From contig CP124529.1 in NCBI GenBank assembly GCA_029953615.1, positions 5,482,494 through 5,546,493 of the forward strand: a DNA stretch of 64,000 nt. Direction: 5' to 3'. How positions within the stretch are numbered: the stretch's first letter is position 1; every line of letters starts with the position of its first letter. Shown here in pieces: positions 1 through 64,000 of the stretch. The notes beneath the pieces were generated by a model. The model saw nothing but the letters and a program-made list of their open reading frames with translations, made no database searches and was not told the origin of the DNA. Source of the DNA: Pseudomonas putida. Its GTDB lineage: Bacteria > Pseudomonadota > Gammaproteobacteria > Pseudomonadales > Pseudomonadaceae. The position numbers and the translations under genes were made by a program.

Positions 1-80
1 CGCTGGTAGGTCGGTGCCAGGGAGCAGCCGGCCAAAGTGACGGCCAGCGCGAACGGAATTGCAAGATTGCGCATGAGCAT
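1..80 (-). CDS. RND efflux outer-membrane factor, lipoprotein (5' part only)
   Basis: Only the first 26 or so codons lie inside the window; the gene runs off at base 1. The start reads [10 protein letters not shown], followed by a hydrophobic stretch ending in the lipobox LAGC, so the product is a lipid-anchored outer-membrane protein. Its place directly after an RND pump gene identifies it as the TolC/OprM-type exit channel of that pump. The ATG at 80 shares its A with the TGA stop of the pump gene (TGATG), which suggests translational coupling; the ATG at 74 is an alternative start. The family assignment rests on context and lipobox, because the body of the protein is not visible. Confidence 0.7.
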   Translation of the reverse strand, partial: MLMRNLAIPFALAVTLAGCSLAPTYQ

Positions 81-3000
81 CACTGGGTTACCTCGACAGC
101 GTGTTGCACGGGGGCCGGCTTGCGCTTGAGCAGCTTCAGCACGAATACGAAACAGATCGGCACGAACACCACGCCCAGCAAGGTGGCGCTGAGCATGCCG
201 CCGATCACCCCGGTACCGATGGCGCGCTGACTGGCCGCACCGGCGCCGGTGGCGATGGCCAGCGGCACCACGCCGAGGATGAAGGCCATGGAGGTCATCA
301 CGATCGGGCGGAAACGCAGGCGCGCGGCCTCGATGGCGGCGTCGCTCAGGCTGTAGCCCTTCTCCCACAGTTCCTTGGCGAACTCGACGATCAGGATGGC
401 GTTCTTCGCCGCCAGGCCAATGATGGTGATCAGGCCGACCTTGAAGTACACGTCGTTGGGCATGCCGGTGAGCGTCACCGCCCACACCGCCACCCAGAGC
501 ACCGATCGGCACGATCAACATGACCGTCAGCGGGATCGCCCAGCTCTCGTACAGCGCCACCAGCAGCAGGAACACCACCAAGATGGCCAGGGCGAACAGG
601 CTGGCCGCCTGGCCGCTGGACACCTTCTCCTGGTAGGAAAGGCCCGTCCAGGCGTAGCCGATACCCGGCGGCAGCTCGCTGACCAGGCGCTCCATCTCGG
701 CCATCGCCTGGCCAGTACTATGCCCCGGCGAAGCGTCGCCGGCGATGCGGATGGACGGGTAGCCGTTGTAGCGCACCAGTTGCACCGGCCCCTCTTCCCA
801 CTGGGTGGTGACGAAGGCGCTGAACGGCACCTGCTCGCCGTTGGCATTCGGGGCATAGAGGCGCAGCACGCTTTCGGGGGTCATGCGTTCGCCTTGCTCA
901 GCCTGCACCACCACGCGCTGCTGGCGCCCGGCATTGGTGAAGTCGTTGATCACCGCCGAACCGAAAGCCGTGGCCAAGGTGCTGTTGATGGCCTCGAAGC
1001 TCACCCCCAGTGTTCGGGCTTTTTCCCGGTCGATGTGCACACGCAACTGCGGCGCCTCGGCCAGGCCTTCCATCATCGCATAGAGAATCACCGGGTTGCT
1101 GTTGGCGCGGGCCAGCAGTTGGTCACGGGCGGCGAGCAGCGCTTCACGGCCAAGGCCACCACGGTCCATCAGACGCAGGGCGAAACCGCCGGAGTTGCCC
1201 AGGCCGTCGATGGGCGGCGGCATAACCGCGGTGATGGCACCATCACCGTTGGCGGCGAACTGCGCATTGATCGCTGCCGTTTCCGCCTCTGCCGATTGCG
1301 TCTTGTCACGCTGCGACCAGTCCTTGAAGGTGGGGAACGCCAGCGCGGCGTTGTCGCCCTGACCCGAGAAACTGAAGCCGCTGACGATGAACGAGTTGGC
1401 CACCGCCTCACGAGACATCAGGAATTTTTCCAGCGTCTCGGCGGTGTGGTCGGTGCGTACCCGGCTGGCGCCTGGCGGCAACTGTACGTCGACGACGCTG
1501 TAGCCCAGGTCTTCAGCTGGCACGAAGGCCTCCGGTAGACGCAGGTAGGAATAGCCCAGCACCACCAGGATGCCGACATACGCCAGCATCCAGCGCCCGG
1601 CACGCGCCACCAGCCCGTTATTGAGCAACGAATAGCGCTCGGTGATATGGGCGAAGCCACGGTTGAAGGCACCGAAGAAACCGCCCTTCTCATGATGGCC
1701 CTGAGGCACTGGCTTGAGCAGCGTGGCGCACAGCGCTGGGGTGAAGGTCAAGGCCAGGAAGCCGGAGAACAGGATCGAGACAGCCAGAGACACAGAGAAC
1801 TGCTGGTAGATCACCCCCACCGAACCGGACATGAACGCCAAAGGCAGGAATACCGCCGCCAGTACCAGGGTGATACCAATAATGGCCCCGGAAACCTGCC
1901 CCATGGCCTTGATGGTCGCCTCCACCGGCGACAGGCCTTCCTCGGCCATCAAGCGCTCGACGTTCTCCACCACCACGATGGCGTCGTCCACCAAGATGCC
2001 GATGGCCAGCACCATGCCGAACATGGTCATCATATTCACCGAGAAGCCGAGCAGCTTCATGATCATCAGCGTCCCGAGCAGGCACACCGGTACCACGATC
2101 GAGGGCACCAGGGTGTAGCGGACGTTCTGCAGGAACAGGAACATCACCAGGAACACCAGCACCATGGCTTCGATCAAGGTGTGGATCACCTTCTCGATGG
2201 CCACGTCGACGAAGCGCGAGGTATCGTACGGCACCGAATACTCGACCCCTTCGGGGAAGAACTGCGACAGTTCGGCCAAGCGCTCCTTGACCAGCGTCGC
2301 GGTCTGAATGGCGTTGGCGCCCGGCGCCAGCTGCACCGCGCCGGCCACCGCCGGGTGGCCGTTCAGGCGTGCCGACAGGTTGTAGTTCTCGCTACCGATG
2401 GCCATGCGCGCGACATCACGCAGGCGTACGCTGGAGCCATCCGGGTTGGCGCGCAGGACGATGCCGGCGAAAGCCTCCGGCGTGTCGAGGGTGCCCTGCA
2501 CCGCCAGGGTGGCGGTCAGTTCCTGCTCGCTGGCGCCCGGCGTGCTGCCGAAGCTGCCGGCCGGCACCTGGACGTTCTGGCCGCGAATCGCCGTGTTGAT
2601 GTCGTCGATGGACAGGCCATAGCCCACCAGTTTCTGTGGGTCCACCCAGACCCGCATGGCCGCTTCCGAGGCGAAGAACTGCAGCTTGCCCACGCCAGGC
2701 ACGCGCAGCAGTTCGTTGTTGATGTTACGCGCGGCATAGTCGGCCAAGGCCGTGGTATCGCCACGGTTGCCAGCCGTGCTGGTCAGGGCGTAGATCAGCA
2801 GGAAACCGGAACTGGCCTGCTCGACTTTCAGCCCTTGGGTCAGCACCGCCTGAGGCATGCGCGCCTCGGCCTGTTTCAAACGGTTCTGCACATCGACCTG
2901 CGCCATGTCCGGGTCGGTGCCTGGCTCGAAGGTCACCATCACTTCGGCCACGCCGTTGGAGTTGTTGGTGGACTCGTAGTACAGCAGGCCCTTGGCGCCA

Positions 3001-3209
3001 TTGAGCGACTGTTCGATGATGCTGGTCACCGACTCCACCATGACCTTGGCCGAAGCGCCGGGGTAGGAGGCGGTGATGGAAATCTGCGGTGGCGCCACGT
3101 TGGGGTACTGGGCCACGGGCAAGGATGGAATCACCAGCAGGCCCGCCAGTGAAACGAACAACGCCACGACCCAGGCGAAGTTCGGGCGATGGATGAAGAA
3201 TCTGGACAT
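80..3209 (-). CDS. RND (HAE1-type) multidrug efflux inner-membrane transporter, one frame break
   Basis: Proton-driven pump of the AcrB/MexB/TtgB family that takes substrates from the inner membrane and periplasm and passes them to the outer-membrane factor. Read as one gene it gives about 1042 residues, the usual family length. It begins [13 protein letters not shown], has the porter-domain motif [14 protein letters not shown], and has the proton-relay pair Asp408-Asp409 in [13 protein letters not shown] (AcrB D407/D408). The C-terminal part includes [15 protein letters not shown]. The frame changes within the CC at 490-491: removing one base joins PIGALGAV to [11 protein letters not shown], exactly as in homologues. 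The uncorrected frame stays open and runs into the outer-membrane factor. The break sits at a 500-base border and is probably a sequence error. The gene lies 15 bases after the adaptor gene in one operon. Confidence 0.9.
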
Positions 3210-3224
3210 CTCACTTCCCTCGCA

Positions 3225-4361
3225 TCACTGGGCGGCAGCCGTTTGTTTCTGGGCAGGCGCCACCGGCATACCGGGGGCCAGCCCGGCCGGGCTGCCGACG
3301 ATCACCTGATCACCCGGCTCCAGCCCCTCGGTAATCTGCCAGCGCGAACCCTGCATCACGCCGGTTCGCACGACGCGTGCCTCAGCGATACCATTGGCGG
3401 CGACCAATACCCGCGCCTGGCCGTCACTGCCTCGCTGGACCGCACGCTGAGGAACCAGGATGGCGTGGTTGTCGGTGCCTTGCGGCGTGCGCACGCGCAC
3501 ATACATGCCCGGCAAGAGGGTGCCGTCCGCGTTGTCGAAACGCCCCCGCAGGATGACCTGGCCGGTACCGCGGTCCACACTCACATCGGTGAACATGAGC
3601 TCGCCCGAGCGCTGGAAATCGGTGCCTTCCACTTGCGCGGTCAGGCGCTGGCTGTCGGCCGAAAGTGCGCCGTCCTTCACCGCTTGTCGCAGGCGCAGCG
3701 CGTCAGCGGCAGACTGCGTGAAGTCGATGTAGATCGGGTCGAGTTGTTGGATACGCGCCATCAGCGTCGCATCCCCCTGCCCCACCAACGCGCCTTCGGT
3801 GGCCAGCGCACGGCCAATGCGTCCGGAGATCGGCGCAGTGACAGTGGCGTAGCCCAGGTTAAGGCGAGCGGCCTGCACATCGGCCTGCGCGGAACGTACC
3901 GCCGCACGGGCACTGCGCAACTCGGCAGTGGCGCTGTCGAAGTCCTGCTGGCTGACCGCCTCGATCTTGACCAGCGGCTCATAGCGCTTCACACGTGCCT
4001 GGGCTTCCTGCTGCATGGCCTGGGCACGGGCGAGGTCCGCCTCGGCGCGGGCCAGGGCGGCCTTGAACGGCGCCGGGTCGATCTGGAACAGCACATCCCC
4101 CGCCTTGACGTCAGCCCCTTCCTCGAAGCGCTTGTGCAACACGATACCCGGCACCCGCGCCCGCACCTCTGCGACGCGCATCGGCTCGACCCGGCCCGGC
4201 AACTCAGCGGCCAAGGTCACCTGCTCGGAGGCCAACGTCACGATTTCCACCGGGTAGCTCGCATTGGCTGCACCGTACTGCTCTGCTGCGGGCTCGCACC
4301 CGGCCAAGGCAATCGCCACAGCGAGTACGCCCACTCTTATCGAACCTGTCTTGCCCATCAC
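3225..4361 (-). CDS. RND efflux periplasmic adaptor (membrane fusion lipoprotein)
   Basis: AcrA/MexA-type adaptor of 378 residues that links the inner-membrane pump to the outer-membrane channel. The N-terminus is a lipoprotein signal ending in ALAGC, so the mature protein is lipid-anchored and periplasmic. Family features are visible in order: the lipoyl half-motif GRVEPMRVAEVRARVPGIV, FQIDPAPF, a long Ala/Arg/Gln-rich helical hairpin (about residues 100-165), the second lipoyl half GYATVTAPISGRIGRA, and the beta-barrel region with DNADGTLLPGMYVRV. It is the first gene of the operon and is divergent from the TetR regulator. The exact pump type (Ttg, Mex or other) cannot be set from the sequence alone. 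Confidence 0.92.
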   Translation of the reverse strand: MMGKTGSIRVGVLAVAIALAGCEPAAEQYGAANASYPVEIVTLASEQVTLAAELPGRVEPMRVAEVRARVPGIVLHKRFEEGADVKAGDVLFQIDPAPFKAALARAEADLARAQAMQQEAQARVKRYEPLVKIEAVSQQDFDSATAELRSARAAVRSAQADVQAARLNLGYATVTAPISGRIGRALATEGALVGQGDATLMARIQQLDPIYIDFTQSAADALRLRQAVKDGALSADSQRLTAQVEGTDFQRSGELMFTDVSVDRGTGQVILRGRFDNADGTLLPGMYVRVRTPQGTDNHAILVPQRAVQRGSDGQARVLVAANGIAEARVVRTGVMQGSRWQITEGLEPGDQVIVGSPAGLAPGMPVAPAQKQTAAAQ

Positions 4362-4411
4362 TCACCCGAGCCTTGATTGAAAACGGGGCGAATGCTACTT
4401 TTCAAACCCAG

Positions 4412-4431
4412 ATGAGTCAATGATGTCTCAT
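4412..4431. promoter_or_regulatory. Inverted repeat, likely operator of the efflux TetR regulator
   Basis: The arms ATGAGTCA (4412-4419) and TGTCTCAT (4424-4431) are 8 bases with one mismatch pair, separated by ATGA. The repeat lies between the divergent adaptor and TetR genes, about 50 bases from the adaptor start. Spacing and size suit a TetR dimer. It overlaps the upstream ATG at 4420, which argues that the regulator really starts at 4453. Confidence 0.5.
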
Positions 4432-4452
4432 ATAAATCAAACAAGGCTCCTC

Positions 4453-5019
4453 ATGATCACTTCAGGCTTCCCACCTTCATCGCTTCCCGCCAAGCTGGTG
4501 AATGCCCTCTATGCCGCTGCCGCCTTGCGGCCCAGAGCGTCCATGGGTGAACTGGCGGCGTTGGCGGGCATCAGCCGGGCCACCTTGCACCGTTACTGCG
4601 GGACGAGAGACAACCTCGATAGCCAGCTCGAACAGCACGCCAAAGACACGCTGATGCAGATCCTCGACAACAGCGATACGTTGGCCTCCACAGAGCCCCT
4701 GGCCGCGTTGCGTCAGCTGATCCGCGCGCACCTGGCCCAAAGTGAACTGATCGCATTCCTCGCCTCCCGTTACCCTGTGCACATGAGCGTGCAGCACGAC
4801 CTCCGGTTCTATCTGGAACGGCTCGATGCATTGTTCTTCAGCGGCCAGCGACAGGGTGTATTTCGCGCGGATGTCACCGCGGCATTGCTGACCGAGATGT
4901 TCGTATCGCTGTTGCATGGCATGGTCGATGCCCGCCAACGAGGGCGCGCGCCGAGGGAGAGTGCAACGGTGCTGGAGAACGCGTTCCTGCAGGGCATTGC
5001 AGCGCGGGCGCCCTGTTGA
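4453..5019 (+). CDS. TetR/AcrR-family regulator of the RND efflux operon
   Basis: The product has 188 residues from the ATG at 4453, which is preceded by AAGG at 4443-4446; an in-frame ATG at 4420 lies inside the inverted repeat and is less likely. The N-terminal helix-turn-helix reads MGELAALAGISRATLHRYCGT, and the rest is an all-helical ligand-binding region as in TetR proteins. Divergent position to the adaptor gene makes it the local repressor of the pump, probably released by a pump substrate. It is shorter than TtgR/NalC-type repressors (about 210 residues) and does not obviously resemble them. Confidence 0.8.
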   Translation: MITSGFPPSSLPAKLVNALYAAAALRPRASMGELAALAGISRATLHRYCGTRDNLDSQLEQHAKDTLMQILDNSDTLASTEPLAALRQLIRAHLAQSELIAFLASRYPVHMSVQHDLRFYLERLDALFFSGQRQGVFRADVTAALLTEMFVSLLHGMVDARQRGRAPRESATVLENAFLQGIAARAPC

Positions 5020-5079
5020 GCGCCCGCATGGAGGCAACAGCCGTGAGGCCGCTATTGCGTCAAAGGTAGGGAATGAACG

Positions 5080-6333
5080 CTATTGCTCGTCGCCATCGAG
5101 CGGCGTACTCCAGATCACCAGCTCAAGGGCAGCGGCGATCTGGATGCGATGGTCGGCAAGCGGGACAGGCAGCAGGTCCTGGGCGCGCTCCAGTCGGCGC
5201 AGCAAGGTGTTGCGATGCGTACGCAGTACCTCGGCGGTCTGGGTGATGTTGCAGCCATTGGCCAGGAAGGCGTGCAACGAATGCTGAAGTACCGTGGGCT
5301 CGGTCGCCAAGCGCCCCAGGGTGCTCAAGACGAACTGCCTGGCCGCGCGGGCATCTTGGGTCATCAGCGACACCATCCTCACCTGATCGATCGTGGCAAC
5401 GGCAGGTGAACCCGCCAACCGGCCCATCAACCGCTGGGTGGTCAAGGCTTCCAGGTGCGAGCGCCGGAAGCCATTCATCCCCGCGCCCGCCGAACCGATT
5501 GCCGCGCGTATCTTGGGAAATTGTCGAGCGACACCTTGCAAAAGGTTCAGGTCCAGCGGCTTTGCCGCATTGCACCAGGCCCACAGGGTCGCAGGGCCCG
5601 CGAATACGATCAGAGGCGCTACCGTACCCGTGAGCTGCGCCAGGGCTCGCGCCATATCTTCCAGCGGGCGAATCTCGGCGTCCGGGGTTTCGCTCCAGAC
5701 GAGGCAGGCGTGATGCCTCTGAGCCAGGCTGTAGCCCAGTCGCCTGCCAAATTGCTCGGCGTCCACATCCCTGCCGTCGAGCAGCCGGCTTACGAGGCTG
5801 CGTTTATCGATAGGGTCGTCATGGGCCTGGGCGCTCTTTTCTTCGAGGATGATCTGGGTCACCACACGCATGTTGCTGTCGATGAACGTCGAGATCGACC
5901 GCGACGAGACCTCCAGGAACTCCGCGAGCAGCGCGGGATCCTGCGTCAGGCTGAAGGCCATCTTCATCCACAGGTCCCAGGCTGCGTTCTGTGTCGACCT
6001 TGCGACATTCATCAGCAGCTCGGAGAGCCCCCTGCGGGCGAGCTCCCTGGCCGTGTCCACCATGTCAGCAGACACGTAGGGCTCCACCGGCTCCCCAGGG
6101 CGCTGCAGATTGGCATTGGCCCAGTGCAGCAACTCTGCCCGATTGGCGCGCCGGCACGCGGCGAGGATGACCGGATCCTCCAGCAACTTGGCATCTTCCG
6201 GTGTAGAAAACAGTGCCTGGTTCAGGCGCTCGATCCACTCGGGCGGCAGCGCCTGAGCGAGTTCGGCACCTTTGCGCATGAGCTCGCGAACGGCTTCCGA
6301 GGGGCGTGGCCAGGGGAATGGCGTGCTGGTCAT
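5080..6333 (-). CDS. PucR/CdaR-type transcriptional regulator
   Basis: Regulator of about 417 residues. The C-terminal PucR helix-turn-helix is clear: FLANGCNITQTAEVLRTHRN followed by LLRRLERAQDLL (PF13556). The middle region resembles the GGDEF-like domain of CdaR/PucR proteins, and the N-terminal half is a helical sensory region with no recognised ligand motif. The ATG at 6333 (MTSTPFPWPRP) is chosen; a TTG at 6393 would add 20 residues but has no ribosome site. It is divergent from the dioxygenase gene at 6573 and probably controls it or the wider catabolic region. Confidence 0.8.
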   Translation of the reverse strand: MTSTPFPWPRPSEAVRELMRKGAELAQALPPEWIERLNQALFSTPEDAKLLEDPVILAACRRANRAELLHWANANLQRPGEPVEPYVSADMVDTARELARRGLSELLMNVARSTQNAAWDLWMKMAFSLTQDPALLAEFLEVSSRSISTFIDSNMRVVTQIILEEKSAQAHDDPIDKRSLVSRLLDGRDVDAEQFGRRLGYSLAQRHHACLVWSETPDAEIRPLEDMARALAQLTGTVAPLIVFAGPATLWAWCNAAKPLDLNLLQGVARQFPKIRAAIGSAGAGMNGFRRSHLEALTTQRLMGRLAGSPAVATIDQVRMVSLMTQDARAARQFVLSTLGRLATEPTVLQHSLHAFLANGCNITQTAEVLRTHRNTLLRRLERAQDLLPVPLADHRIQIAAALELVIWSTPLDGDEQ

Positions 6334-6572
6334 GATCAGTGCAAATCGCTCAAAAATCGTCTGGTAAATGGTGCAGTTCGTACCTTGGCTCAAGGCCAGG
6401 GGAAACCTAGCATGAACTCACTGCCTGAACAAAAAATACAAGGAGGCACCGTGACGCTTCATGTCCCTTTTTTGGGTTTAGCGCAGTGGCAAGCGGGTTT
6501 GTTTCCTGATGCCAGCAGTTGGGGGGATCAACCCGCCTGCGCCAACCGTTCTTTCAATCTGGAGTGTTCTCA

Positions 6573-7442
6573 ATGTCAGCCTCTCGCGACTCCATGCCAA
6601 GCCTGCCCGTGGTAACCCGCTCGACTTCAGCGCAAGAGATTGCGCTGCTGAGCGACCAAGCAGGAGCGGTCATCATTCGCAACTTCATGCCCCCCGAACA
6701 AGTCGTGCGGATCAACAACGAACTCGACGCTCCCTTGGCCGCGCTCGATGCCGGCTCCAAGCATGAGCACGCGCTGATCGCCGAGTTCCACGGCCATCAG
6801 ACCAAACGGCTCACCAACCTCGTCACCCACAGCAAGACCTTTCGTGAGGAAATCCTCGATGACGACCTCTTCCACGAACTGGGAAACGTGCTTTTCGCCC
6901 CGGAGTGCGGAGACTGGTGGCTGACCACGGCCCAGTTGATCGAGATCGGCCCGGGCAACAAAGCGCAAATGCTGCACCGCGACATGGCGCAGTACCAACC
7001 GTTCGTGGCCATGAACAAACATGCGCCACGCGCCATCACCAACCTGATGCTGGCGCTGACCGATTTCACCGAGGAAAACGGCGCCACGCGCTTGATTCCG
7101 GGAAGCCAGGACTGGGATGACTTCAACGACGTCGGAACCCCAGAGATGACGATCCCCGCCCTGCTGAAAGCCGGGGATGCCGTGCTGTTCGGCGGCAAGG
7201 TCGTTCACGGTGGCGGGGCCAACGTGACCGCCGACTATTACCGTCGCGGGCTGACGATCCCGATGCAGGCTTCGATCATCACGCCTGAAGAAGCCTACCC
7301 GTTGATCGTGCCGCTCGAGCTGGTGCGCACGCTTTCTCCACGCGTTCAGAAGATCCTCGGTTTCCGCTCCCAATACCCCAATGGCAGCCCTGGCCTTTGG
7401 CAGCATAACTACGCAGACCTGGCGGATTACCTTCAGCTCTAG
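6573..7442 (+). CDS. Phytanoyl-CoA dioxygenase (PhyH) family protein 1
   Basis: Fe(II)/2-oxoglutarate-dependent dioxygenase-like protein of 289 residues. The facial triad can be read: His135 and Asp137 in MLHRDMAQY and the distal His212 in VVHGGGAN; a downstream RRGLTIP supplies the Arg that usually binds 2-oxoglutarate. The ATG at 6573 has GGAG eight bases upstream. A second PhyH protein (16565-17482) lies in the same region; both share the TDFTEENGATR and IPGS stretch, so they are paralogues. The reaction is probably hydroxylation of an unactivated carbon; the substrate is unknown. A hairpin terminator follows. Confidence 0.85.
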   Translation: MSASRDSMPSLPVVTRSTSAQEIALLSDQAGAVIIRNFMPPEQVVRINNELDAPLAALDAGSKHEHALIAEFHGHQTKRLTNLVTHSKTFREEILDDDLFHELGNVLFAPECGDWWLTTAQLIEIGPGNKAQMLHRDMAQYQPFVAMNKHAPRAITNLMLALTDFTEENGATRLIPGSQDWDDFNDVGTPEMTIPALLKAGDAVLFGGKVVHGGGANVTADYYRRGLTIPMQASIITPEEAYPLIVPLELVRTLSPRVQKILGFRSQYPNGSPGLWQHNYADLADYLQL

Positions 7443-7508
7443 CATCCAGCGTTGACTTGCCTGGCCCTGAAGGTGCCACGACCATCCAAACGCCCAGGCA
7501 AGGAAACA

Positions 7509-7540
7509 GGCCAGGCATCGGTTTGCGATGCCTGGCCTTT
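7509..7540. terminator. Bidirectional hairpin terminator
   Basis: A perfect 12-base stem (GGCCAGGCATCG at 7509-7520, CGATGCCTGGCC at 7526-7537) with a 5-base loop, followed by TTT. It lies between the convergent PhyH and YCF48 genes. Confidence 0.8.
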
Positions 7541-7553
7541 GAGCGCCAGCCCT

Positions 7554-8516
7554 TCACTCCCGATAAGGCATTACCCCACGACGTGAAAACAGAACCGGTG
7601 TGCCATCGGCATTGAACAGCGCCGCCGTCAGCGATAGGCCATCAGCCGACTGGGTTTCCTCGAAACTGTGTCCACCATCGCTGCTCTGCACCATCAGCCC
7701 GTCCAACCCGACCGCCAGCACACGAGAGCCCGCTACCGCGACGCAAGTGACAGAGCCCTTGCTTTGCGTGGGCACTCGGCGAAAGCCCTTGCCGTCCGCT
7801 GAACCCTGCAACAAGGTACCGCGCTGGCCACCCAGTAGCAGACGCCCATCGGCCAGTACCGCGCCTGACCACAGGGTGCCTTCGTAGCCGGTATCCAGGT
7901 AACGCCAATTCTTCCCGTGGTCTTCGGAATGCAGCACCTGCCCATGCTCGGCCGTGGCGTAAAGCGTGCCGCGGCTGTCGGCAAACAGCCCCATCAGGTT
8001 GAGGTCGGCCCGCTTGGCCCCGGGCGGCGCTTGCACCGCCTGCTCAGCCCACGTCAGCCCCCCATCCTCGGTCGTCAGCACCAACGACCAGAGCCCTACC
8101 GCCACGCCCTGCCGGGCATTGAAGAAGTGCACGGCGAACAGCGGTCGGTCTTCTTCGGTGGCCAGGCGCTGGACCTGCCAGGACTCCCCACCATCGGTGG
8201 TGGCCAGGATCGCGCCCCAGTGGCCCACCGCCCACCCGCGCTTGGCATCCACGAACGACACCCCCGTCAATGGCGTGGACAGCGGTACCGACCTCGCCTG
8301 GCGCCACTGCTTGCCCTGGTCGTCGGACAACAACACGACACCGTGGTCGCCCACGGCAACCACGCGCTCCCCGGCCCAGCTGGCGGCCAGCATGGTGGCC
8401 TGCGTGGCATTGCTCGCCTGTACGGCCGGCACGGCCTGCAACGGCGCGGCCTGAAGAGACATCAGCGGCAATGCTGCTGCGAGCAAGGCCGCGGTGAATG
8501 AAACCCTGAATTTCAT
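7554..8516 (-). CDS. YCF48/BNR-repeat periplasmic protein
   Basis: Exported protein of 320 residues. The ATG at 8516 gives a signal peptide (MKFRVSFTAALLAAALPL, cleavage near LQA-AP). The mature part is a beta-propeller with repeated units of the form GWAVGHWGAILATTDGGESW, VAVGLWSLVLTTEDGGLTW and TAEHGQVLHSEDHGKNW, typical of YCF48/photosystem II assembly-like proteins. It is the last gene of the DUF1329-DUF1302-MMPL-YCF48 operon, a module that recurs beside catabolic genes for hydrophobic compounds; a role in envelope handling of the substrate is inferred from that context only. Confidence 0.85.
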   Translation of the reverse strand: MKFRVSFTAALLAAALPLMSLQAAPLQAVPAVQASNATQATMLAASWAGERVVAVGDHGVVLLSDDQGKQWRQARSVPLSTPLTGVSFVDAKRGWAVGHWGAILATTDGGESWQVQRLATEEDRPLFAVHFFNARQGVAVGLWSLVLTTEDGGLTWAEQAVQAPPGAKRADLNLMGLFADSRGTLYATAEHGQVLHSEDHGKNWRYLDTGYEGTLWSGAVLADGRLLLGGQRGTLLQGSADGKGFRRVPTQSKGSVTCVAVAGSRVLAVGLDGLMVQSSDGGHSFEETQSADGLSLTAALFNADGTPVLFSRRGVMPYRE

Positions 8517-8526
8517 GCTTCTCTCC

Positions 8527-10954
8527 TCAGTGCACCAGCGCACCGATCATGCGCACGGGACGCTTACGCGGGAACACCCGCTCCAGCCAGACGGCAAAGG
8601 CCGGCAGCACGGTCATGGCCATGACCATGTTGACGATGAACATGAAGGCCAGCAGCTTGCCCATGTCAGCCTGGAACTTGAGCTCCGAGAACGCCCAGGT
8701 GGCCACGCCCACGGCCAGGGTGATGGCGGTGAAAATAGTGGCGACACCCACCTCGAGTAGCGCGCACTCGACCGCCTTGGTAATCGACTGGCCATGGGCC
8801 AGGTGCAGTTGCAGGCGATTGTAGATATAGAAGGCATAATCAACGCCAATGCCCACCGCCAGCACCATCACCGGCAAGGTGGCGATGGTCAGGCCGATCT
8901 GCAGTTCCTTCATGAACCAGTAGCCAATGAAAGTGCCGATAGTCAGCGGCAGGCAACACACCAGGACCGCTCGCAGGTCCCGGTACACCACGAACACCAG
9001 CAATGCGATGGCGGCATAGACATACAGCAGCATGGGGGTTTCGCTTTTTTCCACCTCTTCGTTGATGGCGGCCAGGACGCCGGCGTTACCGGACGCGAGG
9101 CGAACCGAAATGCCTGGCATCGGGTACTCGCTGCGAAACGCCTTGGCGGCGTCCACCACTCGGTTGATGGTGGTGGCCTTGTGGTCTGCCAGGTACAGGT
9201 GCACCGCCGACATGTTGCAGTCGGTGCGCATCAGCCCGGGCGTACGCGCCACCTCGGTGGCCAGCGCGGCGTAGTTCATCGGGTCGATGGGCACCGCCGC
9301 CATCTTCGGGTTGCCTTCGTTGTAGCCCTCGTTGAACTGGCGCATGTTGGTGGAGAAAGACGCGACCGACAGGACACCGGGCACCCCCTGCATGGCCCAC
9401 ACGAAGCGATCCTGGTACTGGCCCAGGGCGACATCCTCGCAGGCCACCTGGCTGCCTTCGCTGGAAGCGGCCTTGTTGACTTCGAACACCGACGCTGAGC
9501 CAGTCCAGACCTATGTCGTAGTTGCTGGCGATGGAGACCGCATCGCGATTGAAGCGCGAATTCTCGCGCAATTCCGGCGCGCCCGCCTGCAGCGTGCCAA
9601 CGACACGGTCATGGCTTTGCCAGATCGCCACCAGGAACACCACCAAGGCCGCGCCAAGCACCCACTGCGCCTTGCGCGGTTCGGCGAGCCGGGCCAGGCC
9701 ACGCAGCCAGCGGGTGCGCCGCTGCCGGGAAATTTCCTGAGCGGCCGCATACTTGTCATCGACACGTAGCAAGGACGCCATCAACGGCAACATCACCAGG
9801 TTGGTGATGATCTTGTAGGCCACGCCAAGCGAGGCCGTGATCGCCAGCTCCCGCACCATCGGGATCGGGATCAACAGCAGCGTCACGAAGGAAACCAGCG
9901 CGGTCACCAGCGCCAGCGTCCCGGGAATCAGCAACCCCGTGAAGCTCGAGCGCGCCGCCTCTTCGGCGCGCTTGCCGATGGCGATCTCGCGCACGATGAA
10001 GTTGATTTGCTGCACGCCATGAGAAACCCCGATGGCGAATACCAGGAAGGGCACCAGCACCGCCAGCGGGTCGAGCCCGTACCCCAACAGGCGCAGGCTG
10101 CCGAACTGCCAGACCAGCGAGGCCAGCGAACAGACCAGCGCCAGCAGCGTGAAGCGCAGGGAGTGGCAATACCAGTACACTGCCCCCGCCGTCAGCAGCA
10201 ACGCCAGCAAACAGAACTCCAACACCGCTGAAGCCCCGTCAGCGATGTCGCCGATCTGTTTGGCGAAACCGATGATCTGGATTTCGAAATCGCCATCTTC
10301 GAACTGCTGGCGGATCTCTTTTTCCAGCCTGTGGTTGAACGCCACGTAGTCCAGGTGGGCGCCATGGGTGTCGTACTCGTTGAGTTCCACCGTGATCATC
10401 GCGCTGCGCTGATCACGGGAAACCAGCGTGCCGATGAAACCACCCTGGGCAGTGGAGTTGGCGATCGTCGCGATGACCTGGTCATCCAGGTGCTCGGGAG
10501 AAACCGTCCCCGGTACCAGTGGATCCGCGCGAAAACCCTCTTCGGTGATTTCGTTGACGAAGGCATTGGGCGTCCACAACGAACGCACGCTGCTGCGCGA
10601 AACACCCGGAAGAAAGGTCACCGCCTGGGTGACGTCATACAGCCGTTTCAGACCTGCGGAGCTCCAGATATCGCCCTGTCGGGCCTTGACCACGAGGGTC
10701 AGCCGGTTCGCCCCCAGCAGGTCATTGCGGTAAGCCTCGAATGTCTCGATGTATTCATGGCCTACCGGCAATTGCTTTTCGAAGCCGGCATCCATGCGCA
10801 GTTGCACGGCGAACCAGCCCATGATCAGCGTGAACATCGCCAGGCTCGCCAGCACCAGACGACGATGCCCGAACAACACACCCTCGACACGTGACAACAG
10901 GCCACGTGCCGGGGCTTCAGATAGCTTTACAGAACCGTTCACGGCAAGCCTCAC
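8527..10954 (-). CDS. MMPL/RND-family transporter, one frame break
   Basis: Membrane transporter of about 808 residues when the break is ignored. Two halves are visible, each with a membrane segment, a periplasmic loop and a group of five hydrophobic segments: half one has DPLAVLVPFLVFAIGVSHGVQQ, half two has LPVMVLAVGIGVDYAFYIYN. This is the hopanoid/lipid-type RND family (MMPL). The frame changes in the CC at 9489-9490; dropping one base joins YDIGLDWLSV to VFEVNKAASSEG. The GTG start at 10954 overlaps the stop of the DUF1302 gene (GTGA). It probably exports or imports a hydrophobic compound together with the adjacent DUF1302 and DUF1329 proteins. The break sits at a 500-base border and is likely a sequence error. 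Confidence 0.85.
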
Positions 10955-12597
10955 AAGGTGCGGGAGATCGCGATGCCGACATAATCGCGGTCACGATAAA
11001 GCTGGTCGTAGGGCGTCTCGCCGCCCATGAACTTCGCGTAGTTGAGGGAAATCTGCCAACTGGCCGGGTTTCGCACGAAGTTCAGGTACAGGTTCATGCT
11101 GCTCGCGTCTTCGGTGAAGGTCGCACTCAAGTTCGGCGTTCTGCCCCCCAGCGAGCGCGAATAGAAGACACCTGGAGTGACCTGCCAGCCCGGTAACAAG
11201 GTGCCGTCGTAGGTCAGGCTGAAGTCCAAATTGATGCCCGAGGACGTCTTGTCGCCACGGGACTTGGGCGCTGTCGCAGGGTCCAACTGCCAGGCATTGA
11301 GCCCCGCGGCAAGGGGCTCGCCATTGAACTCGTCATGCAGCCCGGGGTAATGGATGACCACCAGTTCCGACAGCAGGGTACCCGTGCTGGCTCCGGTGAA
11401 ATCGAGCAGCGTCGGGGAGTTGGACGGTGTGAAGCTGTAAAGGCCGGTGAGGTGCCACTGGAATTTCTTTTCGTCTTTCCAGCACTTGCCCCCATTGCTG
11501 GAACACAGGTCGACAACAGGGTTGAGCATGACCGAATCCTTCGGCCGGTAAGAAAGCTCTGTACCCACTGCCCAGTCACCGATCGGCATGTTGGCACTGA
11601 CGCCATACATCATCCGGTCTTCCTGGTATTCCCAGGTCGGTGCCGCCGCGAAGGTGTTAGGGTCAAGAATGGCGACGCGCAATGATGGCAACTTGTCGTG
11701 ATAACGCATCACGTAGAAGCCATAGTTGATGTCGCTGTCTTCCGGCTGCCAACGCAGCGAAAGGCCCCACTGGCCGCTGTCGCGGGCGTCTTTTTCGGAG
11801 AACCCATAGTCTCCCCTGCCCTCACCCAGCGCGTTGGTAGTGGACCAGTAGCTGCCCACCGGCGGCAACTCGCTCTTGTTCCAGCGAAATTGATAGTAGG
11901 CCTCGACGTTGACACCCGAGCCCAGGCCCGAGGCGACACTGAGCATCGGCGCGGGCAGCACGGCCTCCTTGAGCTGCACGCCAGGGCGCGCCAAGGCTTG
12001 GTAGTCGTAGGCGTTGGTGTTGTTGATGCCACCGGCCACGAACAGGCTTTCGCCCCAGTTGATCACCTGGTTACCCAGGCGCGCGCGGACCCGCTGCCCG
12101 CCCACGTTGAATCCTTTGCTCACCCAAAGGTCCAGCAGGCGAGCCTTGAAGGCGAGGTCGTCACGCGCGTCGTCACTCAGCCCGTTGCTACCGACGCTCT
12201 CAGGGGTGTTGAACGACAGCGTGCCGGTGGTATCGGTGGCAGCGAAGTCGCGGATCCAGGTGCCACGCGCCATGAAGGTGACGTCCTCGGGCATCTTGAG
12301 CAACAGCTCATGGGTGCCCTTGAGGTAGTTGGTGAACATGTCGCCGCGGTCGTAGTTCAGGTCGCCCTGGTCCGCCACGCCGGAGCTCTGTGCCAGGCAG
12401 CCGGAGGGCACGTTGTGCCCGATCGGCCCCTGGTTGATCAGGTTGCAGCCCCGCGACTCGGTACGCAGGCCCATGCCTGCGGTGATCGTGGAATCGAAGG
12501 AGCCATTGAGGGTTTCGGTTTCAAATGTGAACCCCATTGCCAAGGGGGTTGCGCACACGATGACAAGGCCTGACGCTTTCGTAATTATTTTTTTCAT
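10951..12597 (-). CDS. DUF1302 family outer-membrane protein
   Basis: Exported protein of 548 residues with a signal peptide (MKKIITKASGLVIVCATPLA). The body is rich in alternating aromatic and polar beta-strands (for example SGVNVEAYYQFRWNKSELP), contains RARLGNQVINWGESLFV typical of DUF1302, and ends in ISRTL, with a preceding RDYVGIAIS strand as in outer-membrane barrels. DUF1302 proteins are generally found paired with DUF1329, as here 24 bases upstream. Proposed role: outer-membrane channel or sorting partner for a hydrophobic catabolic substrate; this is inferred from family context. Confidence 0.87.
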   Translation of the reverse strand: MKKIITKASGLVIVCATPLAMGFTFETETLNGSFDSTITAGMGLRTESRGCNLINQGPIGHNVPSGCLAQSSGVADQGDLNYDRGDMFTNYLKGTHELLLKMPEDVTFMARGTWIRDFAATDTTGTLSFNTPESVGSNGLSDDARDDLAFKARLLDLWVSKGFNVGGQRVRARLGNQVINWGESLFVAGGINNTNAYDYQALARPGVQLKEAVLPAPMLSVASGLGSGVNVEAYYQFRWNKSELPPVGSYWSTTNALGEGRGDYGFSEKDARDSGQWGLSLRWQPEDSDINYGFYVMRYHDKLPSLRVAILDPNTFAAAPTWEYQEDRMMYGVSANMPIGDWAVGTELSYRPKDSVMLNPVVDLCSSNGGKCWKDEKKFQWHLTGLYSFTPSNSPTLLDFTGASTGTLLSELVVIHYPGLHDEFNGEPLAAGLNAWQLDPATAPKSRGDKTSSGINLDFSLTYDGTLLPGWQVTPGVFYSRSLGGRTPNLSATFTEDASSMNLYLNFVRNPASWQISLNYAKFMGGETPYDQLYRDRDYVGIAISRTL

Positions 12598-12621
12598 GTT
12601 GGCTCTCGATCTGGCGTCGGT

Positions 12622-14043
12622 TTAGCGCTCGCTGATGGCTCGCAGATTGTCGGAGGTGAAGAAGTCGCGCTTCAGGCGAGGGTTGCCACTGTCTTCGGTG
12701 ATCCAGCGAATATCGTTCTTGCCTGCCCCGATGGAGGTCATGTCGAAGAGGTAACGACCCTCGGCCAGGTTGTACTGGACCTGGGCCTGCACGTCGCAAG
12801 CGCCGGTCTCGAACACGGGAATCGAGAACCCTTCACGCACCTTCCAGATCTGCCCTTGCTTGTCGAAGTCGACGGCCAGCAGCGGGTTCCAGCTGTCCTC
12901 GTCGATGTAGAACATGCGTTTGGGCGCTTGGTGGCGCATGCCTTGGCGAACATTGGCCTCGACGACCCAGACGCGATGCAGTTCATAGCGACGCGACTGC
13001 GGCGAGATCGAGTCGTTGCCAGCGAACGCCTCCACCTTGGCAGCGGTGTCGTAGGCACCGAAATCGTTGTAAGGCACCAGCAGTTCCTGCTTGCCGATCA
13101 GTTTCCAGTCGAAACGGTCCATGGTGCCGAAGAAGATGTTCGCCTCGTCCACGGTGTACTGGTTGTCGAGGCCGATCTGTGGCGCGTCGTAGGAATACGA
13201 CGGCATGCGCCGCACGCGACGCTGACCAGGGAAGTAGTAGAAGGTCGTGGCCTGCTCGCCGGCCACAGCCGTTTGCACGGCGGATTGACCGGCCAGCGCA
13301 GCGGGCTCCAGGTAGTTGAAGAAGGTCGCGTTCTCCAGCCGGCCATAGGAAGAGAAAAGCGCGCTCCCCTTCTTGCCCCAAGGGGTCAGGAAGAAGGTGT
13401 CGGTCGACTGGCGCAACCATTCCCCGCCCTTGCGCGGAGAAATGCCTGAAATGCTCCGGGGAATTTCCACGCCGACGCCGCGATAGCGCATCTTCATGTT
13501 CCACATTACCTCGGCCCCAGTGCTGGGCATTGGGAACGGGATACCGGGTACATGGGCTTCTTCAAGGGCTACACCGGCAGCGTCGAGCTTGGCAAAGCCA
13601 ACGTTTTGCCTGGTGTTCTCGATCACGAAATCCGGCGCGCTGCAGGTACGACGGGTCGGGTAGACATCCATGCGATAGCCTGGGACTTTCTTGAACAGTT
13701 CGAGCTGGCCAGGGGACAGCTTGCTCGCATGCTGTGTCACATTGTTCGCGTCGATGCTGTAGAGGGGCTTATCACCCTTGAACTTCCAGTGCTCCCCTCG
13801 TACCTGGCCGTAACTCCACCCCGCCCCCTGCTGCCCTGGCTGTGCCCAGGCCGGAATATCCCCGCTTGAACTCGCTGCGCTCTCACCGCCCAGAGGGGTC
13901 AGCTTCGAACCCAGCGCCTCAGGCTCCTGGGTCGCTGCCTGAACCGAGCAGATCGCGGTCGATACCGCGCAAGCCAGCAGCAGTTGCCTGAAAACACGGC
14001 GAGCGGACACTTCACCTTCCAGCCGTTCAGTCACTTCTTTCAT
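12622..14043 (-). CDS. DUF1329 family exported protein (LolB-like fold)
   Basis: Protein of 473 residues, first gene of the four-gene envelope operon. After a short charged N-terminus there is a hydrophobic segment (LLLACAVSTAICSVQA) with an AxA-type cleavage site. Family features include LGSKLTPLGGE near the mature start, RRVRRMPSYSYDAPQIG, and the region NDFGAYD, which is typical of DUF1329. DUF1329 proteins share the fold of outer-membrane lipoprotein-sorting proteins and occur with DUF1302 and MMPL genes. Conserved sites related to the downstream TetR cluster lie in its upstream region (14114-14160), so it may be co-regulated. Confidence 0.87.
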   Translation of the reverse strand: MKEVTERLEGEVSARRVFRQLLLACAVSTAICSVQAATQEPEALGSKLTPLGGESAASSSGDIPAWAQPGQQGAGWSYGQVRGEHWKFKGDKPLYSIDANNVTQHASKLSPGQLELFKKVPGYRMDVYPTRRTCSAPDFVIENTRQNVGFAKLDAAGVALEEAHVPGIPFPMPSTGAEVMWNMKMRYRGVGVEIPRSISGISPRKGGEWLRQSTDTFFLTPWGKKGSALFSSYGRLENATFFNYLEPAALAGQSAVQTAVAGEQATTFYYFPGQRRVRRMPSYSYDAPQIGLDNQYTVDEANIFFGTMDRFDWKLIGKQELLVPYNDFGAYDTAAKVEAFAGNDSISPQSRRYELHRVWVVEANVRQGMRHQAPKRMFYIDEDSWNPLLAVDFDKQGQIWKVREGFSIPVFETGACDVQAQVQYNLAEGRYLFDMTSIGAGKNDIRWITEDSGNPRLKRDFFTSDNLRAISER

Positions 14044-14113
14044 TGCAGGATCCTCAACAAAGGGCTTTGACCGTGGCTCGACTTTCCAGACGGAAAACCA
14101 GCCCTGTCACATC

Positions 14114-14158
14114 TCATGATCAACTGACCTGATCAACCGATCATGTCGCAAGATCATG
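14114..14158. promoter_or_regulatory. Cluster of TGATCA half-sites, candidate TetR operator
   Basis: The stretch contains three TGATCA or GATCATG elements. The 12-base string CTGATCAACCGA at 14129-14140 recurs exactly at 17593-17604 upstream of the second PhyH gene. It lies about 90 bases upstream of the DUF1329 start, a fitting place for a repressor site. Confidence 0.45.
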
Positions 14159-14373
14159 ACGCAAGCCATATGCCAGAATCCTCATGAATAAATATATTCT
14201 TTCAATATCAATTAGTTAGATGATACTCCCTGCGGTGGACGCAGCGCTTTCATGCACCATCATGTGAATTATCGAAACAAGTGTTACCAAAAGATGATCG
14301 ACGGCTGGGCATAACGACACCAGCTGAGGCGTGCCATTCACCCGACAACCGTACGGCGCATAAAATGCCCCCC

Positions 14374-14398
14374 CAAAAAAAACCGCCCCGAGGGGCGG
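14374..14398 (-). terminator. Rho-independent terminator
   Basis: The stem CCGCCCC (14383-14389) pairs with GGGGCGG (14392-14398). Read on the minus strand it is followed by a run of eight T (A-run at 14375-14382). It lies downstream of the minus-strand membrane-protein gene. Confidence 0.8.
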
Positions 14399-14435
14399 CA
14401 AAAAAGCAGGCCGGTGGCCCGCCATGGAGTAAACG

Positions 14436-15098
14436 TTATCGGGAATGAACGAGCGACTGAGAGGAAACCCGCTTGGAGCGCTCAAGCGCGCCATAGGCGT
14501 AGTACAACTGCACGATCGAATAGGACCAGGTCAGGAAGGCGAAGGTCATGAAGACCATCTTCGTGTCATCGCCCGGAATCGGAAAGAAGTCATACCGCAA
14601 CGCCACCGTCAGCCCCGCCGCCCCGCCCAGCACGGTAGCCAATGCATGGAACACCTCCCCGGCACGTGCCAGGCGCCACGTGAAGTAGCACAGGTACACC
14701 GTGTAGAGTGACCACATGAGCAAGTAGAAGAACGCCAATGTATCGTTGACGATGCCAGACAGGTAGTAGACGCAGGTGGCGGCAAAACCGGCCACGAACA
14801 GCAGCAGGTCTTTTGCTATAGAAGGTTTGTAACCGTGGGTAACCGCCATCAACCCCAATGTTGCGATAACAGGTACGCCCACCCCGCGCGAAAACGCATC
14901 GAGAAAAATCGCGACATTGTAATTGGCCTGCCAACCCGTCGCGATGAACGCCGTGAAGTTCGATGCGGAAATCCCCACGACCAGGAACTCCAGGCCAAGC
15001 AGATAATTCTTCCGCCTGACGAATGCCATGCCATAACCCAGCCCGCACACCACCAACAGAATGCACGAAACCAGTGCACCTAGATCTCTGAGCTCCAC
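14436..15098 (-). CDS. Integral membrane protein of unknown function
   Basis: Protein of 220 residues from the GTG at 15098, which has AGAGG eight bases upstream; an ATG at 15143 would add 15 residues but lacks a ribosome site. About seven hydrophobic segments are visible, for example LGALVSCILLVVCGLGYG near the start and MVFMTFAFLTWSYSIVQ near the end. I do not recognise the family. It lies between the FAD oxidoreductase and the DUF1329 operon in the same direction as both, 62 bases after the oxidoreductase stop, and is followed by a strong terminator, so it may be the last gene of the PhyH-2/oxidoreductase transcript. A transport or sensing role is possible. Confidence 0.6.
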   Translation of the reverse strand: MELRDLGALVSCILLVVCGLGYGMAFVRRKNYLLGLEFLVVGISASNFTAFIATGWQANYNVAIFLDAFSRGVGVPVIATLGLMAVTHGYKPSIAKDLLLFVAGFAATCVYYLSGIVNDTLAFFYLLMWSLYTVYLCYFTWRLARAGEVFHALATVLGGAAGLTVALRYDFFPIPGDDTKMVFMTFAFLTWSYSIVQLYYAYGALERSKRVSSQSLVHSR

Positions 15099-15160
15099 GA
15101 TAACCGCCTCTGTAAATAATGCCGCGCCACAGCCTTGCGCCATCGAGGCGCCGGCACTGT

Positions 15161-16528
15161 TCAGTTTTTCAATGCACTGTCTTTGCGCACTTTTTTATCG
15201 GTCCAGGCATCCAACAACCGGGCCGCTGCAAGCGCCGTGTTTATAGCGCACCATTGGAAAGGCTCCGGCAGCATGGACGGTGTCTTGTGCTGCAATGCCG
15301 AAAGCAGTGGCGGCTTTTGGCCGTTGATTCTCTGGGCGAACAGCGAGCCCATGAGCGATTGCGTCGCAAGGCCATGGCCCGAGCATCCCGCCGTATAGAA
15401 AATGTTCTGTTTCGCCCCCGTCGTGCCGATGACGGGCAGGAAGTCGTAAGCCCCACTGACATAACCGCTCCAGCAGTGCTGAATGCCAAGGCCTTGCAGA
15501 CCCGGAAAACGTTGGCGCAACACCCGCGCCAACGCGGCATAGGCGCTGTAGTCCGGAATGTTGGGAGTCTTGGAACCGTAGGCATAGCCCAACTGTTTGA
15601 CCGTCAACACCAGGGTGTCATGCGCCGTCAGGCGGTGGCTCTCCATCGTGTAGTGCGGGGTGATGATCCCTTCTCGCCCTTTCCATCCCAGGGCAGCCAA
15701 CTGCTCCGTCGACAGGGGCTCGGTTTCGATTGCCGATACGCGAATCGGCGCCACCTTGTTGCGCAACAGTCCCACCTGAGGCGTATAGGCGTTGGTCGCC
15801 ATGACCATCACGGGCGCCGTTGCAGTGCCGAACGGGGTCTTGCAAGTGATGACTTGCCCTTCACTGTAGGAAACCAACGGGGTGCGTTCGTAGAGTTTCA
15901 CGCCGGCCTGGATGGCCGCACGGCGCAGGCCACCGATGTACTTCCCTGGGTTCAGGGTGCCACCGCGCTGCTCGCTGCCAAACAAAAAGGCAGGTGGGAG
16001 CCCGCGGGCGCGCATCTCGGCCTGGTCCACGAAACGGGTCACAGAGCCCAATGTGTGCCCAAGCGCCATGTTCGCGCGCAGCCGCTTTTCCTGGCCTGGA
16101 TGCACGGCAGCTCGGATAACCCCCGAGGGGATGTAGTCACAATCTATACCCAACGCCGCGAAACGCCCTTCCACATACGTGACAGCCTCGTCGTAGAAAC
16201 TGACGAACGTCCTGGCCTGTTCCAGCCCCACGCGCTTGACGAAGACTTCGCACTCGATTCCCATGCTGCCGAGCAGGTAACCGGCATTGCGCCCACTGGC
16301 ACCGAAACCGGCGAACTCCTGCTCCAGCACGATGACGCTCGCCCCAAGGGCTGACAGCTCCAAGGCCGTCGATAAACCGGCAAACCCGGCTCCTATCACG
16401 ATCACATCGGCATGCGCGTGACCTTTCAATTCAGGTTGCAGGTCGATAGGACGTTCCACCCACCCGCCGAGGCTGCGAAACCTCAGTGTTTCCGAACCGT
16501 TCCCGGCCACATTGTTCGACGCATTCAT
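15161..16528 (-). CDS. FAD-dependent oxidoreductase, DAO family (PuuB/OrdL-like)
   Basis: Flavoprotein of 455 residues. The N-terminal FAD-binding motif VIGAGFAGLS (Gly46, Gly48, Gly51) is followed by LEQEFAGFGASGRNAGYL, the pattern seen in gamma-glutamylputrescine oxidase and related amine oxidases of the DAO superfamily. The C-terminal end has GCSGHGLATQSLMGSLFAQ, the usual second FAD contact. Such enzymes oxidise a C-N bond to an imine and pass electrons to oxygen or a quinone. It lies 36 bases downstream of PhyH protein 2 and probably shares its transcript. With the aminotransferases and aldehyde dehydrogenase further on, it suggests breakdown of an amine. Confidence 0.85.
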   Translation of the reverse strand: MNASNNVAGNGSETLRFRSLGGWVERPIDLQPELKGHAHADVIVIGAGFAGLSTALELSALGASVIVLEQEFAGFGASGRNAGYLLGSMGIECEVFVKRVGLEQARTFVSFYDEAVTYVEGRFAALGIDCDYIPSGVIRAAVHPGQEKRLRANMALGHTLGSVTRFVDQAEMRARGLPPAFLFGSEQRGGTLNPGKYIGGLRRAAIQAGVKLYERTPLVSYSEGQVITCKTPFGTATAPVMVMATNAYTPQVGLLRNKVAPIRVSAIETEPLSTEQLAALGWKGREGIITPHYTMESHRLTAHDTLVLTVKQLGYAYGSKTPNIPDYSAYAALARVLRQRFPGLQGLGIQHCWSGYVSGAYDFLPVIGTTGAKQNIFYTAGCSGHGLATQSLMGSLFAQRINGQKPPLLSALQHKTPSMLPEPFQWCAINTALAAARLLDAWTDKKVRKDSALKN

Positions 16529-16564
16529 TCACTTCGCTCCAGGGAATTCTGCCAAGGGGAAGGG

Positions 16565-17482
16565 TTAGAAGCCTTTGCCTGGCTCGGAGAAAGACGCCAT
16601 GCCCAGAAGCTCTTGTGGGTCGCGCATCTGCCCATCGATTTCAACCCAACCCAGCAGCGTGGAGCTGGCACTCCAACCCAGCAGACGTTGCAGTTGCGCA
16701 GGGAGCTGCCGAACACGCTCAACAGGAATGGACAGGAAGTGGTTTTCTTCCAGTCGCAGGAAAGCCAAGTCATACGCCATGGTCAGACCGGTGCGAGGCG
16801 TTGAGGATGTATTGGCGCCACCACCGTGGTAGACCGACCCCATCCATAGCAGCGCAGAGCCTGCCTTCATTTCGGCGGCGATTGTTTCTTCCTGCGTTGG
16901 CATGCGTTCGTCATCCCATTGATGGCTGCCGGGAATGACACGTGTCGCACCGTTCTCTTCGGTGAAGTCCGTAATGGCCAGCATGATTTGCAGCCGAGCC
17001 TCACGACCATATTGCGGATGCCGCCAGAGCGATGTGGCATCGTCGCGATGCAAAGGTTGCAAACCCTGGCCTGGGCCGATCTGGATAGCCTGGGTAATGC
17101 TGAGTTGGATATCCGGCTCGATCTCGACGCGGTCGCTTCCGACCCAGACATGGGTAGGTGTTTGCAAGATCTTTCTGGCGGACTCGAGAAACAACGGATT
17201 CAGCGCCACCTCTACCGCCGTGTCACTTCGCCCGAGAATTCGGGCGACGCGGCGTGTCTGGGTGCCGGCAAAGTAAGGGTCCATACCGCAAGGCGTGACA
17301 CTCAAAAAGGTGTCCAACTCCTCGGTCAGGGCCTTCAAGGTGCCTTCCGAGACAAAGTTGGAAATGATTACGGCACCGTCACGCTTGATGATTTCCACTA
17401 CCTGCTCGACCGGTGTGTCGCTGCTGACCGTCGAAAGTTTCCGTGTATCCATTTGCGCATTTACCTGTGTGCTTTGAGTCAT
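16565..17482 (-). CDS. Phytanoyl-CoA dioxygenase (PhyH) family protein 2
   Basis: Fe(II)/2-oxoglutarate dioxygenase-like protein of 305 residues. His145 and Asp147 in PLHRDDAT and the distal His in VYHGGGAN form the metal triad, and TPRTGLTMA has the probable 2-oxoglutarate Arg. It shares the TDFTEENGATRVIPGS region with PhyH protein 1 of this window. It heads a minus-strand transcript with the FAD oxidoreductase. Upstream lie palindromic sites also found before the monooxygenase operon, so the divergent TetR regulator probably controls both. Confidence 0.85.
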   Translation of the reverse strand: MTQSTQVNAQMDTRKLSTVSSDTPVEQVVEIIKRDGAVIISNFVSEGTLKALTEELDTFLSVTPCGMDPYFAGTQTRRVARILGRSDTAVEVALNPLFLESARKILQTPTHVWVGSDRVEIEPDIQLSITQAIQIGPGQGLQPLHRDDATSLWRHPQYGREARLQIMLAITDFTEENGATRVIPGSHQWDDERMPTQEETIAAEMKAGSALLWMGSVYHGGGANTSSTPRTGLTMAYDLAFLRLEENHFLSIPVERVRQLPAQLQRLLGWSASSTLLGWVEIDGQMRDPQELLGMASFSEPGKGF

Positions 17483-17946
17483 TGTTTGCTCAGCGGATCT
17501 GGGCCCAGGGCCCGGCTACAAGTTGCCGTAGGCACCCTGCGCTCACCTGTCGCGAGCGCCGAAAATCCGGCACTACCGACAAGAGCGATCGACTGATCAA
17601 CCGACATGATCACTTGATCAAGTCTTATGACCAAAGCAATTCACGTGCCGTTTTCCTGACCCGCGCCAGCGTCCACGGAAATTCAGGGGCGAGCGTCTGG
17701 CCTGCCGATGCACAGTGATACTGGCGTTCCCAAATCGGTGCCTCCCCGTGTTCGCCCGGCACGCCATATTGTGTATTAACGAAACACTTGTTATCTAAAG
17801 TTTCCCAGGGAAGGCGTCGCGCAGACCGCCCCCTGACGCTCAATCGCATCGACGCATGGATTGGGAAACAACCATGCGTTAGCATTCGTCCCCGCCGAGG
17901 CCAGACCCGATGGCTGGCGGCAATACCGAAGAGGGAGAAATGCCCA
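17483..17946. other. Divergent intergenic region between PhyH 2 and TetR
   Basis: A 464-base stretch with no convincing gene. It carries the operator-like cluster at 17593-17634. The remainder (17640-17930) has scattered short open frames only and ends in a purine-rich ribosome site (GAGGGAG) for the regulator. Confidence 0.6.
17593..17634. promoter_or_regulatory. Operator-like cluster with perfect palindrome
   Basis: Contains CTGATCAACCGA (17593-17604, identical to 14129-14140), a perfect 12-base palindrome ACTTGATCAAGT (17612-17623), and GATCAAGTCTTATGACCAA (17616-17634), which matches 18775-18793 at 17 of 19 positions. It lies upstream of PhyH 2 and of the TetR gene. Confidence 0.6.
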
Positions 17947-18528
17947 ATGGCTCGAATAGGCGCTGAATTGCGCAGACAAGACTTTATTGAAGCCACCGTG
18001 AAAGTGATCGCGGAACATGGAATAGCCAACGCCACCACTCGCCGTATCGCGGCCGAGGCGAATTCGCCACTGGCTTCGTTGCACTACGTCTTCCATACCA
18101 AGGACGAGTTGTTCTATGCGGTCTATGAGTCCTTGATCAACATGCCGCAACAGTCGTTGCAGGACGTACCCACAGGCGCCACGGCGGCAGAGTCGGTGGG
18201 GGAAATGCTGCGCCAGCTCGTCAAATGGTTCACCGCCCACCCTGACCTGGCGACCACACAGTTCGAGCTCTTCTTCTGGAACCTGCGCAACAACCCGGCC
18301 ATGGCAACCAAGATCTATACCGTATCCGTCGAAGCGACCAAGCAAGCCATCGAAAAGGTCACTGGCCCCGGGCTGGACCAGGCCAGGCTGACCACCATCA
18401 GCCGCTTGCTCATCAACCTGTTCGACGGCCTGTTGCTGGCTTGGTCCGCCCATGGCGACCGGGAACGCTTGGAAGCCGAGACCGAAACCGCCTGCCAAGC
18501 TGTAAAACTGCTGGTGGCCAGTTACTGA
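17947..18528 (+). CDS. TetR/AcrR-family regulator of the catabolic cluster
   Basis: Regulator of 193 residues starting MARIGAELRRQDFIEA, with the HTH ATTRRIAAEANSPLASLHYV followed by FHTKDELFYAV. The ATG at 17947 has GAGGGAG upstream; an open frame continues to 17788 but without a ribosome site. The C-terminal helices should bind a small ligand from the pathway. Its place between the divergent PhyH 2/oxidoreductase and monooxygenase/hydrolase operons, each preceded by a copy of the same DNA motif, makes it the likely local repressor. A GC hairpin (18542-18563) follows the stop. Confidence 0.82.
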   Translation: MARIGAELRRQDFIEATVKVIAEHGIANATTRRIAAEANSPLASLHYVFHTKDELFYAVYESLINMPQQSLQDVPTGATAAESVGEMLRQLVKWFTAHPDLATTQFELFFWNLRNNPAMATKIYTVSVEATKQAIEKVTGPGLDQARLTTISRLLINLFDGLLLAWSAHGDRERLEAETETACQAVKLLVASY

Positions 18529-18774
18529 TCAAGGTTCGAATGCGCCGTGCTTCAGTACGGCGCGATCGGTACTGACTAGCCATCAACCTGGCTTACCTTC
18601 CCGCCTTTCTCATACCGGGCGACTGCCCCAGCCTGCCCCCTCCTTGCCTCTCCCTTTCTTGAGAGAACTGCCCCCGCGCCATGGCGCGATGGTGCAAATC
18701 ATCCCAAACCAATAGAAACCTGGTGCATTTCGCACCTTGATCCGCCTGCGTTGCCAATCCTATTCTTGCCAAAC

Positions 18775-18793
18775 GATCAAGTCATTTGACCAA
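18775..18793. promoter_or_regulatory. Operator-like site before the monooxygenase operon
   Basis: GATCAAGTCATTTGACCAA differs at two of 19 positions from 17616-17634. It lies 30 bases upstream of the monooxygenase ATG (18823), where a bound repressor would block transcription. The rest of the 18529-18774 gap shows no gene. Confidence 0.6.
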
Positions 18794-18822
18794 GTCTCTA
18801 TAACACAACAATAGGAGGCGAC

Positions 18823-20350
18823 ATGTCCTCTCACACTGCTCTTCCGGTTGAGCCGCTCGATATTTTGATCATGGGAGCCGGTGTGTCTGGCATTGGTGCG
18901 GCAGCCTACCTGCGGCGTCATCAGCCGCACAAACGATTTGCGATTCTCGAGTCCCGCGAACGAATGGGCGGCACCTGGGACCTGTTCCGCTACCCTGGCA
19001 TTCGCTCCGACTCGGACCTGTACACCTTCGGTTTCGACTTCAAGCCCTGGACCAAGGCAAAGTCCCTGGCGGACGCCGCAGACATTCTCGAATACCTGCG
19101 AGAAGCCATCGACGAATATGAACTGGCGTCCTTCATCCAGTACCGGCAGAAAGTCGTTTCGGCGAACTGGCAGAGCGATAAAGGGCTCTGGGCAGTGAGC
19201 GTCGAGGATGGTCACACGGCAGAAACCCGCATCATCGAGTGCCGCTGGTTGTTCAGTGCAGGCGGTTACTACCGCTATGACCAAGGGTTCAGCCCACGCT
19301 TCGAGGGCACGGAGGCGTTCAAGGGACAGATCATTCATCCCCAGCACTGGCCGGAAAACCTGGACTACACGGGCAAGCGTGTCGTCGTCATCGGCAGCGG
19401 TGCAACGGCGGTAACCTTGATTCCAGCGATGGCGGACAAGGTCGCCAGCATCACCATGCTGCAGCGCACCCCTTCCTACATCATCAACCAAGCCCGCCAA
19501 AGACTCCGTTGCAGCGTTTCTGCGCAAAATCCTGCCTGCGCAAACCGCCTATTCCCTGACACGCTACAAGAACGCCAAGATCACCCTGGCTTTCTGGGCA
19601 TTCTGCCAACGCTTCCCCAAGCTTTCGAAAAAGCTGCTGCTGTGGCTGACCCGCAAGGAATTGCCCAAAGACTACCCGGTCGACGTACATTTCAACCCGC
19701 CCTACAACCCCTGGGACCAGCGCTTGTGTTCGGTCCCCGAAGGCGATCTGTTCAAAGCCATCAGCGCAGGCAAAGCCGACATCGTCACCGATCACATCGA
19801 GCGGTTCACCGAGTCCGGAGTATTGCTCAAATCGGGCAAGACACTGAAGGCCGACATCATCGTCACCGCCACGGGGCTGAACGTACAGCTGTTCGGCGGC
19901 ATCACCCTGCACAAGGACGGCCGACCGGTGATACTCAGCGAAACCCTGGCCTATAAAGGCATGATGCTCTCTGGTGTGCCCAATTTCGCCTTTGCCGTGG
20001 GCTACACCAACTCGTCCTGGACCTTGAAAGTGTGCCTGCTGTGCGATCATTTCTGTCGCCTGCTGGGCTTCATGGACAAACAGGGCCACAACGTCTGCGA
20101 ACCCAAGGCGCCAGCCGGTATCGAAACCCGCCCCTTGCTGGACTTTGGCGCCGGCTACGTGCAACGCGCCTTGGACAGCATGCCGCGCCAAGGGCCGCGT
20201 GAGCCCTGGGTGATGTCGATGGACTACTTCCGCGACGTCAAACTGCTGCGTCGGGGCAACGTTGCCGACAAGTGCCTCTCGTTCACCACAGTGCCCAACG
20301 CGCCTTTGCACGCTGGTGTCATGCTGCAGCAACAAGGTAGCCGTCGATGA
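18823..20350 (+). CDS. Flavin-containing (Baeyer-Villiger type) monooxygenase, one frame break
   Basis: Class B flavoprotein monooxygenase of about 508 residues. It has the first Rossmann motif [13 protein letters not shown], the complete BVMO fingerprint [12 protein letters not shown] (pattern FxGxxxHxxxWP), the second Rossmann motif [10 protein letters not shown], and ATGLNVQ near the C-terminal third. The likely reaction is NADPH- and O2-dependent insertion of oxygen next to a carbonyl, giving an ester or lactone for the next gene product, a hydrolase. The frame changes within CCC at 19493-19495; dropping one base joins PSYIINQ to [15 protein letters not shown]. The stop overlaps the hydrolase start (ATGA). 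The break sits at a 500-base border and is probably a sequence error. Confidence 0.88.
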
Positions 20351-21222
20351 GCGCCGATCGCTTCTGCGAGCTACCGGGGGAGCGCAAGCTCTGCTATCGC
20401 ACTCACGGCGATGACGACGCCCCGGCGGTCCTGCTCATCGTCGGCCTGGGGCTGCAATTGACCTACTGGCCGCAACCGATCATCGCCGGCCTGGTCGAGC
20501 GCGGGTTCCGCGTCATCACGCTGGACAACCGTGACTCGGGCCGATCGTTCTTCACCGACGTGGTACCTCCCACGGCCATGCAGCAGTTCCTGCGCAAGCG
20601 CACTCCCGGCTATGACCTGGGCGACATGGCCAACGACGTGATCGGGCTCATGAACGGCCTGAACCTGGAAACGGCGCACGTGGTGGGGATGTCGATGGGC
20701 GGCATGATCGCCCAGACCCTCGCGGCCCGGTACCCCGAGCGCGTCAGGACGCTCACTTCGATCTTCTCGACCACCGGCTCGCTGCGCGTCGGCCAGCCCG
20801 CGCTCAAAGCCCTTTTCCAACTACTGCGCCGCCCGCCGCGCAACCAGCAGGAAAGCGTTCGGGACTACGTGGACATCATGCGACTGATCGGCTCGCCCCT
20901 CGAATGCGACGAGCAAGCCCTGCGCAACTACGCCACGCAGGCCTGGGAGCGCGGCGGCGGCGAGGTGAGCAACCTCGGCACCGCCCGGCAGATCGGCGCC
21001 ATCATCAACTCTGGAGACCGCACCCAGGAGCTGCAGCGGGTTCGCTGCAGCACGCTGGTCATCCACGGGGACAAAGACCTCATGGTCGCGACCACCGGAG
21101 GCTTCGCCACGGCCGCGGCGATTCGCCAGTCGAGCCTGGTGCTGTTGCCTGGGATGGGGCATGACTTCCCAACGTGCCTGTCGGGCACACTGCTTTCCCT
21201 GCTGGCAGGGCACATGCGCTAA
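20347..21222 (+). CDS. Alpha/beta hydrolase
   Basis: Hydrolase of 291 residues with the nucleophile elbow GMSMGG (Ser116), an acidic residue in [10 protein letters not shown] and the catalytic His in LPGMGHDFP. An oxyanion-hole region is seen in [10 protein letters not shown]. It overlaps the monooxygenase by four bases, so the pair is translated together; the simplest reading is that it opens the ester or lactone made by the monooxygenase. A terminator follows directly. Confidence 0.87.
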
Positions 21223-21236
21223 CACCGTTTCCATTT

Positions 21237-21270
21237 AGGGGCGGATTGCTTGGCCGCCCCTCTTTTTATT
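21237..21270 (+). terminator. Rho-independent terminator
   Basis: The stem AGGGGCGG (21237-21244) pairs with CCGCCCCT (21254-21261), followed by CTTTTTATT. It ends the monooxygenase-hydrolase transcript. Confidence 0.88.
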
Positions 21271-21416
21271 CCACCAGAGGTTTCTCGCAACAGGCTTAAC
21301 CCAAACCCAAAACAACAACATTCCAGTTTCAAGCACACCTGAGCCGCGACGACGGCCTGGCGCGATGCTCCTCCACTGCCCGTTCAACAACGACAACAAC
21401 TGAGCAAGAGGTACGT

Positions 21417-22574
21417 ATGGAATTCAAGTTCTTACTCCCCACCAAAGTCGTGATGGAGCCAGGCCTGCGTGAGCGCACTGGCGAGCATCTGCGTGAATTG
21501 GGGCTCAAGCACGTTCTGATCGTCACGGATGCCGGGGTCAAGGCCGCCGGGCTGCTGAACAGCGTTTACGCCAGCCTGGAAAGGTCGGGCATTTCGTTCG
21601 ACGAAATCGCGGACGTGAAGGCGAACCCTCGCAGCGAAGACATCAACCGCGCGGCACAGCTGTACCGCGGCAAAGGTATCCAGGGCCTCCTGGCCATCGG
21701 CGGCGGCAGCGCGATGGACGCGGCCAAGGCCATCAGCCTGCTGCTGACCCACGAGGGCCGGATCGAAGACTACGAGGGTTCTTTCACCCTTAAGCATGCC
21801 ATTCCACCTATCGTCGCCATCCCGACCACCGCCGGCACCGGCAGTGAAGTGACCTGCTTCGCGGTGATCACCGACACCGTCCGCCATTTCAAGATGAGCG
21901 TCCAGGATTACCGGGTCGGGCCCGTTTTGGCACTGCTCGACGCCCATATTCTCGACACGCTGCCTTCGTCGATTGCCGCCGCAACCGGCATGGATGCCCT
22001 CACCCACGCCATCGAAGCCTACACCGGTCGCATGGCGAACCCGATCAGCGACGGCCTGGCGCTGCACGCCATCCGCCTGATCAGCCAACACCTCAAGCCC
22101 GCCGTGCTGGAGCCTGGCAACCTGCACGCCCGCCAGCAGATGCTGGTGGCTAGTCTGATCGCCGGCATGGCCTTCGGGAACGCCGACGTCGGCAGCGTGC
22201 ACTGCATCTCCGAAGCCATCGGTGGCATGTACGACACACCGCACGGCGTGGGCAACGCGATCTTCCTGCCCTTCGTGTTCGGTCACAACCGCGATGCCGA
22301 CATCACCCGCCACGCCCAGGTCGCCTATGCGCTCGGGATCGACCCCAACCTCTCGCCGGCCGAGGCCGCCGAGGCCGCTGTCGGTTACCTGTTCCAGATG
22401 AGCAAGGATCTGGGCATCCCCCGCTTCGCCGAGGTGAAGGGCGTGCGCGAGGAAGACTTCCTGACCATCGCTGAAAAGTCGAAGAAAAACTTCTCCGACG
22501 CCAGCAATGCCAAGGAAATGACCGTCGAGACCTACCGTGAAATCGTCGCCACTGCTTACCACTTCGTAGCGTGA
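21417..22574 (+). CDS. Iron-containing (group III) alcohol dehydrogenase
   Basis: NAD(P)-dependent alcohol dehydrogenase of 385 residues. The nucleotide-binding loop AIGGGSAMDAAKA, the stretch PTTAGTGSEVT, the metal-ligand region GMDALTHAIEAY and the last His in TPHGVGNA are all present. AAGAGG lies upstream of the ATG. It opens a run of same-strand catabolic genes (permease, aldehyde dehydrogenase, two aminotransferases, reductase). It could oxidise the alcohol released by the hydrolase to an aldehyde for the aldehyde dehydrogenase two genes on. Confidence 0.9.
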   Translation: MEFKFLLPTKVVMEPGLRERTGEHLRELGLKHVLIVTDAGVKAAGLLNSVYASLERSGISFDEIADVKANPRSEDINRAAQLYRGKGIQGLLAIGGGSAMDAAKAISLLLTHEGRIEDYEGSFTLKHAIPPIVAIPTTAGTGSEVTCFAVITDTVRHFKMSVQDYRVGPVLALLDAHILDTLPSSIAAATGMDALTHAIEAYTGRMANPISDGLALHAIRLISQHLKPAVLEPGNLHARQQMLVASLIAGMAFGNADVGSVHCISEAIGGMYDTPHGVGNAIFLPFVFGHNRDADITRHAQVAYALGIDPNLSPAEAAEAAVGYLFQMSKDLGIPRFAEVKGVREEDFLTIAEKSKKNFSDASNAKEMTVETYREIVATAYHFVA

Positions 22575-22586
22575 GGGATGTCAGTC

Positions 22587-23918
22587 ATGAGCGAATCAAT
22601 CCCTAGCGCTTCGCTGAAGCGCACCCTGGGTCCGTTTTCGGTACTGCTGTTCGGCCTGGCGTTCCTGGCGCCGTTGATCGTCTTCGGCACCTATGGCGTG
22701 ATTACCCAGGCCAGCGGCAACACCACGGCGATGGCCTACCTGATCGCGGCGACCGGCGTGGTGTTCACGGCGTTGAGCTATGGCCGGCTGGTCAGGGTGT
22801 TCCCGGTGGCCGGTTCAGCCTACACCTATACCCGCAAGATGCTGAGCGCGAACCTCGGTTTCATGGTGGGCTGGGCCGCCCTGCTCGATTACTTCTTCAT
22901 CCCCATGCTGATCTGGCTGCTCGGTGCCAGCTACCTCAACATGGCGTTTCCAGAAGTGCCGCAGTGGGTGTGGATCATCGGGTTCATCGTCTCCACCTCG
23001 CTGCTGAACGTGCTGGGCATCCAGGTTGCCAACCGTTTCAACGTGCTGTTGATGGTCGCGCAACTGGCCATCATCGTCGTGTTCATCGGCCTGTGCGTGC
23101 ACTACATTGTCGCGGCCAACGGCCCTGGCGGGCTGTTGTCGGCCAAGCCGTTCTTCAACCAGAACGTGCCCTTCGCCACCAGCATGGCCGGCGCCGCCAT
23201 CGCCGCGTACTCGTTCCTGGGCTTTGACGCGCTGTCCACGCTCAGCGAGGAAACCCGCGACCCGGGCCGCACACTGCCGCGCGCCATCCTGCTGGTCGCG
23301 TTGATCGGCGGCTCGGTCTACGTCGGCTCCTCGTACTTCATGTACCTGGCGCACCCCTCCCCCACATTCGAGTTCGTGGACGGGGCTGCCTTCGAGATAG
23401 CCCGCATGATCGGCGGCGACCTGTTCTTCGTCGTGGTCCTGGCGGGGATCATCATCGCCCACTTCGCCGCAGGCATGTCATTCCAGGCCAGCGTGGGCCG
23501 GCTGCTGTACGCCCTCGGCCGGGACAACCAACTGCCACGCAAGCTATTCGGGGCCTTGCATCCTCGTTACAAGACCCCGGTCTTCAACATCCTGCTCTGC
23601 GGCATTTTCGGCACCGCAGGTTTTGGCCTGACGATCGCCACCGCGACGTCCCTGGTCAATTTCGGCGCTTTTCTAGCCTTCACCGCCGTCAACCTCTGCG
23701 CGTTGCGGCTCACCTTTGACGCACGCGTCAAGGACGGGGCCGGCCTGCTGCACGGCGTGCTTTTCCCACTCATCGGCCTGGTCACGGCCGGCTGGATGCT
23801 GGCCAGCCTGGATAAAGACGCACTGATCATGGGTTGTAGCTGGCTCGCCCTGGGCGCGGTTTACCTCGCCTGCCGGACCAGCTTCTTCCGCAACCCAGTG
23901 CCTGACGCGCTGGCGTAG
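22587..23918 (+). CDS. APC-family amino acid/polyamine permease
   Basis: Inner-membrane transporter of 443 residues from the ATG at 22587 (an ATG at 22578 is too close to GAGGG). About twelve hydrophobic segments are visible, and the first has the APC pattern [18 protein letters not shown]. The intracellular loop [20 protein letters not shown] is a hallmark of APC transporters that take up amino acids and amines. Its place between alcohol and aldehyde dehydrogenase genes suggests uptake of the pathway substrate or an amine intermediate. Confidence 0.88.
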
Positions 23919-23997
23919 CGGCCACCTTCCAATCGAATGCCCTGACGACAACCACAAGGCAAGGCCATGGCCTTGCCGTTCAATGGCGAGAATCGAC

Positions 23998-25422
23998 ATG
24001 CAAACCAAACTCTTGATCAACGGTGCCCTGGTGGCCGGCGAAGGCGAAAACCTCGACGTGTACAACCCGTCCCTGGGCAGCGTCCTGGTACAGACCACCG
24101 AAGCCAGCCGTGCCCAGGTCCATGCCGCGGTGCAAAGCGCGGATGCGGCCTTCGACGCCTGGTCGCAAACGCCGCCCAAGGACCGCGCGGCACTGCTGCT
24201 CAAGCTCGCTGACAGCATCGACGCCCAGGCGCCGGTGTTTGCCCGCCTGGAGGCAGACAACTGCGGCAAGCCGTTCACCGCCGTGTTGCAGGATGAACTG
24301 CCTGCCGTATCCGACGTGTTCCGCTTCTTTGCCGGTGCCGTGCGCTGCCTGCAGGGCTCGGCGGCGGGCGAGTACATCCCGGGCCACACCTCGATGATCC
24401 GCCGCGACCCGGTGGGCGTGGTCGCCTCCATCGCGCCGTGGAACTACCCCCTGCTGATGGCAGCCTGGAAACTGGGCCCAGCCTTGGCCGGCGGCAACAC
24501 CGTCGTGCTCAAGCCGTCGGAACACACGCCGATGAGCACCTTGAAACTGGGCGAGTTGCTCGCCGACATCTTCCCCGCCGGTGTGGTCAACATCGTGCAC
24601 GGTCGCGGCGCCTCGGTGGGTGAGCCGCTGACCAGCCACCCCCAGGTACGCATGGTGTCGCTGACCGGCTCCGTGCGCACCGGCAGCCGTATCATCGAAG
24701 GCACCGCCGACAGCGTCAAACGCATGCACATGGAGCTCGGTGGCAAGGCACCGGTGTTGATCTTCGACGATGCCGACATCGACGCCGCCGTCGAAGGCAT
24801 CCGCGCCTTCGGCTTCTACAACGCCGGCCAGGACTGCACCGCCGCATGCCGCCTCTATGTGCAGAAGGCGGTGTACCCGGAGTTCGTGCGCAAGCTCGGC
24901 GAAGCCGTGTCCAGCATCAAGTGCGGGCTTCAGGATGACCCGGCGACCGAGATGGGCCCGCTGATCACCCAAGAGCACCTGGAGCGTGTCGAGGGCTTCG
25001 TGAACCGTGCCAAGGAACTGCCTCACATTGAGGTGGTCACCGGCGGCAAGCGCGCTGCGGGCGGCGGCTTCTTCTTCGAGCCGACGGTCCTGGCCGGCGC
25101 TACGCAGGAGGACGAGGTAGTGTGCCGTGAAATCTTCGGCCCGGTGGTGACGGTTTCGCCATTCGAAGACGAAGCCCAGGCACTGGCATGGGCCAATGAA
25201 TCGGACTACGGCCTGGCCTCGTCGGTATGGACCGCCGATGTGGGTCGCGCCCATCGCCTGGCCGCTCGCCTGCAATACGGCTGCACCTGGGTCAACACCC
25301 ACTTCATGCTGGTGAGCGAAATGCCCCATGGTGGCGTGAAGCTGTCCGGCTACGGCAAGGACCTGTCGATGTACGGGTTGGAAGACTACACCGTGGTTCG
25401 CCACGTGATGTTCAAGCACTGA
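23998..25422 (+). CDS. Aldehyde dehydrogenase, gamma-aminobutyraldehyde (PatD) type
   Basis: NAD(P)-dependent aldehyde dehydrogenase of 474 residues. The catalytic Glu lies in MELGGKAPV and the catalytic Cys in [14 protein letters not shown]; the [12 protein letters not shown] loop is present. The N-terminus ([11 protein letters not shown]) and the C-terminus ([13 protein letters not shown]) closely follow the E. coli PatD pattern, so an omega-amino aldehyde is a likely substrate, giving an omega-amino acid. It precedes two class III aminotransferases in the same direction. The exact aldehyde is not known. Confidence 0.88.
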
Positions 25423-25467
25423 CCGCCCACGACCCAGATAGCCCAGATCATTTTTCAAGAGGTTTGC

Positions 25468-26724
25468 ATGAACAACATCGAGACATTCGAAAAGGCTCGA
25501 GTCCAACGTGCGGATGTACTGCCGTGACTTGCCGCTGGTGTTCGATACCGCCCAAGGCAGCAAGATCCGAGGTGAAGACGGCCGCGAGTACCTGGACTTC
25601 TTCGCTGGCGCCGGCGCCCTGAACTATGGCCACAACGACCCGCGCATGCGCGATGCCTTGATCGCGTATCTGTCGTCCAACGGCGTGACCCACGCCCTCG
25701 ACCTGCACACCACCACCAAGCGCCAGTTTCTCGAAGCGATCGAGCGCGACCTGTTCAAGCCACGCGGCTGGGACTACAAGGTGCAGTTCACCGGCCCGAC
25801 CGGTGCCGACGCCGTCGAGGCGGCGTTGAAGCTGGCGCGCAAGGCGACGGGGCGTACCAAGGTCGTCTCGTTCTATGGGGCTTACCACGGCATGACCGCC
25901 GGCGCCTTGGCCGTCACCGGCAACCGCACTCGCCGTGGCCCTGGGCTTTCCACCGATGTGGTGTTCGTGCCGTACGAAGACAGCCCCTACGGCGAATTCG
26001 ACAGCATTGGCTTCCTCGAGCGCCTGGCCAACGACCAGGGCAGCGGCTCGGAGCTACCGGCGGCGGTGATCGTCGAGTCCGTGCAGATCCAGGCCGGCGT
26101 CTACCCGGCTTCCAACGAATGGCTGCAACGCTTGCGCAAGTGGACCAGCGATCACGGCGTGTTGCTCATCTGCGACGAAATCCAGGCCGGCTGCGGGCGC
26201 ACCGGCGACTTCTTCGGCTTCGAGCGCTCCGGGGTGGTGCCAGACCTGATCACCTGCGCCAAATCGATCGGCGGCTTCGGCCTGCCGATGGCGATCGTGT
26301 TGATTCGCGCCGGGCTGGATGTGTGGCAACCGGGCGATCACATCGGCACCTTCCGCGGCAATCAACTGGCCTTCTTGACGGCCCAGATCGCGCTCGGCTA
26401 TTGGCGCGATGAGTCGTTCCTGAAGTTGCTGGCCACCAACTGCGCGGCCATGGAGCGCGCGGTCGCCGGTTTCGCGGAAATTCCTGGCGTGTCGCCTCCG
26501 CGCGCTGTCGCGGCATGATCGCCGGCATCGACTTCGGTCGCGGCAACGTCGCATTCGCCAAGGATGCCCAGCAGCGTGTGCTGCAGGCGGGTGTGCTGGT
26601 CGACCGCTGCGGCCCGAACGGCGAAATCATCAAGCTGATGCCACCGGTGAACACCCCGACCGACCAGCTCGAAGAAGGCCTGAAAGCCTTCGGCGAATCG
26701 GTCGCGGCAGCGTTTAGCCAGTAA
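25468..26724 (+). CDS. Class III aminotransferase, EctB-like (diaminobutyrate-2-oxoglutarate type), two frame breaks
   Basis: PLP-dependent aminotransferase of about 418 residues, the length of EctB. EctB-like features include FFAGAGALNYGHNDP, FTGPTGADAVEAALKLAR, the Asp in LLICDEIQAGCGRTG and the PLP Lys in ITCAKSIGGFGLP. The ATG at 25468 follows AAGAGG. The frame shifts +1 in the GG at 25494-25495 (NIETFEK then LESNVRMYCRDLP) and -1 near 26494, before RCRGMIAGIDFG. The two changes cancel, so total length is a multiple of three; both sit at 500-base borders and are probably errors. No ectoine synthase or ectA gene is nearby, so a role in amine catabolism rather than ectoine synthesis is more likely. 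Confidence 0.82.
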
Positions 26725-26820
26725 CTGCACGGGCCTGCGGTGCGGCCTGTATCGATACAGCGCCGCATGCAGGCTCATCGCGTGCAGTCGACAACCCGTC
26801 CGTGGCAGGAAATCACACCA

Positions 26821-28200
26821 ATGAGCAACGTCACTTCAACCATCCAGAATGACTTGGCTTCATTCATACACCCCAACACCAACCTGGCGCAGCACCAGGA
26901 AATCGGCCCCCTCGTGATCGCCGGCGGCGACGGCGTGCGGGTCTTCGATGAGCAAGGCAACGCCTACATCGAGGCGATGTCGGGCCTGTGGAGCGTTGCC
27001 TTGGGCTTCAGTGAAAAGCGCCTGGTCGACGCCGCCGTCGAGCAGTTCAGGCAACTGCCCTACTACCACAGCTTCAGCCACAAGACCAACGCCCCGGCGG
27101 CGGCGCTCGCCGCCAAGCTGGCCGAGCTGGCGCCGGGCGACCTGAACCATGTTTTCTTCACCAATTCAGGCTCCGAAGCCAACGACTCGGTGGTGAAGAT
27201 GCTCTGGTACGTGAACAACGCGCTGGGCAAACCGCACAAGAAGAAATTCATCTCTCGCCAGCAGGCCTATCACGGCGCCACCATCGCTGCCGGGAGCCTG
27301 ACCGGCATCCCCTCGATTCATCGCGACTTCGACCTGCCGGCCATCCCGGTTCACCATCTGACGTGCCCGAACTTCTACCGGTTCGCCCGGCCAGGGGAAA
27401 CGCAGGAAGCCTTTTCGGCCCGCCTGGCGAACGAACTGGAGCGCTACATCCTCGCCGAAGGGCCGGAAAGCATTGCCGCCTTCGTCGGCGAACCGGTGAT
27501 CGCAGCGGGCGGCGTGATCCCTCCTCCCACTGGCTACTGGGCGGCGATCCAGACAGTGTGCAGGCGCTACGACATTCTTGTGGTGATCGACGAGATCGTC
27601 ACCGGTTTTGGCAGGCTGGGCACGATGTTCGGGGCTCAGCTGTACGACATCCAGCCCGACATCATGGTGCTCTCCAAGCAGCTCACCTCTTCCTACCAGC
27701 CGCTGGCGGCCGTGGTGGTGTCCGATGCCATCAACGATGTACTGGTGAGCCAGAGCCAGCGCCTGGGGGCATTCGCCCATGGCCTGACCTGCACGGGCCA
27801 CCCCGTCGCCACCGCGGTTGCGCTGGAAAACATCCGCATCATCGAAGAGCGCGACCTGGTTGGCCATGTCCAGCGCCTGGCCCCCATGTTCCAGCGCCAC
27901 CTGCGCACGTTCGAAGACCACCCGCTGGTCGGCAACGTCCGAGGCGTCGGGCTGATGGGCGGGATCGAACTGGTTGCGAACAAGGCCACCGGCCAACCGT
28001 TCGCCCAGCCAGGTGCACTGGGTGGCTACGTGTTCACACAGGCCCACAAGCATGGGCTGATCATTCGCGCCCTCTACGACACGATCGCGTTCTGCCCGCC
28101 GTTGATTACCACGCAGGGCGACATCGAAGCGATCTTCAGCGCCTTCGAGCGCACGTTGGCTGATGCAACGGACTGGGCCCGATCGCAGAACCTGCGGTGA
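26821..28200 (+). CDS. Class III aminotransferase (omega-amino acid/polyamine:pyruvate type)
   Basis: PLP-dependent aminotransferase of 459 residues from the ATG at 26821; the open frame extends upstream to 26740 but overlaps no ribosome site. Family motifs are FTNSGSEANDSVVKM, the substrate-cofactor region FVGEPVIAAGGVIPPP, VIDEIVTGFGRLG (Asp to the pyridine N) and the PLP Lys in MVLSKQLTSSYQPL. It resembles SpuC-type polyamine:pyruvate and beta-alanine:pyruvate aminotransferases. With the PatD-like dehydrogenase beside it, it fits conversion of a terminal amine to an aldehyde and then an acid. Confidence 0.88.
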   Translation: MSNVTSTIQNDLASFIHPNTNLAQHQEIGPLVIAGGDGVRVFDEQGNAYIEAMSGLWSVALGFSEKRLVDAAVEQFRQLPYYHSFSHKTNAPAAALAAKLAELAPGDLNHVFFTNSGSEANDSVVKMLWYVNNALGKPHKKKFISRQQAYHGATIAAGSLTGIPSIHRDFDLPAIPVHHLTCPNFYRFARPGETQEAFSARLANELERYILAEGPESIAAFVGEPVIAAGGVIPPPTGYWAAIQTVCRRYDILVVIDEIVTGFGRLGTMFGAQLYDIQPDIMVLSKQLTSSYQPLAAVVVSDAINDVLVSQSQRLGAFAHGLTCTGHPVATAVALENIRIIEERDLVGHVQRLAPMFQRHLRTFEDHPLVGNVRGVGLMGGIELVANKATGQPFAQPGALGGYVFTQAHKHGLIIRALYDTIAFCPPLITTQGDIEAIFSAFERTLADATDWARSQNLR

Positions 28201-28254
28201 GCAAAGGCTCTCCCGTGGGGCATCACATAAAACAACAATCAAGAGGCTTTGAAC

Positions 28255-29163
28255 GTGCGCGAACAAAATGATGAAAGTTTCGAGTTTGATGTGTCCGTGG
28301 TCGGGCTCGGTGCGATGGGAACGCTCATGGCACACGCGTTGCTCAAGCAAGGCAAACGCGTGGCGATCTGGAATCGATCACCCGGCAAGGCTGCGTCGCT
28401 CGTCGCCGCTGGCGCTCACCTGTGCGACAGCGTTGAAACCGCGCTGGTTGCAAGCCCGGCCACGATCTTCGTGCTCCTGGACAACCACGCGACCCACGAG
28501 GTGCTCGGGATGCCAGGTGTGATGCATGCACTGGCCAACCGTACGATCGTCGATTACACCACCAACGCCCAGGACGAGGGACCGGCGCTTCAGGGCCTCG
28601 TCAATCGGGCGGGCGGCCATTACGTCAAAGGGATGATCGTGGCCTACCCGCGCAACGTCGGCCATCGCGAAAGCCACAGTATTCATACCGGCGATCGTGA
28701 GGCCTTCGAGCAGCACCGGTCGCTGCTTGAAGGGCTCGCCGGCCATACGGTGTTCCTTCCCTGGGGCGAAGCATTGGCCTTCGCGAGCGTGCTCCACGCC
28801 CATGCGTTTGCCGCGATGGTTGCGTTCTTCGAGGCCGTGGGTGCGAGCGAACGGTTTGGCCTGTCGGTTTCGAAGACAGCCAGGCTCCTGCTCGACACGT
28901 CACGCTTTTTCGTCGCCGACGCACTCGAGGAAGCGGCACGCCGGCTCGAAGCGCAGGATTTCGCAGGCGACCAGGCGAGGCTCGATGTACATGTAGATGC
29001 CTTCGCGCACATTGCCCAATCCCTGCATGCACAAGGGGCCTGGACGCCAGTGTTCGACGCGGTATGCCAAGTCGCGCAGCGCGCGGCATCAATGGGCTAT
29101 GGCAACCAGGACATTGCAGCCATCACCCTGTCATTCGCCCACGACAAAGCGCCCGGGCACTAA
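28255..29163 (+). CDS. NAD(P)-binding dehydrogenase, imine reductase / 6PGDH-like
   Basis: Protein of 302 residues from the GTG at 28255, with AAGAGG eight bases upstream (a TTG at 28249 is too close). The N-terminal Rossmann motif is VVGLGAMGTLMAHAL, followed by WNRSPGKA, where the Arg points to NADPH preference. The C-terminal half is helical, as in beta-hydroxyacid dehydrogenases and imine reductases. It ends the catabolic run after two aminotransferases and an amine oxidase-like flavoprotein, so reduction of a cyclic imine is a reasonable guess; the family could also reduce a semialdehyde. Confidence 0.75.
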   Translation: MREQNDESFEFDVSVVGLGAMGTLMAHALLKQGKRVAIWNRSPGKAASLVAAGAHLCDSVETALVASPATIFVLLDNHATHEVLGMPGVMHALANRTIVDYTTNAQDEGPALQGLVNRAGGHYVKGMIVAYPRNVGHRESHSIHTGDREAFEQHRSLLEGLAGHTVFLPWGEALAFASVLHAHAFAAMVAFFEAVGASERFGLSVSKTARLLLDTSRFFVADALEEAARRLEAQDFAGDQARLDVHVDAFAHIAQSLHAQGAWTPVFDAVCQVAQRAASMGYGNQDIAAITLSFAHDKAPGH

Positions 29164-29229
29164 CCGCGTGATACTGGCCTTTCGGATCGAACCTGAAGAC
29201 AACAACAATAAAAATCGCTGGAGGATCAT

Positions 29230-29382
29230 ATGCGCCGATTTGGTTTTCTACTGGCCGTGTTGACGCTGGCCGTTTTCCTGAGTGCCCTGCTTGCCCCCAG
29301 GCCTTCTCTCGTCAACCGAGCGGCGGCGCAGCGCATGGGGCATCCGATCACCAGCATCGGCGAGATTTTCAGGGGGTATTAA
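29230..29382 (+). CDS. Small membrane or exported protein (50 residues)
   Basis: A short gene with a strong ribosome site (GGAGG at 29220-29224) before the ATG at 29230. The product begins MRRFGFLLAVLTLAVFLSAL, a single hydrophobic segment that could be a signal anchor, followed by a basic tail ending GEIFRGY. I do not recognise it. It follows the imine reductase-like gene by 66 bases and precedes a hairpin terminator, so it is probably the last gene of that transcript. Confidence 0.5.
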   Translation: MRRFGFLLAVLTLAVFLSALLAPRPSLVNRAAAQRMGHPITSIGEIFRGY

Positions 29383-29395
29383 CGAGGTTTCACCT

Positions 29396-29423
29396 GGCCG
29401 CTGGCACGCATCCGCCAGCGGCC
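29396..29423. terminator. Hairpin between convergent transcripts
   Basis: A perfect 10-base stem (GGCCGCTGGC at 29396-29405, GCCAGCGGCC at 29414-29423) with an 8-base loop, between the small gene and lvaG. There is no long T-run, so termination strength is uncertain. Confidence 0.6.
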
Positions 29424-29431
29424 GCAGGTAA

Positions 29432-31090
29432 TCAATGATCGACCGCACCGCTGGCACCAAGGCCGGTCTGGCCCCTTACGAACTGGTCGGCGAACGCCGC
29501 CCTTTCTGCCTTGGCTCTCGCAGTCCGGTCTAGCCGGGAAACGCCATACGCCACCGCAAACGCCAGCGGCATGGAGAACAGCGCAGGCTGGGTATAAGGG
29601 AACAGCGGCTCGGGAAAGTGCAACACATCCACCCACACGAGCTTGGAAAACACCACGAAGCCCATGGCGCTGACCAACCCCACGTAGCCACCGGCCAACG
29701 CGCCGCGCGTGGTCAACCCCGACCAGAACATCGACAGGAACAGCACCGGGAAGTTGGCCGAAGCGGCGATGCCAAAGGCCAGCGCGACCATGAAGGCCAC
29801 GTTGATGTTTTCGAACACGATGCCCAGGGCTATCGCCACCAGGCCAAGGCCCAGGGTCGCCAGCTTGGTCACCCGCAGCTCCTGGGCCTCGCTGGCCGCG
29901 CCTTTCATGATCACCCGCGCATACAGGTCATGGGCGATGGCGGACGCCCCGGCCAGGGCCAGGCCTGACACCACGGCCAGGATGGTGGCGAAGGTCACGG
30001 CAGACAAAAAGCCCAGCAGCAGGTTGCCGCCTACAGCCTGGGCCAGGTGCATGACCACCATGTTGCCCCCGCCCACCAGCTTGCCACCCACCTGCCCGCC
30101 TTCGAAGAACTGCGGCTGCTGGCTGACGATCACGATCGACGCCAGGCCCAGCAGGAAAATGACATTGAAGAAGTAGCCGATGAACCCGGTGGCATAGAGC
30201 ACCGACTTGCGTGCCTCCCGGGCATCGCTGACGGTGAAGAAGCGCATCAGGATATGCGGCAGCCCGGCGGTGCCGAACACCAGCCCCAGGCTCAGCGACA
30301 GCGCTGTCAATGGGTCAGCCAGCAGGCTGCCGGGCGCCAGCAGGCGCTCGCCCAGGGCATGGGTGTGCATGGCCTTGCTGACCAGGGTGTCATAGCTAAA
30401 GTCGAATTCGCGCATCGCCAGGAACAGCACCACGGAGCCGCCCACCAGCAGCAGGAATGCCTTGATGATCTGCACCCAGGTGGTCGCCACCATGCCGCCG
30501 AAGGTCACATACAGCATCATCAGCGCACCGACGATCACCAAGGCGATGTGATAGTCCAGGCCGAACAGCAGCCTGATCAACTGCCCGGCCCCGACCATCT
30601 GCGCCACCAGGTAGAAACACACCACGGTCAGCGAACCGATGGCGGCCATGGTGCGCACCTTGCCCTGGTCGAGGCGGTACGAAGTGATGTCAGCGAAGGT
30701 GAAGCGGCCCAGGTTGCGCAGCCGCTCGGTCATCAACAGCAGCAACACCGGCCAGCCCGCGAAGAAGGCAATGAGGTAGATGTAGCCGTCCATGCCGGAG
30801 GTGTAGATGAGCGCGGTGATCCCCAACAGCGTCGAGGCGGACATGTAGTCACCGGCCAGCGCCAGGCCATTCTGCCAGCCCAGGATGCCGCCACCGGCAC
30901 TGTAGAAGTCCGCCGTCGAGCGGGTGCGCCGCGCTGCCCACCAGGTGATGCACAGGGTGAACAGCACGAACACCATGAACATGCCTATCGCATGCAGGTT
31001 GAGCGGCTGACGCTGGCCCGCGCCGAGCGCAGGCGAAGCCAACAGCAGGCCGGAGTGCAGCAACAAAGCCAGAGGCAGTAGTTTCTTCAT
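29432..31090 (-). CDS. lvaG: LvaG, sodium:solute symporter of the lva operon
   Basis: SSS-family transporter of 552 residues, ActP (acetate permease)-like. The real start is the ATG at 31090 (MKKLLPLALLLHSG), which overlaps the lvaF stop by ATGA; the open frame continues far upstream but that part is antisense noise. It has a signal-like first segment, then about 13 membrane segments, including GGGILGWQNGLALAGDYMSA and FGTAGLPHILMRFFTV, both typical of ActP/VC_2705 symporters. In the lva operon of P. putida it is the last gene, as here; a role in levulinate or organic-acid uptake is inferred. Confidence 0.88.
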   Translation of the reverse strand: MKKLLPLALLLHSGLLLASPALGAGQRQPLNLHAIGMFMVFVLFTLCITWWAARRTRSTADFYSAGGGILGWQNGLALAGDYMSASTLLGITALIYTSGMDGYIYLIAFFAGWPVLLLLMTERLRNLGRFTFADITSYRLDQGKVRTMAAIGSLTVVCFYLVAQMVGAGQLIRLLFGLDYHIALVIVGALMMLYVTFGGMVATTWVQIIKAFLLLVGGSVVLFLAMREFDFSYDTLVSKAMHTHALGERLLAPGSLLADPLTALSLSLGLVFGTAGLPHILMRFFTVSDAREARKSVLYATGFIGYFFNVIFLLGLASIVIVSQQPQFFEGGQVGGKLVGGGNMVVMHLAQAVGGNLLLGFLSAVTFATILAVVSGLALAGASAIAHDLYARVIMKGAASEAQELRVTKLATLGLGLVAIALGIVFENINVAFMVALAFGIAASANFPVLFLSMFWSGLTTRGALAGGYVGLVSAMGFVVFSKLVWVDVLHFPEPLFPYTQPALFSMPLAFAVAYGVSRLDRTARAKAERAAFADQFVRGQTGLGASGAVDH

Positions 31091-31410
31091 GCGCCCCACT
31101 CCTCTTCCAGCCCGGCGACCAGCGTCTGCGTCAGGCGATCGAATTCGCCATTGGCCCGGTACACATAGAACGCCGACAGCGCACAGAAGAACACGAACAG
31201 GAAAGCGCCGGCCGCGACGCCGAAGGTCATGTTCGACCCCTCGACCAGGCGCCTGGCGATCAGCTCGGGCCAGAACGATACCAATGCGATGTAGCCATAG
31301 AACAAGGCCAGGATCAGCACGAACAGGCTCAGGGTAAAACGGTTTCTGCGCGTCACCAGTTGCTGGAACCGGGCACTGGCGCGAACGCGCGCGTATAACA
31401 GGCTGGACAT
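31087..31410 (-). CDS. lvaF: LvaF, DUF485 small membrane protein
   Basis: Membrane protein of 107 residues with two hydrophobic segments (LSLFVLILALFYGYIALVSF and GVAAGAFLFVFFCALSAFYV) and a charged tail. DUF485 proteins are obligate neighbours of SSS acetate-type symporters (YjcH with ActP). Its stop overlaps the lvaG start by four bases, so the two are made together and probably form one transport unit. Confidence 0.87.
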   Translation of the reverse strand: MSSLLYARVRASARFQQLVTRRNRFTLSLFVLILALFYGYIALVSFWPELIARRLVEGSNMTFGVAAGAFLFVFFCALSAFYVYRANGEFDRLTQTLVAGLEEEWGA

Positions 31411-31466
31411 GGGACACCTCGCTCAATGTACTTGTTGTTATGGGGTGTGCAGCTGTTGCAGCTCGA

Positions 31467-33120
31467 TCAATGCTCGGCGTCGGCGGTCTGCGCCTCCTGT
31501 TGCCGGGCCCACTCGCGCAGGACGAACTTCTGGATCTTGCCGGTGGCGGTCTTGGGCAGTTCCGTGAGCGACACATGCCGCGGCGCCTTGAAGTGCGCCA
31601 GGCGTTCACGGCACCAGCGGATCAGGTCGGCCTCCGTAACCGTGGCCAGCGCATCAGCGCGCAAGGTGACGAACGCATGGGGTGTCTCACCCCAGCGCGA
31701 GTCCGGGCGCGCCACCACCGCCGCCTCAACCACCTCTGAGTGCTGGTAGAGCACTTCCTCGATTTCCAGCGAACTGATGTTCTCGCCACCGGAGATGATG
31801 ATGTCCTTGGCCCGGTCCTTGATTTCCACGTAACCGTCCGGGTGCAGCACGGCCAGGTCGCCCGTGTGCAGCCAGCCATTGGCCAATGCGGCCCGGGTGG
31901 CCTCTGGGTTGTGCAGGTAGCCTTTCATCACGGTGTTGCCGCGCACCACCAGCTCGCCAAGGGTAAGGCCATCGGCTGGAACCGGGCGGCCGGTATCGGT
32001 ATCCAGCACCGTGGCCTCCTCGAGCATCGGGTGGGCGACACCCTGGCGGCTCATGAACTGCGCCCGGGCCTCAAGCGGCAACTCGTCGACCCCCGGCTGC
32101 CACAGGCACAATGTGCTGGGGCCATAGCTTTCGGTCATGCCATAGGCATGGGTGATGTTGAAGCCACGCGCCTCCATCGCCGCAATAACCGCACTGGGCG
32201 GGGCAGCACCGCCAGTGATCACCGATACCGGCACCGGAGGGGCACTGGCATGCTCGGCGTGGATCAGCATCGACATCACCACCGGGGCGGCGCTCAGGTG
32301 AGTCACGGCATGCTCGGCGATGGCGGCGTTGATCGCATCAGGCTGGACCTTGCGCAGACACACGTGGGTGCCACCGGACAACGTCACCGCCCAGGTATGG
32401 CTCCAGCCGTTGCAGTGGAACATCGGCAAGGTCCACAGGTAGACGCTGCGCGGCCCCAACTGGAAGATCAGCGCCCCAGCGCAGGCGTTTAGGTAGGCGC
32501 CGCGGTGATGCAACACCACGCCCTTGGGGTCCCCCGTGGTGCCGGAGGTGTAGTTGATGGCGATCGACTGCCATTCGTTCTGTGGCGCACTCAAGGGTCG
32601 CGCGGGGTCGCCCTGGGCCAGGAACGCTTCGTAGTCCAGGTCGTGGGCCAGGTCGGCGCGCTCGGCCTGATCATCGTCGATGCCCACCAGCAAGGGCGGC
32701 GCATCGAGCATGGCCAGCGCCTGACTGGCCACGGCACCGAACTCGCGGTCGCAGATCAATACCTTGGCCGCGCAGTGCCGCAAGATGAAGGCGATGCTGC
32801 GTGCCTCGAGCCGAATGTTGATGCATACCAGCACCGCCCCGGCACCGGGCACGCCATAGTGGGCTTCGAGCATTTCAGGGATGTTCGGGGCCAGTATCGC
32901 CACCCGTTCGCCCGGTTGCACACCGACCCGCTCCAGGGCACTGGCCAGAGCACGGCTGCGCTCGTGCAACTGAAGATAGTTGTAACGCCGCCTTACCATA
33001 GACCACCGCATCTCGCTGCGGATATACCTGTGCGGCCCGCTTGAGAAACGACAGCGGCGACAGCGGCACATGGTTGGCTTCGTTGGGGGCAAGCTCGTGA
33101 TCGAGGGTTGGAACCATCAT
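31467..33120 (-). CDS. lvaE: LvaE, acyl-CoA synthetase (levulinyl-CoA forming), one frame break
   Basis: AMP-dependent acyl-CoA ligase of about 550 residues; LvaE activates levulinate with CoA and ATP in the published lva pathway. Motifs are the P-loop YTSGTTGDPKGV, AYGMTESYGP, the A8 region GENISSLEIEEVL and the catalytic Lys in LPKTATGKIQKF. The start is ATG 33120 or 33117 (MMVPTLDHE). The frame changes in the CC at 32991-32992; dropping one base joins DAVVYGK to RRYNYLQLHERS. Everything else is intact and the site is at a 500-base border, so an error is likely. Confidence 0.9.
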
Positions 33121-33203
33121 GGCAGACACCTCATCGACACTTTGCTCAGGTTTTGCACGCACATACCTACCTCCTGTTCTTGTTATTATTGCGCCAGGGC
33201 GCG

Positions 33204-33971
33204 TTACAGGCTGCTGCACAGATGGCCGCCATCGACCACGATCTCGGCGCCGCTCATCGCCCGCCCAGCATCGCTGGCGAGCAGCAGCAAGGCGCCGTCC
33301 AGGTCCGACGGCACGCTGAAGCGTCGGCTGGGGATACGCGAACGCAACTTGTCACCGGCCTCGCTGGCCAGGAAGGCCTCGTTCAAATCAGTCATCACGT
33401 AGCCGGGCGCCAGGGCGTTCACCCGGATGCCATGGCGCGCCAACTCCAGCGCCATGGCGCGGGTCAGGTGGGCCAGGCCGGCCTTGGCCGCCAGGTAAGG
33501 GCCTACGGCACCGGCCACACGGCAGGCGAGGATCGAGGTGACATTAATCAGGCTGCCCCCCTTCCCCGCCGCCACCATGCGCCGGGCGCTTTCCTGGGCC
33601 ACGGCCCAGGCGCCCTTGAGGTTGGTGTCGAGCACGTGGTCCCAGGTTTGATCATCGCAGGCCAGCAAAGGCTGGCTGTCGCTCACCCCCGCATTGTTGA
33701 CCAGGACATCCAGCGGGCCGGCGGCATCGAGCACCCGGCAGATGTCCTCACGGCTGGTCACATCGAGGGCAAAGGCCTGCGCCCGCCCTCCAGCCACCTC
33801 GATGGCCTCCACCAACGCCCGCAGCGGCGCCTGGCGCCTGGCGGTCACCACCACCTCGGCGCCTGCAGCGGCCAGGGTCATGGCGAAGTGACGGCCCAGG
33901 CCGCTGGAGGCCCCGGTCACCAGGGCGCGGCGCCCGTCAAGGGCGAACAGTCGGACAAGGTTCGGCTGCAT
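33204..33971 (-). CDS. lvaD: LvaD, short-chain dehydrogenase (levulinyl-CoA reductase)
   Basis: SDR enzyme of 255 residues. It has the cofactor motif TGASSGLG, NNAG, the catalytic Ser in INVTSILA and the YxxxK motif YLAAK, and TARRQ after strand two suggests NADP(H). In the described lva pathway LvaD reduces levulinyl-CoA to 4-hydroxyvaleryl-CoA. The ATG at 33971 shares a base with the lvaC stop (TGATG). Confidence 0.92.
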   Translation of the reverse strand: MQPNLVRLFALDGRRALVTGASSGLGRHFAMTLAAAGAEVVVTARRQAPLRALVEAIEVAGGRAQAFALDVTSREDICRVLDAAGPLDVLVNNAGVSDSQPLLACDDQTWDHVLDTNLKGAWAVAQESARRMVAAGKGGSLINVTSILACRVAGAVGPYLAAKAGLAHLTRAMALELARHGIRVNALAPGYVMTDLNEAFLASEAGDKLRSRIPSRRFSVPSDLDGALLLLASDAGRAMSGAEIVVDGGHLCSSL

Positions 33972-35143
33972 CAGTGGGCCCCCAGGCGCTGGTCGAGCAG
34001 CTTCTTCGCCAGGCTCATGCGGTGCACTTCGCTCGGACCGTCATAGATGCGGAACGGGCGAATGTCGCGGAAGATCCGCTCCACCACGGTGTCCCCGGTC
34101 ACCCCGCGGCCACCCAATACCTGGACGCAACGATCGACCACCCGCCACAGCGCCTCGGCGCTGATCACCTTGGCCATGCTCGAATCGACATTGGCACGCC
34201 GGCCCTGGTCGAGCACCCAGGCGCAGTGCCAGACCGCCAAGCGCACCACGTGCAGGTCCATCATGTTGTCGGCGAGCATGAAGCCCACGCCCTGGTGCTC
34301 GCCCAGCGGCTTGCCGAAGGCGTCACGGGTGCGCGCATAGTCGCAGGCGATGTCGTGGGCGCGGCGCGCGGCACCGAGCCAGCGCATGCAATGAGTCAAG
34401 CGTGCGGGCGCCAGGCGCACCTGGGCATAACGGAAGCCCTTGCCGATCTCGCCGAGGACATCGCTCGCCGGGATACGCAGGTTGTCGAAACGCAGCTGCC
34501 CGTGACCACCGGTAAAACAGCCGTCCAGCGAGTCCAGCTGACGTTCATGGATGATGCCGTCGCGCTTCATGTCGGTCAGGAACATGGTCGCGGTGCCATC
34601 CTCCATGCGCGCCATGATAATGCCGAAGTCCGCGCCTTCGGCCCCGGTGATCAGCCACTTGCGGCCATTGATCAGATAGTCGTCGCCATCGCGGGTGGCA
34701 GTGGTACGCAGCATCGACGGATCCGAACCGGAGCCCGGAGCAGGCTCGGTCATGGCGAAGCACGAACGGGCATGGCCCTGGACCAGCGGGCGCAACCAGC
34801 GGTCCTTCTGCGCCTCGGTGGCGACCACGTCCATCAGGTGGATATTGCCTTCGTCCGGCGCATGGATATTCAGCGCTACCGGGCCCAGCGGCGAGTAACC
34901 GGCCTCTTCGAAAACGATCGCCTTGGCCACATGGCTCAGCTCCAGGCCGCCCATTTCGCGGCTGGCGTGAGGCGTCAGCAAGCCGGCGGCGCGGGCGCGG
35001 GCCACCAGGTCCTGGCGCAGGGCGTCGCTGGGGCCATGGCTGTCCTGGCGGGGGTCGTTCTCGAACGGGATGACCTGTTCGGCAATGAAGTCTCGGGTCT
35101 TGGCCTGCAAGGCGAGCAGTTCGTCCGGGAGAGTGAAGTTCAT
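33971..35143 (-). CDS. lvaC: LvaC, acyl-CoA dehydrogenase-like enzyme
   Basis: Acyl-CoA dehydrogenase fold protein of 390 residues. FAD and substrate motifs include CFAMTEPAPGSGSDPSML, GRKWLITGAEGADFGI, QVLGGRGVTGDTVVERIFRD and the C-terminal YDGPSEVHRM. In the published pathway LvaC acts with LvaA/LvaB, turning the phosphorylated 4-hydroxyacyl-CoA into 3-hydroxyvaleryl-CoA via an enoyl-CoA intermediate. It lies between lvaB (53-base gap) and lvaD (overlap). Confidence 0.92.
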   Translation of the reverse strand: MNFTLPDELLALQAKTRDFIAEQVIPFENDPRQDSHGPSDALRQDLVARARAAGLLTPHASREMGGLELSHVAKAIVFEEAGYSPLGPVALNIHAPDEGNIHLMDVVATEAQKDRWLRPLVQGHARSCFAMTEPAPGSGSDPSMLRTTATRDGDDYLINGRKWLITGAEGADFGIIMARMEDGTATMFLTDMKRDGIIHERQLDSLDGCFTGGHGQLRFDNLRIPASDVLGEIGKGFRYAQVRLAPARLTHCMRWLGAARRAHDIACDYARTRDAFGKPLGEHQGVGFMLADNMMDLHVVRLAVWHCAWVLDQGRRANVDSSMAKVISAEALWRVVDRCVQVLGGRGVTGDTVVERIFRDIRPFRIYDGPSEVHRMSLAKKLLDQRLGAH

Positions 35144-35196
35144 GGCTGTCCTTGTGTGTTCTTGTCTATCGGAGGAATGGGGTGGTCGATGCAGTT

Positions 35197-35553
35197 TCAG
35201 GGCAAGGCCTTGGGGTTGCTGATCGCCAATCGGGCAACGGTGATCTGGCGCAATGTCTCGACCAGGGTGCGCCGGGTTTGCGGGGCGTCATGGCTGCCCT
35301 GGCGAATGGCGCGAGCCAGTTGGCGGCGCAGGTCGGGCAATGTCGACGGCGCGTCATCGACCAAGGCGACCAGACGCGCCTGCTCCTGATCCTCGGCCTG
35401 AGCACCCAGGCGGCTTTCGCGGGCCGCAATGGCCATGGCGTTGGCGATCATCAAGGCCGGGTAACGCAACTCGCCGGGCAGCGCTGGCAACAGCTGCTCC
35501 AGAAGCGTCGCGCGGGCGATCTCGAGCAATTGGTGGGCGTTGGGTTGGGTCAT
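35197..35553 (-). CDS. lvaB: LvaB, DUF6285-type subunit
   Basis: Small helical protein of 118 residues (MTQPNAHQLLEIARATLL). It has no enzyme motif. Proteins of this type always accompany LvaA-like phosphotransferases, and LvaB is reported as needed for LvaA activity in P. putida. The ATG overlaps the lvaA stop by four bases (ATGA), consistent with a stoichiometric complex. Confidence 0.88.
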   Translation of the reverse strand: MTQPNAHQLLEIARATLLEQLLPALPGELRYPALMIANAMAIAARESRLGAQAEDQEQARLVALVDDAPSTLPDLRRQLARAIRQGSHDAPQTRRTLVETLRQITVARLAISNPKALP

Positions 35554-36608
35554 GGCGCTTCGGCTCCAGTCATGTGCAGGATGTCGAGTTCGAGCTCCGG
35601 CAACAGCCGGGCTGTCAGTGCCAACTCGAGCGACGGTTCTTCACCGGACAGATGGCGCTGCCCTTGCTGCAAGGCAATGACTGCCCAGCGCAGGGTGGCC
35701 ATGACCTGCCAGTAGTGCAGCTGACTGCGTTCGATGCACAGCGAAGACACCTCGTGATAACCACGCAGAAAATCCTCCAGCTGGCCAATGCCGCCGGCTT
35801 CGAGGTCTGGACGGGTAAAACGCCAGCAGCGGGCGGTGAACCAGCCGAGGTCCTCGCAAGGATCTCCCCAGCTGGTGAACTCCCAGTCGAGCACGGCCTC
35901 CAGCCCTTCTTCGCTGGCCAGGTAGTTGCCGGTGCGGTAGTCACGGTGCAACAAGCACAGGGTGCTGCTGCGCGGCGCATGCAGCTCGCACCAGCGCAGG
36001 CCCCATTCCAGCACCGGATAGGCATCGGCGAGGGTGTCGAGGTAGCGGCGGTAGGCGTCGATGGTCGCCAGGGCCGGCGAGCTGTCCGGAACGGACAGGA
36101 AGCCCAGCGTGGCGCACGGCGGGCGGACCTGATGCAGACGCGCCAGGTTGGCGCCAAGCTGCGCCGCCAGTTGCGCCCGGCCCTGAGGACCGGCGCCGGT
36201 GCTGAGCGCGCGGCCGGTAGCGCTACCCGGCACATACTCCATCACGAAGAACACCCGCCCATGCACGCGCACATCGCGGCACAGCCAGAGCGGGCGTGGC
36301 ACTTTCACGCCGGCCTGGTAAACCACCTGCAGCACGGCGAACTCCTGTTCACGGTCAAGGCTGGCGGGTAGCGCTGAAAGCGCATCGCTGCGCAGTACCC
36401 AACGCCGGACACCAGCCCACGGGCCGCCTTCGATCAGCAGGTCCAGCAGCCAGTTTTCCTGGATGGCACCGCCGCTCAGGCGCTTGCGCGCCTGGATGAC
36501 CACCCGCGTTGCCGAGGCCTGCTCTCGGATGAACTCGGCCAGGCGGTGATCGTCAGTCATGGCCGCGAACGTATCGCTGGCCGGGGAAATCGTTGGTGAA
36601 CTGCTCAT
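35550..36608 (-). CDS. lvaA: LvaA, APH-fold kinase acting on 4-hydroxyacyl-CoA
   Basis: Aminoglycoside phosphotransferase-like kinase of 352 residues from the ATG at 36608. The catalytic loop HRDYRTGNYL and the metal-binding VLDWEFTSWGDP are intact. In the known pathway LvaA phosphorylates the 4-hydroxyl of 4-hydroxyvaleryl-CoA, which primes loss of the group. It is the first gene of the lva operon, with a 5' leader of about 37 bases after the predicted sigma-54 start site. Confidence 0.9.
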   Translation of the reverse strand: MSSSPTISPASDTFAAMTDDHRLAEFIREQASATRVVIQARKRLSGGAIQENWLLDLLIEGGPWAGVRRWVLRSDALSALPASLDREQEFAVLQVVYQAGVKVPRPLWLCRDVRVHGRVFFVMEYVPGSATGRALSTGAGPQGRAQLAAQLGANLARLHQVRPPCATLGFLSVPDSSPALATIDAYRRYLDTLADAYPVLEWGLRWCELHAPRSSTLCLLHRDYRTGNYLASEEGLEAVLDWEFTSWGDPCEDLGWFTARCWRFTRPDLEAGGIGQLEDFLRGYHEVSSLCIERSQLHYWQVMATLRWAVIALQQGQRHLSGEEPSLELALTARLLPELELDILHMTGAEAP

Positions 36609-36655
36609 GGGTCTGTAGGCCCTGCCTTTGGTTTCTGGGTTGGCACAAGCCCAAG

Positions 36656-36671
36656 AGCAAGGCCTGGGCCA
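36656..36671 (-). promoter_or_regulatory. Sigma-54 promoter of the lva operon
   Basis: On the minus strand the sequence TGGCCCAGGCCTTGCT carries the -24 GG and -12 GC elements exactly ten bases apart, close to the consensus TGGCACG-N4-TTGCT. Transcription would begin about 12 bases downstream, near 36645. The match fits the sigma-54 activator encoded divergently. Confidence 0.8.
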
Positions 36672-36752
36672 ACTCTTCAAAAGTCAGCCACAGGCCGCAT
36701 ACAGCCTGGGTTCTGACGCCTCACCGCCGAGCGAAAGTCAGGCTGCTCGTTG

Positions 36753-36797
36753 CATATTTGCAAGGTATTGATTCAATATCGAAACATTTCAAATATG
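36753..36797. promoter_or_regulatory. Nested palindromes, candidate LvaR binding sites
   Basis: An outer pair CATATTTG (36753-36760) / CAAATATG (36790-36797) surrounds a perfect palindrome TATTGATTCAATA (36766-36778). The block lies about 85-140 bases upstream of the sigma-54 promoter, the usual place for activator sites, and just before the lvaR start, so it may also serve autoregulation. Confidence 0.5.
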
Positions 36798-36810
36798 AAT
36801 AGGCCCCGTG

Positions 36811-38763
<1,953 letters not shown>

Positions 38764-39323
38764 ATGAAAGCCCCAATCCCATGTTCAACCCATGACGTCT
38801 GGTTGGACAGTCTCAAGGCCCGATACCGTCTAATCATCCGCCAACTGACTGGCTCGACGTACATCGCCGGGTTGCTAGCGATTTTGTTGTGGGGGCGCTC
38901 AACCTGTTTAGTTACCTGAGATACTCATTCTGCGAGCGCTTGCCCTCTATCAGATCCGGCGACTATGCGCGGTGTACTGTATCGTCCGGCATTCTTGCTC
39001 AGTCGCCTGAGGACCATGCTGATGCAGTCGGAGCAGTCGGAGTAGGACAGTATGGCGTCCGGAGGTGCGTTTTCGCGATGTGCATATTCAGCCGGTCTGG
39101 ACGCGACTGACCGCTTTCGACCCAAAGCTGCCTGTGGAGAGCGGCAGCAATCGGCCAACTACGGACATTCAGCTGAACAGTAGTCCCGCCACCAGTTTTT
39201 TAGACTTGGACATCCTGCACTCTTCAAATGCTGGATCCTCATACTTTAAATGGGTTGGAATCTTCTGAGCACGGAGGATTCAGGCTACAGCGATAGAGAG
39301 GCCGGAGACCGCTCAAATGGCTG
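38764..39323. other. 560-base stretch without a recognisable gene
   Basis: This is the left junction of the accessory region. Only short frames with no family signature are present, and composition changes from the GC-rich lvaR side to a mixed composition with short A/T tracts near 39195. A stretch near 39107-39125 (GACTGACCGCTTTCGACCC) resembles short intergenic tails common in Pseudomonas. I could not identify an att site or transposon end. Confidence 0.4.
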
Positions 39324-39678
39324 TCAGTGAGCGCTGCCAGGACCCAGGCAAACATCGATCATTTCCGCGACGTCAAGCAAACGCTCGCGCAAAGCGGGAA
39401 GCCAGACCACTGCTACGGACGAGTTCCGCTGCGCCAACTCAAGCACCGCCTGAAGGGCATGTTCGGAATGCCGCATTAATTCAATCAAATGAAGGGCCAC
39501 TCGGACCATGGCTGCCCGCCAGCCAATGCTTAGCCGTACGTTCACTGGCATCGGTCCAATGGCGCAGCGTCTTGATTGCGCGATGTGACGTGCCTAATTC
39601 GGTGCGCAAGGCAGCAGCTAGGGCACCGGCGTAAGTTTGGGCGCAGATTGGAAATGAATTACCCATTTTAGTGATCAT
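39324..39678 (-). CDS. Small HTH-like protein divergent from the recombinase, one frame break
   Basis: Protein of about 117 residues when the break is ignored. The ATG at 39678 (MITKMGNSFPICAQTY) has AGGAGA nine bases upstream. The middle region (HRAIKTLRHWTDASERTAKHW) has the spacing of a helix-turn-helix, followed by LAGSHGPSG and LIELMRHSEHAL, so it may be a small DNA-binding regulator. The frame changes in the AA at 39493-39494; dropping one base joins SHGPSGP to HLIELMRHSE. It is divergent from the serine recombinase (123 bases between starts) and may repress it. The function is inferred only. Confidence 0.6.
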
Positions 39679-39800
39679 CTTTCCGTATCTCCTCTTTATA
39701 TTCGTGAGTAGCGCATCTGATGTAGGCCGGTAGGTGTGGTGCGGTCTACGGCTTGGCATGGGTGTAGACCCCAAGTCGCTAAGGGGGCATCGATCTACAA

Positions 39801-41354
39801 ATGAGACGAGCACATCTATCCACGACCGAAGGCAGCAATAGAGCTGCTGCCTATGTCCGCATGTCGACGGAGCACCAGCAGTACTCCACTGAAAATCAGC
39901 TGGATGCCATTCGCGTTTATGCGGCAGCACATGAGCTGGAGATCGTCCGGGTATACACCGATGCGGGTAAAAGTGGCTTGAGCCTGGATGGTCGGGAAGC
40001 TCTCCAACAGCTACTTCTAGATGTCGACGCTGGTCAGTCCGAGTTCTCTGTAGTTTTGGTCTATGACGTAAGTCGCTGGGGGCGCTTTCAGGACCCTGAT
40101 GTGAGCGCCAGCTACGAAGTTCGATGTCGGCAGGCGGGTGTCAGGGTCGAATATTGCGCCGAACAGTTCGTTAACGATGGCTCACCGGTATCCAGCATCA
40201 TCAAGAGTGTTAAACGCATGATGGCTGGTGAGTACAGTCGTGAGCTGTCCGTCAAGGTGTTTGCGGGGCAGTCGCGCTTGATCCAGCTGGGATACCGACA
40301 AGGTGGCCCGGCTGGATATGGATTGCGTCGTCAACTTATAGATCAGACAGGGCAGCCTAAAGCAATCTTGGATCGGGGAGAGTACAAAAGCCTTCAGACG
40401 GATCGGGTGATTCTCACGCCTGGTCCTGAGTCCGAACAACAGGTCGTTCAAGACATTTACCAGGCATTTGTCAGGGAAGGTCGAACCGAAGCTGAAATTG
40501 CAACTCAACTGAATCGGCGTGGACTGCTTACAGACTTCCAGCGACCTTGGTCACGGGGAGTGGTGCATCAGGTCCTGATCAACGAAAAGTACATCGGTAA
40601 CAATGTTTGGAATCGCACGTCTGGCAAGCTGAAACAGCCCCGAACATCCAATCCAGTTGATCAGTTGGTGCGGTCCGACGGTGCCTTCTCCTCTGTGGTC
40701 GACCACGCTTTGTTTCTCGCGGCGCAGGCCATCATCCGAGCGCGGTCACGGCACTGGACTGACGAGCAAATGCTGGCGACGCTGAAACAACTATTTGCGG
40801 AGCGAGGTTGTCTGTCTGGGTTGATCATTGATGAGCAAGAGGATTGCCCCTCCAGCAGTTGTTATCGCCAGCGCTTTGGTAGTCTGCTACGCAGCTACAG
40901 CCTAATTGGCTATTCCCCCGGACGGGACTACAGCTTTCTGGAGGCCAATCGTCGGCTGCGAGAGCTGTATCCGCACATCTTGGTCGACACACAGGAGCGC
41001 ATTCGTCTTGTCGGTGGACACATCTCGGTCGATCCCCAGACCCAGCTGGTTTGGGTTAATGATGAGTTCTCGATTTCGGTGGTGCTTTGCCGCTGTCAAT
41101 GTTCAGAGTCAGTGCGCAGGCGTTGGCAGCTACGCTTCGATTTCGGCTTGTTACCTGACCTTACTGTCGCTGTTCGCATGCTCCCAGGTGAGCAGGAGGT
41201 GCTTGATTACTACCTCTTTCCCATGATCGATTTGGCGGCACCTCACCTGCGTCTGGGAGATACTAATCCGCGCGAATTGGAACTCTACCGGTTCAACAGC
41301 TTGGATATCCTAGCGGCCCTGAGTCGACGTATACCCCTGGGGAGCGCTGCGTAA
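39801..41354 (+). CDS. Large serine recombinase
   Basis: Site-specific recombinase of 517 residues. The resolvase domain has the catalytic Ser in YVRMSTEHQQYSTE and the Arg-rich DVSRWGRFQD; SVKRMMAGEYSRELS completes the family pattern. A recombinase domain follows (about 175-300, LNRRGLLTDFQRPWSRGVVHQVL and NEKYIGNNVWN). The C-terminal 200 residues lack the usual zinc-ribbon and long coiled coil and are not recognised. The TAA stop overlaps the next ATG (TAATG), so recombinase and two ParB-like genes form one operon. It could excise or integrate this small element. Confidence 0.87.
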   Translation: MRRAHLSTTEGSNRAAAYVRMSTEHQQYSTENQLDAIRVYAAAHELEIVRVYTDAGKSGLSLDGREALQQLLLDVDAGQSEFSVVLVYDVSRWGRFQDPDVSASYEVRCRQAGVRVEYCAEQFVNDGSPVSSIIKSVKRMMAGEYSRELSVKVFAGQSRLIQLGYRQGGPAGYGLRRQLIDQTGQPKAILDRGEYKSLQTDRVILTPGPESEQQVVQDIYQAFVREGRTEAEIATQLNRRGLLTDFQRPWSRGVVHQVLINEKYIGNNVWNRTSGKLKQPRTSNPVDQLVRSDGAFSSVVDHALFLAAQAIIRARSRHWTDEQMLATLKQLFAERGCLSGLIIDEQEDCPSSSCYRQRFGSLLRSYSLIGYSPGRDYSFLEANRRLRELYPHILVDTQERIRLVGGHISVDPQTQLVWVNDEFSISVVLCRCQCSESVRRRWQLRFDFGLLPDLTVAVRMLPGEQEVLDYYLFPMIDLAAPHLRLGDTNPRELELYRFNSLDILAALSRRIPLGSAA

Positions 41355-42247
41355 TGGCCACATCGGAAGAGCATCTTGCACTTCATGTGGCGCAGGCGGC
41401 GCCTATTGCGCAGATCCCACTCGCGGATATTCGCGTGCTCAATCCGCGTAGTCGCAATCAACAAGTGTTTGCACGCCTGGTGGAAAACATTGCGAGTCTG
41501 GGGTTGAAACGACCGATCACGGTGACCCGTAACGGTTCGAGTTTCGACCTGATCTGTGGGCAGGGGCGCTTCGAAGCCTTCAAGGTCCTGGGGGAGTCGG
41601 CCATTCCAGCGGTCGTGGTGACGGCGGCAGAGGCAGACCGCTATCTCATCAGCCTGGTAGAGAATCTGGCGCGACGTAAGCATTCGAACCGCGACTTGCT
41701 GATGGCGATCAACGTACTGCACGAGCGTGGTTACTCCATCAGGCAGATTGCCCAGAAAACCTGCTTGGACCGTGCCTATGTTGGCGGCATTTTGATCTTG
41801 TTGCGGCAGGGAGAGGAGCGCCTGATCGCTGCCGTCGAAAAGGGCTGGCTACCGATTAAAGTCGCGATCCATGTGGCACGGTCCGACGATGCCCAGGTCC
41901 AGGCCGCCATGGTCGAAGCCTATGAAAGTGGATTGTTAAAAGGAGATGAACTCATCAAGGTGCGCCGCCTGATCGACCGAAGACGCGTTCTTGGCAAGGG
42001 CTATGGTAGGCAGCATGGAGGCGAGCGCATGACCACTCCTCGCCAGTTGCTGACTGCCTATCAGACTGAGGTGCGCCGTCAGCGCCTGATGGTAAAGAAG
42101 GCGGACATCGGTGAGCAAAGATTGCTCTTCGTCGTGACTGCATTGCGTCGGTTGTTGGCCGATGAATTTTTCCGGTCAATGTTACGCAGTGAAGGTATTG
42201 ATGATATGCCGCAGGTATTGGCCGAGCGAATTCAGGGGGACGCATGA
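41354..42247 (+). CDS. ParB/RepB-like nuclease-domain protein 1
   Basis: Protein of 297 residues with a ParB N-terminal domain: IPLADIRVLNPRSRNQ, LVENIASLGLKRPI, the CTP-binding motif-like ICGQGRFEAFKVLG, and VENLARRKHSN. A helix-turn-helix follows (YSIRQIAQKTCLDRAYVGGIL). In chromosome or plasmid partition ParB binds parS and CTP; here there is no ParA gene beside it. It overlaps both the recombinase and the second ParB-like gene. A role as a recombination accessory or DNA-marking factor is a guess. Confidence 0.83.
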   Translation: MATSEEHLALHVAQAAPIAQIPLADIRVLNPRSRNQQVFARLVENIASLGLKRPITVTRNGSSFDLICGQGRFEAFKVLGESAIPAVVVTAAEADRYLISLVENLARRKHSNRDLLMAINVLHERGYSIRQIAQKTCLDRAYVGGILILLRQGEERLIAAVEKGWLPIKVAIHVARSDDAQVQAAMVEAYESGLLKGDELIKVRRLIDRRRVLGKGYGRQHGGERMTTPRQLLTAYQTEVRRQRLMVKKADIGEQRLLFVVTALRRLLADEFFRSMLRSEGIDDMPQVLAERIQGDA

Positions 42248-43149
42248 CTGTCGTCAAGCGTGCCTTTGCCCCCGAGTTGATTACCGTCCGCTTACCGCTG
42301 ATCTTGCCCTCTCGCCAAGTCACCCACGACATGCTGACGTCCGTCAAATTCGCAGCGATTTTAGCCTCCATCCGTGAATTGGGCGTGGTCGAGCCGCTCG
42401 CGGTTTATCCCGAGCCGGTTCACGGGACGGGAGGGGAGCCTCGTTATCTACTGTTGGATGGTCATTTGCGGCTAGCTGCGCTCGCACAGTTGGGGGCGGA
42501 AGACACGTTGTGCCTGTTGGCGACAGATGACGAAGGTTTTACCTACAACCGGCAGGTCAACCGACTTACCCCGATTCAAGAGCACAAGATGATTCTGGAG
42601 GCGATACGCAAAGGAACGACTGCCGAGCGGATTGCCGAAGTCTTGAGCGTCAACGTCGGACGCATCCGCGAGCGCCAGCATTTGTTGCGGGGGATTGCGC
42701 CGGAAGTCGCTGAGATGCTGAAAACGCGAATGGTTAGTCAGGCGGTCTTTCGCGTGTTGCGTAAGATGAAGCCGATGCGCCAGGTAGAACTAGTCGAGAT
42801 GATGATTTCCGCCAACTGCTTTACTGGTCGCTACGCCGAAATGGTATTAGCCGCAACGCGTCCTGAACAGCTGGTTGAGGCAAAGAAAGTCAGTGAGGGC
42901 GTGACTGCTGAAGACATTGCACGCATGGAGCGAGAGATGGAAAAACTCTACCACGATTACCGGTTGGTCGAGGACACCCTCGGCGAAACCATGCTGGTAC
43001 TCGTGGTTGCCAAGGGCTATGTGTCTCGCATGCTGCGCAATCAGACTATCGCAGCTTACCTGGAGCGTTTCGAGCCTGACCTAGTGCGGGAGCTGGCGGG
43101 GGTTGTGGAGGCGGTCACCGCAGATGCTCGTAGTCTGGAGCGTGAATAG
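42244..43149 (+). CDS. ParB/RepB-like protein 2
   Basis: Protein of 301 residues with a second, more divergent ParB-type domain: ILASIRELGVVEPLAVYP, YLLLDGHLRLAAL (in the place of the GERR motif) and RLTPIQEHKMILEAI. The middle HTH-like region (TTAERIAEVLSVNVGRIRERQHLL) and the C-terminal part resemble RepB-type plasmid partition proteins. It overlaps ParB-like 1 by four bases. Two different ParB-like proteins in one operon behind a recombinase suggest a heteromeric complex. Confidence 0.8.
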   Translation: MTVVKRAFAPELITVRLPLILPSRQVTHDMLTSVKFAAILASIRELGVVEPLAVYPEPVHGTGGEPRYLLLDGHLRLAALAQLGAEDTLCLLATDDEGFTYNRQVNRLTPIQEHKMILEAIRKGTTAERIAEVLSVNVGRIRERQHLLRGIAPEVAEMLKTRMVSQAVFRVLRKMKPMRQVELVEMMISANCFTGRYAEMVLAATRPEQLVEAKKVSEGVTAEDIARMEREMEKLYHDYRLVEDTLGETMLVLVVAKGYVSRMLRNQTIAAYLERFEPDLVRELAGVVEAVTADARSLERE

Positions 43150-43178
43150 ACCTACCTGCTGTGCTTAGTGGGAGGACA

Positions 43179-43853
43179 TCATTCGTTTCGGGGGCAGATC
43201 GTCAGTGCTATGTTGGCGAGGGCATGGGCTTTGGCTGGAATCGCGGCTTCGTCCCGTGCAGAGGTGGCAATCAGTGGGGCATTGAGACCAAGGCTAGCAA
43301 TGGCATCAGCTTGTCGCGTTTCGTCGCGAAATTGCAGGGTTGCGCCGTCCTATTGACGCCAAGGTTCAGCAACGTCAAGTTGCCTAGCATTGGGATGCTC
43401 TCATGCCGTTCACGAATCAGGAGCTGCCAGGGCGTCAATGTGCCGCAAGAGCGCACAATCACTTCGATATCCGACTCGTCGCTGTCGGCTGCCACGCTGC
43501 CATCTTTCTGCGTCCAGCGGGACGTGCCAACTACGCGGCAAAATGTGGTCTATATCAAGCGCTGATAGGTCTGGTGTTTCCGGTTCTTCGCTTTTAACGG
43601 ATAGCCGTGAGCCGCCCTCGAGTTCCGTTAGCAGCGAACAGGTTTTTGCGGTATCCAGCCGGTTTGGGTACAGCGGTGCACTGATGCAAGCGTTACGGAA
43701 TTCAAGGATCAGCGTCAGCTGTAGTCGAACGTGATGAAGGATTGCGCTGGGCCGAAGGCAGCGTTCGTGACTAGCAGCTTTTGCCGATTGCGGCACTTTG
43801 CGAAGGGCAGCTATGGGTCGATAACGGCCCTTCACGATCATGGATATCGTCAT
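43179..43853 (-). pseudogene. Remnant of a DUF262/DUF1524 HNH endonuclease-type gene
   Basis: Pieces of a DUF1524 (GmrSD-type HNH) C-terminal region can be read in three frames on the minus strand: LDIDHILPRSW at about 43535-43565, GNLTLLNLGVNRTAQ with NFATKRDKL at about 43315-43395, and AHALANIALTICPRNE just before the stop at 43179. At least two frame changes separate them, one near 43496-43508 and one near 43306-43320. No N-terminal DUF262 nuclease domain is found upstream. The second break does not lie at a 500-base border, so this gene looks truly decayed. Confidence 0.65.
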
Positions 43854-43921
43854 GCCGACCTCTTCGTTATATTAGGTCTGATAAGCACTGGTTATCCGAA
43901 CCTATTGCAGCGTTGAGCGAG

Positions 43922-44068
43922 ATGAAATTGACAGAGCCGGTACAGATGCCCTCCTCCCAGCCGTTGGTGCTAACAGAGTTGGCCGACAGCACCCATGCCG
44001 CTGCGGACGCATTCATCGCCGCCGGTACAGCGGCCAACACCGTGCGTAGCTACCAGAGCGAAATCTGA
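43922..44068 (+). pseudogene. Truncated tyrosine integrase (N-terminal part only)
   Basis: The frame reads MKLTEPVQMPSSQPLVL, then DAFIAAGTAANTVRSYQSEI and a stop. The NTVRSYQS stretch is the beginning of the SAM-like core-binding domain of phage-type integrases; all catalytic residues are missing. It marks an old integration or deletion junction. The intact integrase at 47467-48429 does not complete it. Confidence 0.55.
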
Positions 44069-44582
44069 AAAGAGATGTCGGCTTAGCAGACCCAGAATTT
44101 GCGTAGACGCGCGATTTTTAGGATATTTTTTGAACAGCCACATCGGTCGAGAGGTTTTCCCACAGCCTGGGTCGATAGCGGTCGGTCGCGAAGGCTTCTA
44201 ACGACCACCCACCGGCCCCTTGCCAGAGATCGAGAGGCTGCGTCAGATTGCAGAGTCACAATTCAGAGCAGTGAACGAATATCAACTCAAAGCCTTGAAC
44301 CACGCACCTTCAGCCATATCAAATCAAGAATACGACGGGGCAATGTGAAATTAACGCATTTATACGAACATCTACATCAGCTAGCCAACATCGAAATTGA
44401 CATAGTTCAAAAGCGAATGAGGAATTGCCATCAGCCTCATTAGCGCCGATTAACTTAAGCAACTGGCGAACCCCAACTTGGCCACTCACCCCTTAAAGCG
44501 CAGCTTCAAGGGGCTAATTTTTTAGTTTAATTTAACGAGCTTTAGAGGCTAAGGTCACTTCAGCCCGCGAAACCGATACATC
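44069..44582. other. 514-base stretch without a recognisable gene
   Basis: Composition becomes AT-richer from about 44260 onward, matching the AT-rich ATPase/DUF4435 genes to the right. Only unsupported short frames are present, plus the hairpin at 44489-44513. Confidence 0.45.
44489..44526 (+). terminator. Rho-independent terminator
   Basis: CCCCTTAAAGC (44489-44499) pairs with GCTTCAAGGGG (44503-44513), with one mismatch and a 3-base loop, followed on the plus strand by CTAATTTTTTAG. Confidence 0.65.
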
Positions 44583-45416
44583 TCAACGCATGAGATGCGC
44601 TAACTCCTCGACCGACCGCGAAATGAGAACAAGCATTCTTTCAATTATAACTGAATCTCCAACCTCTTTAATCCCCTTAAACTCTTTGGTGCTCCATGCA
44701 AGAACACTTACAAAATCATGCCCTCTAATATATGAACGCGGATCCCCAGTCAATCGTGCCAGCCATACATCTAATAGCTTGACGAATTCGGCCTGATCTT
44801 GATGCCTTCGATTCTTGGAAAGAAGCCGATTCAGGTATGTACCAATGTTGATCGCAAGCCCACTTCCTTGAGTCGAAAGATCCTTAAAAGGTTCGACCCA
44901 CTCCATATTCCAGGCTAGCTCGCGATCCACAACACGTAAGGCATATAGTGTTTTTAGCACCAAAGCCAATGAGTTCATAAATTCGTCAATGTCACTAATT
45001 TTGGCTCGACCAGAAACAACAACTATATCAGTTAGTATTTTTTTCGTGTAAAAATAAAGCTCAATTGATGTATGCTCAGTCCAATTCAATCGTGGAACTT
45101 GCTCGACCGTTTCAACCCAGTGATCCAAGTCTTTATCAACGACACAACGATACTGACTATCTTCAGTAATGACAGACAATTCTTTTGCAAGAGCAATTAC
45201 ACGCTGCTTATTGCCGTCAGTCAGACCATGCTTAGCTAAGATATCCGGCCCAATGTCTATTCCATCGATATCATAAACCACATGATCGGTTCCGACAGAA
45301 GATATGAAGGATGTAAGAACCTCCTTATCAAACAAGCCCTCTACATAGATGTCTTGCAACGTTGGCTCATACTGGTGACGGACGATTAGCTCATCTATTT
45401 TTCTTCTAGGAATCAT
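44583..45416 (-). CDS. DUF4435/TOPRIM-like protein, second gene of an ATPase pair
   Basis: Protein of 277 residues. The N-terminal IYVEGLFDKEVLTSFI matches the TOPRIM acidic start (Glu26), CVVDKDLDHW resembles the DxD strand, and HTSIELYFYTKKIL fits the region after it in DUF4435. The start overlaps the ATPase stop by four bases, so the two are co-translated. The pair (ATPase first, DUF4435 second, sizes 484 and 277) matches the layout of the PARIS anti-phage system AriA-AriB, where AriB is a TOPRIM nuclease released by AriA. Homology to AriB is not certain from sequence reading. Confidence 0.7.
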   Translation of the reverse strand: MIPRRKIDELIVRHQYEPTLQDIYVEGLFDKEVLTSFISSVGTDHVVYDIDGIDIGPDILAKHGLTDGNKQRVIALAKELSVITEDSQYRCVVDKDLDHWVETVEQVPRLNWTEHTSIELYFYTKKILTDIVVVSGRAKISDIDEFMNSLALVLKTLYALRVVDRELAWNMEWVEPFKDLSTQGSGLAINIGTYLNRLLSKNRRHQDQAEFVKLLDVWLARLTGDPRSYIRGHDFVSVLAWSTKEFKGIKEVGDSVIIERMLVLISRSVEELAHLMR

Positions 45417-46867
45417 TGTGCCCTACTCTGCATAGGCACCACCCGGTCTCTATGTTGCGCAAGCAATTCCATAGAATGCGATGCAAAGATAAACTGAATC
45501 CTGCTCTCCTTTGTGATATCAAGCAAGGATTGGACAAGCTGCCTTTGCCATTTGACATTCAGAGAGATCTCAGGCTCGTCGATCATAAAGACACAAGGCT
45601 TATCCCGCCCAGAAAGAACATAGCAGAACAGCAGCATGAGTTGTTGTTCACCAGAGGATAGGTGCCTGGCATCAAGAGGTTCATTTTTTGCGCTATATAT
45701 ACTGAAACCCTGACTTACCTTATACGTAATATATTTATCCCTTAAATAATTTTCATTGATGGTTGTGACAAACTTTTCGATCAACTGATAAATAGGATCA
45801 AGGGCGGCCAGACGGCTATGCAGGCTTTCAATATATGGAACTAATAGCTCAGCAGCTATGCGTTTTTTACTTTTAGACCGTGCATTAAGAGATTTTTTAA
45901 GTTCGAGAGTATTGAGAGGAGTGGCCAACTCATATCGTGAGAGCTCATTCGTTTTATGCTCAATCCCCGATAGCTGATTTTGGAGCTCTGTGAAATCGGT
46001 GTCTTCAAGAGGTGAAGAATTGGCAGAAGTCAGCTGTTTGATTACATTTGTGTAAACGGTATGAACATTTTCAGACCCACGGTTTGCGCTGTGTATAGCC
46101 TTGCGAGAGATCCACTTGCTCGCAGAGCTTAACGCTTGCATAAGAGCTATTTGCCTAGAGCGGGTAACGATGTCATTTAATCGCTTGGGCTCATCCATAC
46201 GCATGAACCGCCGAAGTTCAACCTCGTCACCTGGATCTGCTACAGCATCACTATCTAAGCGCCTGTCAGCATTCAAGATAAATATGTTTGGGACAAAGCT
46301 TGACAACTTGCTTAAAAAAGGCCCCTCACCTATAAGCTCACCTGCGATTTTATATCGATCAGCAATACTCTTCTTAGTGCTTCTTACTACCAACCCACTA
46401 TCCGAATCATGGTAATAATAGTCGGTAGTATCCGCCCGGTGATTTCTGGGAACAAACTCCCAGAGCGCAAGGATTGCAGTGTCACGCTCTACGGTAAGAA
46501 CTAGTTTTTTTAAATGCTCTCCAGATGCAAGTCGATTCCTCGTCAGTTGTCTCTTAGCTCGAACAGTCACTCCATTTGCGAGCGCCGCACTCAGCTCGTC
46601 AAATTCTGCGTCATATAGCGCCTGTCTGTGGCCATTTCTTGGCCCTGGAGAGAGCAGATGAAACACTAACCGGAGAAGGGTACTCTTCCCGACACCATTG
46701 TCTCCATATAGAATTGCAGCGTTAGAGAATAGACCACTAGCGGGGAGATCATAATTATAAAGCCCAAACAAACCTTTTACCGATATGGACGCAATCAAAG
46801 GCGAGGCCTGCATGACTGGCTTGCTAAGACTATCAAATACTTGTTCTAAACTCACATCAATCTCCAT
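45413..46867 (-). CDS. AAA/ABC-type ATPase, first gene of a PARIS-like pair
   Basis: ATPase of 484 residues. Walker A is YGDNGVGKST (residues 54-63), the ABC signature is HLSSGEQQL, Walker B is VFMIDEPEISL and the switch His lies in FASHSMELLA. A helical region of about 200 residues lies between the two nucleotide-binding halves, as in AAA_15/AAA_21 ATPases of OLD, retron and PARIS systems. It is AT-richer than the flanking Pseudomonas genes, a sign of transfer. It probably senses a phage protein and controls the DUF4435 partner. Confidence 0.8.
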   Translation of the reverse strand: MEIDVSLEQVFDSLSKPVMQASPLIASISVKGLFGLYNYDLPASGLFSNAAILYGDNGVGKSTLLRLVFHLLSPGPRNGHRQALYDAEFDELSAALANGVTVRAKRQLTRNRLASGEHLKKLVLTVERDTAILALWEFVPRNHRADTTDYYYHDSDSGLVVRSTKKSIADRYKIAGELIGEGPFLSKLSSFVPNIFILNADRRLDSDAVADPGDEVELRRFMRMDEPKRLNDIVTRSRQIALMQALSSASKWISRKAIHSANRGSENVHTVYTNVIKQLTSANSSPLEDTDFTELQNQLSGIEHKTNELSRYELATPLNTLELKKSLNARSKSKKRIAAELLVPYIESLHSRLAALDPIYQLIEKFVTTINENYLRDKYITYKVSQGFSIYSAKNEPLDARHLSSGEQQLMLLFCYVLSGRDKPCVFMIDEPEISLNVKWQRQLVQSLLDITKESRIQFIFASHSMELLAQHRDRVVPMQSRAQ

Positions 46868-47466
46868 TCTGACATGACTGCATAAACCGGAACTGAGCTC
46901 TAATTTGATTATTAACCTTTTGCTGGTCCTCCTCCCTCATTCTCCTTGGGAGTACCCTGGGAGTTCAAAATGTGGTCGATGCGGTTGGGCTGCCCTCGCT
47001 CTGGTAGCATAGGTACGAATCCACTACTCGGAGTAGATACGTCATCGGCTCTCCCAACAGCCCCGCTATCATCGCGTGGAGGGCCGCATCATAACCAACT
47101 GATTTAGATTGTTGGTCCTGCAGTTCCTCGGCTACCTGACTGGGCGAAGGGTGCTTCAACGATGAGTACGAGATTACCTCATCCTGACCAAGTCGCATCA
47201 GAGGGTTAAAAGGCCAAAGACCACCTCCCTAATGTTACAAGATGATGGCCTTGTGCGATTACTGGTTTAATATACAGCCCCGCCCCCCCTTTCCCTTTGA
47301 AGTCTCGACCTAGACCGTAGCTCTGCGTCTCCTCGTGACCTACGCAATGAAAAACTTGATAAAACGCAATGTGCCTACGTTAATCTAGGGAACCATATTC
47401 GCAGGTACCTACTCCGAACGAGAAACTGAAAACAAGAAGAGCGCACTCAGCATGAGGTCCCCAGCC
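46868..47466. other. 599-base stretch, mostly non-coding
   Basis: Upstream region of the ATPase pair and downstream region of the integrase. An open frame at 46965-47198 (minus strand, 77 residues, MRLGQDEVISYSSLKHP) has no clear ribosome site. The C-rich tract at 47279-47291 and the region up to 47460 show no gene. The integrase attachment site may lie here or upstream of the integrase, but I cannot see its repeat. Confidence 0.4.
46965..47198 (-). CDS. Hypothetical small protein (77 residues, doubtful)
   Basis: Open frame with a plausible amphipathic middle (YDAALHAMIAGLLGEPMTYLL) but a weak ribosome site and no recognised family. It lies between the ATPase pair and the integrase in the same direction as both. 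Confidence 0.3.
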   Translation of the reverse strand: MRLGQDEVISYSSLKHPSPSQVAEELQDQQSKSVGYDAALHAMIAGLLGEPMTYLLRVVDSYLCYQSEGSPTASTTF

Positions 47467-48429
47467 TTAACGTACCCAATCGCCGAAAGGCGCATCGGCT
47501 TCGATGTACCGCACTGCTGTCTGCACATCGCGCCACCCGACATAATCCATCAGATCCTTGCTGCTCCACTGATTTGCGCTCGCCCAGGTGGCAAACCCTC
47601 GTCGCAACGAGTGCGCTGAGTAACCTACCGAGTGGACACCGCTTCGCAGAAGTACCTGCCGTAGTAAACGCGAGAGGCTGTTGGCATTAAGCGCCTTCTT
47701 CCCGATATGCCCCCAGCGGTCGATGGAACGAAATAGCGCCCCCTCGCTGAGCCTACTCTCTTCCAACCACACCTCATATGCCGCTACGGGGCACAAGCGC
47801 TTGAGGGCCGGCACCTTGACCACGCGGCCGCGGTTACTGCGGTCGGTTTTGCTGCTTGGCAAGAACAGCTCCAACCCTTTCGCTTGGCGCAGTTGAATGT
47901 GTTCGATCCGCAGCCGGCACAACTCATCACTTCGAAACGCCCGCCAGAAGCCGAGCAAGATCAATGCCTGGTCACGTGCAGCGCGCAACCTCACCGCGAG
48001 CACCGGTTCATCGAGTTCCATCGCCAGTTGGGCGATGCAGGTCTCTAACTCCTTCAGCGCAAAGGCTTCGGCCTGCTGCACCGGCTGTGGGTTTAGGGCC
48101 TGGATACCGCGCAGTGTGTCGCGGACGCGTGGTGATTTGGTGGGATCAACAAAGCCCTGCTGCTGATGCCAGCGGGCCAAGGCCGCCAAATGCACGCGCA
48201 GCGTGCTGGTCGTGAGTTGGTCGCCGTAGTGTGTGAGATAGCGCACGACAGTTTCGCTGGAAGACGGTAGTAGCCCGCCCCACTCAGCCTCGAAGTGCTC
48301 AATGGCCTTGGCATAGCGCCTGTCTGTACTGGCTCGACGCGCGGCGCGTATGTAGCGTTCAGACGAAGTGTCCACTCCTCCTCCAGTTGTACCCCTTGAC
48401 GGTAGATAAAGCGCAGAAGACGCTATCAC
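47467..48429 (-). CDS. Tyrosine-type site-specific integrase
   Basis: Phage/island integrase of 320 residues. The N-terminal SAM-like domain includes SERYIRAARRASTDRRYAKA; the catalytic domain has the first Arg in LGFWRAFRSDELCRL, the HxxR box HSLRRGFATW, the Trp in VGWRDVQTA and the nucleophilic Tyr in RYIEADAP. All key residues are present, so it may be active. Genes of this type sit at one end of Pseudomonas islands; which of the neighbouring modules it moves is not clear. Confidence 0.9.
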   Translation of the reverse strand: MIASSALYLPSRGTTGGGVDTSSERYIRAARRASTDRRYAKAIEHFEAEWGGLLPSSSETVVRYLTHYGDQLTTSTLRVHLAALARWHQQQGFVDPTKSPRVRDTLRGIQALNPQPVQQAEAFALKELETCIAQLAMELDEPVLAVRLRAARDQALILLGFWRAFRSDELCRLRIEHIQLRQAKGLELFLPSSKTDRSNRGRVVKVPALKRLCPVAAYEVWLEESRLSEGALFRSIDRWGHIGKKALNANSLSRLLRQVLLRSGVHSVGYSAHSLRRGFATWASANQWSSKDLMDYVGWRDVQTAVRYIEADAPFGDWVR

Positions 48430-48792
48430 GTTCGAGAATCTGGGCTTCTCACACCTCAGTATTCTGCCCGCTGAGCGCTCAGGACGGCTGGCTGTACACC
48501 TGTAATTTCGTACCGCTCAAACAGTACGAAATAATCGGCCGTAACACCGCGAGGGCAGCTGTACCACGCCATCGGCGGCGGCCTTCACCGAACCGGGATC
48601 GACGCTCGGGTCGCTCCGGTTTACGCGCATGCGGCACAGCGCCAGGAGCGAATCCATTTCTCAGTGTAGTCAAACGTCGCGGCAGTCCCCGCACAATGCC
48701 GCCCGCCACACCTGAACCCGCGCGACCGATGGCCAATTGCACACGCCGCCGACCTCTACGCTTAAAGAAACGCTGGCAAACGAGGCAGCCCC
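48430..48792. other. Intergenic region between integrase and zinc-ribbon gene
   Basis: A 363-base divergent region holding promoters for both sides and the inverted repeat at 48505-48532. No gene is supported. A GC-rich purine-poor patch (48555-48770) may be an old coding trace but shows no family. Confidence 0.5.
48505..48532. promoter_or_regulatory. Inverted repeat, possible operator
   Basis: A perfect 9-base pair of arms (ATTTCGTAC at 48505-48513, GTACGAAAT at 48524-48532) with a 10-base spacer, about 75 bases upstream of the integrase start. It could be an integrase repressor site or a KfrA site. Confidence 0.4.
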
Positions 48793-49098
48793 ATGAAAAT
48801 CCTGGAACGCGTGGAACAGCAGGCCGTGACCGATGTGCGCTGCGATATCTGTGATGCGTCCACCCGGCTGACGAACGGCAACCTGCAGTACGGGACGCTG
48901 GAGGCGCAGTGGGGTTATGGGACGGCGCACGACGGCGAGCGCTATGAAGTGCACCTGTGCGAGCGCTGCTTCTTTACCACCCTCGCCTTCCTCAAACAGG
49001 AGCGACGGACCGCGCACCTGTTTGACAGCGCCCCCAACTCCAGCGAAGCGGATCTGGGCCTGGTCAGCCGCAACGATTGGTTCCACGACGGTGGCTAA
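48793..49098 (+). CDS. Zinc-ribbon protein of Pseudomonas islands
   Basis: Protein of 101 residues with two Cys pairs (VRCDICDAS and HLCERCFFT) spaced as in a treble-clef zinc site. GAGG lies before the ATG. I recognise it only as a small zinc-binding island protein; it has no known activity. It is followed by the SIR2 gene 101 bases downstream in the same direction. Confidence 0.7.
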   Translation: MKILERVEQQAVTDVRCDICDASTRLTNGNLQYGTLEAQWGYGTAHDGERYEVHLCERCFFTTLAFLKQERRTAHLFDSAPNSSEADLGLVSRNDWFHDGG

Positions 49099-49199
49099 CA
49101 GGTGCAACCAGGACTCGCCAGACCACTCGCTGGTGGGTGGGTAAAACCGGCCAGCTCCGCTGAGTTGATCCAGGCCCTAGCGAAGGAGGCCAACTGTCG

Positions 49200-49961
49200 A
49201 TGGATGTGCTCACAGACGCCGCCACTGCCTTGCGGCAGGCGCGCCATGTCGTGGTGCTCAGCGGCGCGGGGATCTCGGCCGAAAGCGGGATTCCGACGTT
49301 TCGCGATCAGCTGACGGGGCTGTGGGCGCGCCAGGATCCGCAGCGCCTGGAAACGGCGAAGGCGTTTCGCGAGAACCCGGCGCTGGTGTGGGGCTGGTAC
49401 CTGTGGCGACGCCAACAGATGCTGCAGGCCCAGCCGAACGCGGCGCACCGCGCCATCGCCCGGCTGGCCGGCAGCGGACGCCACCTCACGGTGATTACCC
49501 AGAACATCGACGACCTGCATGAGCGCGCTGGCAGCCAGGACGTCGTACACCTGCATGGCAGCCTGATCACGCCCAAGTGTTTTGCCTGTCACCGCCCCGC
49601 CGAGTTCGCTGCCGCTGAGCAGCCCATCTCCGAGGAAGGCGAGCTGGTCGAACCGCCGCGCTGTAGCCACTGCAATGGCCGGCTGCGACCGGGCGTGGTG
49701 TGGTTCGGCGAAGATCTGCCGGCGGGAACCTGGAAAGCCGCCGCGCAAGCGGCGCGTGAGTGCGACGTGCTGCTGTCGATTGGCACCTCCGGCGTGGTCA
49801 TGCCAGCCGCCAGCCTGCCCGACCTCGTCCTCGCGGCAGGCGGCGTGGTCATCCACATCAATCCGATCGACGTCAGCATGGACAAGCCCAAAGAACTGAT
49901 GCTGATTGGCAATGCTGGACAAGTCTTGCCCACCCTGCTCGAACGGGTACTCGCTAATTAG
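49200..49961 (+). CDS. SIR2-family NAD-dependent deacylase
   Basis: Sirtuin of 253 residues. It has SGAGISAESGIPTFR, TQNIDDLHERAG, the catalytic His in VHLHGSL, two Cys pairs (CFACHRP, CSHCNG) for the structural zinc, and IGTSGVVMPAA. GGAGG lies eleven bases before the ATG. Bacterial sirtuins remove acyl groups from lysine using NAD; SIR2 domains also occur in NAD-depleting defence systems, but those are usually larger and fused, so a CobB-type deacylase is more likely. Its presence among mobile-element genes is notable. Confidence 0.9.
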   Translation: MDVLTDAATALRQARHVVVLSGAGISAESGIPTFRDQLTGLWARQDPQRLETAKAFRENPALVWGWYLWRRQQMLQAQPNAAHRAIARLAGSGRHLTVITQNIDDLHERAGSQDVVHLHGSLITPKCFACHRPAEFAAAEQPISEEGELVEPPRCSHCNGRLRPGVVWFGEDLPAGTWKAAAQAARECDVLLSIGTSGVVMPAASLPDLVLAAGGVVIHINPIDVSMDKPKELMLIGNAGQVLPTLLERVLAN

Positions 49962-50080
49962 GGAACAGCATTCAGAGAGCGTCTTCTCAAGGCGCCACCC
50001 AGACAACACGCGACCGTGAATAAAGCAGCGCATCTGGTTTGCACCATACTGTGTAGGAACCACCCTATCGGATCAACGCC

Positions 50081-51088
50081 ATGGCCCGTAGCGGAATCAA
50101 CAAAGCGCTGGTGCAATCTGCGCGCGACGCACTGCTTGCGCGGGGTGAAGCGCCGAGCATTGACGCGGTGCGGGTCGAACTGGGCGACACGGGTTCGAAA
50201 ACCACGATCAGCCGCTACCTGCGTGAACTGGCGAGCGAAGAGCCGCGACCGCCTGCGGTCACCTTGAACGAAGAGGTCCAGACCTATATAAGCGGTTTAG
50301 TACAGCGCCTGGCGGCAGATGCACAAGCAGCGGTCAGCGCCGACCGCGCTCGTCTTGAACGGCAACGACAGGTTTACGAACAGCAACGGCAGGTCGATAG
50401 CGCCCGCCATGATGAGTTGAAAAGGAACCATCAATTGCTTCTGGAGGAACGTGTGGAAGCACGCGAGCAAGAGCGCAGCCTTGCCAAGCGCATCGAACAG
50501 CTGGAGGGTGACCGGCAGCGACTGCTCGCCACTGAATCCCATCTCCAGCAAGCCGTCCGCGATCGCGACGAACAGCTTCGGTCGCTGGAGGAAAAGTACC
50601 AACAGGCGCGCGAGTCGTTGGTGCACTTCCGGGAGCAGAGCCGTCAGCAGCGAGAGGCTGACATCCAGCGCCATGAAGCACAGGTACAGCAGCTCCAGCA
50701 TGAGCAGCGGCGTCTGCAGGAGCAACTGATGAGCAAACAGGAAGAGTTGACCCACCTGTACCGTGATCTGGAGCGTCAAAACGCTGAACACCAAGCCCAT
50801 CGCCTCGCCTTGCAGGCCGAACAGAAACAGGTGAAGCAGCTTCACGCGAGTCACGAACAGCTGAATACAGTTATCAGCCAACTGCAACAGCGGGAGCAGT
50901 TGCTGCAGCTTGAAGCGACCAGCTTACGGGAACGCGCACACCGGTATTTGCTCGATCGTCGCCAGGACCGTCGCAGTCTTCGCGACCTCACGCAACAACT
51001 GCACCAGGTCCATCAGCTATTGGCCCGCCTGCCCAGCGCAACAGCTTCCATCCGCCAAGCCTCAGGCCCCGATAACGTCACTCCCTGA
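50081..51088 (+). CDS. KfrA-like DNA-binding coiled-coil protein
   Basis: Protein of 335 residues. The N-terminal KfrA DNA-binding domain (ALVQSARDALLARGEAPSID, then SKTTISRYLREL) is followed from about residue 85 to 310 by a nearly continuous coiled coil rich in Gln, Glu, Arg and Leu. KfrA proteins bind their own promoters on plasmids and help segregation. Here it travels with a SIR2 and a zinc-ribbon gene next to an integrase, as in integrated elements. Confidence 0.85.
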   Translation: MARSGINKALVQSARDALLARGEAPSIDAVRVELGDTGSKTTISRYLRELASEEPRPPAVTLNEEVQTYISGLVQRLAADAQAAVSADRARLERQRQVYEQQRQVDSARHDELKRNHQLLLEERVEAREQERSLAKRIEQLEGDRQRLLATESHLQQAVRDRDEQLRSLEEKYQQARESLVHFREQSRQQREADIQRHEAQVQQLQHEQRRLQEQLMSKQEELTHLYRDLERQNAEHQAHRLALQAEQKQVKQLHASHEQLNTVISQLQQREQLLQLEATSLRERAHRYLLDRRQDRRSLRDLTQQLHQVHQLLARLPSATASIRQASGPDNVTP

Positions 51089-51151
51089 ATGAACAAAGGT
51101 CGGCGGCTCCACCACCGACGAGGCTGCTTGCTTATCGCAAAAAACAGCAAT

Positions 51152-52027
51152 CTATGCATACTGGTCGCCGAATTCGCAGCAAACACCGTTTAAGTGGATA
51201 GGGTGATCCATCCATTGCGAGCGTTTGCGGTACCACTTTTGCCGCAAGGAATGGGGCAATCCACATCCTGCAGGCCCCATAGTCTGGGGAGGTCCAATAT
51301 CCAACTCGTGCTGAAGCTGCTGACGGAAGTTCCAAATCAGTAGCGCGAGATGTTGATCCTCGCCATGTAGCCACTGCCTCCGCAGCAGAAATTCAAACAG
51401 CGTTTCATTTGCGAACTTTTCCGCGGCACAAGATTGCATAATGACTTTCGGTGCATGCCCACCGGAGATCATTCGAAAGAGAAAGTCCTGAAACTCCGTG
51501 CGAACGAAACTCATAGGTCGCTGCATACTGCACAGGCGAACCATGGCGGCTAAGTTATCCTTCAGCCACAATCGGTGATGGAAAAATCGGGTATCTTGCG
51601 TTTGATGCAAAACCAAGTGAACACCTAAACAAGGCCAATCTACACGATCACGCAACAGCCGCGTCAACTTGCCGCTGCAACCATCTAGCGCTATCCCGCC
51701 CACTCGAATGCTATCTGCCAGCTCATCCCACTCCATCGTCCATTCGGGGTGTGAGATGGCTGACCAAAACGGATTTTCAAACAGCGTGTGCAGATGTGGG
51801 AAATCGCCAAATAACTTGGTTTGGTTATTGTCCTGTGGTTTCGCACCAGCCCGCATACCTTCCCATAGCGACACGCTATCAGGGTGAGGGTGAGAATGAT
51901 GCCAGCAGTTTGCCATGCTGTATGGCGTGTGGGGGCAGCCCATCGATTGTGCCGTGGCGTGAAACAATACCTTGCTACGAAACACTGAGCCAATTGATCC
52001 AACGTTCAGGATGGCCACGCTGTACAC
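51152..52027 (-). CDS. Conserved-looking protein of unknown function (291 residues)
   Basis: A long open frame with natural protein composition: aromatic and His-rich segments such as FFHHRLWLKDNLAAMVRLC, LLRRQWLHGEDQHLALLIW and a C-terminal NGVCCEFGDQYA. It may belong to the DUF6685-type proteins of Pseudomonas, but I cannot confirm this. No membrane segment or enzyme motif is visible. It is convergent with the KfrA gene and lies just left of the Tn7-like operon, pointing away from it. The exact start is uncertain. Confidence 0.55.
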   Translation of the reverse strand: MYSVAILNVGSIGSVFRSKVLFHATAQSMGCPHTPYSMANCWHHSHPHPDSVSLWEGMRAGAKPQDNNQTKLFGDFPHLHTLFENPFWSAISHPEWTMEWDELADSIRVGGIALDGCSGKLTRLLRDRVDWPCLGVHLVLHQTQDTRFFHHRLWLKDNLAAMVRLCSMQRPMSFVRTEFQDFLFRMISGGHAPKVIMQSCAAEKFANETLFEFLLRRQWLHGEDQHLALLIWNFRQQLQHELDIGPPQTMGPAGCGLPHSLRQKWYRKRSQWMDHPIHLNGVCCEFGDQYA

Positions 52028-52369
52028 CTCGAGTACGTTCGGTACGCGATCTCCTTTGCGCGACTTTGAAAACCTCCAATATCCGGCTGAAACGCCTTAG
52101 CTAGAGCCTTGCGCGGAAAACGGAAAGAGGCCCTTCTGCAACACTTTTGGCCATTAGAAATCACCATCGTTACATCCTACAATGGAGTCATCGAGAACAA
52201 CACTCTCAAGTGTTGACACCGCTGACCAATAGCTAATAGGAGACCATTTACTATCTCTATCGAATAGGAAATAGCAATGGATTGAATATATCCCTAGCTA
52301 TCTAGCAGCCCGGATTCGGCCCCGATGTATTACTTCGAGCTGGTGTCAAATGGTGAAATGTGCCAGGCA

Positions 52370-52380
52370 AAATTGCCTCG
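52370..52380 (+). repeat. Candidate TnsB-binding repeat, left copy
   Basis: AAATTGCCTCG, 26 bases inside a TGTCAAAT that could be the terminal TGT. The inverted partner is at 59741-59751, so the pair encloses the whole tns operon. Confidence 0.4.
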
Positions 52381-52538
52381 CCGTCCTCCCCCAGCGATAG
52401 GCTTTGAACAACATCAAGGCTCATGCCACTGGCCGACGACTTATGCTAGAAACCAATAACAAAAATCTCCGCGGAATTTATAAACGAAACGATGAAATTG
52501 GCTTTTCTACAAAAACGTAATTTTGTTCGAGGTGAACT

Positions 52539-52569
52539 CAAGGTGATCCAAGCGTTCAGGATCACCTTG
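52539..52569. repeat. Perfect inverted repeat upstream of tnsA
   Basis: CAAGGTGATCC (52539-52549) and GGATCACCTTG (52559-52569) form an 11-base perfect stem with a 9-base loop. There is no T-run, so an operator or an insulating hairpin for the tns operon is more likely than a terminator. Confidence 0.5.
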
Positions 52570-52730
52570 ATTTAAGCCTCAATACGCGCGCCCACCAAAG
52601 TTACTGCAGAGTCTACTGCTGATTCATGCTGTTCCATTACAGGCCACAAAGTCAGAGAGTGCTCTTGCCAGACGCATTTCAAATGATAGAGAAAACCATT
52701 AACTCAGCGAAACTTTTCAGGAGCAAGAAC

Positions 52731-53378
52731 ATGCTTACTGTACCGCCGAGCCTAGCCATCAACCTAAGCATTATCGAAGCTGTAGCCCCGAGTAGAGGCC
52801 GCCACGGCAGGCGCGTCACACAGTTCCCTTCGCGAAAAAACGGGCGTGTCATGGGCTGTGATTCATTACTCGAAGCTGACTTCTGCCTCCTCCTGGAACG
52901 AAATCCGAATATCAGGAGTTACACCACACAACCCTGCACCGTAGAACTGCTGGCACCACACACTCGCTACACCCCAGATTTTGAGGTCGTGTATCAAAGC
53001 GGCAAAGTGGCTTACTACGAAATCAAACATGATAATAAATACAACAGTCCGCGCAACGTAGCTCGCCGCCATCTGTACGAACCGCTCTTTGCTGAGTGCG
53101 GCTCTTTCCTGAAGACAATCAGACAATCCGAAATACAACAAGCCGGCGCCGACTGTGATTTGAAAAAACTCTATTGGTACTCATTCGGTGCCGTAGCCGC
53201 TCAAGCCACGCTCTTAGCCAAGTCTCTTCCCACTACGGCTAGGGACCCCCAAACAATTGGCCAGTTGCTCAGCCAAGGATATCGAATGCAAGAGATTGCT
53301 TACGGACTGTTTTACCGCATGCTTTTTAGAGTGGACACTGGGCCATTGCATTTGGGCTCGAAAATCATCAGTCACTGA
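52731..53378 (+). CDS. tnsA: TnsA-like transposon endonuclease
   Basis: Protein of 215 residues from the ATG at 52731, which has AGGAG seven bases upstream; the open frame begins at 52626. The restriction-enzyme-like active site of TnsA can be read: Glu in CDSLLEADFCLLLERNP, Asp in RYTPDFEVVY and ExK in YYEIKHDNK. TnsA cuts the 5' ends of the element and allows cut-and-paste movement with TnsB. A C-terminal DNA-binding region follows (GQLLSQGYRMQEIAYGLF). It heads the tns operon. Confidence 0.87.
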   Translation: MLTVPPSLAINLSIIEAVAPSRGRHGRRVTQFPSRKNGRVMGCDSLLEADFCLLLERNPNIRSYTTQPCTVELLAPHTRYTPDFEVVYQSGKVAYYEIKHDNKYNSPRNVARRHLYEPLFAECGSFLKTIRQSEIQQAGADCDLKKLYWYSFGAVAAQATLLAKSLPTTARDPQTIGQLLSQGYRMQEIAYGLFYRMLFRVDTGPLHLGSKIISH

Positions 53379-53417
53379 CTGCTTGTATTTAATCTAAGCT
53401 AAATAGGAGGCACTTGT

Positions 53418-54047
53418 ATGAGACAGTCTCTCCGTTATCCCTTTACCCCAAGCCAAGGGAAACATATTTACCCAGGGCACGCAAAACAACGTCGCCAGAG
53501 TCCACCATTGAAAGTGGAGATGACTTCATCAGTGCCTATGCCCAACTATTTCTCACCGCACGAGCATCGTGTACTGGTGGATGAGATAGACATGGTGCAA
53601 CACACCATCAGAGTTTTTCCAGCGGTCTCAAACCTCCGAGTAGCTTTGCCCGCATTCTTTTCACACCTCAGAAGCTACAAGGACAAGTATTCAGGGCCCC
53701 TGAGCCATGGGTCGCCCGACAGCCTTCTTTTATCGCTGAAACTCATTGATCCTCTCGCCCGTCGCGGTATCACGTCGTGGTTAATAGTTGATCGGTTAAG
53801 CCGGATAATTGTGGATGCCGGGCTTATCAAGAACAACTCACCCTCATGGACTGCATGGGCGCGACTTGGCGCGGGATTGGAGTACACCCCTGATAACGGC
53901 GCGGATTACAGCGCTAAAGTGCTGGCGGATAGCTTGGCGTTGATCGGGGTTCAGATCAATTTCGTCACACCCCGCGTGCATGACCGGAAATCCGACGTCG
54001 AGCGTTTCTTCCAGAGTCTGAAGACTCACCGCAATTTCTCAGCGTGA
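53418..54047 (+). CDS. Short TnsB-like transposase relic between tnsA and tnsB
   Basis: Protein of 209 residues with a good ribosome site (AGGAGG). The last 95 residues resemble the rve core of TnsB: ITSWLIVDRLSRIIV, then YTPDNGADYSAKVLADSLAL and SDVERFFQSLKTH, parallel to YTCDNGPDF, LADSLALIGAR and HVERWFKTLNTH of the full TnsB downstream. The second Asp and the Glu are kept, but the region with the first catalytic Asp is missing, so it cannot be an active transposase. The N-terminal 100 residues match nothing I know. It is either a deleted older tnsB or a reused fragment. Confidence 0.65.
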   Translation: MRQSLRYPFTPSQGKHIYPGHAKQRRQSPPLKVEMTSSVPMPNYFSPHEHRVLVDEIDMVQHTIRVFPAVSNLRVALPAFFSHLRSYKDKYSGPLSHGSPDSLLLSLKLIDPLARRGITSWLIVDRLSRIIVDAGLIKNNSPSWTAWARLGAGLEYTPDNGADYSAKVLADSLALIGVQINFVTPRVHDRKSDVERFFQSLKTHRNFSA

Positions 54048-54074
54048 CACACTAATCCTTGGCGGAGGTTGAAA

Positions 54075-56010
54075 ATGCGCACGCTCGCTGACTTCACTGT
54101 GACCCCAGGCGAACACTATCGCTGTGGCGACGAAGACTATCAGGTCACGTCTGTAGAACAAGGCACGGTGCAACTGCGCAGCTTGCGCCGCACCGGCATG
54201 ATTACTTGTAAATCAATCGACCGATTCAAAGTTGCCTGCAGCCGCGGCTATTACATCAAGGTTGCCGAGGCCCCTTTGAAAGGCCAGCCCAATAGGATCG
54301 TGTCTGGCCTGTCCGAAGCACATCAGCATGCACACAACAAGCGACTGGCTTATGTCAGAGCTGCTGAGGCCCGTTTCGGCACAAAGTTGCCAGTGGATGA
54401 GACCCTGCAGTTGATCAACCAGGTTAAGCTAGAGCGCGGGGACGCTGCCGGTCCGACCTATCCAACGCTGTATAGCTGGTGCAGGGCTTATCGGTTAGCA
54501 GGTGGAAGCGCCATTGCCCTGGTGCCTCGTCCCAGACGTGGTCAAAGCCGGATATCAAGGCAGCCAGAAGAAGTGCGATCGGTTTTCAACTACAACGTCG
54601 AATTATTCTACTTAACGAGGACACCCCTCCCCATTTCCGAGGTGATCGACAGCATCATTGCCCAACTGCAAGTCGACAACAGCAAGCGACCGGTGCACCA
54701 GCAAGTGCGCATCCCCTCTTACTCTACGTTCTACCGACTCATCAAAGAACTGGATCAGTTTCGCGTCGACAGTTGTCAGCATGGTAACAAGTTTGCCAAG
54801 CAGCGGCAGAAGTGGAGCAAAAAAGCCAAGACGCCCAATTATCTGCTGGAACATGTGGAGTGTGACAGCCAGCGAGTAGATTTGCAGTTGGTCGACGACC
54901 AAGGGCGCAATATCGGCAGGGCGTGGCTGACCGTGTTGTTGGAAGTAACGTCGAGACGAATTATCGGCTGGGATCTTTCACACAATCATCCAAGCATTGA
55001 GAAAACAATCCGTGCCATCAAGGTTTCATTGACGCCTGGCGACCGACGGGGTGCGGCAGCCTCTTATACCTGCGACAACGGCCCGGACTTCATCAAAAAA
55101 AAGCTGGCTGATAGTTTGGCGTTGATTGGAGCTCGAGTCATTTTCTGTGAGCCTGGTTTGCCTGATCAGAAACCTCACGTCGAGCGCTGGTTCAAGACCC
55201 TTAACACCCACCTGACCCATAATCTGCCTGGCACCACGTTTTCTAACCCCATCGAGTGTGGCGATTATGAGTCAAAAAAAGAGGCGGTTTACACCCTCGA
55301 GCAATTCACTGAGTTATTTGAGCAGTGGTTGGAAATCTACCATGCCACGCCGCACTCGTCGCTGGATGACACGAGCCCCAACGATGTCTGGGACAATAAC
55401 GTCGACCCTTGCTTTCCGCCAAAGACCTATAGCTTGGAAGACATTCACCAGATATTCCTTAGCAAAGCCACTGCCAAGCCAGTCAATGGACGGTGTGCGC
55501 TACCACCATCTGCAATGGACCTGCCCCGCAATTCCATATTTGTCCACCCGCAGTCGGAATGAGGTGATGCTGACGTTTTTCTACGACGTCAGTGAACTAG
55601 GCACCATTTGGGTCTGTGACCCTCAAGACTCCAATAAATTGTATGCCGCTGAGGCGGTGGATCCCGACTATCAAGTGGGCTTGACAATGGCCATGCACGA
55701 TGAAATTCGCGCCGCTATGTCTGAACGTCGTAAGGCTTTTAGCTTCGCTAAAGCTAAAGAGCAACGGCGGCTGCTCAACCTCAAAATGCGCGCCAAACAC
55801 AAAAAGGCGACTCACAAGCCCAAAGACTCGTCGAAAATGGCGAAAGCAACTGCCACACCCGAGCGCAAACCAACATCTGCACGGAAACAGAGCCGACCCG
55901 CGCCTGCAAGGCTGCCGTTTACTGACAGCATACCCAACAACGCAGAAGTTGTGGAAGTCAGACTCGTTGATGTCCCTCCAACAACCACCGGAGACGATCA
56001 TGAACACTAA
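54075..56010 (+). CDS. tnsB: TnsB-like DDE transposase, one frame break
   Basis: Transposase of about 644 residues from the ATG at 54075 (GGAGG upstream). The HTH-rich N-terminus is followed by the rve core with catalytic Asp in VECDSQRVD, Asp in YTCDNGPDF and Glu in HVERWFKTLN, and a Mu-type C-terminal barrel with YDVSELGTIWVCDP and a basic tail. The frame changes in the GG at 55488-55489; dropping one base joins ATAKPVN to DGVRYHHLQW. The break sits at a 500-base border and is probably an error. It overlaps tnsC by 11 bases. It joins the 3' ends of the element to target DNA. Confidence 0.87.
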
Positions 56011-56941
56011 CATGTCGGAAAAGATTCTTAAGCTCTCCAATCAGATCGTATTCTTCAGCGCCTACCGTAACGCTCTTGCGATCATGAAAAAATCTGTTGC
56101 CTGTACTAAAAATAGGAATATTCCAAGCTGCGCGGTGGTGACAGGTCCTGCAGGCTCTGGCAAATCCACGCTGGCAAAGTTCTTCAGCGACTCATTCCCC
56201 CCGCCATCGACCGTTGTTCGCGATGACGGTGTGTACACCATCACACCAGCTTTTTTGTGTACGATTCCGGCCCAAGTGACCGTTAAGTCGTTCATTAAAA
56301 CCCTGCTGATCAATTTGGGTAATAGCGATACCAAAGGCGATACAGTCGATCTCATTCATCGCTGCACTCGACTATTACTGACCAGAGGGGTGGAGGTCAT
56401 CATCATCGACGAGTTTCAACGATTAACTCGTGCGAATGCCGTGTTGATGCGGGAAGGTATCATCGACTGCCTTGTCACACTCATTAACTTGACAAACATT
56501 CCGTTTGTTATCATCGGAACCGATGAATGCCTGGACCTGATTTACAGTAGGGCTGTCCTTGCCAGACGCTTCCCTTTCCGCGCTGAACTCCATTACCCTG
56601 CGTTCAGCGTCGACCCTGATTCAGACTATCAAGCGTTACTCACCACTCTGGACCAAAAGCTCTACACGATTGGAGAGTTGAGCAGCGGCTTACATCTTTG
56701 CGACCACATGGTCTCTACACAGCTCTATCTGGCGACAAAAGGTAATCTCGAGTACTTGAAACTCATTATTTGCAATGCCTTAGAGTTTTGCCTTCTGCGC
56801 AACGATGGAATTTTGCGCATCAGTGACCTGAGTGACGCAACAGCTGAATTGTACATTTCCGAGAATTTGGCAACCGATGAAAACCCATTCGAACTAGCGC
56901 CTTCCCGTTTAGATAAAATGCTGGAGGCATACACATGCTGA
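56000..56941 (+). CDS. tnsC: TnsC/TniB-like AAA+ ATPase
   Basis: ATPase of 313 residues starting MNTNMSEKILKLSNQIVFF. Walker A is GPAGSGKST, Walker B is VIIIDEFQRL, and sensor-type residues follow in VIIGTDECLDL and ARRFPFRAELH. TnsC forms a filament that links the TniQ target selector to the transposase. It overlaps tnsB by 11 bases and tniQ by 7. Confidence 0.88.
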   Translation: MNTNMSEKILKLSNQIVFFSAYRNALAIMKKSVACTKNRNIPSCAVVTGPAGSGKSTLAKFFSDSFPPPSTVVRDDGVYTITPAFLCTIPAQVTVKSFIKTLLINLGNSDTKGDTVDLIHRCTRLLLTRGVEVIIIDEFQRLTRANAVLMREGIIDCLVTLINLTNIPFVIIGTDECLDLIYSRAVLARRFPFRAELHYPAFSVDPDSDYQALLTTLDQKLYTIGELSSGLHLCDHMVSTQLYLATKGNLEYLKLIICNALEFCLLRNDGILRISDLSDATAELYISENLATDENPFELAPSRLDKMLEAYTC

Positions 56942-59340
56942 CGCTCGGCTTCATACCGATCCCTCAAGCTGGAGAGTCTCCTAGTAGCGTGATCAGACGG
57001 GGAGCTCTCAATAACGGATATTCCAGCTGTACAGTGTTCATCGATCGACTAATTGGTAAGGACTATATGAAGAATTGCCTGTTCGCATCACAGGCCCTAG
57101 CCCAGCACCTGGATCGGGCGGCTACAACTTATGGGATCACCGTTTCAAGCGGATTTTATTCCACGTTGCTACACCCAACAAGCAGAGCACTGTGCGCCAG
57201 GCTCGATGCTCTGGTGATACCACTTTCCTTGCTGAGATTCAACGAGAGTGCTATTTGTACGGAATGCTGGGAGACTGGCGTTGAAAAATATTTCAAGGAT
57301 ATCAGAGGGACTGGAGTATGTCCTGTCCATGCTAGACGCTATCTGACCCGCTGCCCGGCTTGTAGCCGGCAGTTTACCTGGTCCAACCAGATCGCGGACC
57401 GTTGTCGTTGCGGCGTCAAGTTGGTATCGCCACCCGTTACAACAATGGACGCATCCCCCGAGCAACTGCTCTTGGGCTGGGTGCAAACTCAGCAGCAGGA
57501 ACGCTTCGATTTGTACGCTGACATCATGCATACGCTGGGTCATAGCGAATCAAAGCCCGAGATTGAGAATAGGCACATATTCATAACTGCAATCAGCATT
57601 GCAGGAGAGCACTTTGATCTGGGTGCACCCTCGTTCCGCTTCCTGATTGGGCCACTATCAACAGTTAGAAAACGTATGTTCCTGATGAAGCTGCTGCCTA
57701 TCTTGAGCCCCAAAGCCTACTCAGCACTCTGTGCGACCATTGATCAATTACGGCCTTTGTCCCACTCAAAAAATCCACCCCCACAAAATCTGACCTTGAC
57801 AACGGAACAGACCCGTAACTTCCTGAGCATTAGTCCGCATAACTGGCATAAAGTACGTAAACACCCCACCTTCCCACACTCATCTCGGACCAAGCCATCT
57901 TACTGTCGCGAGGAGATCATTCTCATAAAAAAAATTGCGGATAAAATTATTTCACCACATCACAGCAAAGTGATAGCAACAACACCAATCAATCAAATCT
58001 CTTATTCCGAGGCGGCACTACTACTGCATATTCCAAGACCTCACTTCGCGCAGCTTGTCAGCCAAGGTTATTTTGGCAAAAGGCCCACAAAAATCATGCC
58101 AGGAGAAGCTTATCTCGAGCGTGAAGCGGTAGAGAGGTTTCTAGAAAGATATACATCTGTGCGGTCAATTGCCGCCAATCTCCACAAAGAGACTCGTCAT
58201 ATACGAAGAATCGTTAACTACCTTAACCTTGAGTGCATCTCCACTGCACTCTCACGCCGAAACATTTCCCCGACGCCCTCATTCATTCTGAACGAAGACG
58301 TAAGCACTGTCGAAATAGTTTCCAACGAGCACCCCCTGTTTGCAAGCACCAACCTAAAGGTCTCCCTAGCTAAGATCACACCATTACCACCCGATATAAA
58401 TAGTCCGGTAATGGATCTGGTCGAAATCTCGAAATATCTGGAATGCACAAAAAACGAGGTACGTTTTCTCATTCACTCCAATCTGCTGACCCCATGCTAT
58501 TCCGGACAAAACGGTAAGCTGCAGGTACCAAAATCCGTGGTATCAAAGTGCCGTGAAAACTTGGTACTCTCCACAGAACTAAAACTTCTGATAGGAAGCC
58601 AAAAAAGCTTCCCACCTATTCACCTTGCCCACCTTGGCATCTTCCCCATTGAAACAAAAAACACAACACCTAAATTCTATAGTGTCTACTATCGCAAAGA
58701 CATTACTCCAGAAATCATCGCAACGCTGAACCCCAACACTTCGGACTACCGAAACCTCCGAGACCATGGCCAACTGATCAAAAGCAGTTCACTGTGCCAG
58801 AAATACAAAATCAATCCTGTTGAGTTACGAAAAATAACTGACCAATTAATCTTGGCGCGCCCAGCGCATTTCCGAACCTTGGCCTTCCAGACGACCCTAA
58901 CCCCTAACGAGGTGGAAATCGCCGAAAACGCCATTAAAAACCTTCAACCCCTTGCCAAGCTTGAAAAAATCACGCACCGAGAACAAAAAAAGATCTACAA
59001 CACCTTTATAAAACCAGCACACCTGTTCCGGATTACAATTAACCAACAGATTTATATAAAGCCTCACGACTTCAACGCCATCAAGCATTTTTATAGTACA
59101 CACTACTCCTTAGCTGAAGCTACAGCAATCATCGGCGCCGCCAATGGTTACTTACACCATCTCGTATGGACTGGATTCATAAAGGCCGCCAAAATACCAC
59201 TAGGCGGAAAAAGCTCCGAGATCATGATTACAAAAAACGCATTACAGAAAGTCCACGAACGCTTTCTGACTCATAGTCGTTCGCACTCACTGCAGACGCA
59301 TGCTTTTATGGCGAACACTTATACCAAACCTCGCCAATAG
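56935..59340 (+). CDS. TniQ/TnsD-like target selector, long form
   Basis: Protein of 801 residues. The N-terminal TniQ domain has the zinc pattern ICTECWETG, GVCPVHARRYLTRCPACSRQF and CRCG. The remaining 600 residues are less conserved and contain repeated HTH-like units (for example ISYSEAALLLHIPRPHFAQL, LVEISKYLECTKNEVRFLI and LAEATAIIGAANGYLHHLV), as in site-specific TnsD proteins that read an attachment site. It is clearly AT-richer than the rest of the window. No CRISPR-Cas genes are nearby, so targeting by a fixed DNA site is more likely than RNA guidance. Confidence 0.83.
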   Translation: MLTLGFIPIPQAGESPSSVIRRGALNNGYSSCTVFIDRLIGKDYMKNCLFASQALAQHLDRAATTYGITVSSGFYSTLLHPTSRALCARLDALVIPLSLLRFNESAICTECWETGVEKYFKDIRGTGVCPVHARRYLTRCPACSRQFTWSNQIADRCRCGVKLVSPPVTTMDASPEQLLLGWVQTQQQERFDLYADIMHTLGHSESKPEIENRHIFITAISIAGEHFDLGAPSFRFLIGPLSTVRKRMFLMKLLPILSPKAYSALCATIDQLRPLSHSKNPPPQNLTLTTEQTRNFLSISPHNWHKVRKHPTFPHSSRTKPSYCREEIILIKKIADKIISPHHSKVIATTPINQISYSEAALLLHIPRPHFAQLVSQGYFGKRPTKIMPGEAYLEREAVERFLERYTSVRSIAANLHKETRHIRRIVNYLNLECISTALSRRNISPTPSFILNEDVSTVEIVSNEHPLFASTNLKVSLAKITPLPPDINSPVMDLVEISKYLECTKNEVRFLIHSNLLTPCYSGQNGKLQVPKSVVSKCRENLVLSTELKLLIGSQKSFPPIHLAHLGIFPIETKNTTPKFYSVYYRKDITPEIIATLNPNTSDYRNLRDHGQLIKSSSLCQKYKINPVELRKITDQLILARPAHFRTLAFQTTLTPNEVEIAENAIKNLQPLAKLEKITHREQKKIYNTFIKPAHLFRITINQQIYIKPHDFNAIKHFYSTHYSLAEATAIIGAANGYLHHLVWTGFIKAAKIPLGGKSSEIMITKNALQKVHERFLTHSRSHSLQTHAFMANTYTKPRQ

Positions 59341-59855
59341 ACTGTTCACTGTATCTCCGTACGACGATAGCCTCTCGCGACTCTCACTCAAAAGCACTCA
59401 CGCTACGCCTGCCGCAATCCAACTTTATCTAATTAATCCGAGCACGAATTGTGTTACCCGGGCTTCCCTAACACAAGAGTTCTCAAAAAAATTCCATCAG
59501 ACCCATGATAAATCATGAGCCTCAAATCCAGAGCCGTGACGATTTTCGCGCCGAAATGCCATCTTATTCTCTAGATCCTGCGCAAGAAATTCAAACTTTC
59601 GAAACCAGGCCTCACTCAGAACCTCACTCTGAGGCTACCCAGTTCAGCCCTAATTGACATAACCAACCTACATTACAATTTTTTTGAAAAGGGCTTCAAA
59701 TATTCTTTGAACATCGCAAATAAAACTTGTGCTTTTTCAACGAGGCAATTTCGAAGAAATTTGAACAGCTACGCCAGGAACCTTGCGCTCGCTGAAGCCC
59801 ACTCATCGTGGCCGCACTTGACGGCCACTTTACCCATTAGAAAGAGCATCCAGCC
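59341..59855. other. 515-base region between tniQ and the T6SS-linked genes
   Basis: No gene is supported. It probably contains the right end of the transposon: CGAGGCAATTT at 59741-59751, followed by TTGAACA at 59761-59767. A hairpin (GTGGCCG 59808-59814 / CGGCCAC 59822-59828) and the ribosome site for the DUF2589 gene lie on the right, in what looks like native sequence. Confidence 0.5.
59741..59751 (-). repeat. Candidate TnsB-binding repeat, right copy
   Basis: CGAGGCAATTT, the exact reverse complement of 52370-52380. The outer boundary may be TTGAACA ending at 59767. The flanking bases GCTAC do not match the GCTGG left of 52344, so the ends are not proved. Confidence 0.4.
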
Positions 59856-60515
59856 ATGTCAATAGATAACAGCCTCATCGGCTCCGTAATCAATGCCCTG
59901 CCGATGGACCGCATGATTGCAGGCCCTCTGCAGGCCATGGTCCAGGCACAGGTCACCGCGAGCAAATCGTACGCCGACTTCCTGATGCAAGTGTGCGTCC
60001 AGGACGGCAAGGCGGTTGCCATCCAGTTCGACTACGACGAAACCATCGTCGACGAACAAGGCGAATACAAGGGCGTGGTCAGCAAGACCATGAAAGTGCC
60101 GCTGGTGGCGGCCATCACCCACCCGAACATCTCCATCGAAGAAGGTAATGTCGAGTTCGAGCTGGTCATCAACCAGATGTCGGAAGACGTTTCCAGCAAG
60201 GACATGAACGCCGAGGCGACCGGCTCGCTGGGTTGGGGGCCGTTCAGGTTGAACGTGAAAGGCAGCGTCAGCCACAAGTCCACGCAAACGCGCAAGACAG
60301 ACACCCGCGCCCGCTACGCTTTCAACACGACCTTGAAACGCCAGGAGCCGCCTGAAGCGATGATGCGAGTGATCGAATTCCTGACCGACGCCGCGACAAA
60401 ACCGACCGTCGTGAAAACCGCCACACTGGACAGCCCGGACGAGATCTCCCAGGCCGATATCTTGAAGAACCCAACCGCCGAAGCCACTCCGGCCGTTAGT
60501 GCCGGCACCCCTTGA
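59856..60515 (+). CDS. DUF2589 domain protein 1
   Basis: Protein of 219 residues (MSIDNSLIGSVINALPMDRM). The DUF2589 pattern is seen in IAGPLQAMVQAQVTASKSY, the exchange QFDYDETIVDE, and VPLVAAITHPNISIEEGNVEF. The family function is not known. A second DUF2589 gene follows after 71 bases, and T6SS genes after that. The C-terminal 40 residues are low-complexity. Confidence 0.8.
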   Translation: MSIDNSLIGSVINALPMDRMIAGPLQAMVQAQVTASKSYADFLMQVCVQDGKAVAIQFDYDETIVDEQGEYKGVVSKTMKVPLVAAITHPNISIEEGNVEFELVINQMSEDVSSKDMNAEATGSLGWGPFRLNVKGSVSHKSTQTRKTDTRARYAFNTTLKRQEPPEAMMRVIEFLTDAATKPTVVKTATLDSPDEISQADILKNPTAEATPAVSAGTP

Positions 60516-60586
60516 GGCGCGCCTCCCCGCCCCCAACAGCCCCCTGACCAACCAGGGGGCACCACCTGGCCTGAAGAGTCGAACCA

Positions 60587-61141
60587 ATGGACAGTTCCCC
60601 CGCCCCCATGACCTCCATCGACCTGCGCGAAATCACCCGCGGCCTGCAGGAAGCCGCCAGCGCTACCAACAGCCTGATAGCGCAGCAGTACATCAAACTG
60701 TTCGATCAGTTCTTCGAATGCGACAGCGAGGCGTTGGGAGCGCCGATGAAAGCCAAAATGGTCGAGGTGGCGATGGACGGCCAGCACATCATGCGTGTGC
60801 CGCTGTTCGCACTGGTGTCACCCAAGGGCCTGGCCCTGGAGCGCATGCAGGTCGACCTGTCGGTGCGGGTCAAAGGCACCGAAGCGCGACAGGCACTGCT
60901 GACTGCGGATGAAAACAAGGCCGCAAGCTTCAAGGTCACCATCGGCGGCCAAGGCCGTCAGGGCGACAGCCGTGACCCCGACGAAGTACAGATCCGCATG
61001 CAGTTCCAGGCCAGCGAACCACCAGAAGCGCTCAACCGGCTGATCGAGGAATACACCAGCCTGATCGTCCCGGTACGGACCCCCGGCTCGCCACCCTCAC
61101 CCGATACCAATGAGTTCATCGAGGCGGCCACCGTTCGTTGA
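60587..61141 (+). CDS. DUF2589 domain protein 2
   Basis: Protein of 184 residues, similar in plan to the preceding one: helical SATNSLIAQQYIKLFDQFF, then MRVPLFALVSPKGLALERMQ and QVDLSVRVKG, and the shared ending with SEPPEALNRLIEEY (compare QEPPEAMMRVIEFL). The start is ATG 60587; ATG 60608 is possible. Paired DUF2589 genes suggest a heteromer. Its link to the T6SS is by position only. Confidence 0.77.
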   Translation: MDSSPAPMTSIDLREITRGLQEAASATNSLIAQQYIKLFDQFFECDSEALGAPMKAKMVEVAMDGQHIMRVPLFALVSPKGLALERMQVDLSVRVKGTEARQALLTADENKAASFKVTIGGQGRQGDSRDPDEVQIRMQFQASEPPEALNRLIEEYTSLIVPVRTPGSPPSPDTNEFIEAATVR

Positions 61142-61600
61142 CGACAGCACGTACTGGCCAAGCTTTGCTAATCCATAGACCTCGAATTAATCGATAAACT
61201 TGATTGAGGTCTCTACGAAAAGATATGTAGCAATATCGCGCTCAAAACCTGAGCCCTGCGCAATAGAGCCCCACAACTTAAGGGAACTCCGAACAAGTTA
61301 CCCATCATCCGGAAATGGACGGCTTGGGGATGCCGAAAAGCGTGCCCTCCATCTCAAGATGAGCGCTTCCGATTTCGAGTTCAGCACAGGTCAGACGGCC
61401 TGTGCTGACTTGATCGGAGAATCCTCAATTAAAACATCTCCTTACACTTAGCTCCTCGACCAGAAGCCCTTCCTTATTGCATGGTTTTCTTTTTCGGCGC
61501 TGACAACCATCAGGCAGTTTTGTTTAATCAGCCGAGCTCGGCTGGTATGTATTCCTACAAATCACCTTATATAAGCGCTTCTCTCCCTTTAGGAATTCAC
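61142..61600. other. 459-base region upstream of tssG, no tssF present
   Basis: No gene is supported. Two inverted repeats stand out: GACCTC (61178-61183) / GAGGTC (61206-61211) and TCAGCACAGG (61381-61390) / CCTGTGCTGA (61399-61408). A tssF gene, normally directly upstream of tssG, is not found here. Confidence 0.55.
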
Positions 61601-62614
61601 ATGGACGCTGAATCTGACAAACGAAAAGTCCGTAAAATAGCGGATATCCTGTTAAACGACGCCCACCAGTATTCGTACTTCCAGCTCTTGGAGCTAATGT
61701 ATCAAATCCACGGGGATGATCTTGAGCAACGCCCACTGTCTCACGAGACACGACGACGGCTGCGACTGGAGGTTTCGCCGAAACTGTCCTTCCCCGTCGC
61801 AGATGTGCTGAGTGCCGACCGTCTGAAGGATGATCGCTACCGCATCCAAGTCACCTTCCTGGGCCTGCATGGCACCGACTCGCCGCTGCCCAGCTATTAC
61901 CTTGACCAAGTGGCCTATGAGAATGCGCAGGGCATCGGTGTACGCCCGGCCTACTTCAACTTCTTCAATCATCGCATGCATACCCTGTTGCATCAGGGCT
62001 GGCGCAAGTATCGCTATTACCGGCGCTTCCAACCGGGTGCCACGGACGGATTCTCCCGCTACGTATTTGCCATGATCGGTCTGGATGACGCGGCGTTGCG
62101 CGGGGCGACTCCCCTGCCCTGGAGCCGGTTGCTGAGCTTCGTGGGAATGATCGCCAGCCGCAGCCGATCACCGGGCATGGTGGCTGGCATGATCGCGCAC
62201 TGCTTCGACCTTCAGGACGTGACGATCCGCGAGTTCGAGAAACGCGTCGTGCGGATACCGCAGTCTCAGCGCAATGGCTTGGGTTTGCGCAATTGCACGC
62301 TCAACGACAACTTCCTGGTGGGCGGCAGCACCGAGTCACGCAGCAGCAAGTTCACTATCGTGATCGCAGGGCTGGACCAACAGCAGTTTCGCGAATTCCT
62401 GCCCAGCGGTGAAAACTACCACCGCCTGGCCCGGCTGGTGGAGTTTCTGCTTCGCGATGTCGGGGCGTACGACCTGGAATTGCGCATGCGTGCCGAAGAG
62501 GCGCCGCCTTTCAGCCTCCGGGCCGAGCATGGCACTCACCTGGGTTGGACCAGCTTCATAGCTGACCACAAAGACTCCACTCCCCCCCCTGTTCGCATCA
62601 TGGTACGCGCATGA
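61601..62614 (+). CDS. tssG: Type VI secretion baseplate subunit TssG
   Basis: Baseplate wedge protein of 337 residues from the ATG at 61601 (MDAESDKRKVR; AGGAA upstream). TssG features include FLGLHGTDSPLPSYYLDQVAYE, FFNFFNHR-type YFNFFNHRMHTLLHQGWRKY and a C-terminal LEFLLRD-like VEFLLRDVGAYDLELRM. With TssE, TssF and TssK it builds the T6SS baseplate on the inner membrane. It starts this segment of the cluster and overlaps the FHA gene by four bases. Confidence 0.9.
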   Translation: MDAESDKRKVRKIADILLNDAHQYSYFQLLELMYQIHGDDLEQRPLSHETRRRLRLEVSPKLSFPVADVLSADRLKDDRYRIQVTFLGLHGTDSPLPSYYLDQVAYENAQGIGVRPAYFNFFNHRMHTLLHQGWRKYRYYRRFQPGATDGFSRYVFAMIGLDDAALRGATPLPWSRLLSFVGMIASRSRSPGMVAGMIAHCFDLQDVTIREFEKRVVRIPQSQRNGLGLRNCTLNDNFLVGGSTESRSSKFTIVIAGLDQQQFREFLPSGENYHRLARLVEFLLRDVGAYDLELRMRAEEAPPFSLRAEHGTHLGWTSFIADHKDSTPPPVRIMVRA

Positions 62615-63189
62615 GTTCACATGTTCTCTCCCCCAACCTGACCCTGGCCGTCCTCAACCCACAAACCCTGTTGCATGGCAGCGAGCCACAGCACCGCTTC
62701 GATACAGCAGGTGGCACCCTCGGCACGCAAGCGACCTGGCGGCTGCATGATCGCAAGGCACGCATCCTGCCGGTGCACTGCGAAATCCGCTGGCATGAAG
62801 GCCATTTCTGCCTCATTAACCACAGCAGCATGAGCTTCATGAACGGCAGTGACACCGCTCTACTAGCTGGCACGCCCATCCGCCTCAGGCACAACGACAG
62901 GCTGCAAATCGGCGACTACCAGATTGCCATTCGCTTGGGCAATGAGAACGAGGTAGAAGAACGGCCGGAACTTCATTCTGCCAACAATCCACTTTCAGCC
63001 ATGCAGGCCACACAGCGCCTGTGTCCACTGCAGGTCCTCGGCGAACCGGCTACCGATACATTGAGTCTGTTCCGCCCCTCAGAGCCCGTTCATACAGATG
63101 AGCTTGATCCCCAGGCGTATCTGGACCGGGTCGCGCAATCCCGCATTGACCCCACAATCGCCGAGATCTTCGGCGGGGAGATGCGATGA
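62611..63189 (+). CDS. T6SS-associated FHA domain protein
   Basis: Protein of 192 residues. An FHA-type fold is indicated by HDRKARILPVHCEIRW, INHSSMSFMNG and LRHNDRLQIGDYQIAIRLG, matching the RIL-x-H, NGS and GD elements in part. FHA proteins in T6SS clusters read phosphothreonine signals (PpkA/Fha1 type) and control assembly. The usual Arg-Ser-His triad is not fully conserved. It overlaps tssG and tssJ by four bases each. Confidence 0.78.
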   Translation: MSSHVLSPNLTLAVLNPQTLLHGSEPQHRFDTAGGTLGTQATWRLHDRKARILPVHCEIRWHEGHFCLINHSSMSFMNGSDTALLAGTPIRLRHNDRLQIGDYQIAIRLGNENEVEERPELHSANNPLSAMQATQRLCPLQVLGEPATDTLSLFRPSEPVHTDELDPQAYLDRVAQSRIDPTIAEIFGGEMR

Positions 63190-63935
63190 ACAAGCGCATC
63201 GGCCTGGCTCTGGCCTGCTTGGCACTCAGCGGCTGTACCTCGATCAGCAAGGCGTACCAGTTGATCAAGGACCCGACACTCCCTGTCGGCGGGCCCAACA
63301 ATGACATCAGCCATGTGGGGCTCAGTCTGTATGCGGCTGATCCACCTGTTGTTGCCCGCTCAGCTCACGCAACCCTGGAGGAGCCTGCTCCGCCGCCTGA
63401 CCAATCGGCGAGGCTGGCAGTGACCCTCAGTGCCACAGATGCTGTTGGGTTGACCGACAAGATGGGGGCGCTGGCTGAACAACTGCACCAGAACTACCCC
63501 GCCTCACCCAGTGCGCCTGCCCAGCTGGCCAATTACACAGCAGCGCAATCCGAGACGCCAGAACCCGCCAGCCAAGCGCAGCGACAAGCACCTTCCTCCA
63601 TCGCGTTCAAAGTGCTTCAACTCAGGGACGACTCCCTGTTGCTGGACGCCACGTATGAGCAATTGGAAGAAGATCTGGACAAAGCACTGGGCAGCACCCT
63701 GATCAGCGTTGACGACTTCCGGTTGATGCCGGGCCATTTCAAGTTCATTGAGCATGAAGAGATGAACGAGCGGACGCGTTACATCGCTGTCGTGGCGAGC
63801 CTGGATGACCCACAGGGCAAGTGGAAGGATTCCATACGCATCAAGCCCCGCGGCTACAGCCACACCGTGCACGTCCACTTCGAGAACAACGGCGTCGAAC
63901 TGCGTCAGGACAGCGAACTTCTCCGCAACCCGTAA
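63186..63935 (+). CDS. tssJ: Type VI secretion lipoprotein TssJ
   Basis: Outer-membrane lipoprotein of 249 residues with the lipobox LALSGC after a short signal. The TssJ core can be seen in HVGLSLYAADP, the loop with VKVLQL-like FKVLQLRDDS, and GHFKFIEHEEMNERTRYIAVVAS, the usual TssJ pattern. It anchors the TssM/TssL membrane complex to the outer membrane. An insertion of about 80 residues (about 45-125) makes it longer than typical TssJ (about 150-180). Confidence 0.87.
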   Translation: MNKRIGLALACLALSGCTSISKAYQLIKDPTLPVGGPNNDISHVGLSLYAADPPVVARSAHATLEEPAPPPDQSARLAVTLSATDAVGLTDKMGALAEQLHQNYPASPSAPAQLANYTAAQSETPEPASQAQRQAPSSIAFKVLQLRDDSLLLDATYEQLEEDLDKALGSTLISVDDFRLMPGHFKFIEHEEMNERTRYIAVVASLDDPQGKWKDSIRIKPRGYSHTVHVHFENNGVELRQDSELLRNP

Positions 63936-63961
63936 AGCCCTATTGAAAGAAGGAATACCCG

Positions 63962-64000
63962 ATGACTTCACGTAACGCTGTACTGTGGAAAGAAGGCGTG
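63962..64000 (+). CDS. tssK: Type VI secretion baseplate protein TssK (5' end)
   Basis: The last 13 codons read MTSRNAVLWKEGV, the characteristic start of TssK, the baseplate protein that contacts TssL/TssM. The rest lies beyond the window. It follows tssJ after 26 bases with AAGAAGGAA upstream. Confidence 0.8.
   Translation, partial: MTSRNAVLWKEGV

Follow-up and report, generated by a model that had tools for sequence, protein, structure and literature searches.

Surplus bases spaced by 500 along a Pseudomonas putida contig and their probable origin in block-wise consensus polishing

The closest described counterparts of the pattern reported here are tools that derive a consensus window by window. 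A racon-like polisher has been described as building its consensus in non-overlapping 500-base windows (PMC11392814), and VeChat is likewise described as working in non-overlapping windows of 500 bp (PMC9636371). CONSENT is presented as shunning non-overlapping windows, on the ground that the ends of a window may be left without a consensus (PMC7804095), while a benchmark characterises the windows of Racon as non-overlapping and reports new errors when Racon was run after medaka (PMC11232133). According to the results given in the Polypolish paper, Racon added errors to all 100 error-free genomes, and its first round of simulated short-read polishing introduced 5161 errors in the 100 genomes, or ~52 each (PMC8812927).

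Here, an error comb is described in the assembly of Pseudomonas putida GCA_029953615.1 (contig CP124529.1), a one-contig genome of 5,764,016 bases (5.76 Mb) that is listed as 99.95% complete. The starting point was a window, by which is meant the whole stretch of 64,000 nucleotides analysed (bases 5,482,494-5,546,493). The pattern resembles what is described for Racon-type polishing in its block length of 500, in blocks that are processed alone and in errors being added to error-free sequence; it differs in its rate, which exceeds that of the simulation cited about twentyfold, and in that no comb of surplus bases at block borders was found in the descriptions of Racon covered. VeChat shares the 500 bp non-overlapping windows, but is described as correcting reads, whereas the errors here are in a contig, and CONSENT shares the trouble at window ends, although its stated problem is a missing consensus and the one seen here is a surplus. 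Ordinary long-read homopolymer indels are also small and frame-breaking, and seven of nine single surplus bases here lie in runs of 2-4, but such indels occur wherever runs are, whereas the errors described below track position modulo 500. In the literature on polishing and consensus tools no description of an error comb modulo 500 was found, which is not proof of its absence in print.

Frame breaks in the window and their absence from relatives

The first-pass annotation had reported eight frame breaks, all at 488-495 modulo 500 of the window, which corresponds to genome phase 481-488. As an observation these eight on-phase breaks are real and are confirmed: seven of them are gaps against near-identical DNA in another genome, G078, and the eighth, in the tnsB-like gene, is on phase at a point where the frames of homologues are continuous (Table 1).

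The alignment with G078 extends from window position -7042 to 44060 (51.1 kb) at 99.91% identity and contains 11 gaps, ten of which are surplus bases in the P. putida contig (nine single bases and one pair), all at genome phase 481-487, so that 10 of the ~102 borders in the matched stretch are hit. Seven of these ten surplus events are sites that had already been reported, one lies near 17489 and two are directly before the start of the window. The event near 17489 breaks no frame and had been missed, and the original list of sites was in this respect incomplete. The 11th gap, a base absent from the P. putida contig near 43890, falls in the decaying end of the alignment, and 26 of the 34 mismatches are in the last ~165 aligned bases. 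In the clean ~50.9 kb every one of the ten gaps falls on the border phase; the eight mismatches show no clustering there. All errors in this stretch, which was read at base level, are surplus bases and none is a loss. The change near 26494 had been taken for the loss of one base, and its effect on the frame is indeed that of a -1 change, but the base count is not, as comparison with G078 reveals a surplus of two bases. Eight of the ten surplus stretches duplicate the adjoining base or bases and two do not; among the nine single surplus bases, six are in runs of 2-3, one is in a run of 4, and two are at sites without a run.

Further evidence has come from four named assemblies (loci L093-L096; 99.1, 99.7, 90.2 and 91.1% identity), which cover two borders only, near 19490 and 25490, and show no surplus at either, and from a locus of genome G211 (L065, 87%), which covers only the border near 19490, where the surplus is absent as well. 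These loci hold other indels too, many in the more distant ones, and these are off the phase. Comparison with relatives, which had been proposed as a check, thus places the surplus in the P. putida contig and finds it absent from the relatives at the sites compared (G078; L093-L096). G211, which is the closest genome at the contig start (91%), was also tried as a second comparator, and just 9,377 bases aligned over positions 1-200,000 of the P. putida contig; as this was too short, its stretches were used as controls for the HMM described below.

Table 1. Border events in the window, with the evidence for each (phases are genome phases modulo 500; HMM values are posteriors of the coding-frame model)
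Feature	Position in window	Strand	Evidence
RND efflux permease gene, break (pieces 492-3209 and 80-490)	480..500	-	Gap vs G078, phase 483; HMM 0.99
MMPL-family gene, break (8527-10954)	9480..9500	-	Gap vs G078, phase 484; HMM 0.99
Border event outside the reported frames, just upstream of ORF 16565-17482	17480..17500	.	Gap vs G078, phase 482
Flavin monooxygenase-like gene, break (18823-20350)	19480..19500	+	Gaps vs G078, L093-L096 and L065; HMM 0.99
EctB-like aminotransferase gene, break near start	25480..25500	+	Gaps vs G078 and L093-L096; HMM missed
EctB-like aminotransferase gene, break near 3' end	26475..26504	+	Two-base gap vs G078, phase 482; HMM missed
LvaE-like acyl-CoA synthetase gene, break (31467-33219)	32980..33000	-	Gap vs G078, phase 486; HMM 0.63
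Small gene, break (39324-39930)	39484..39504	-	Gap vs G078, phase 487; HMM missed
tnsB-like transposase gene, break (54069-56010)	55478..55498	+	Phase 481; beyond the G078 match; HMM missed

Protein family profiles run on across several of the breaks. In the RND permease, positions 1-910 and then 911-1045 of TIGR00915 are matched on separate pieces, the profile being continuous across the break, and in the LvaE-like synthetase positions 4-42 and then 43-543 of NF006020 are likewise matched on separate pieces. At the 3' break of the EctB-like gene, NF006733 is matched at 15-339 and then at 348-419 by separate pieces in two frames, while MMPL/TIGR00921 is matched by both parts of the MMPL-family gene. 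The N part of the monooxygenase-like gene is FMO-like. Neither a Pfam nor an NCBIfam family matched its C part, the part upstream of the 5' break of the EctB-like gene, either part of the small gene (previously labelled "HTH-like") or the C part of tnsB, and the sites of these five gene pieces therefore rest on DNA or homologue comparison. In the case of tnsB, the two pieces adjoin in a single frame of a homologous locus (L163), where the N piece ends at 2907 and the C piece starts at 2920, and likewise in L164; ten homologues from other genomes were compared, with an open frame of 632-678 aa in nine and of 435 aa in one, against 504 here. Rfam gave no match within the window at gathering threshold, and a tRNA scan with ARAGORN was negative for the window, L088 and L090.

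Period and phase of the breaks along the contig

Frame breaks elsewhere in the contig were located with a coding-frame HMM, a codon-position Markov model in which rare frame jumps are allowed, whose training data came from the contig itself, some later-fetched stretches being left out. In 76 stretches of the contig, amounting to 1,517,000 bases (1,242,977 coding), the model gave 215 events after repeats from overlapping stretches had been dropped, and 132 of these were confident, with a posterior of at least 0.9 and flanked on each side by coding sequence of one strand; the other 83, which were weaker or had a non-coding or opposite-strand side, were excluded from the phase tests. When the eight reported sites are used as a gauge, the model called three at 0.99 and one at 0.63 and missed four. 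A break called near window position 40288 is an error of the model, since G078 has no gap there and yet gives the identical call.

A band of phases from 440 to 515 (76/500, ~15% expected) was fixed from the first 21 stretches, and 34 of the 42 confident breaks of the first sample lie in it. Among later-fetched stretches, 74 of 90 confident breaks are in the band (binomial p ~5e-45, with events taken as independent), some of these stretches having been picked to track the drift described below, so that the sample of the contig is not random. The chance of eight sites falling inside an arc of 7/500 is about 8 x (7/500)^7, near 1e-12, an arithmetic figure that ignores how the first-pass annotation selected its sites; the test on later-fetched stretches avoids this selection. 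In the sampled contig beyond the window, 105 of the 128 confident breaks are in the 76-base band; the lack of any phase preference across the contig, which had been named as the outcome that would speak against an artefact, was not what the scan found. In a scan of periods from 40 to 2000 (615 pairs less than 120 kb apart) the best period was 500 (score 0.548), followed by its harmonics 250 and 125 and by 100, and there was no power at 1000 (-0.034).

When each break was compared with the local phase estimated from the others (leave-one-out), 92 of 132 were at most 20 bases away (null mean 10.8). The remaining 40 are a mixture of natural breaks, errors of the model and poor localisation. Frame changes of one surplus base (or of two lost) account for 80 of the 92 in-phase breaks, and the remaining 12 have the opposite frame change. 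The in-phase rate, 0.037 per 500 coding bases (92 events), is a floor, which together with a recall of 3/8 agrees with about 1 border in 10 being affected.

In contrast to the contig, control genomes show no phase. The model gave 69 events, 24 of them confident, in 38 stretches from 22 other genomes (760,000 bases, 628,316 coding), and 2 of the 24 are in the band (Rayleigh p ~0.8); twenty of these genomes were sampled at 20 kb each, a coverage at which a faint comb in a single genome could escape notice. The six rRNA operons of the contig, chosen as an internal control, fail to show the comb and weigh against a uniform behaviour of the artefact: they yielded 18 minority indel entries, of which 4 are in the band where ~3 are expected, a count confounded by copy differences and repeat mapping. 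Natural differences between rRNA copies and repeat mapping may hide the comb there. The indels of these operons (L122-L126) are mostly past the 16S gene and mostly off-phase, and may represent natural variation or repeat mis-polishing.

The phase of the comb drifts along the contig, from ~445 to 516. Within the band it moves from 471 near the contig start to ~507 by 0.73 Mb, to ~445 at 2.6 Mb and to ~511 at 2.9 Mb, and lies at 470-502 towards the contig end. The clustering modulo 500 originally noticed therefore holds as to its period, but a fixed phase of 488-495 does not extend across the contig. By arithmetic, surplus bases alone would shift the phase by ~1,130. In a simulated balanced walk, where as many bases are removed within blocks as are added at borders and where the rate is 10 of ~102 borders (~1,130 sites), the range was 45-115 (5-95%) with a mean of 72; the observed range is ~71, or 90 with four lone events at 530-535. 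This range would match repeated rounds of one block-wise step. A phase step of ~+58 between contig positions 2,857,958 and 2,889,516 (L170, L171), within 32 kb, exceeds the balanced walk, and slow drift thus does not account for it; it may mark an original contig end.

Origin of the surplus bases

The frame breaks are very probably errors of a last consensus step in non-overlapping 500-base blocks and not mutations, a reading to which we give a probability of about 0.96. The same step in 500-base blocks had been proposed at the outset, and it is supported by the period of 500, by the slowly moving phase and by the absence of the surplus from near-identical DNA. In such a process, the last polishing step would cut the draft contig into non-overlapping 500-base blocks, each block would receive a separate consensus, and the blocks would then be joined end to end, with about one join in 10 keeping a surplus base (once two). 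The end of a block would have no flanking sequence to settle whether the terminal base belongs, and several rounds, each stripping the surplus bases of the previous round, could leave a net drift near zero. The errors appear to have arisen at the borders, as opposed to being leftovers of the draft, since a draft with 1 error per 5 kb predicts that ~0.1% of borders are hit, not 10%. Counted against this account are the 40 of 132 breaks off the local phase, the unexplained +58 step, the rRNA operons and the rate in the Polypolish simulation, where ~52 errors per genome are far under the ~1,100 implied here, so that Racon in that use alone does not yield the present rate.

As to the tool, Racon has a default window of 500, and Quiver/Arrow has a chunk size of 500 as well. 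Racon-type partial-order-alignment windows are a rather likely source. A different block-wise program, for instance PacBio Quiver/Arrow with its 500-base reference chunks, or a home-made pipeline could have produced the same artefact, which is possible but unlikely: the lack of any further gap in the ~50.9 kb clean alignment indicates high accuracy within blocks and suggests that the reads used in the last step were accurate, but the data here do not separate the tools, and a literature search for the option name of Arrow gave no paper. That the tool was something other than Racon-type or Quiver/Arrow is doubtful.

Ordinary random long-read homopolymer errors would suit the surplus bases that fall in runs of 2 to 4 (seven of nine), but such very short runs, missing altogether at two sites, and a position that tracks the 500-base phase make this origin highly improbable. 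Real mutations, as in pseudogenes decaying within an island of recent acquisition, might be expected given that the 51 kb shared with G078 holds most of the reported sites and that mobile-element genes are present. However, the positions of natural breaks should ignore assembly coordinates, as opposed to falling in one 76-base band outside the window; the period of 500 is found across the sampled contig, core stretches included; and in ~50.9 kb ten indels are all on phase while eight mismatches are unclustered. This explanation is therefore scarcely credible. Programmed ribosomal frameshifting, or any other recoding signal of biological origin, can be set aside almost entirely, as no point in its support was found, the genes are unrelated and on both strands with one event outside any gene, and the frame change is absent in near-identical G078 and, at two sites, in L093-L096.

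Consequences and neighbouring elements

In the living strain, the genes that are broken here at the border phase are probably whole. The advice of the first-pass annotation to treat them as such stands, since relatives hold uninterrupted copies, and on-phase broken genes are not to be read as lost by the strain. On-phase frame breaks anywhere in the contig are likewise to be doubted. If the rate of 10 per ~102 borders, which has one stretch as its basis, were general, the 11,528 borders of the contig would include ~1,100 (~1,130) affected sites, and many genes would be wrongly labelled as pseudogenes. There is perhaps an even chance that completeness scores (99.95% here) are blind to ~1,100 border insertions and that combs of this kind exist in some fraction of the polished genomes in public collections, with inflated pseudogene counts and false frames in protein databases. 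Frame breaks combined with a period scan provide a reference-free screen for other assemblies that needs no reads. As an artefact and not biology, the comb is of interest for quality control.

The 51.1 kb shared with G078 stands at 99.91% identity, against 85% in the comparison of contig starts, and elsewhere in the 164 kb compared no match to G078 exceeds 400 bases; the shared stretch is probably a product of recent horizontal transfer. The best named matches for a protein of this stretch are in Pseudomonas guariconensis (99-100%) and other Pseudomonas. At its right end (39801-43149), a large serine recombinase gene is followed by genes for two RepB-family (ParB-like) proteins, and these are perhaps the mobility module of the stretch.

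Between the shared stretch and a Tn7-like module are genes for an AAA_21 ATPase (45413-46867), a tyrosine-type phage integrase (47467-48429) and a KfrA_N plasmid protein (50081-51088). The Tn7-like module itself (52626-59340) encodes TnsA-like and TniQ-like proteins, which score under the Pfam cut-offs, a TnsB-like transposase, and a TniB-family ATPase, which scores over the cut-off; for the protein of 56935-59340 a search of genome contigs found no relative. Next to this module, at 59856-63935, two DUF2589 proteins are followed by the type VI secretion protein TssG, an FHA-domain protein and a TssJ-type lipoprotein, and this region is part of a type VI secretion cluster.
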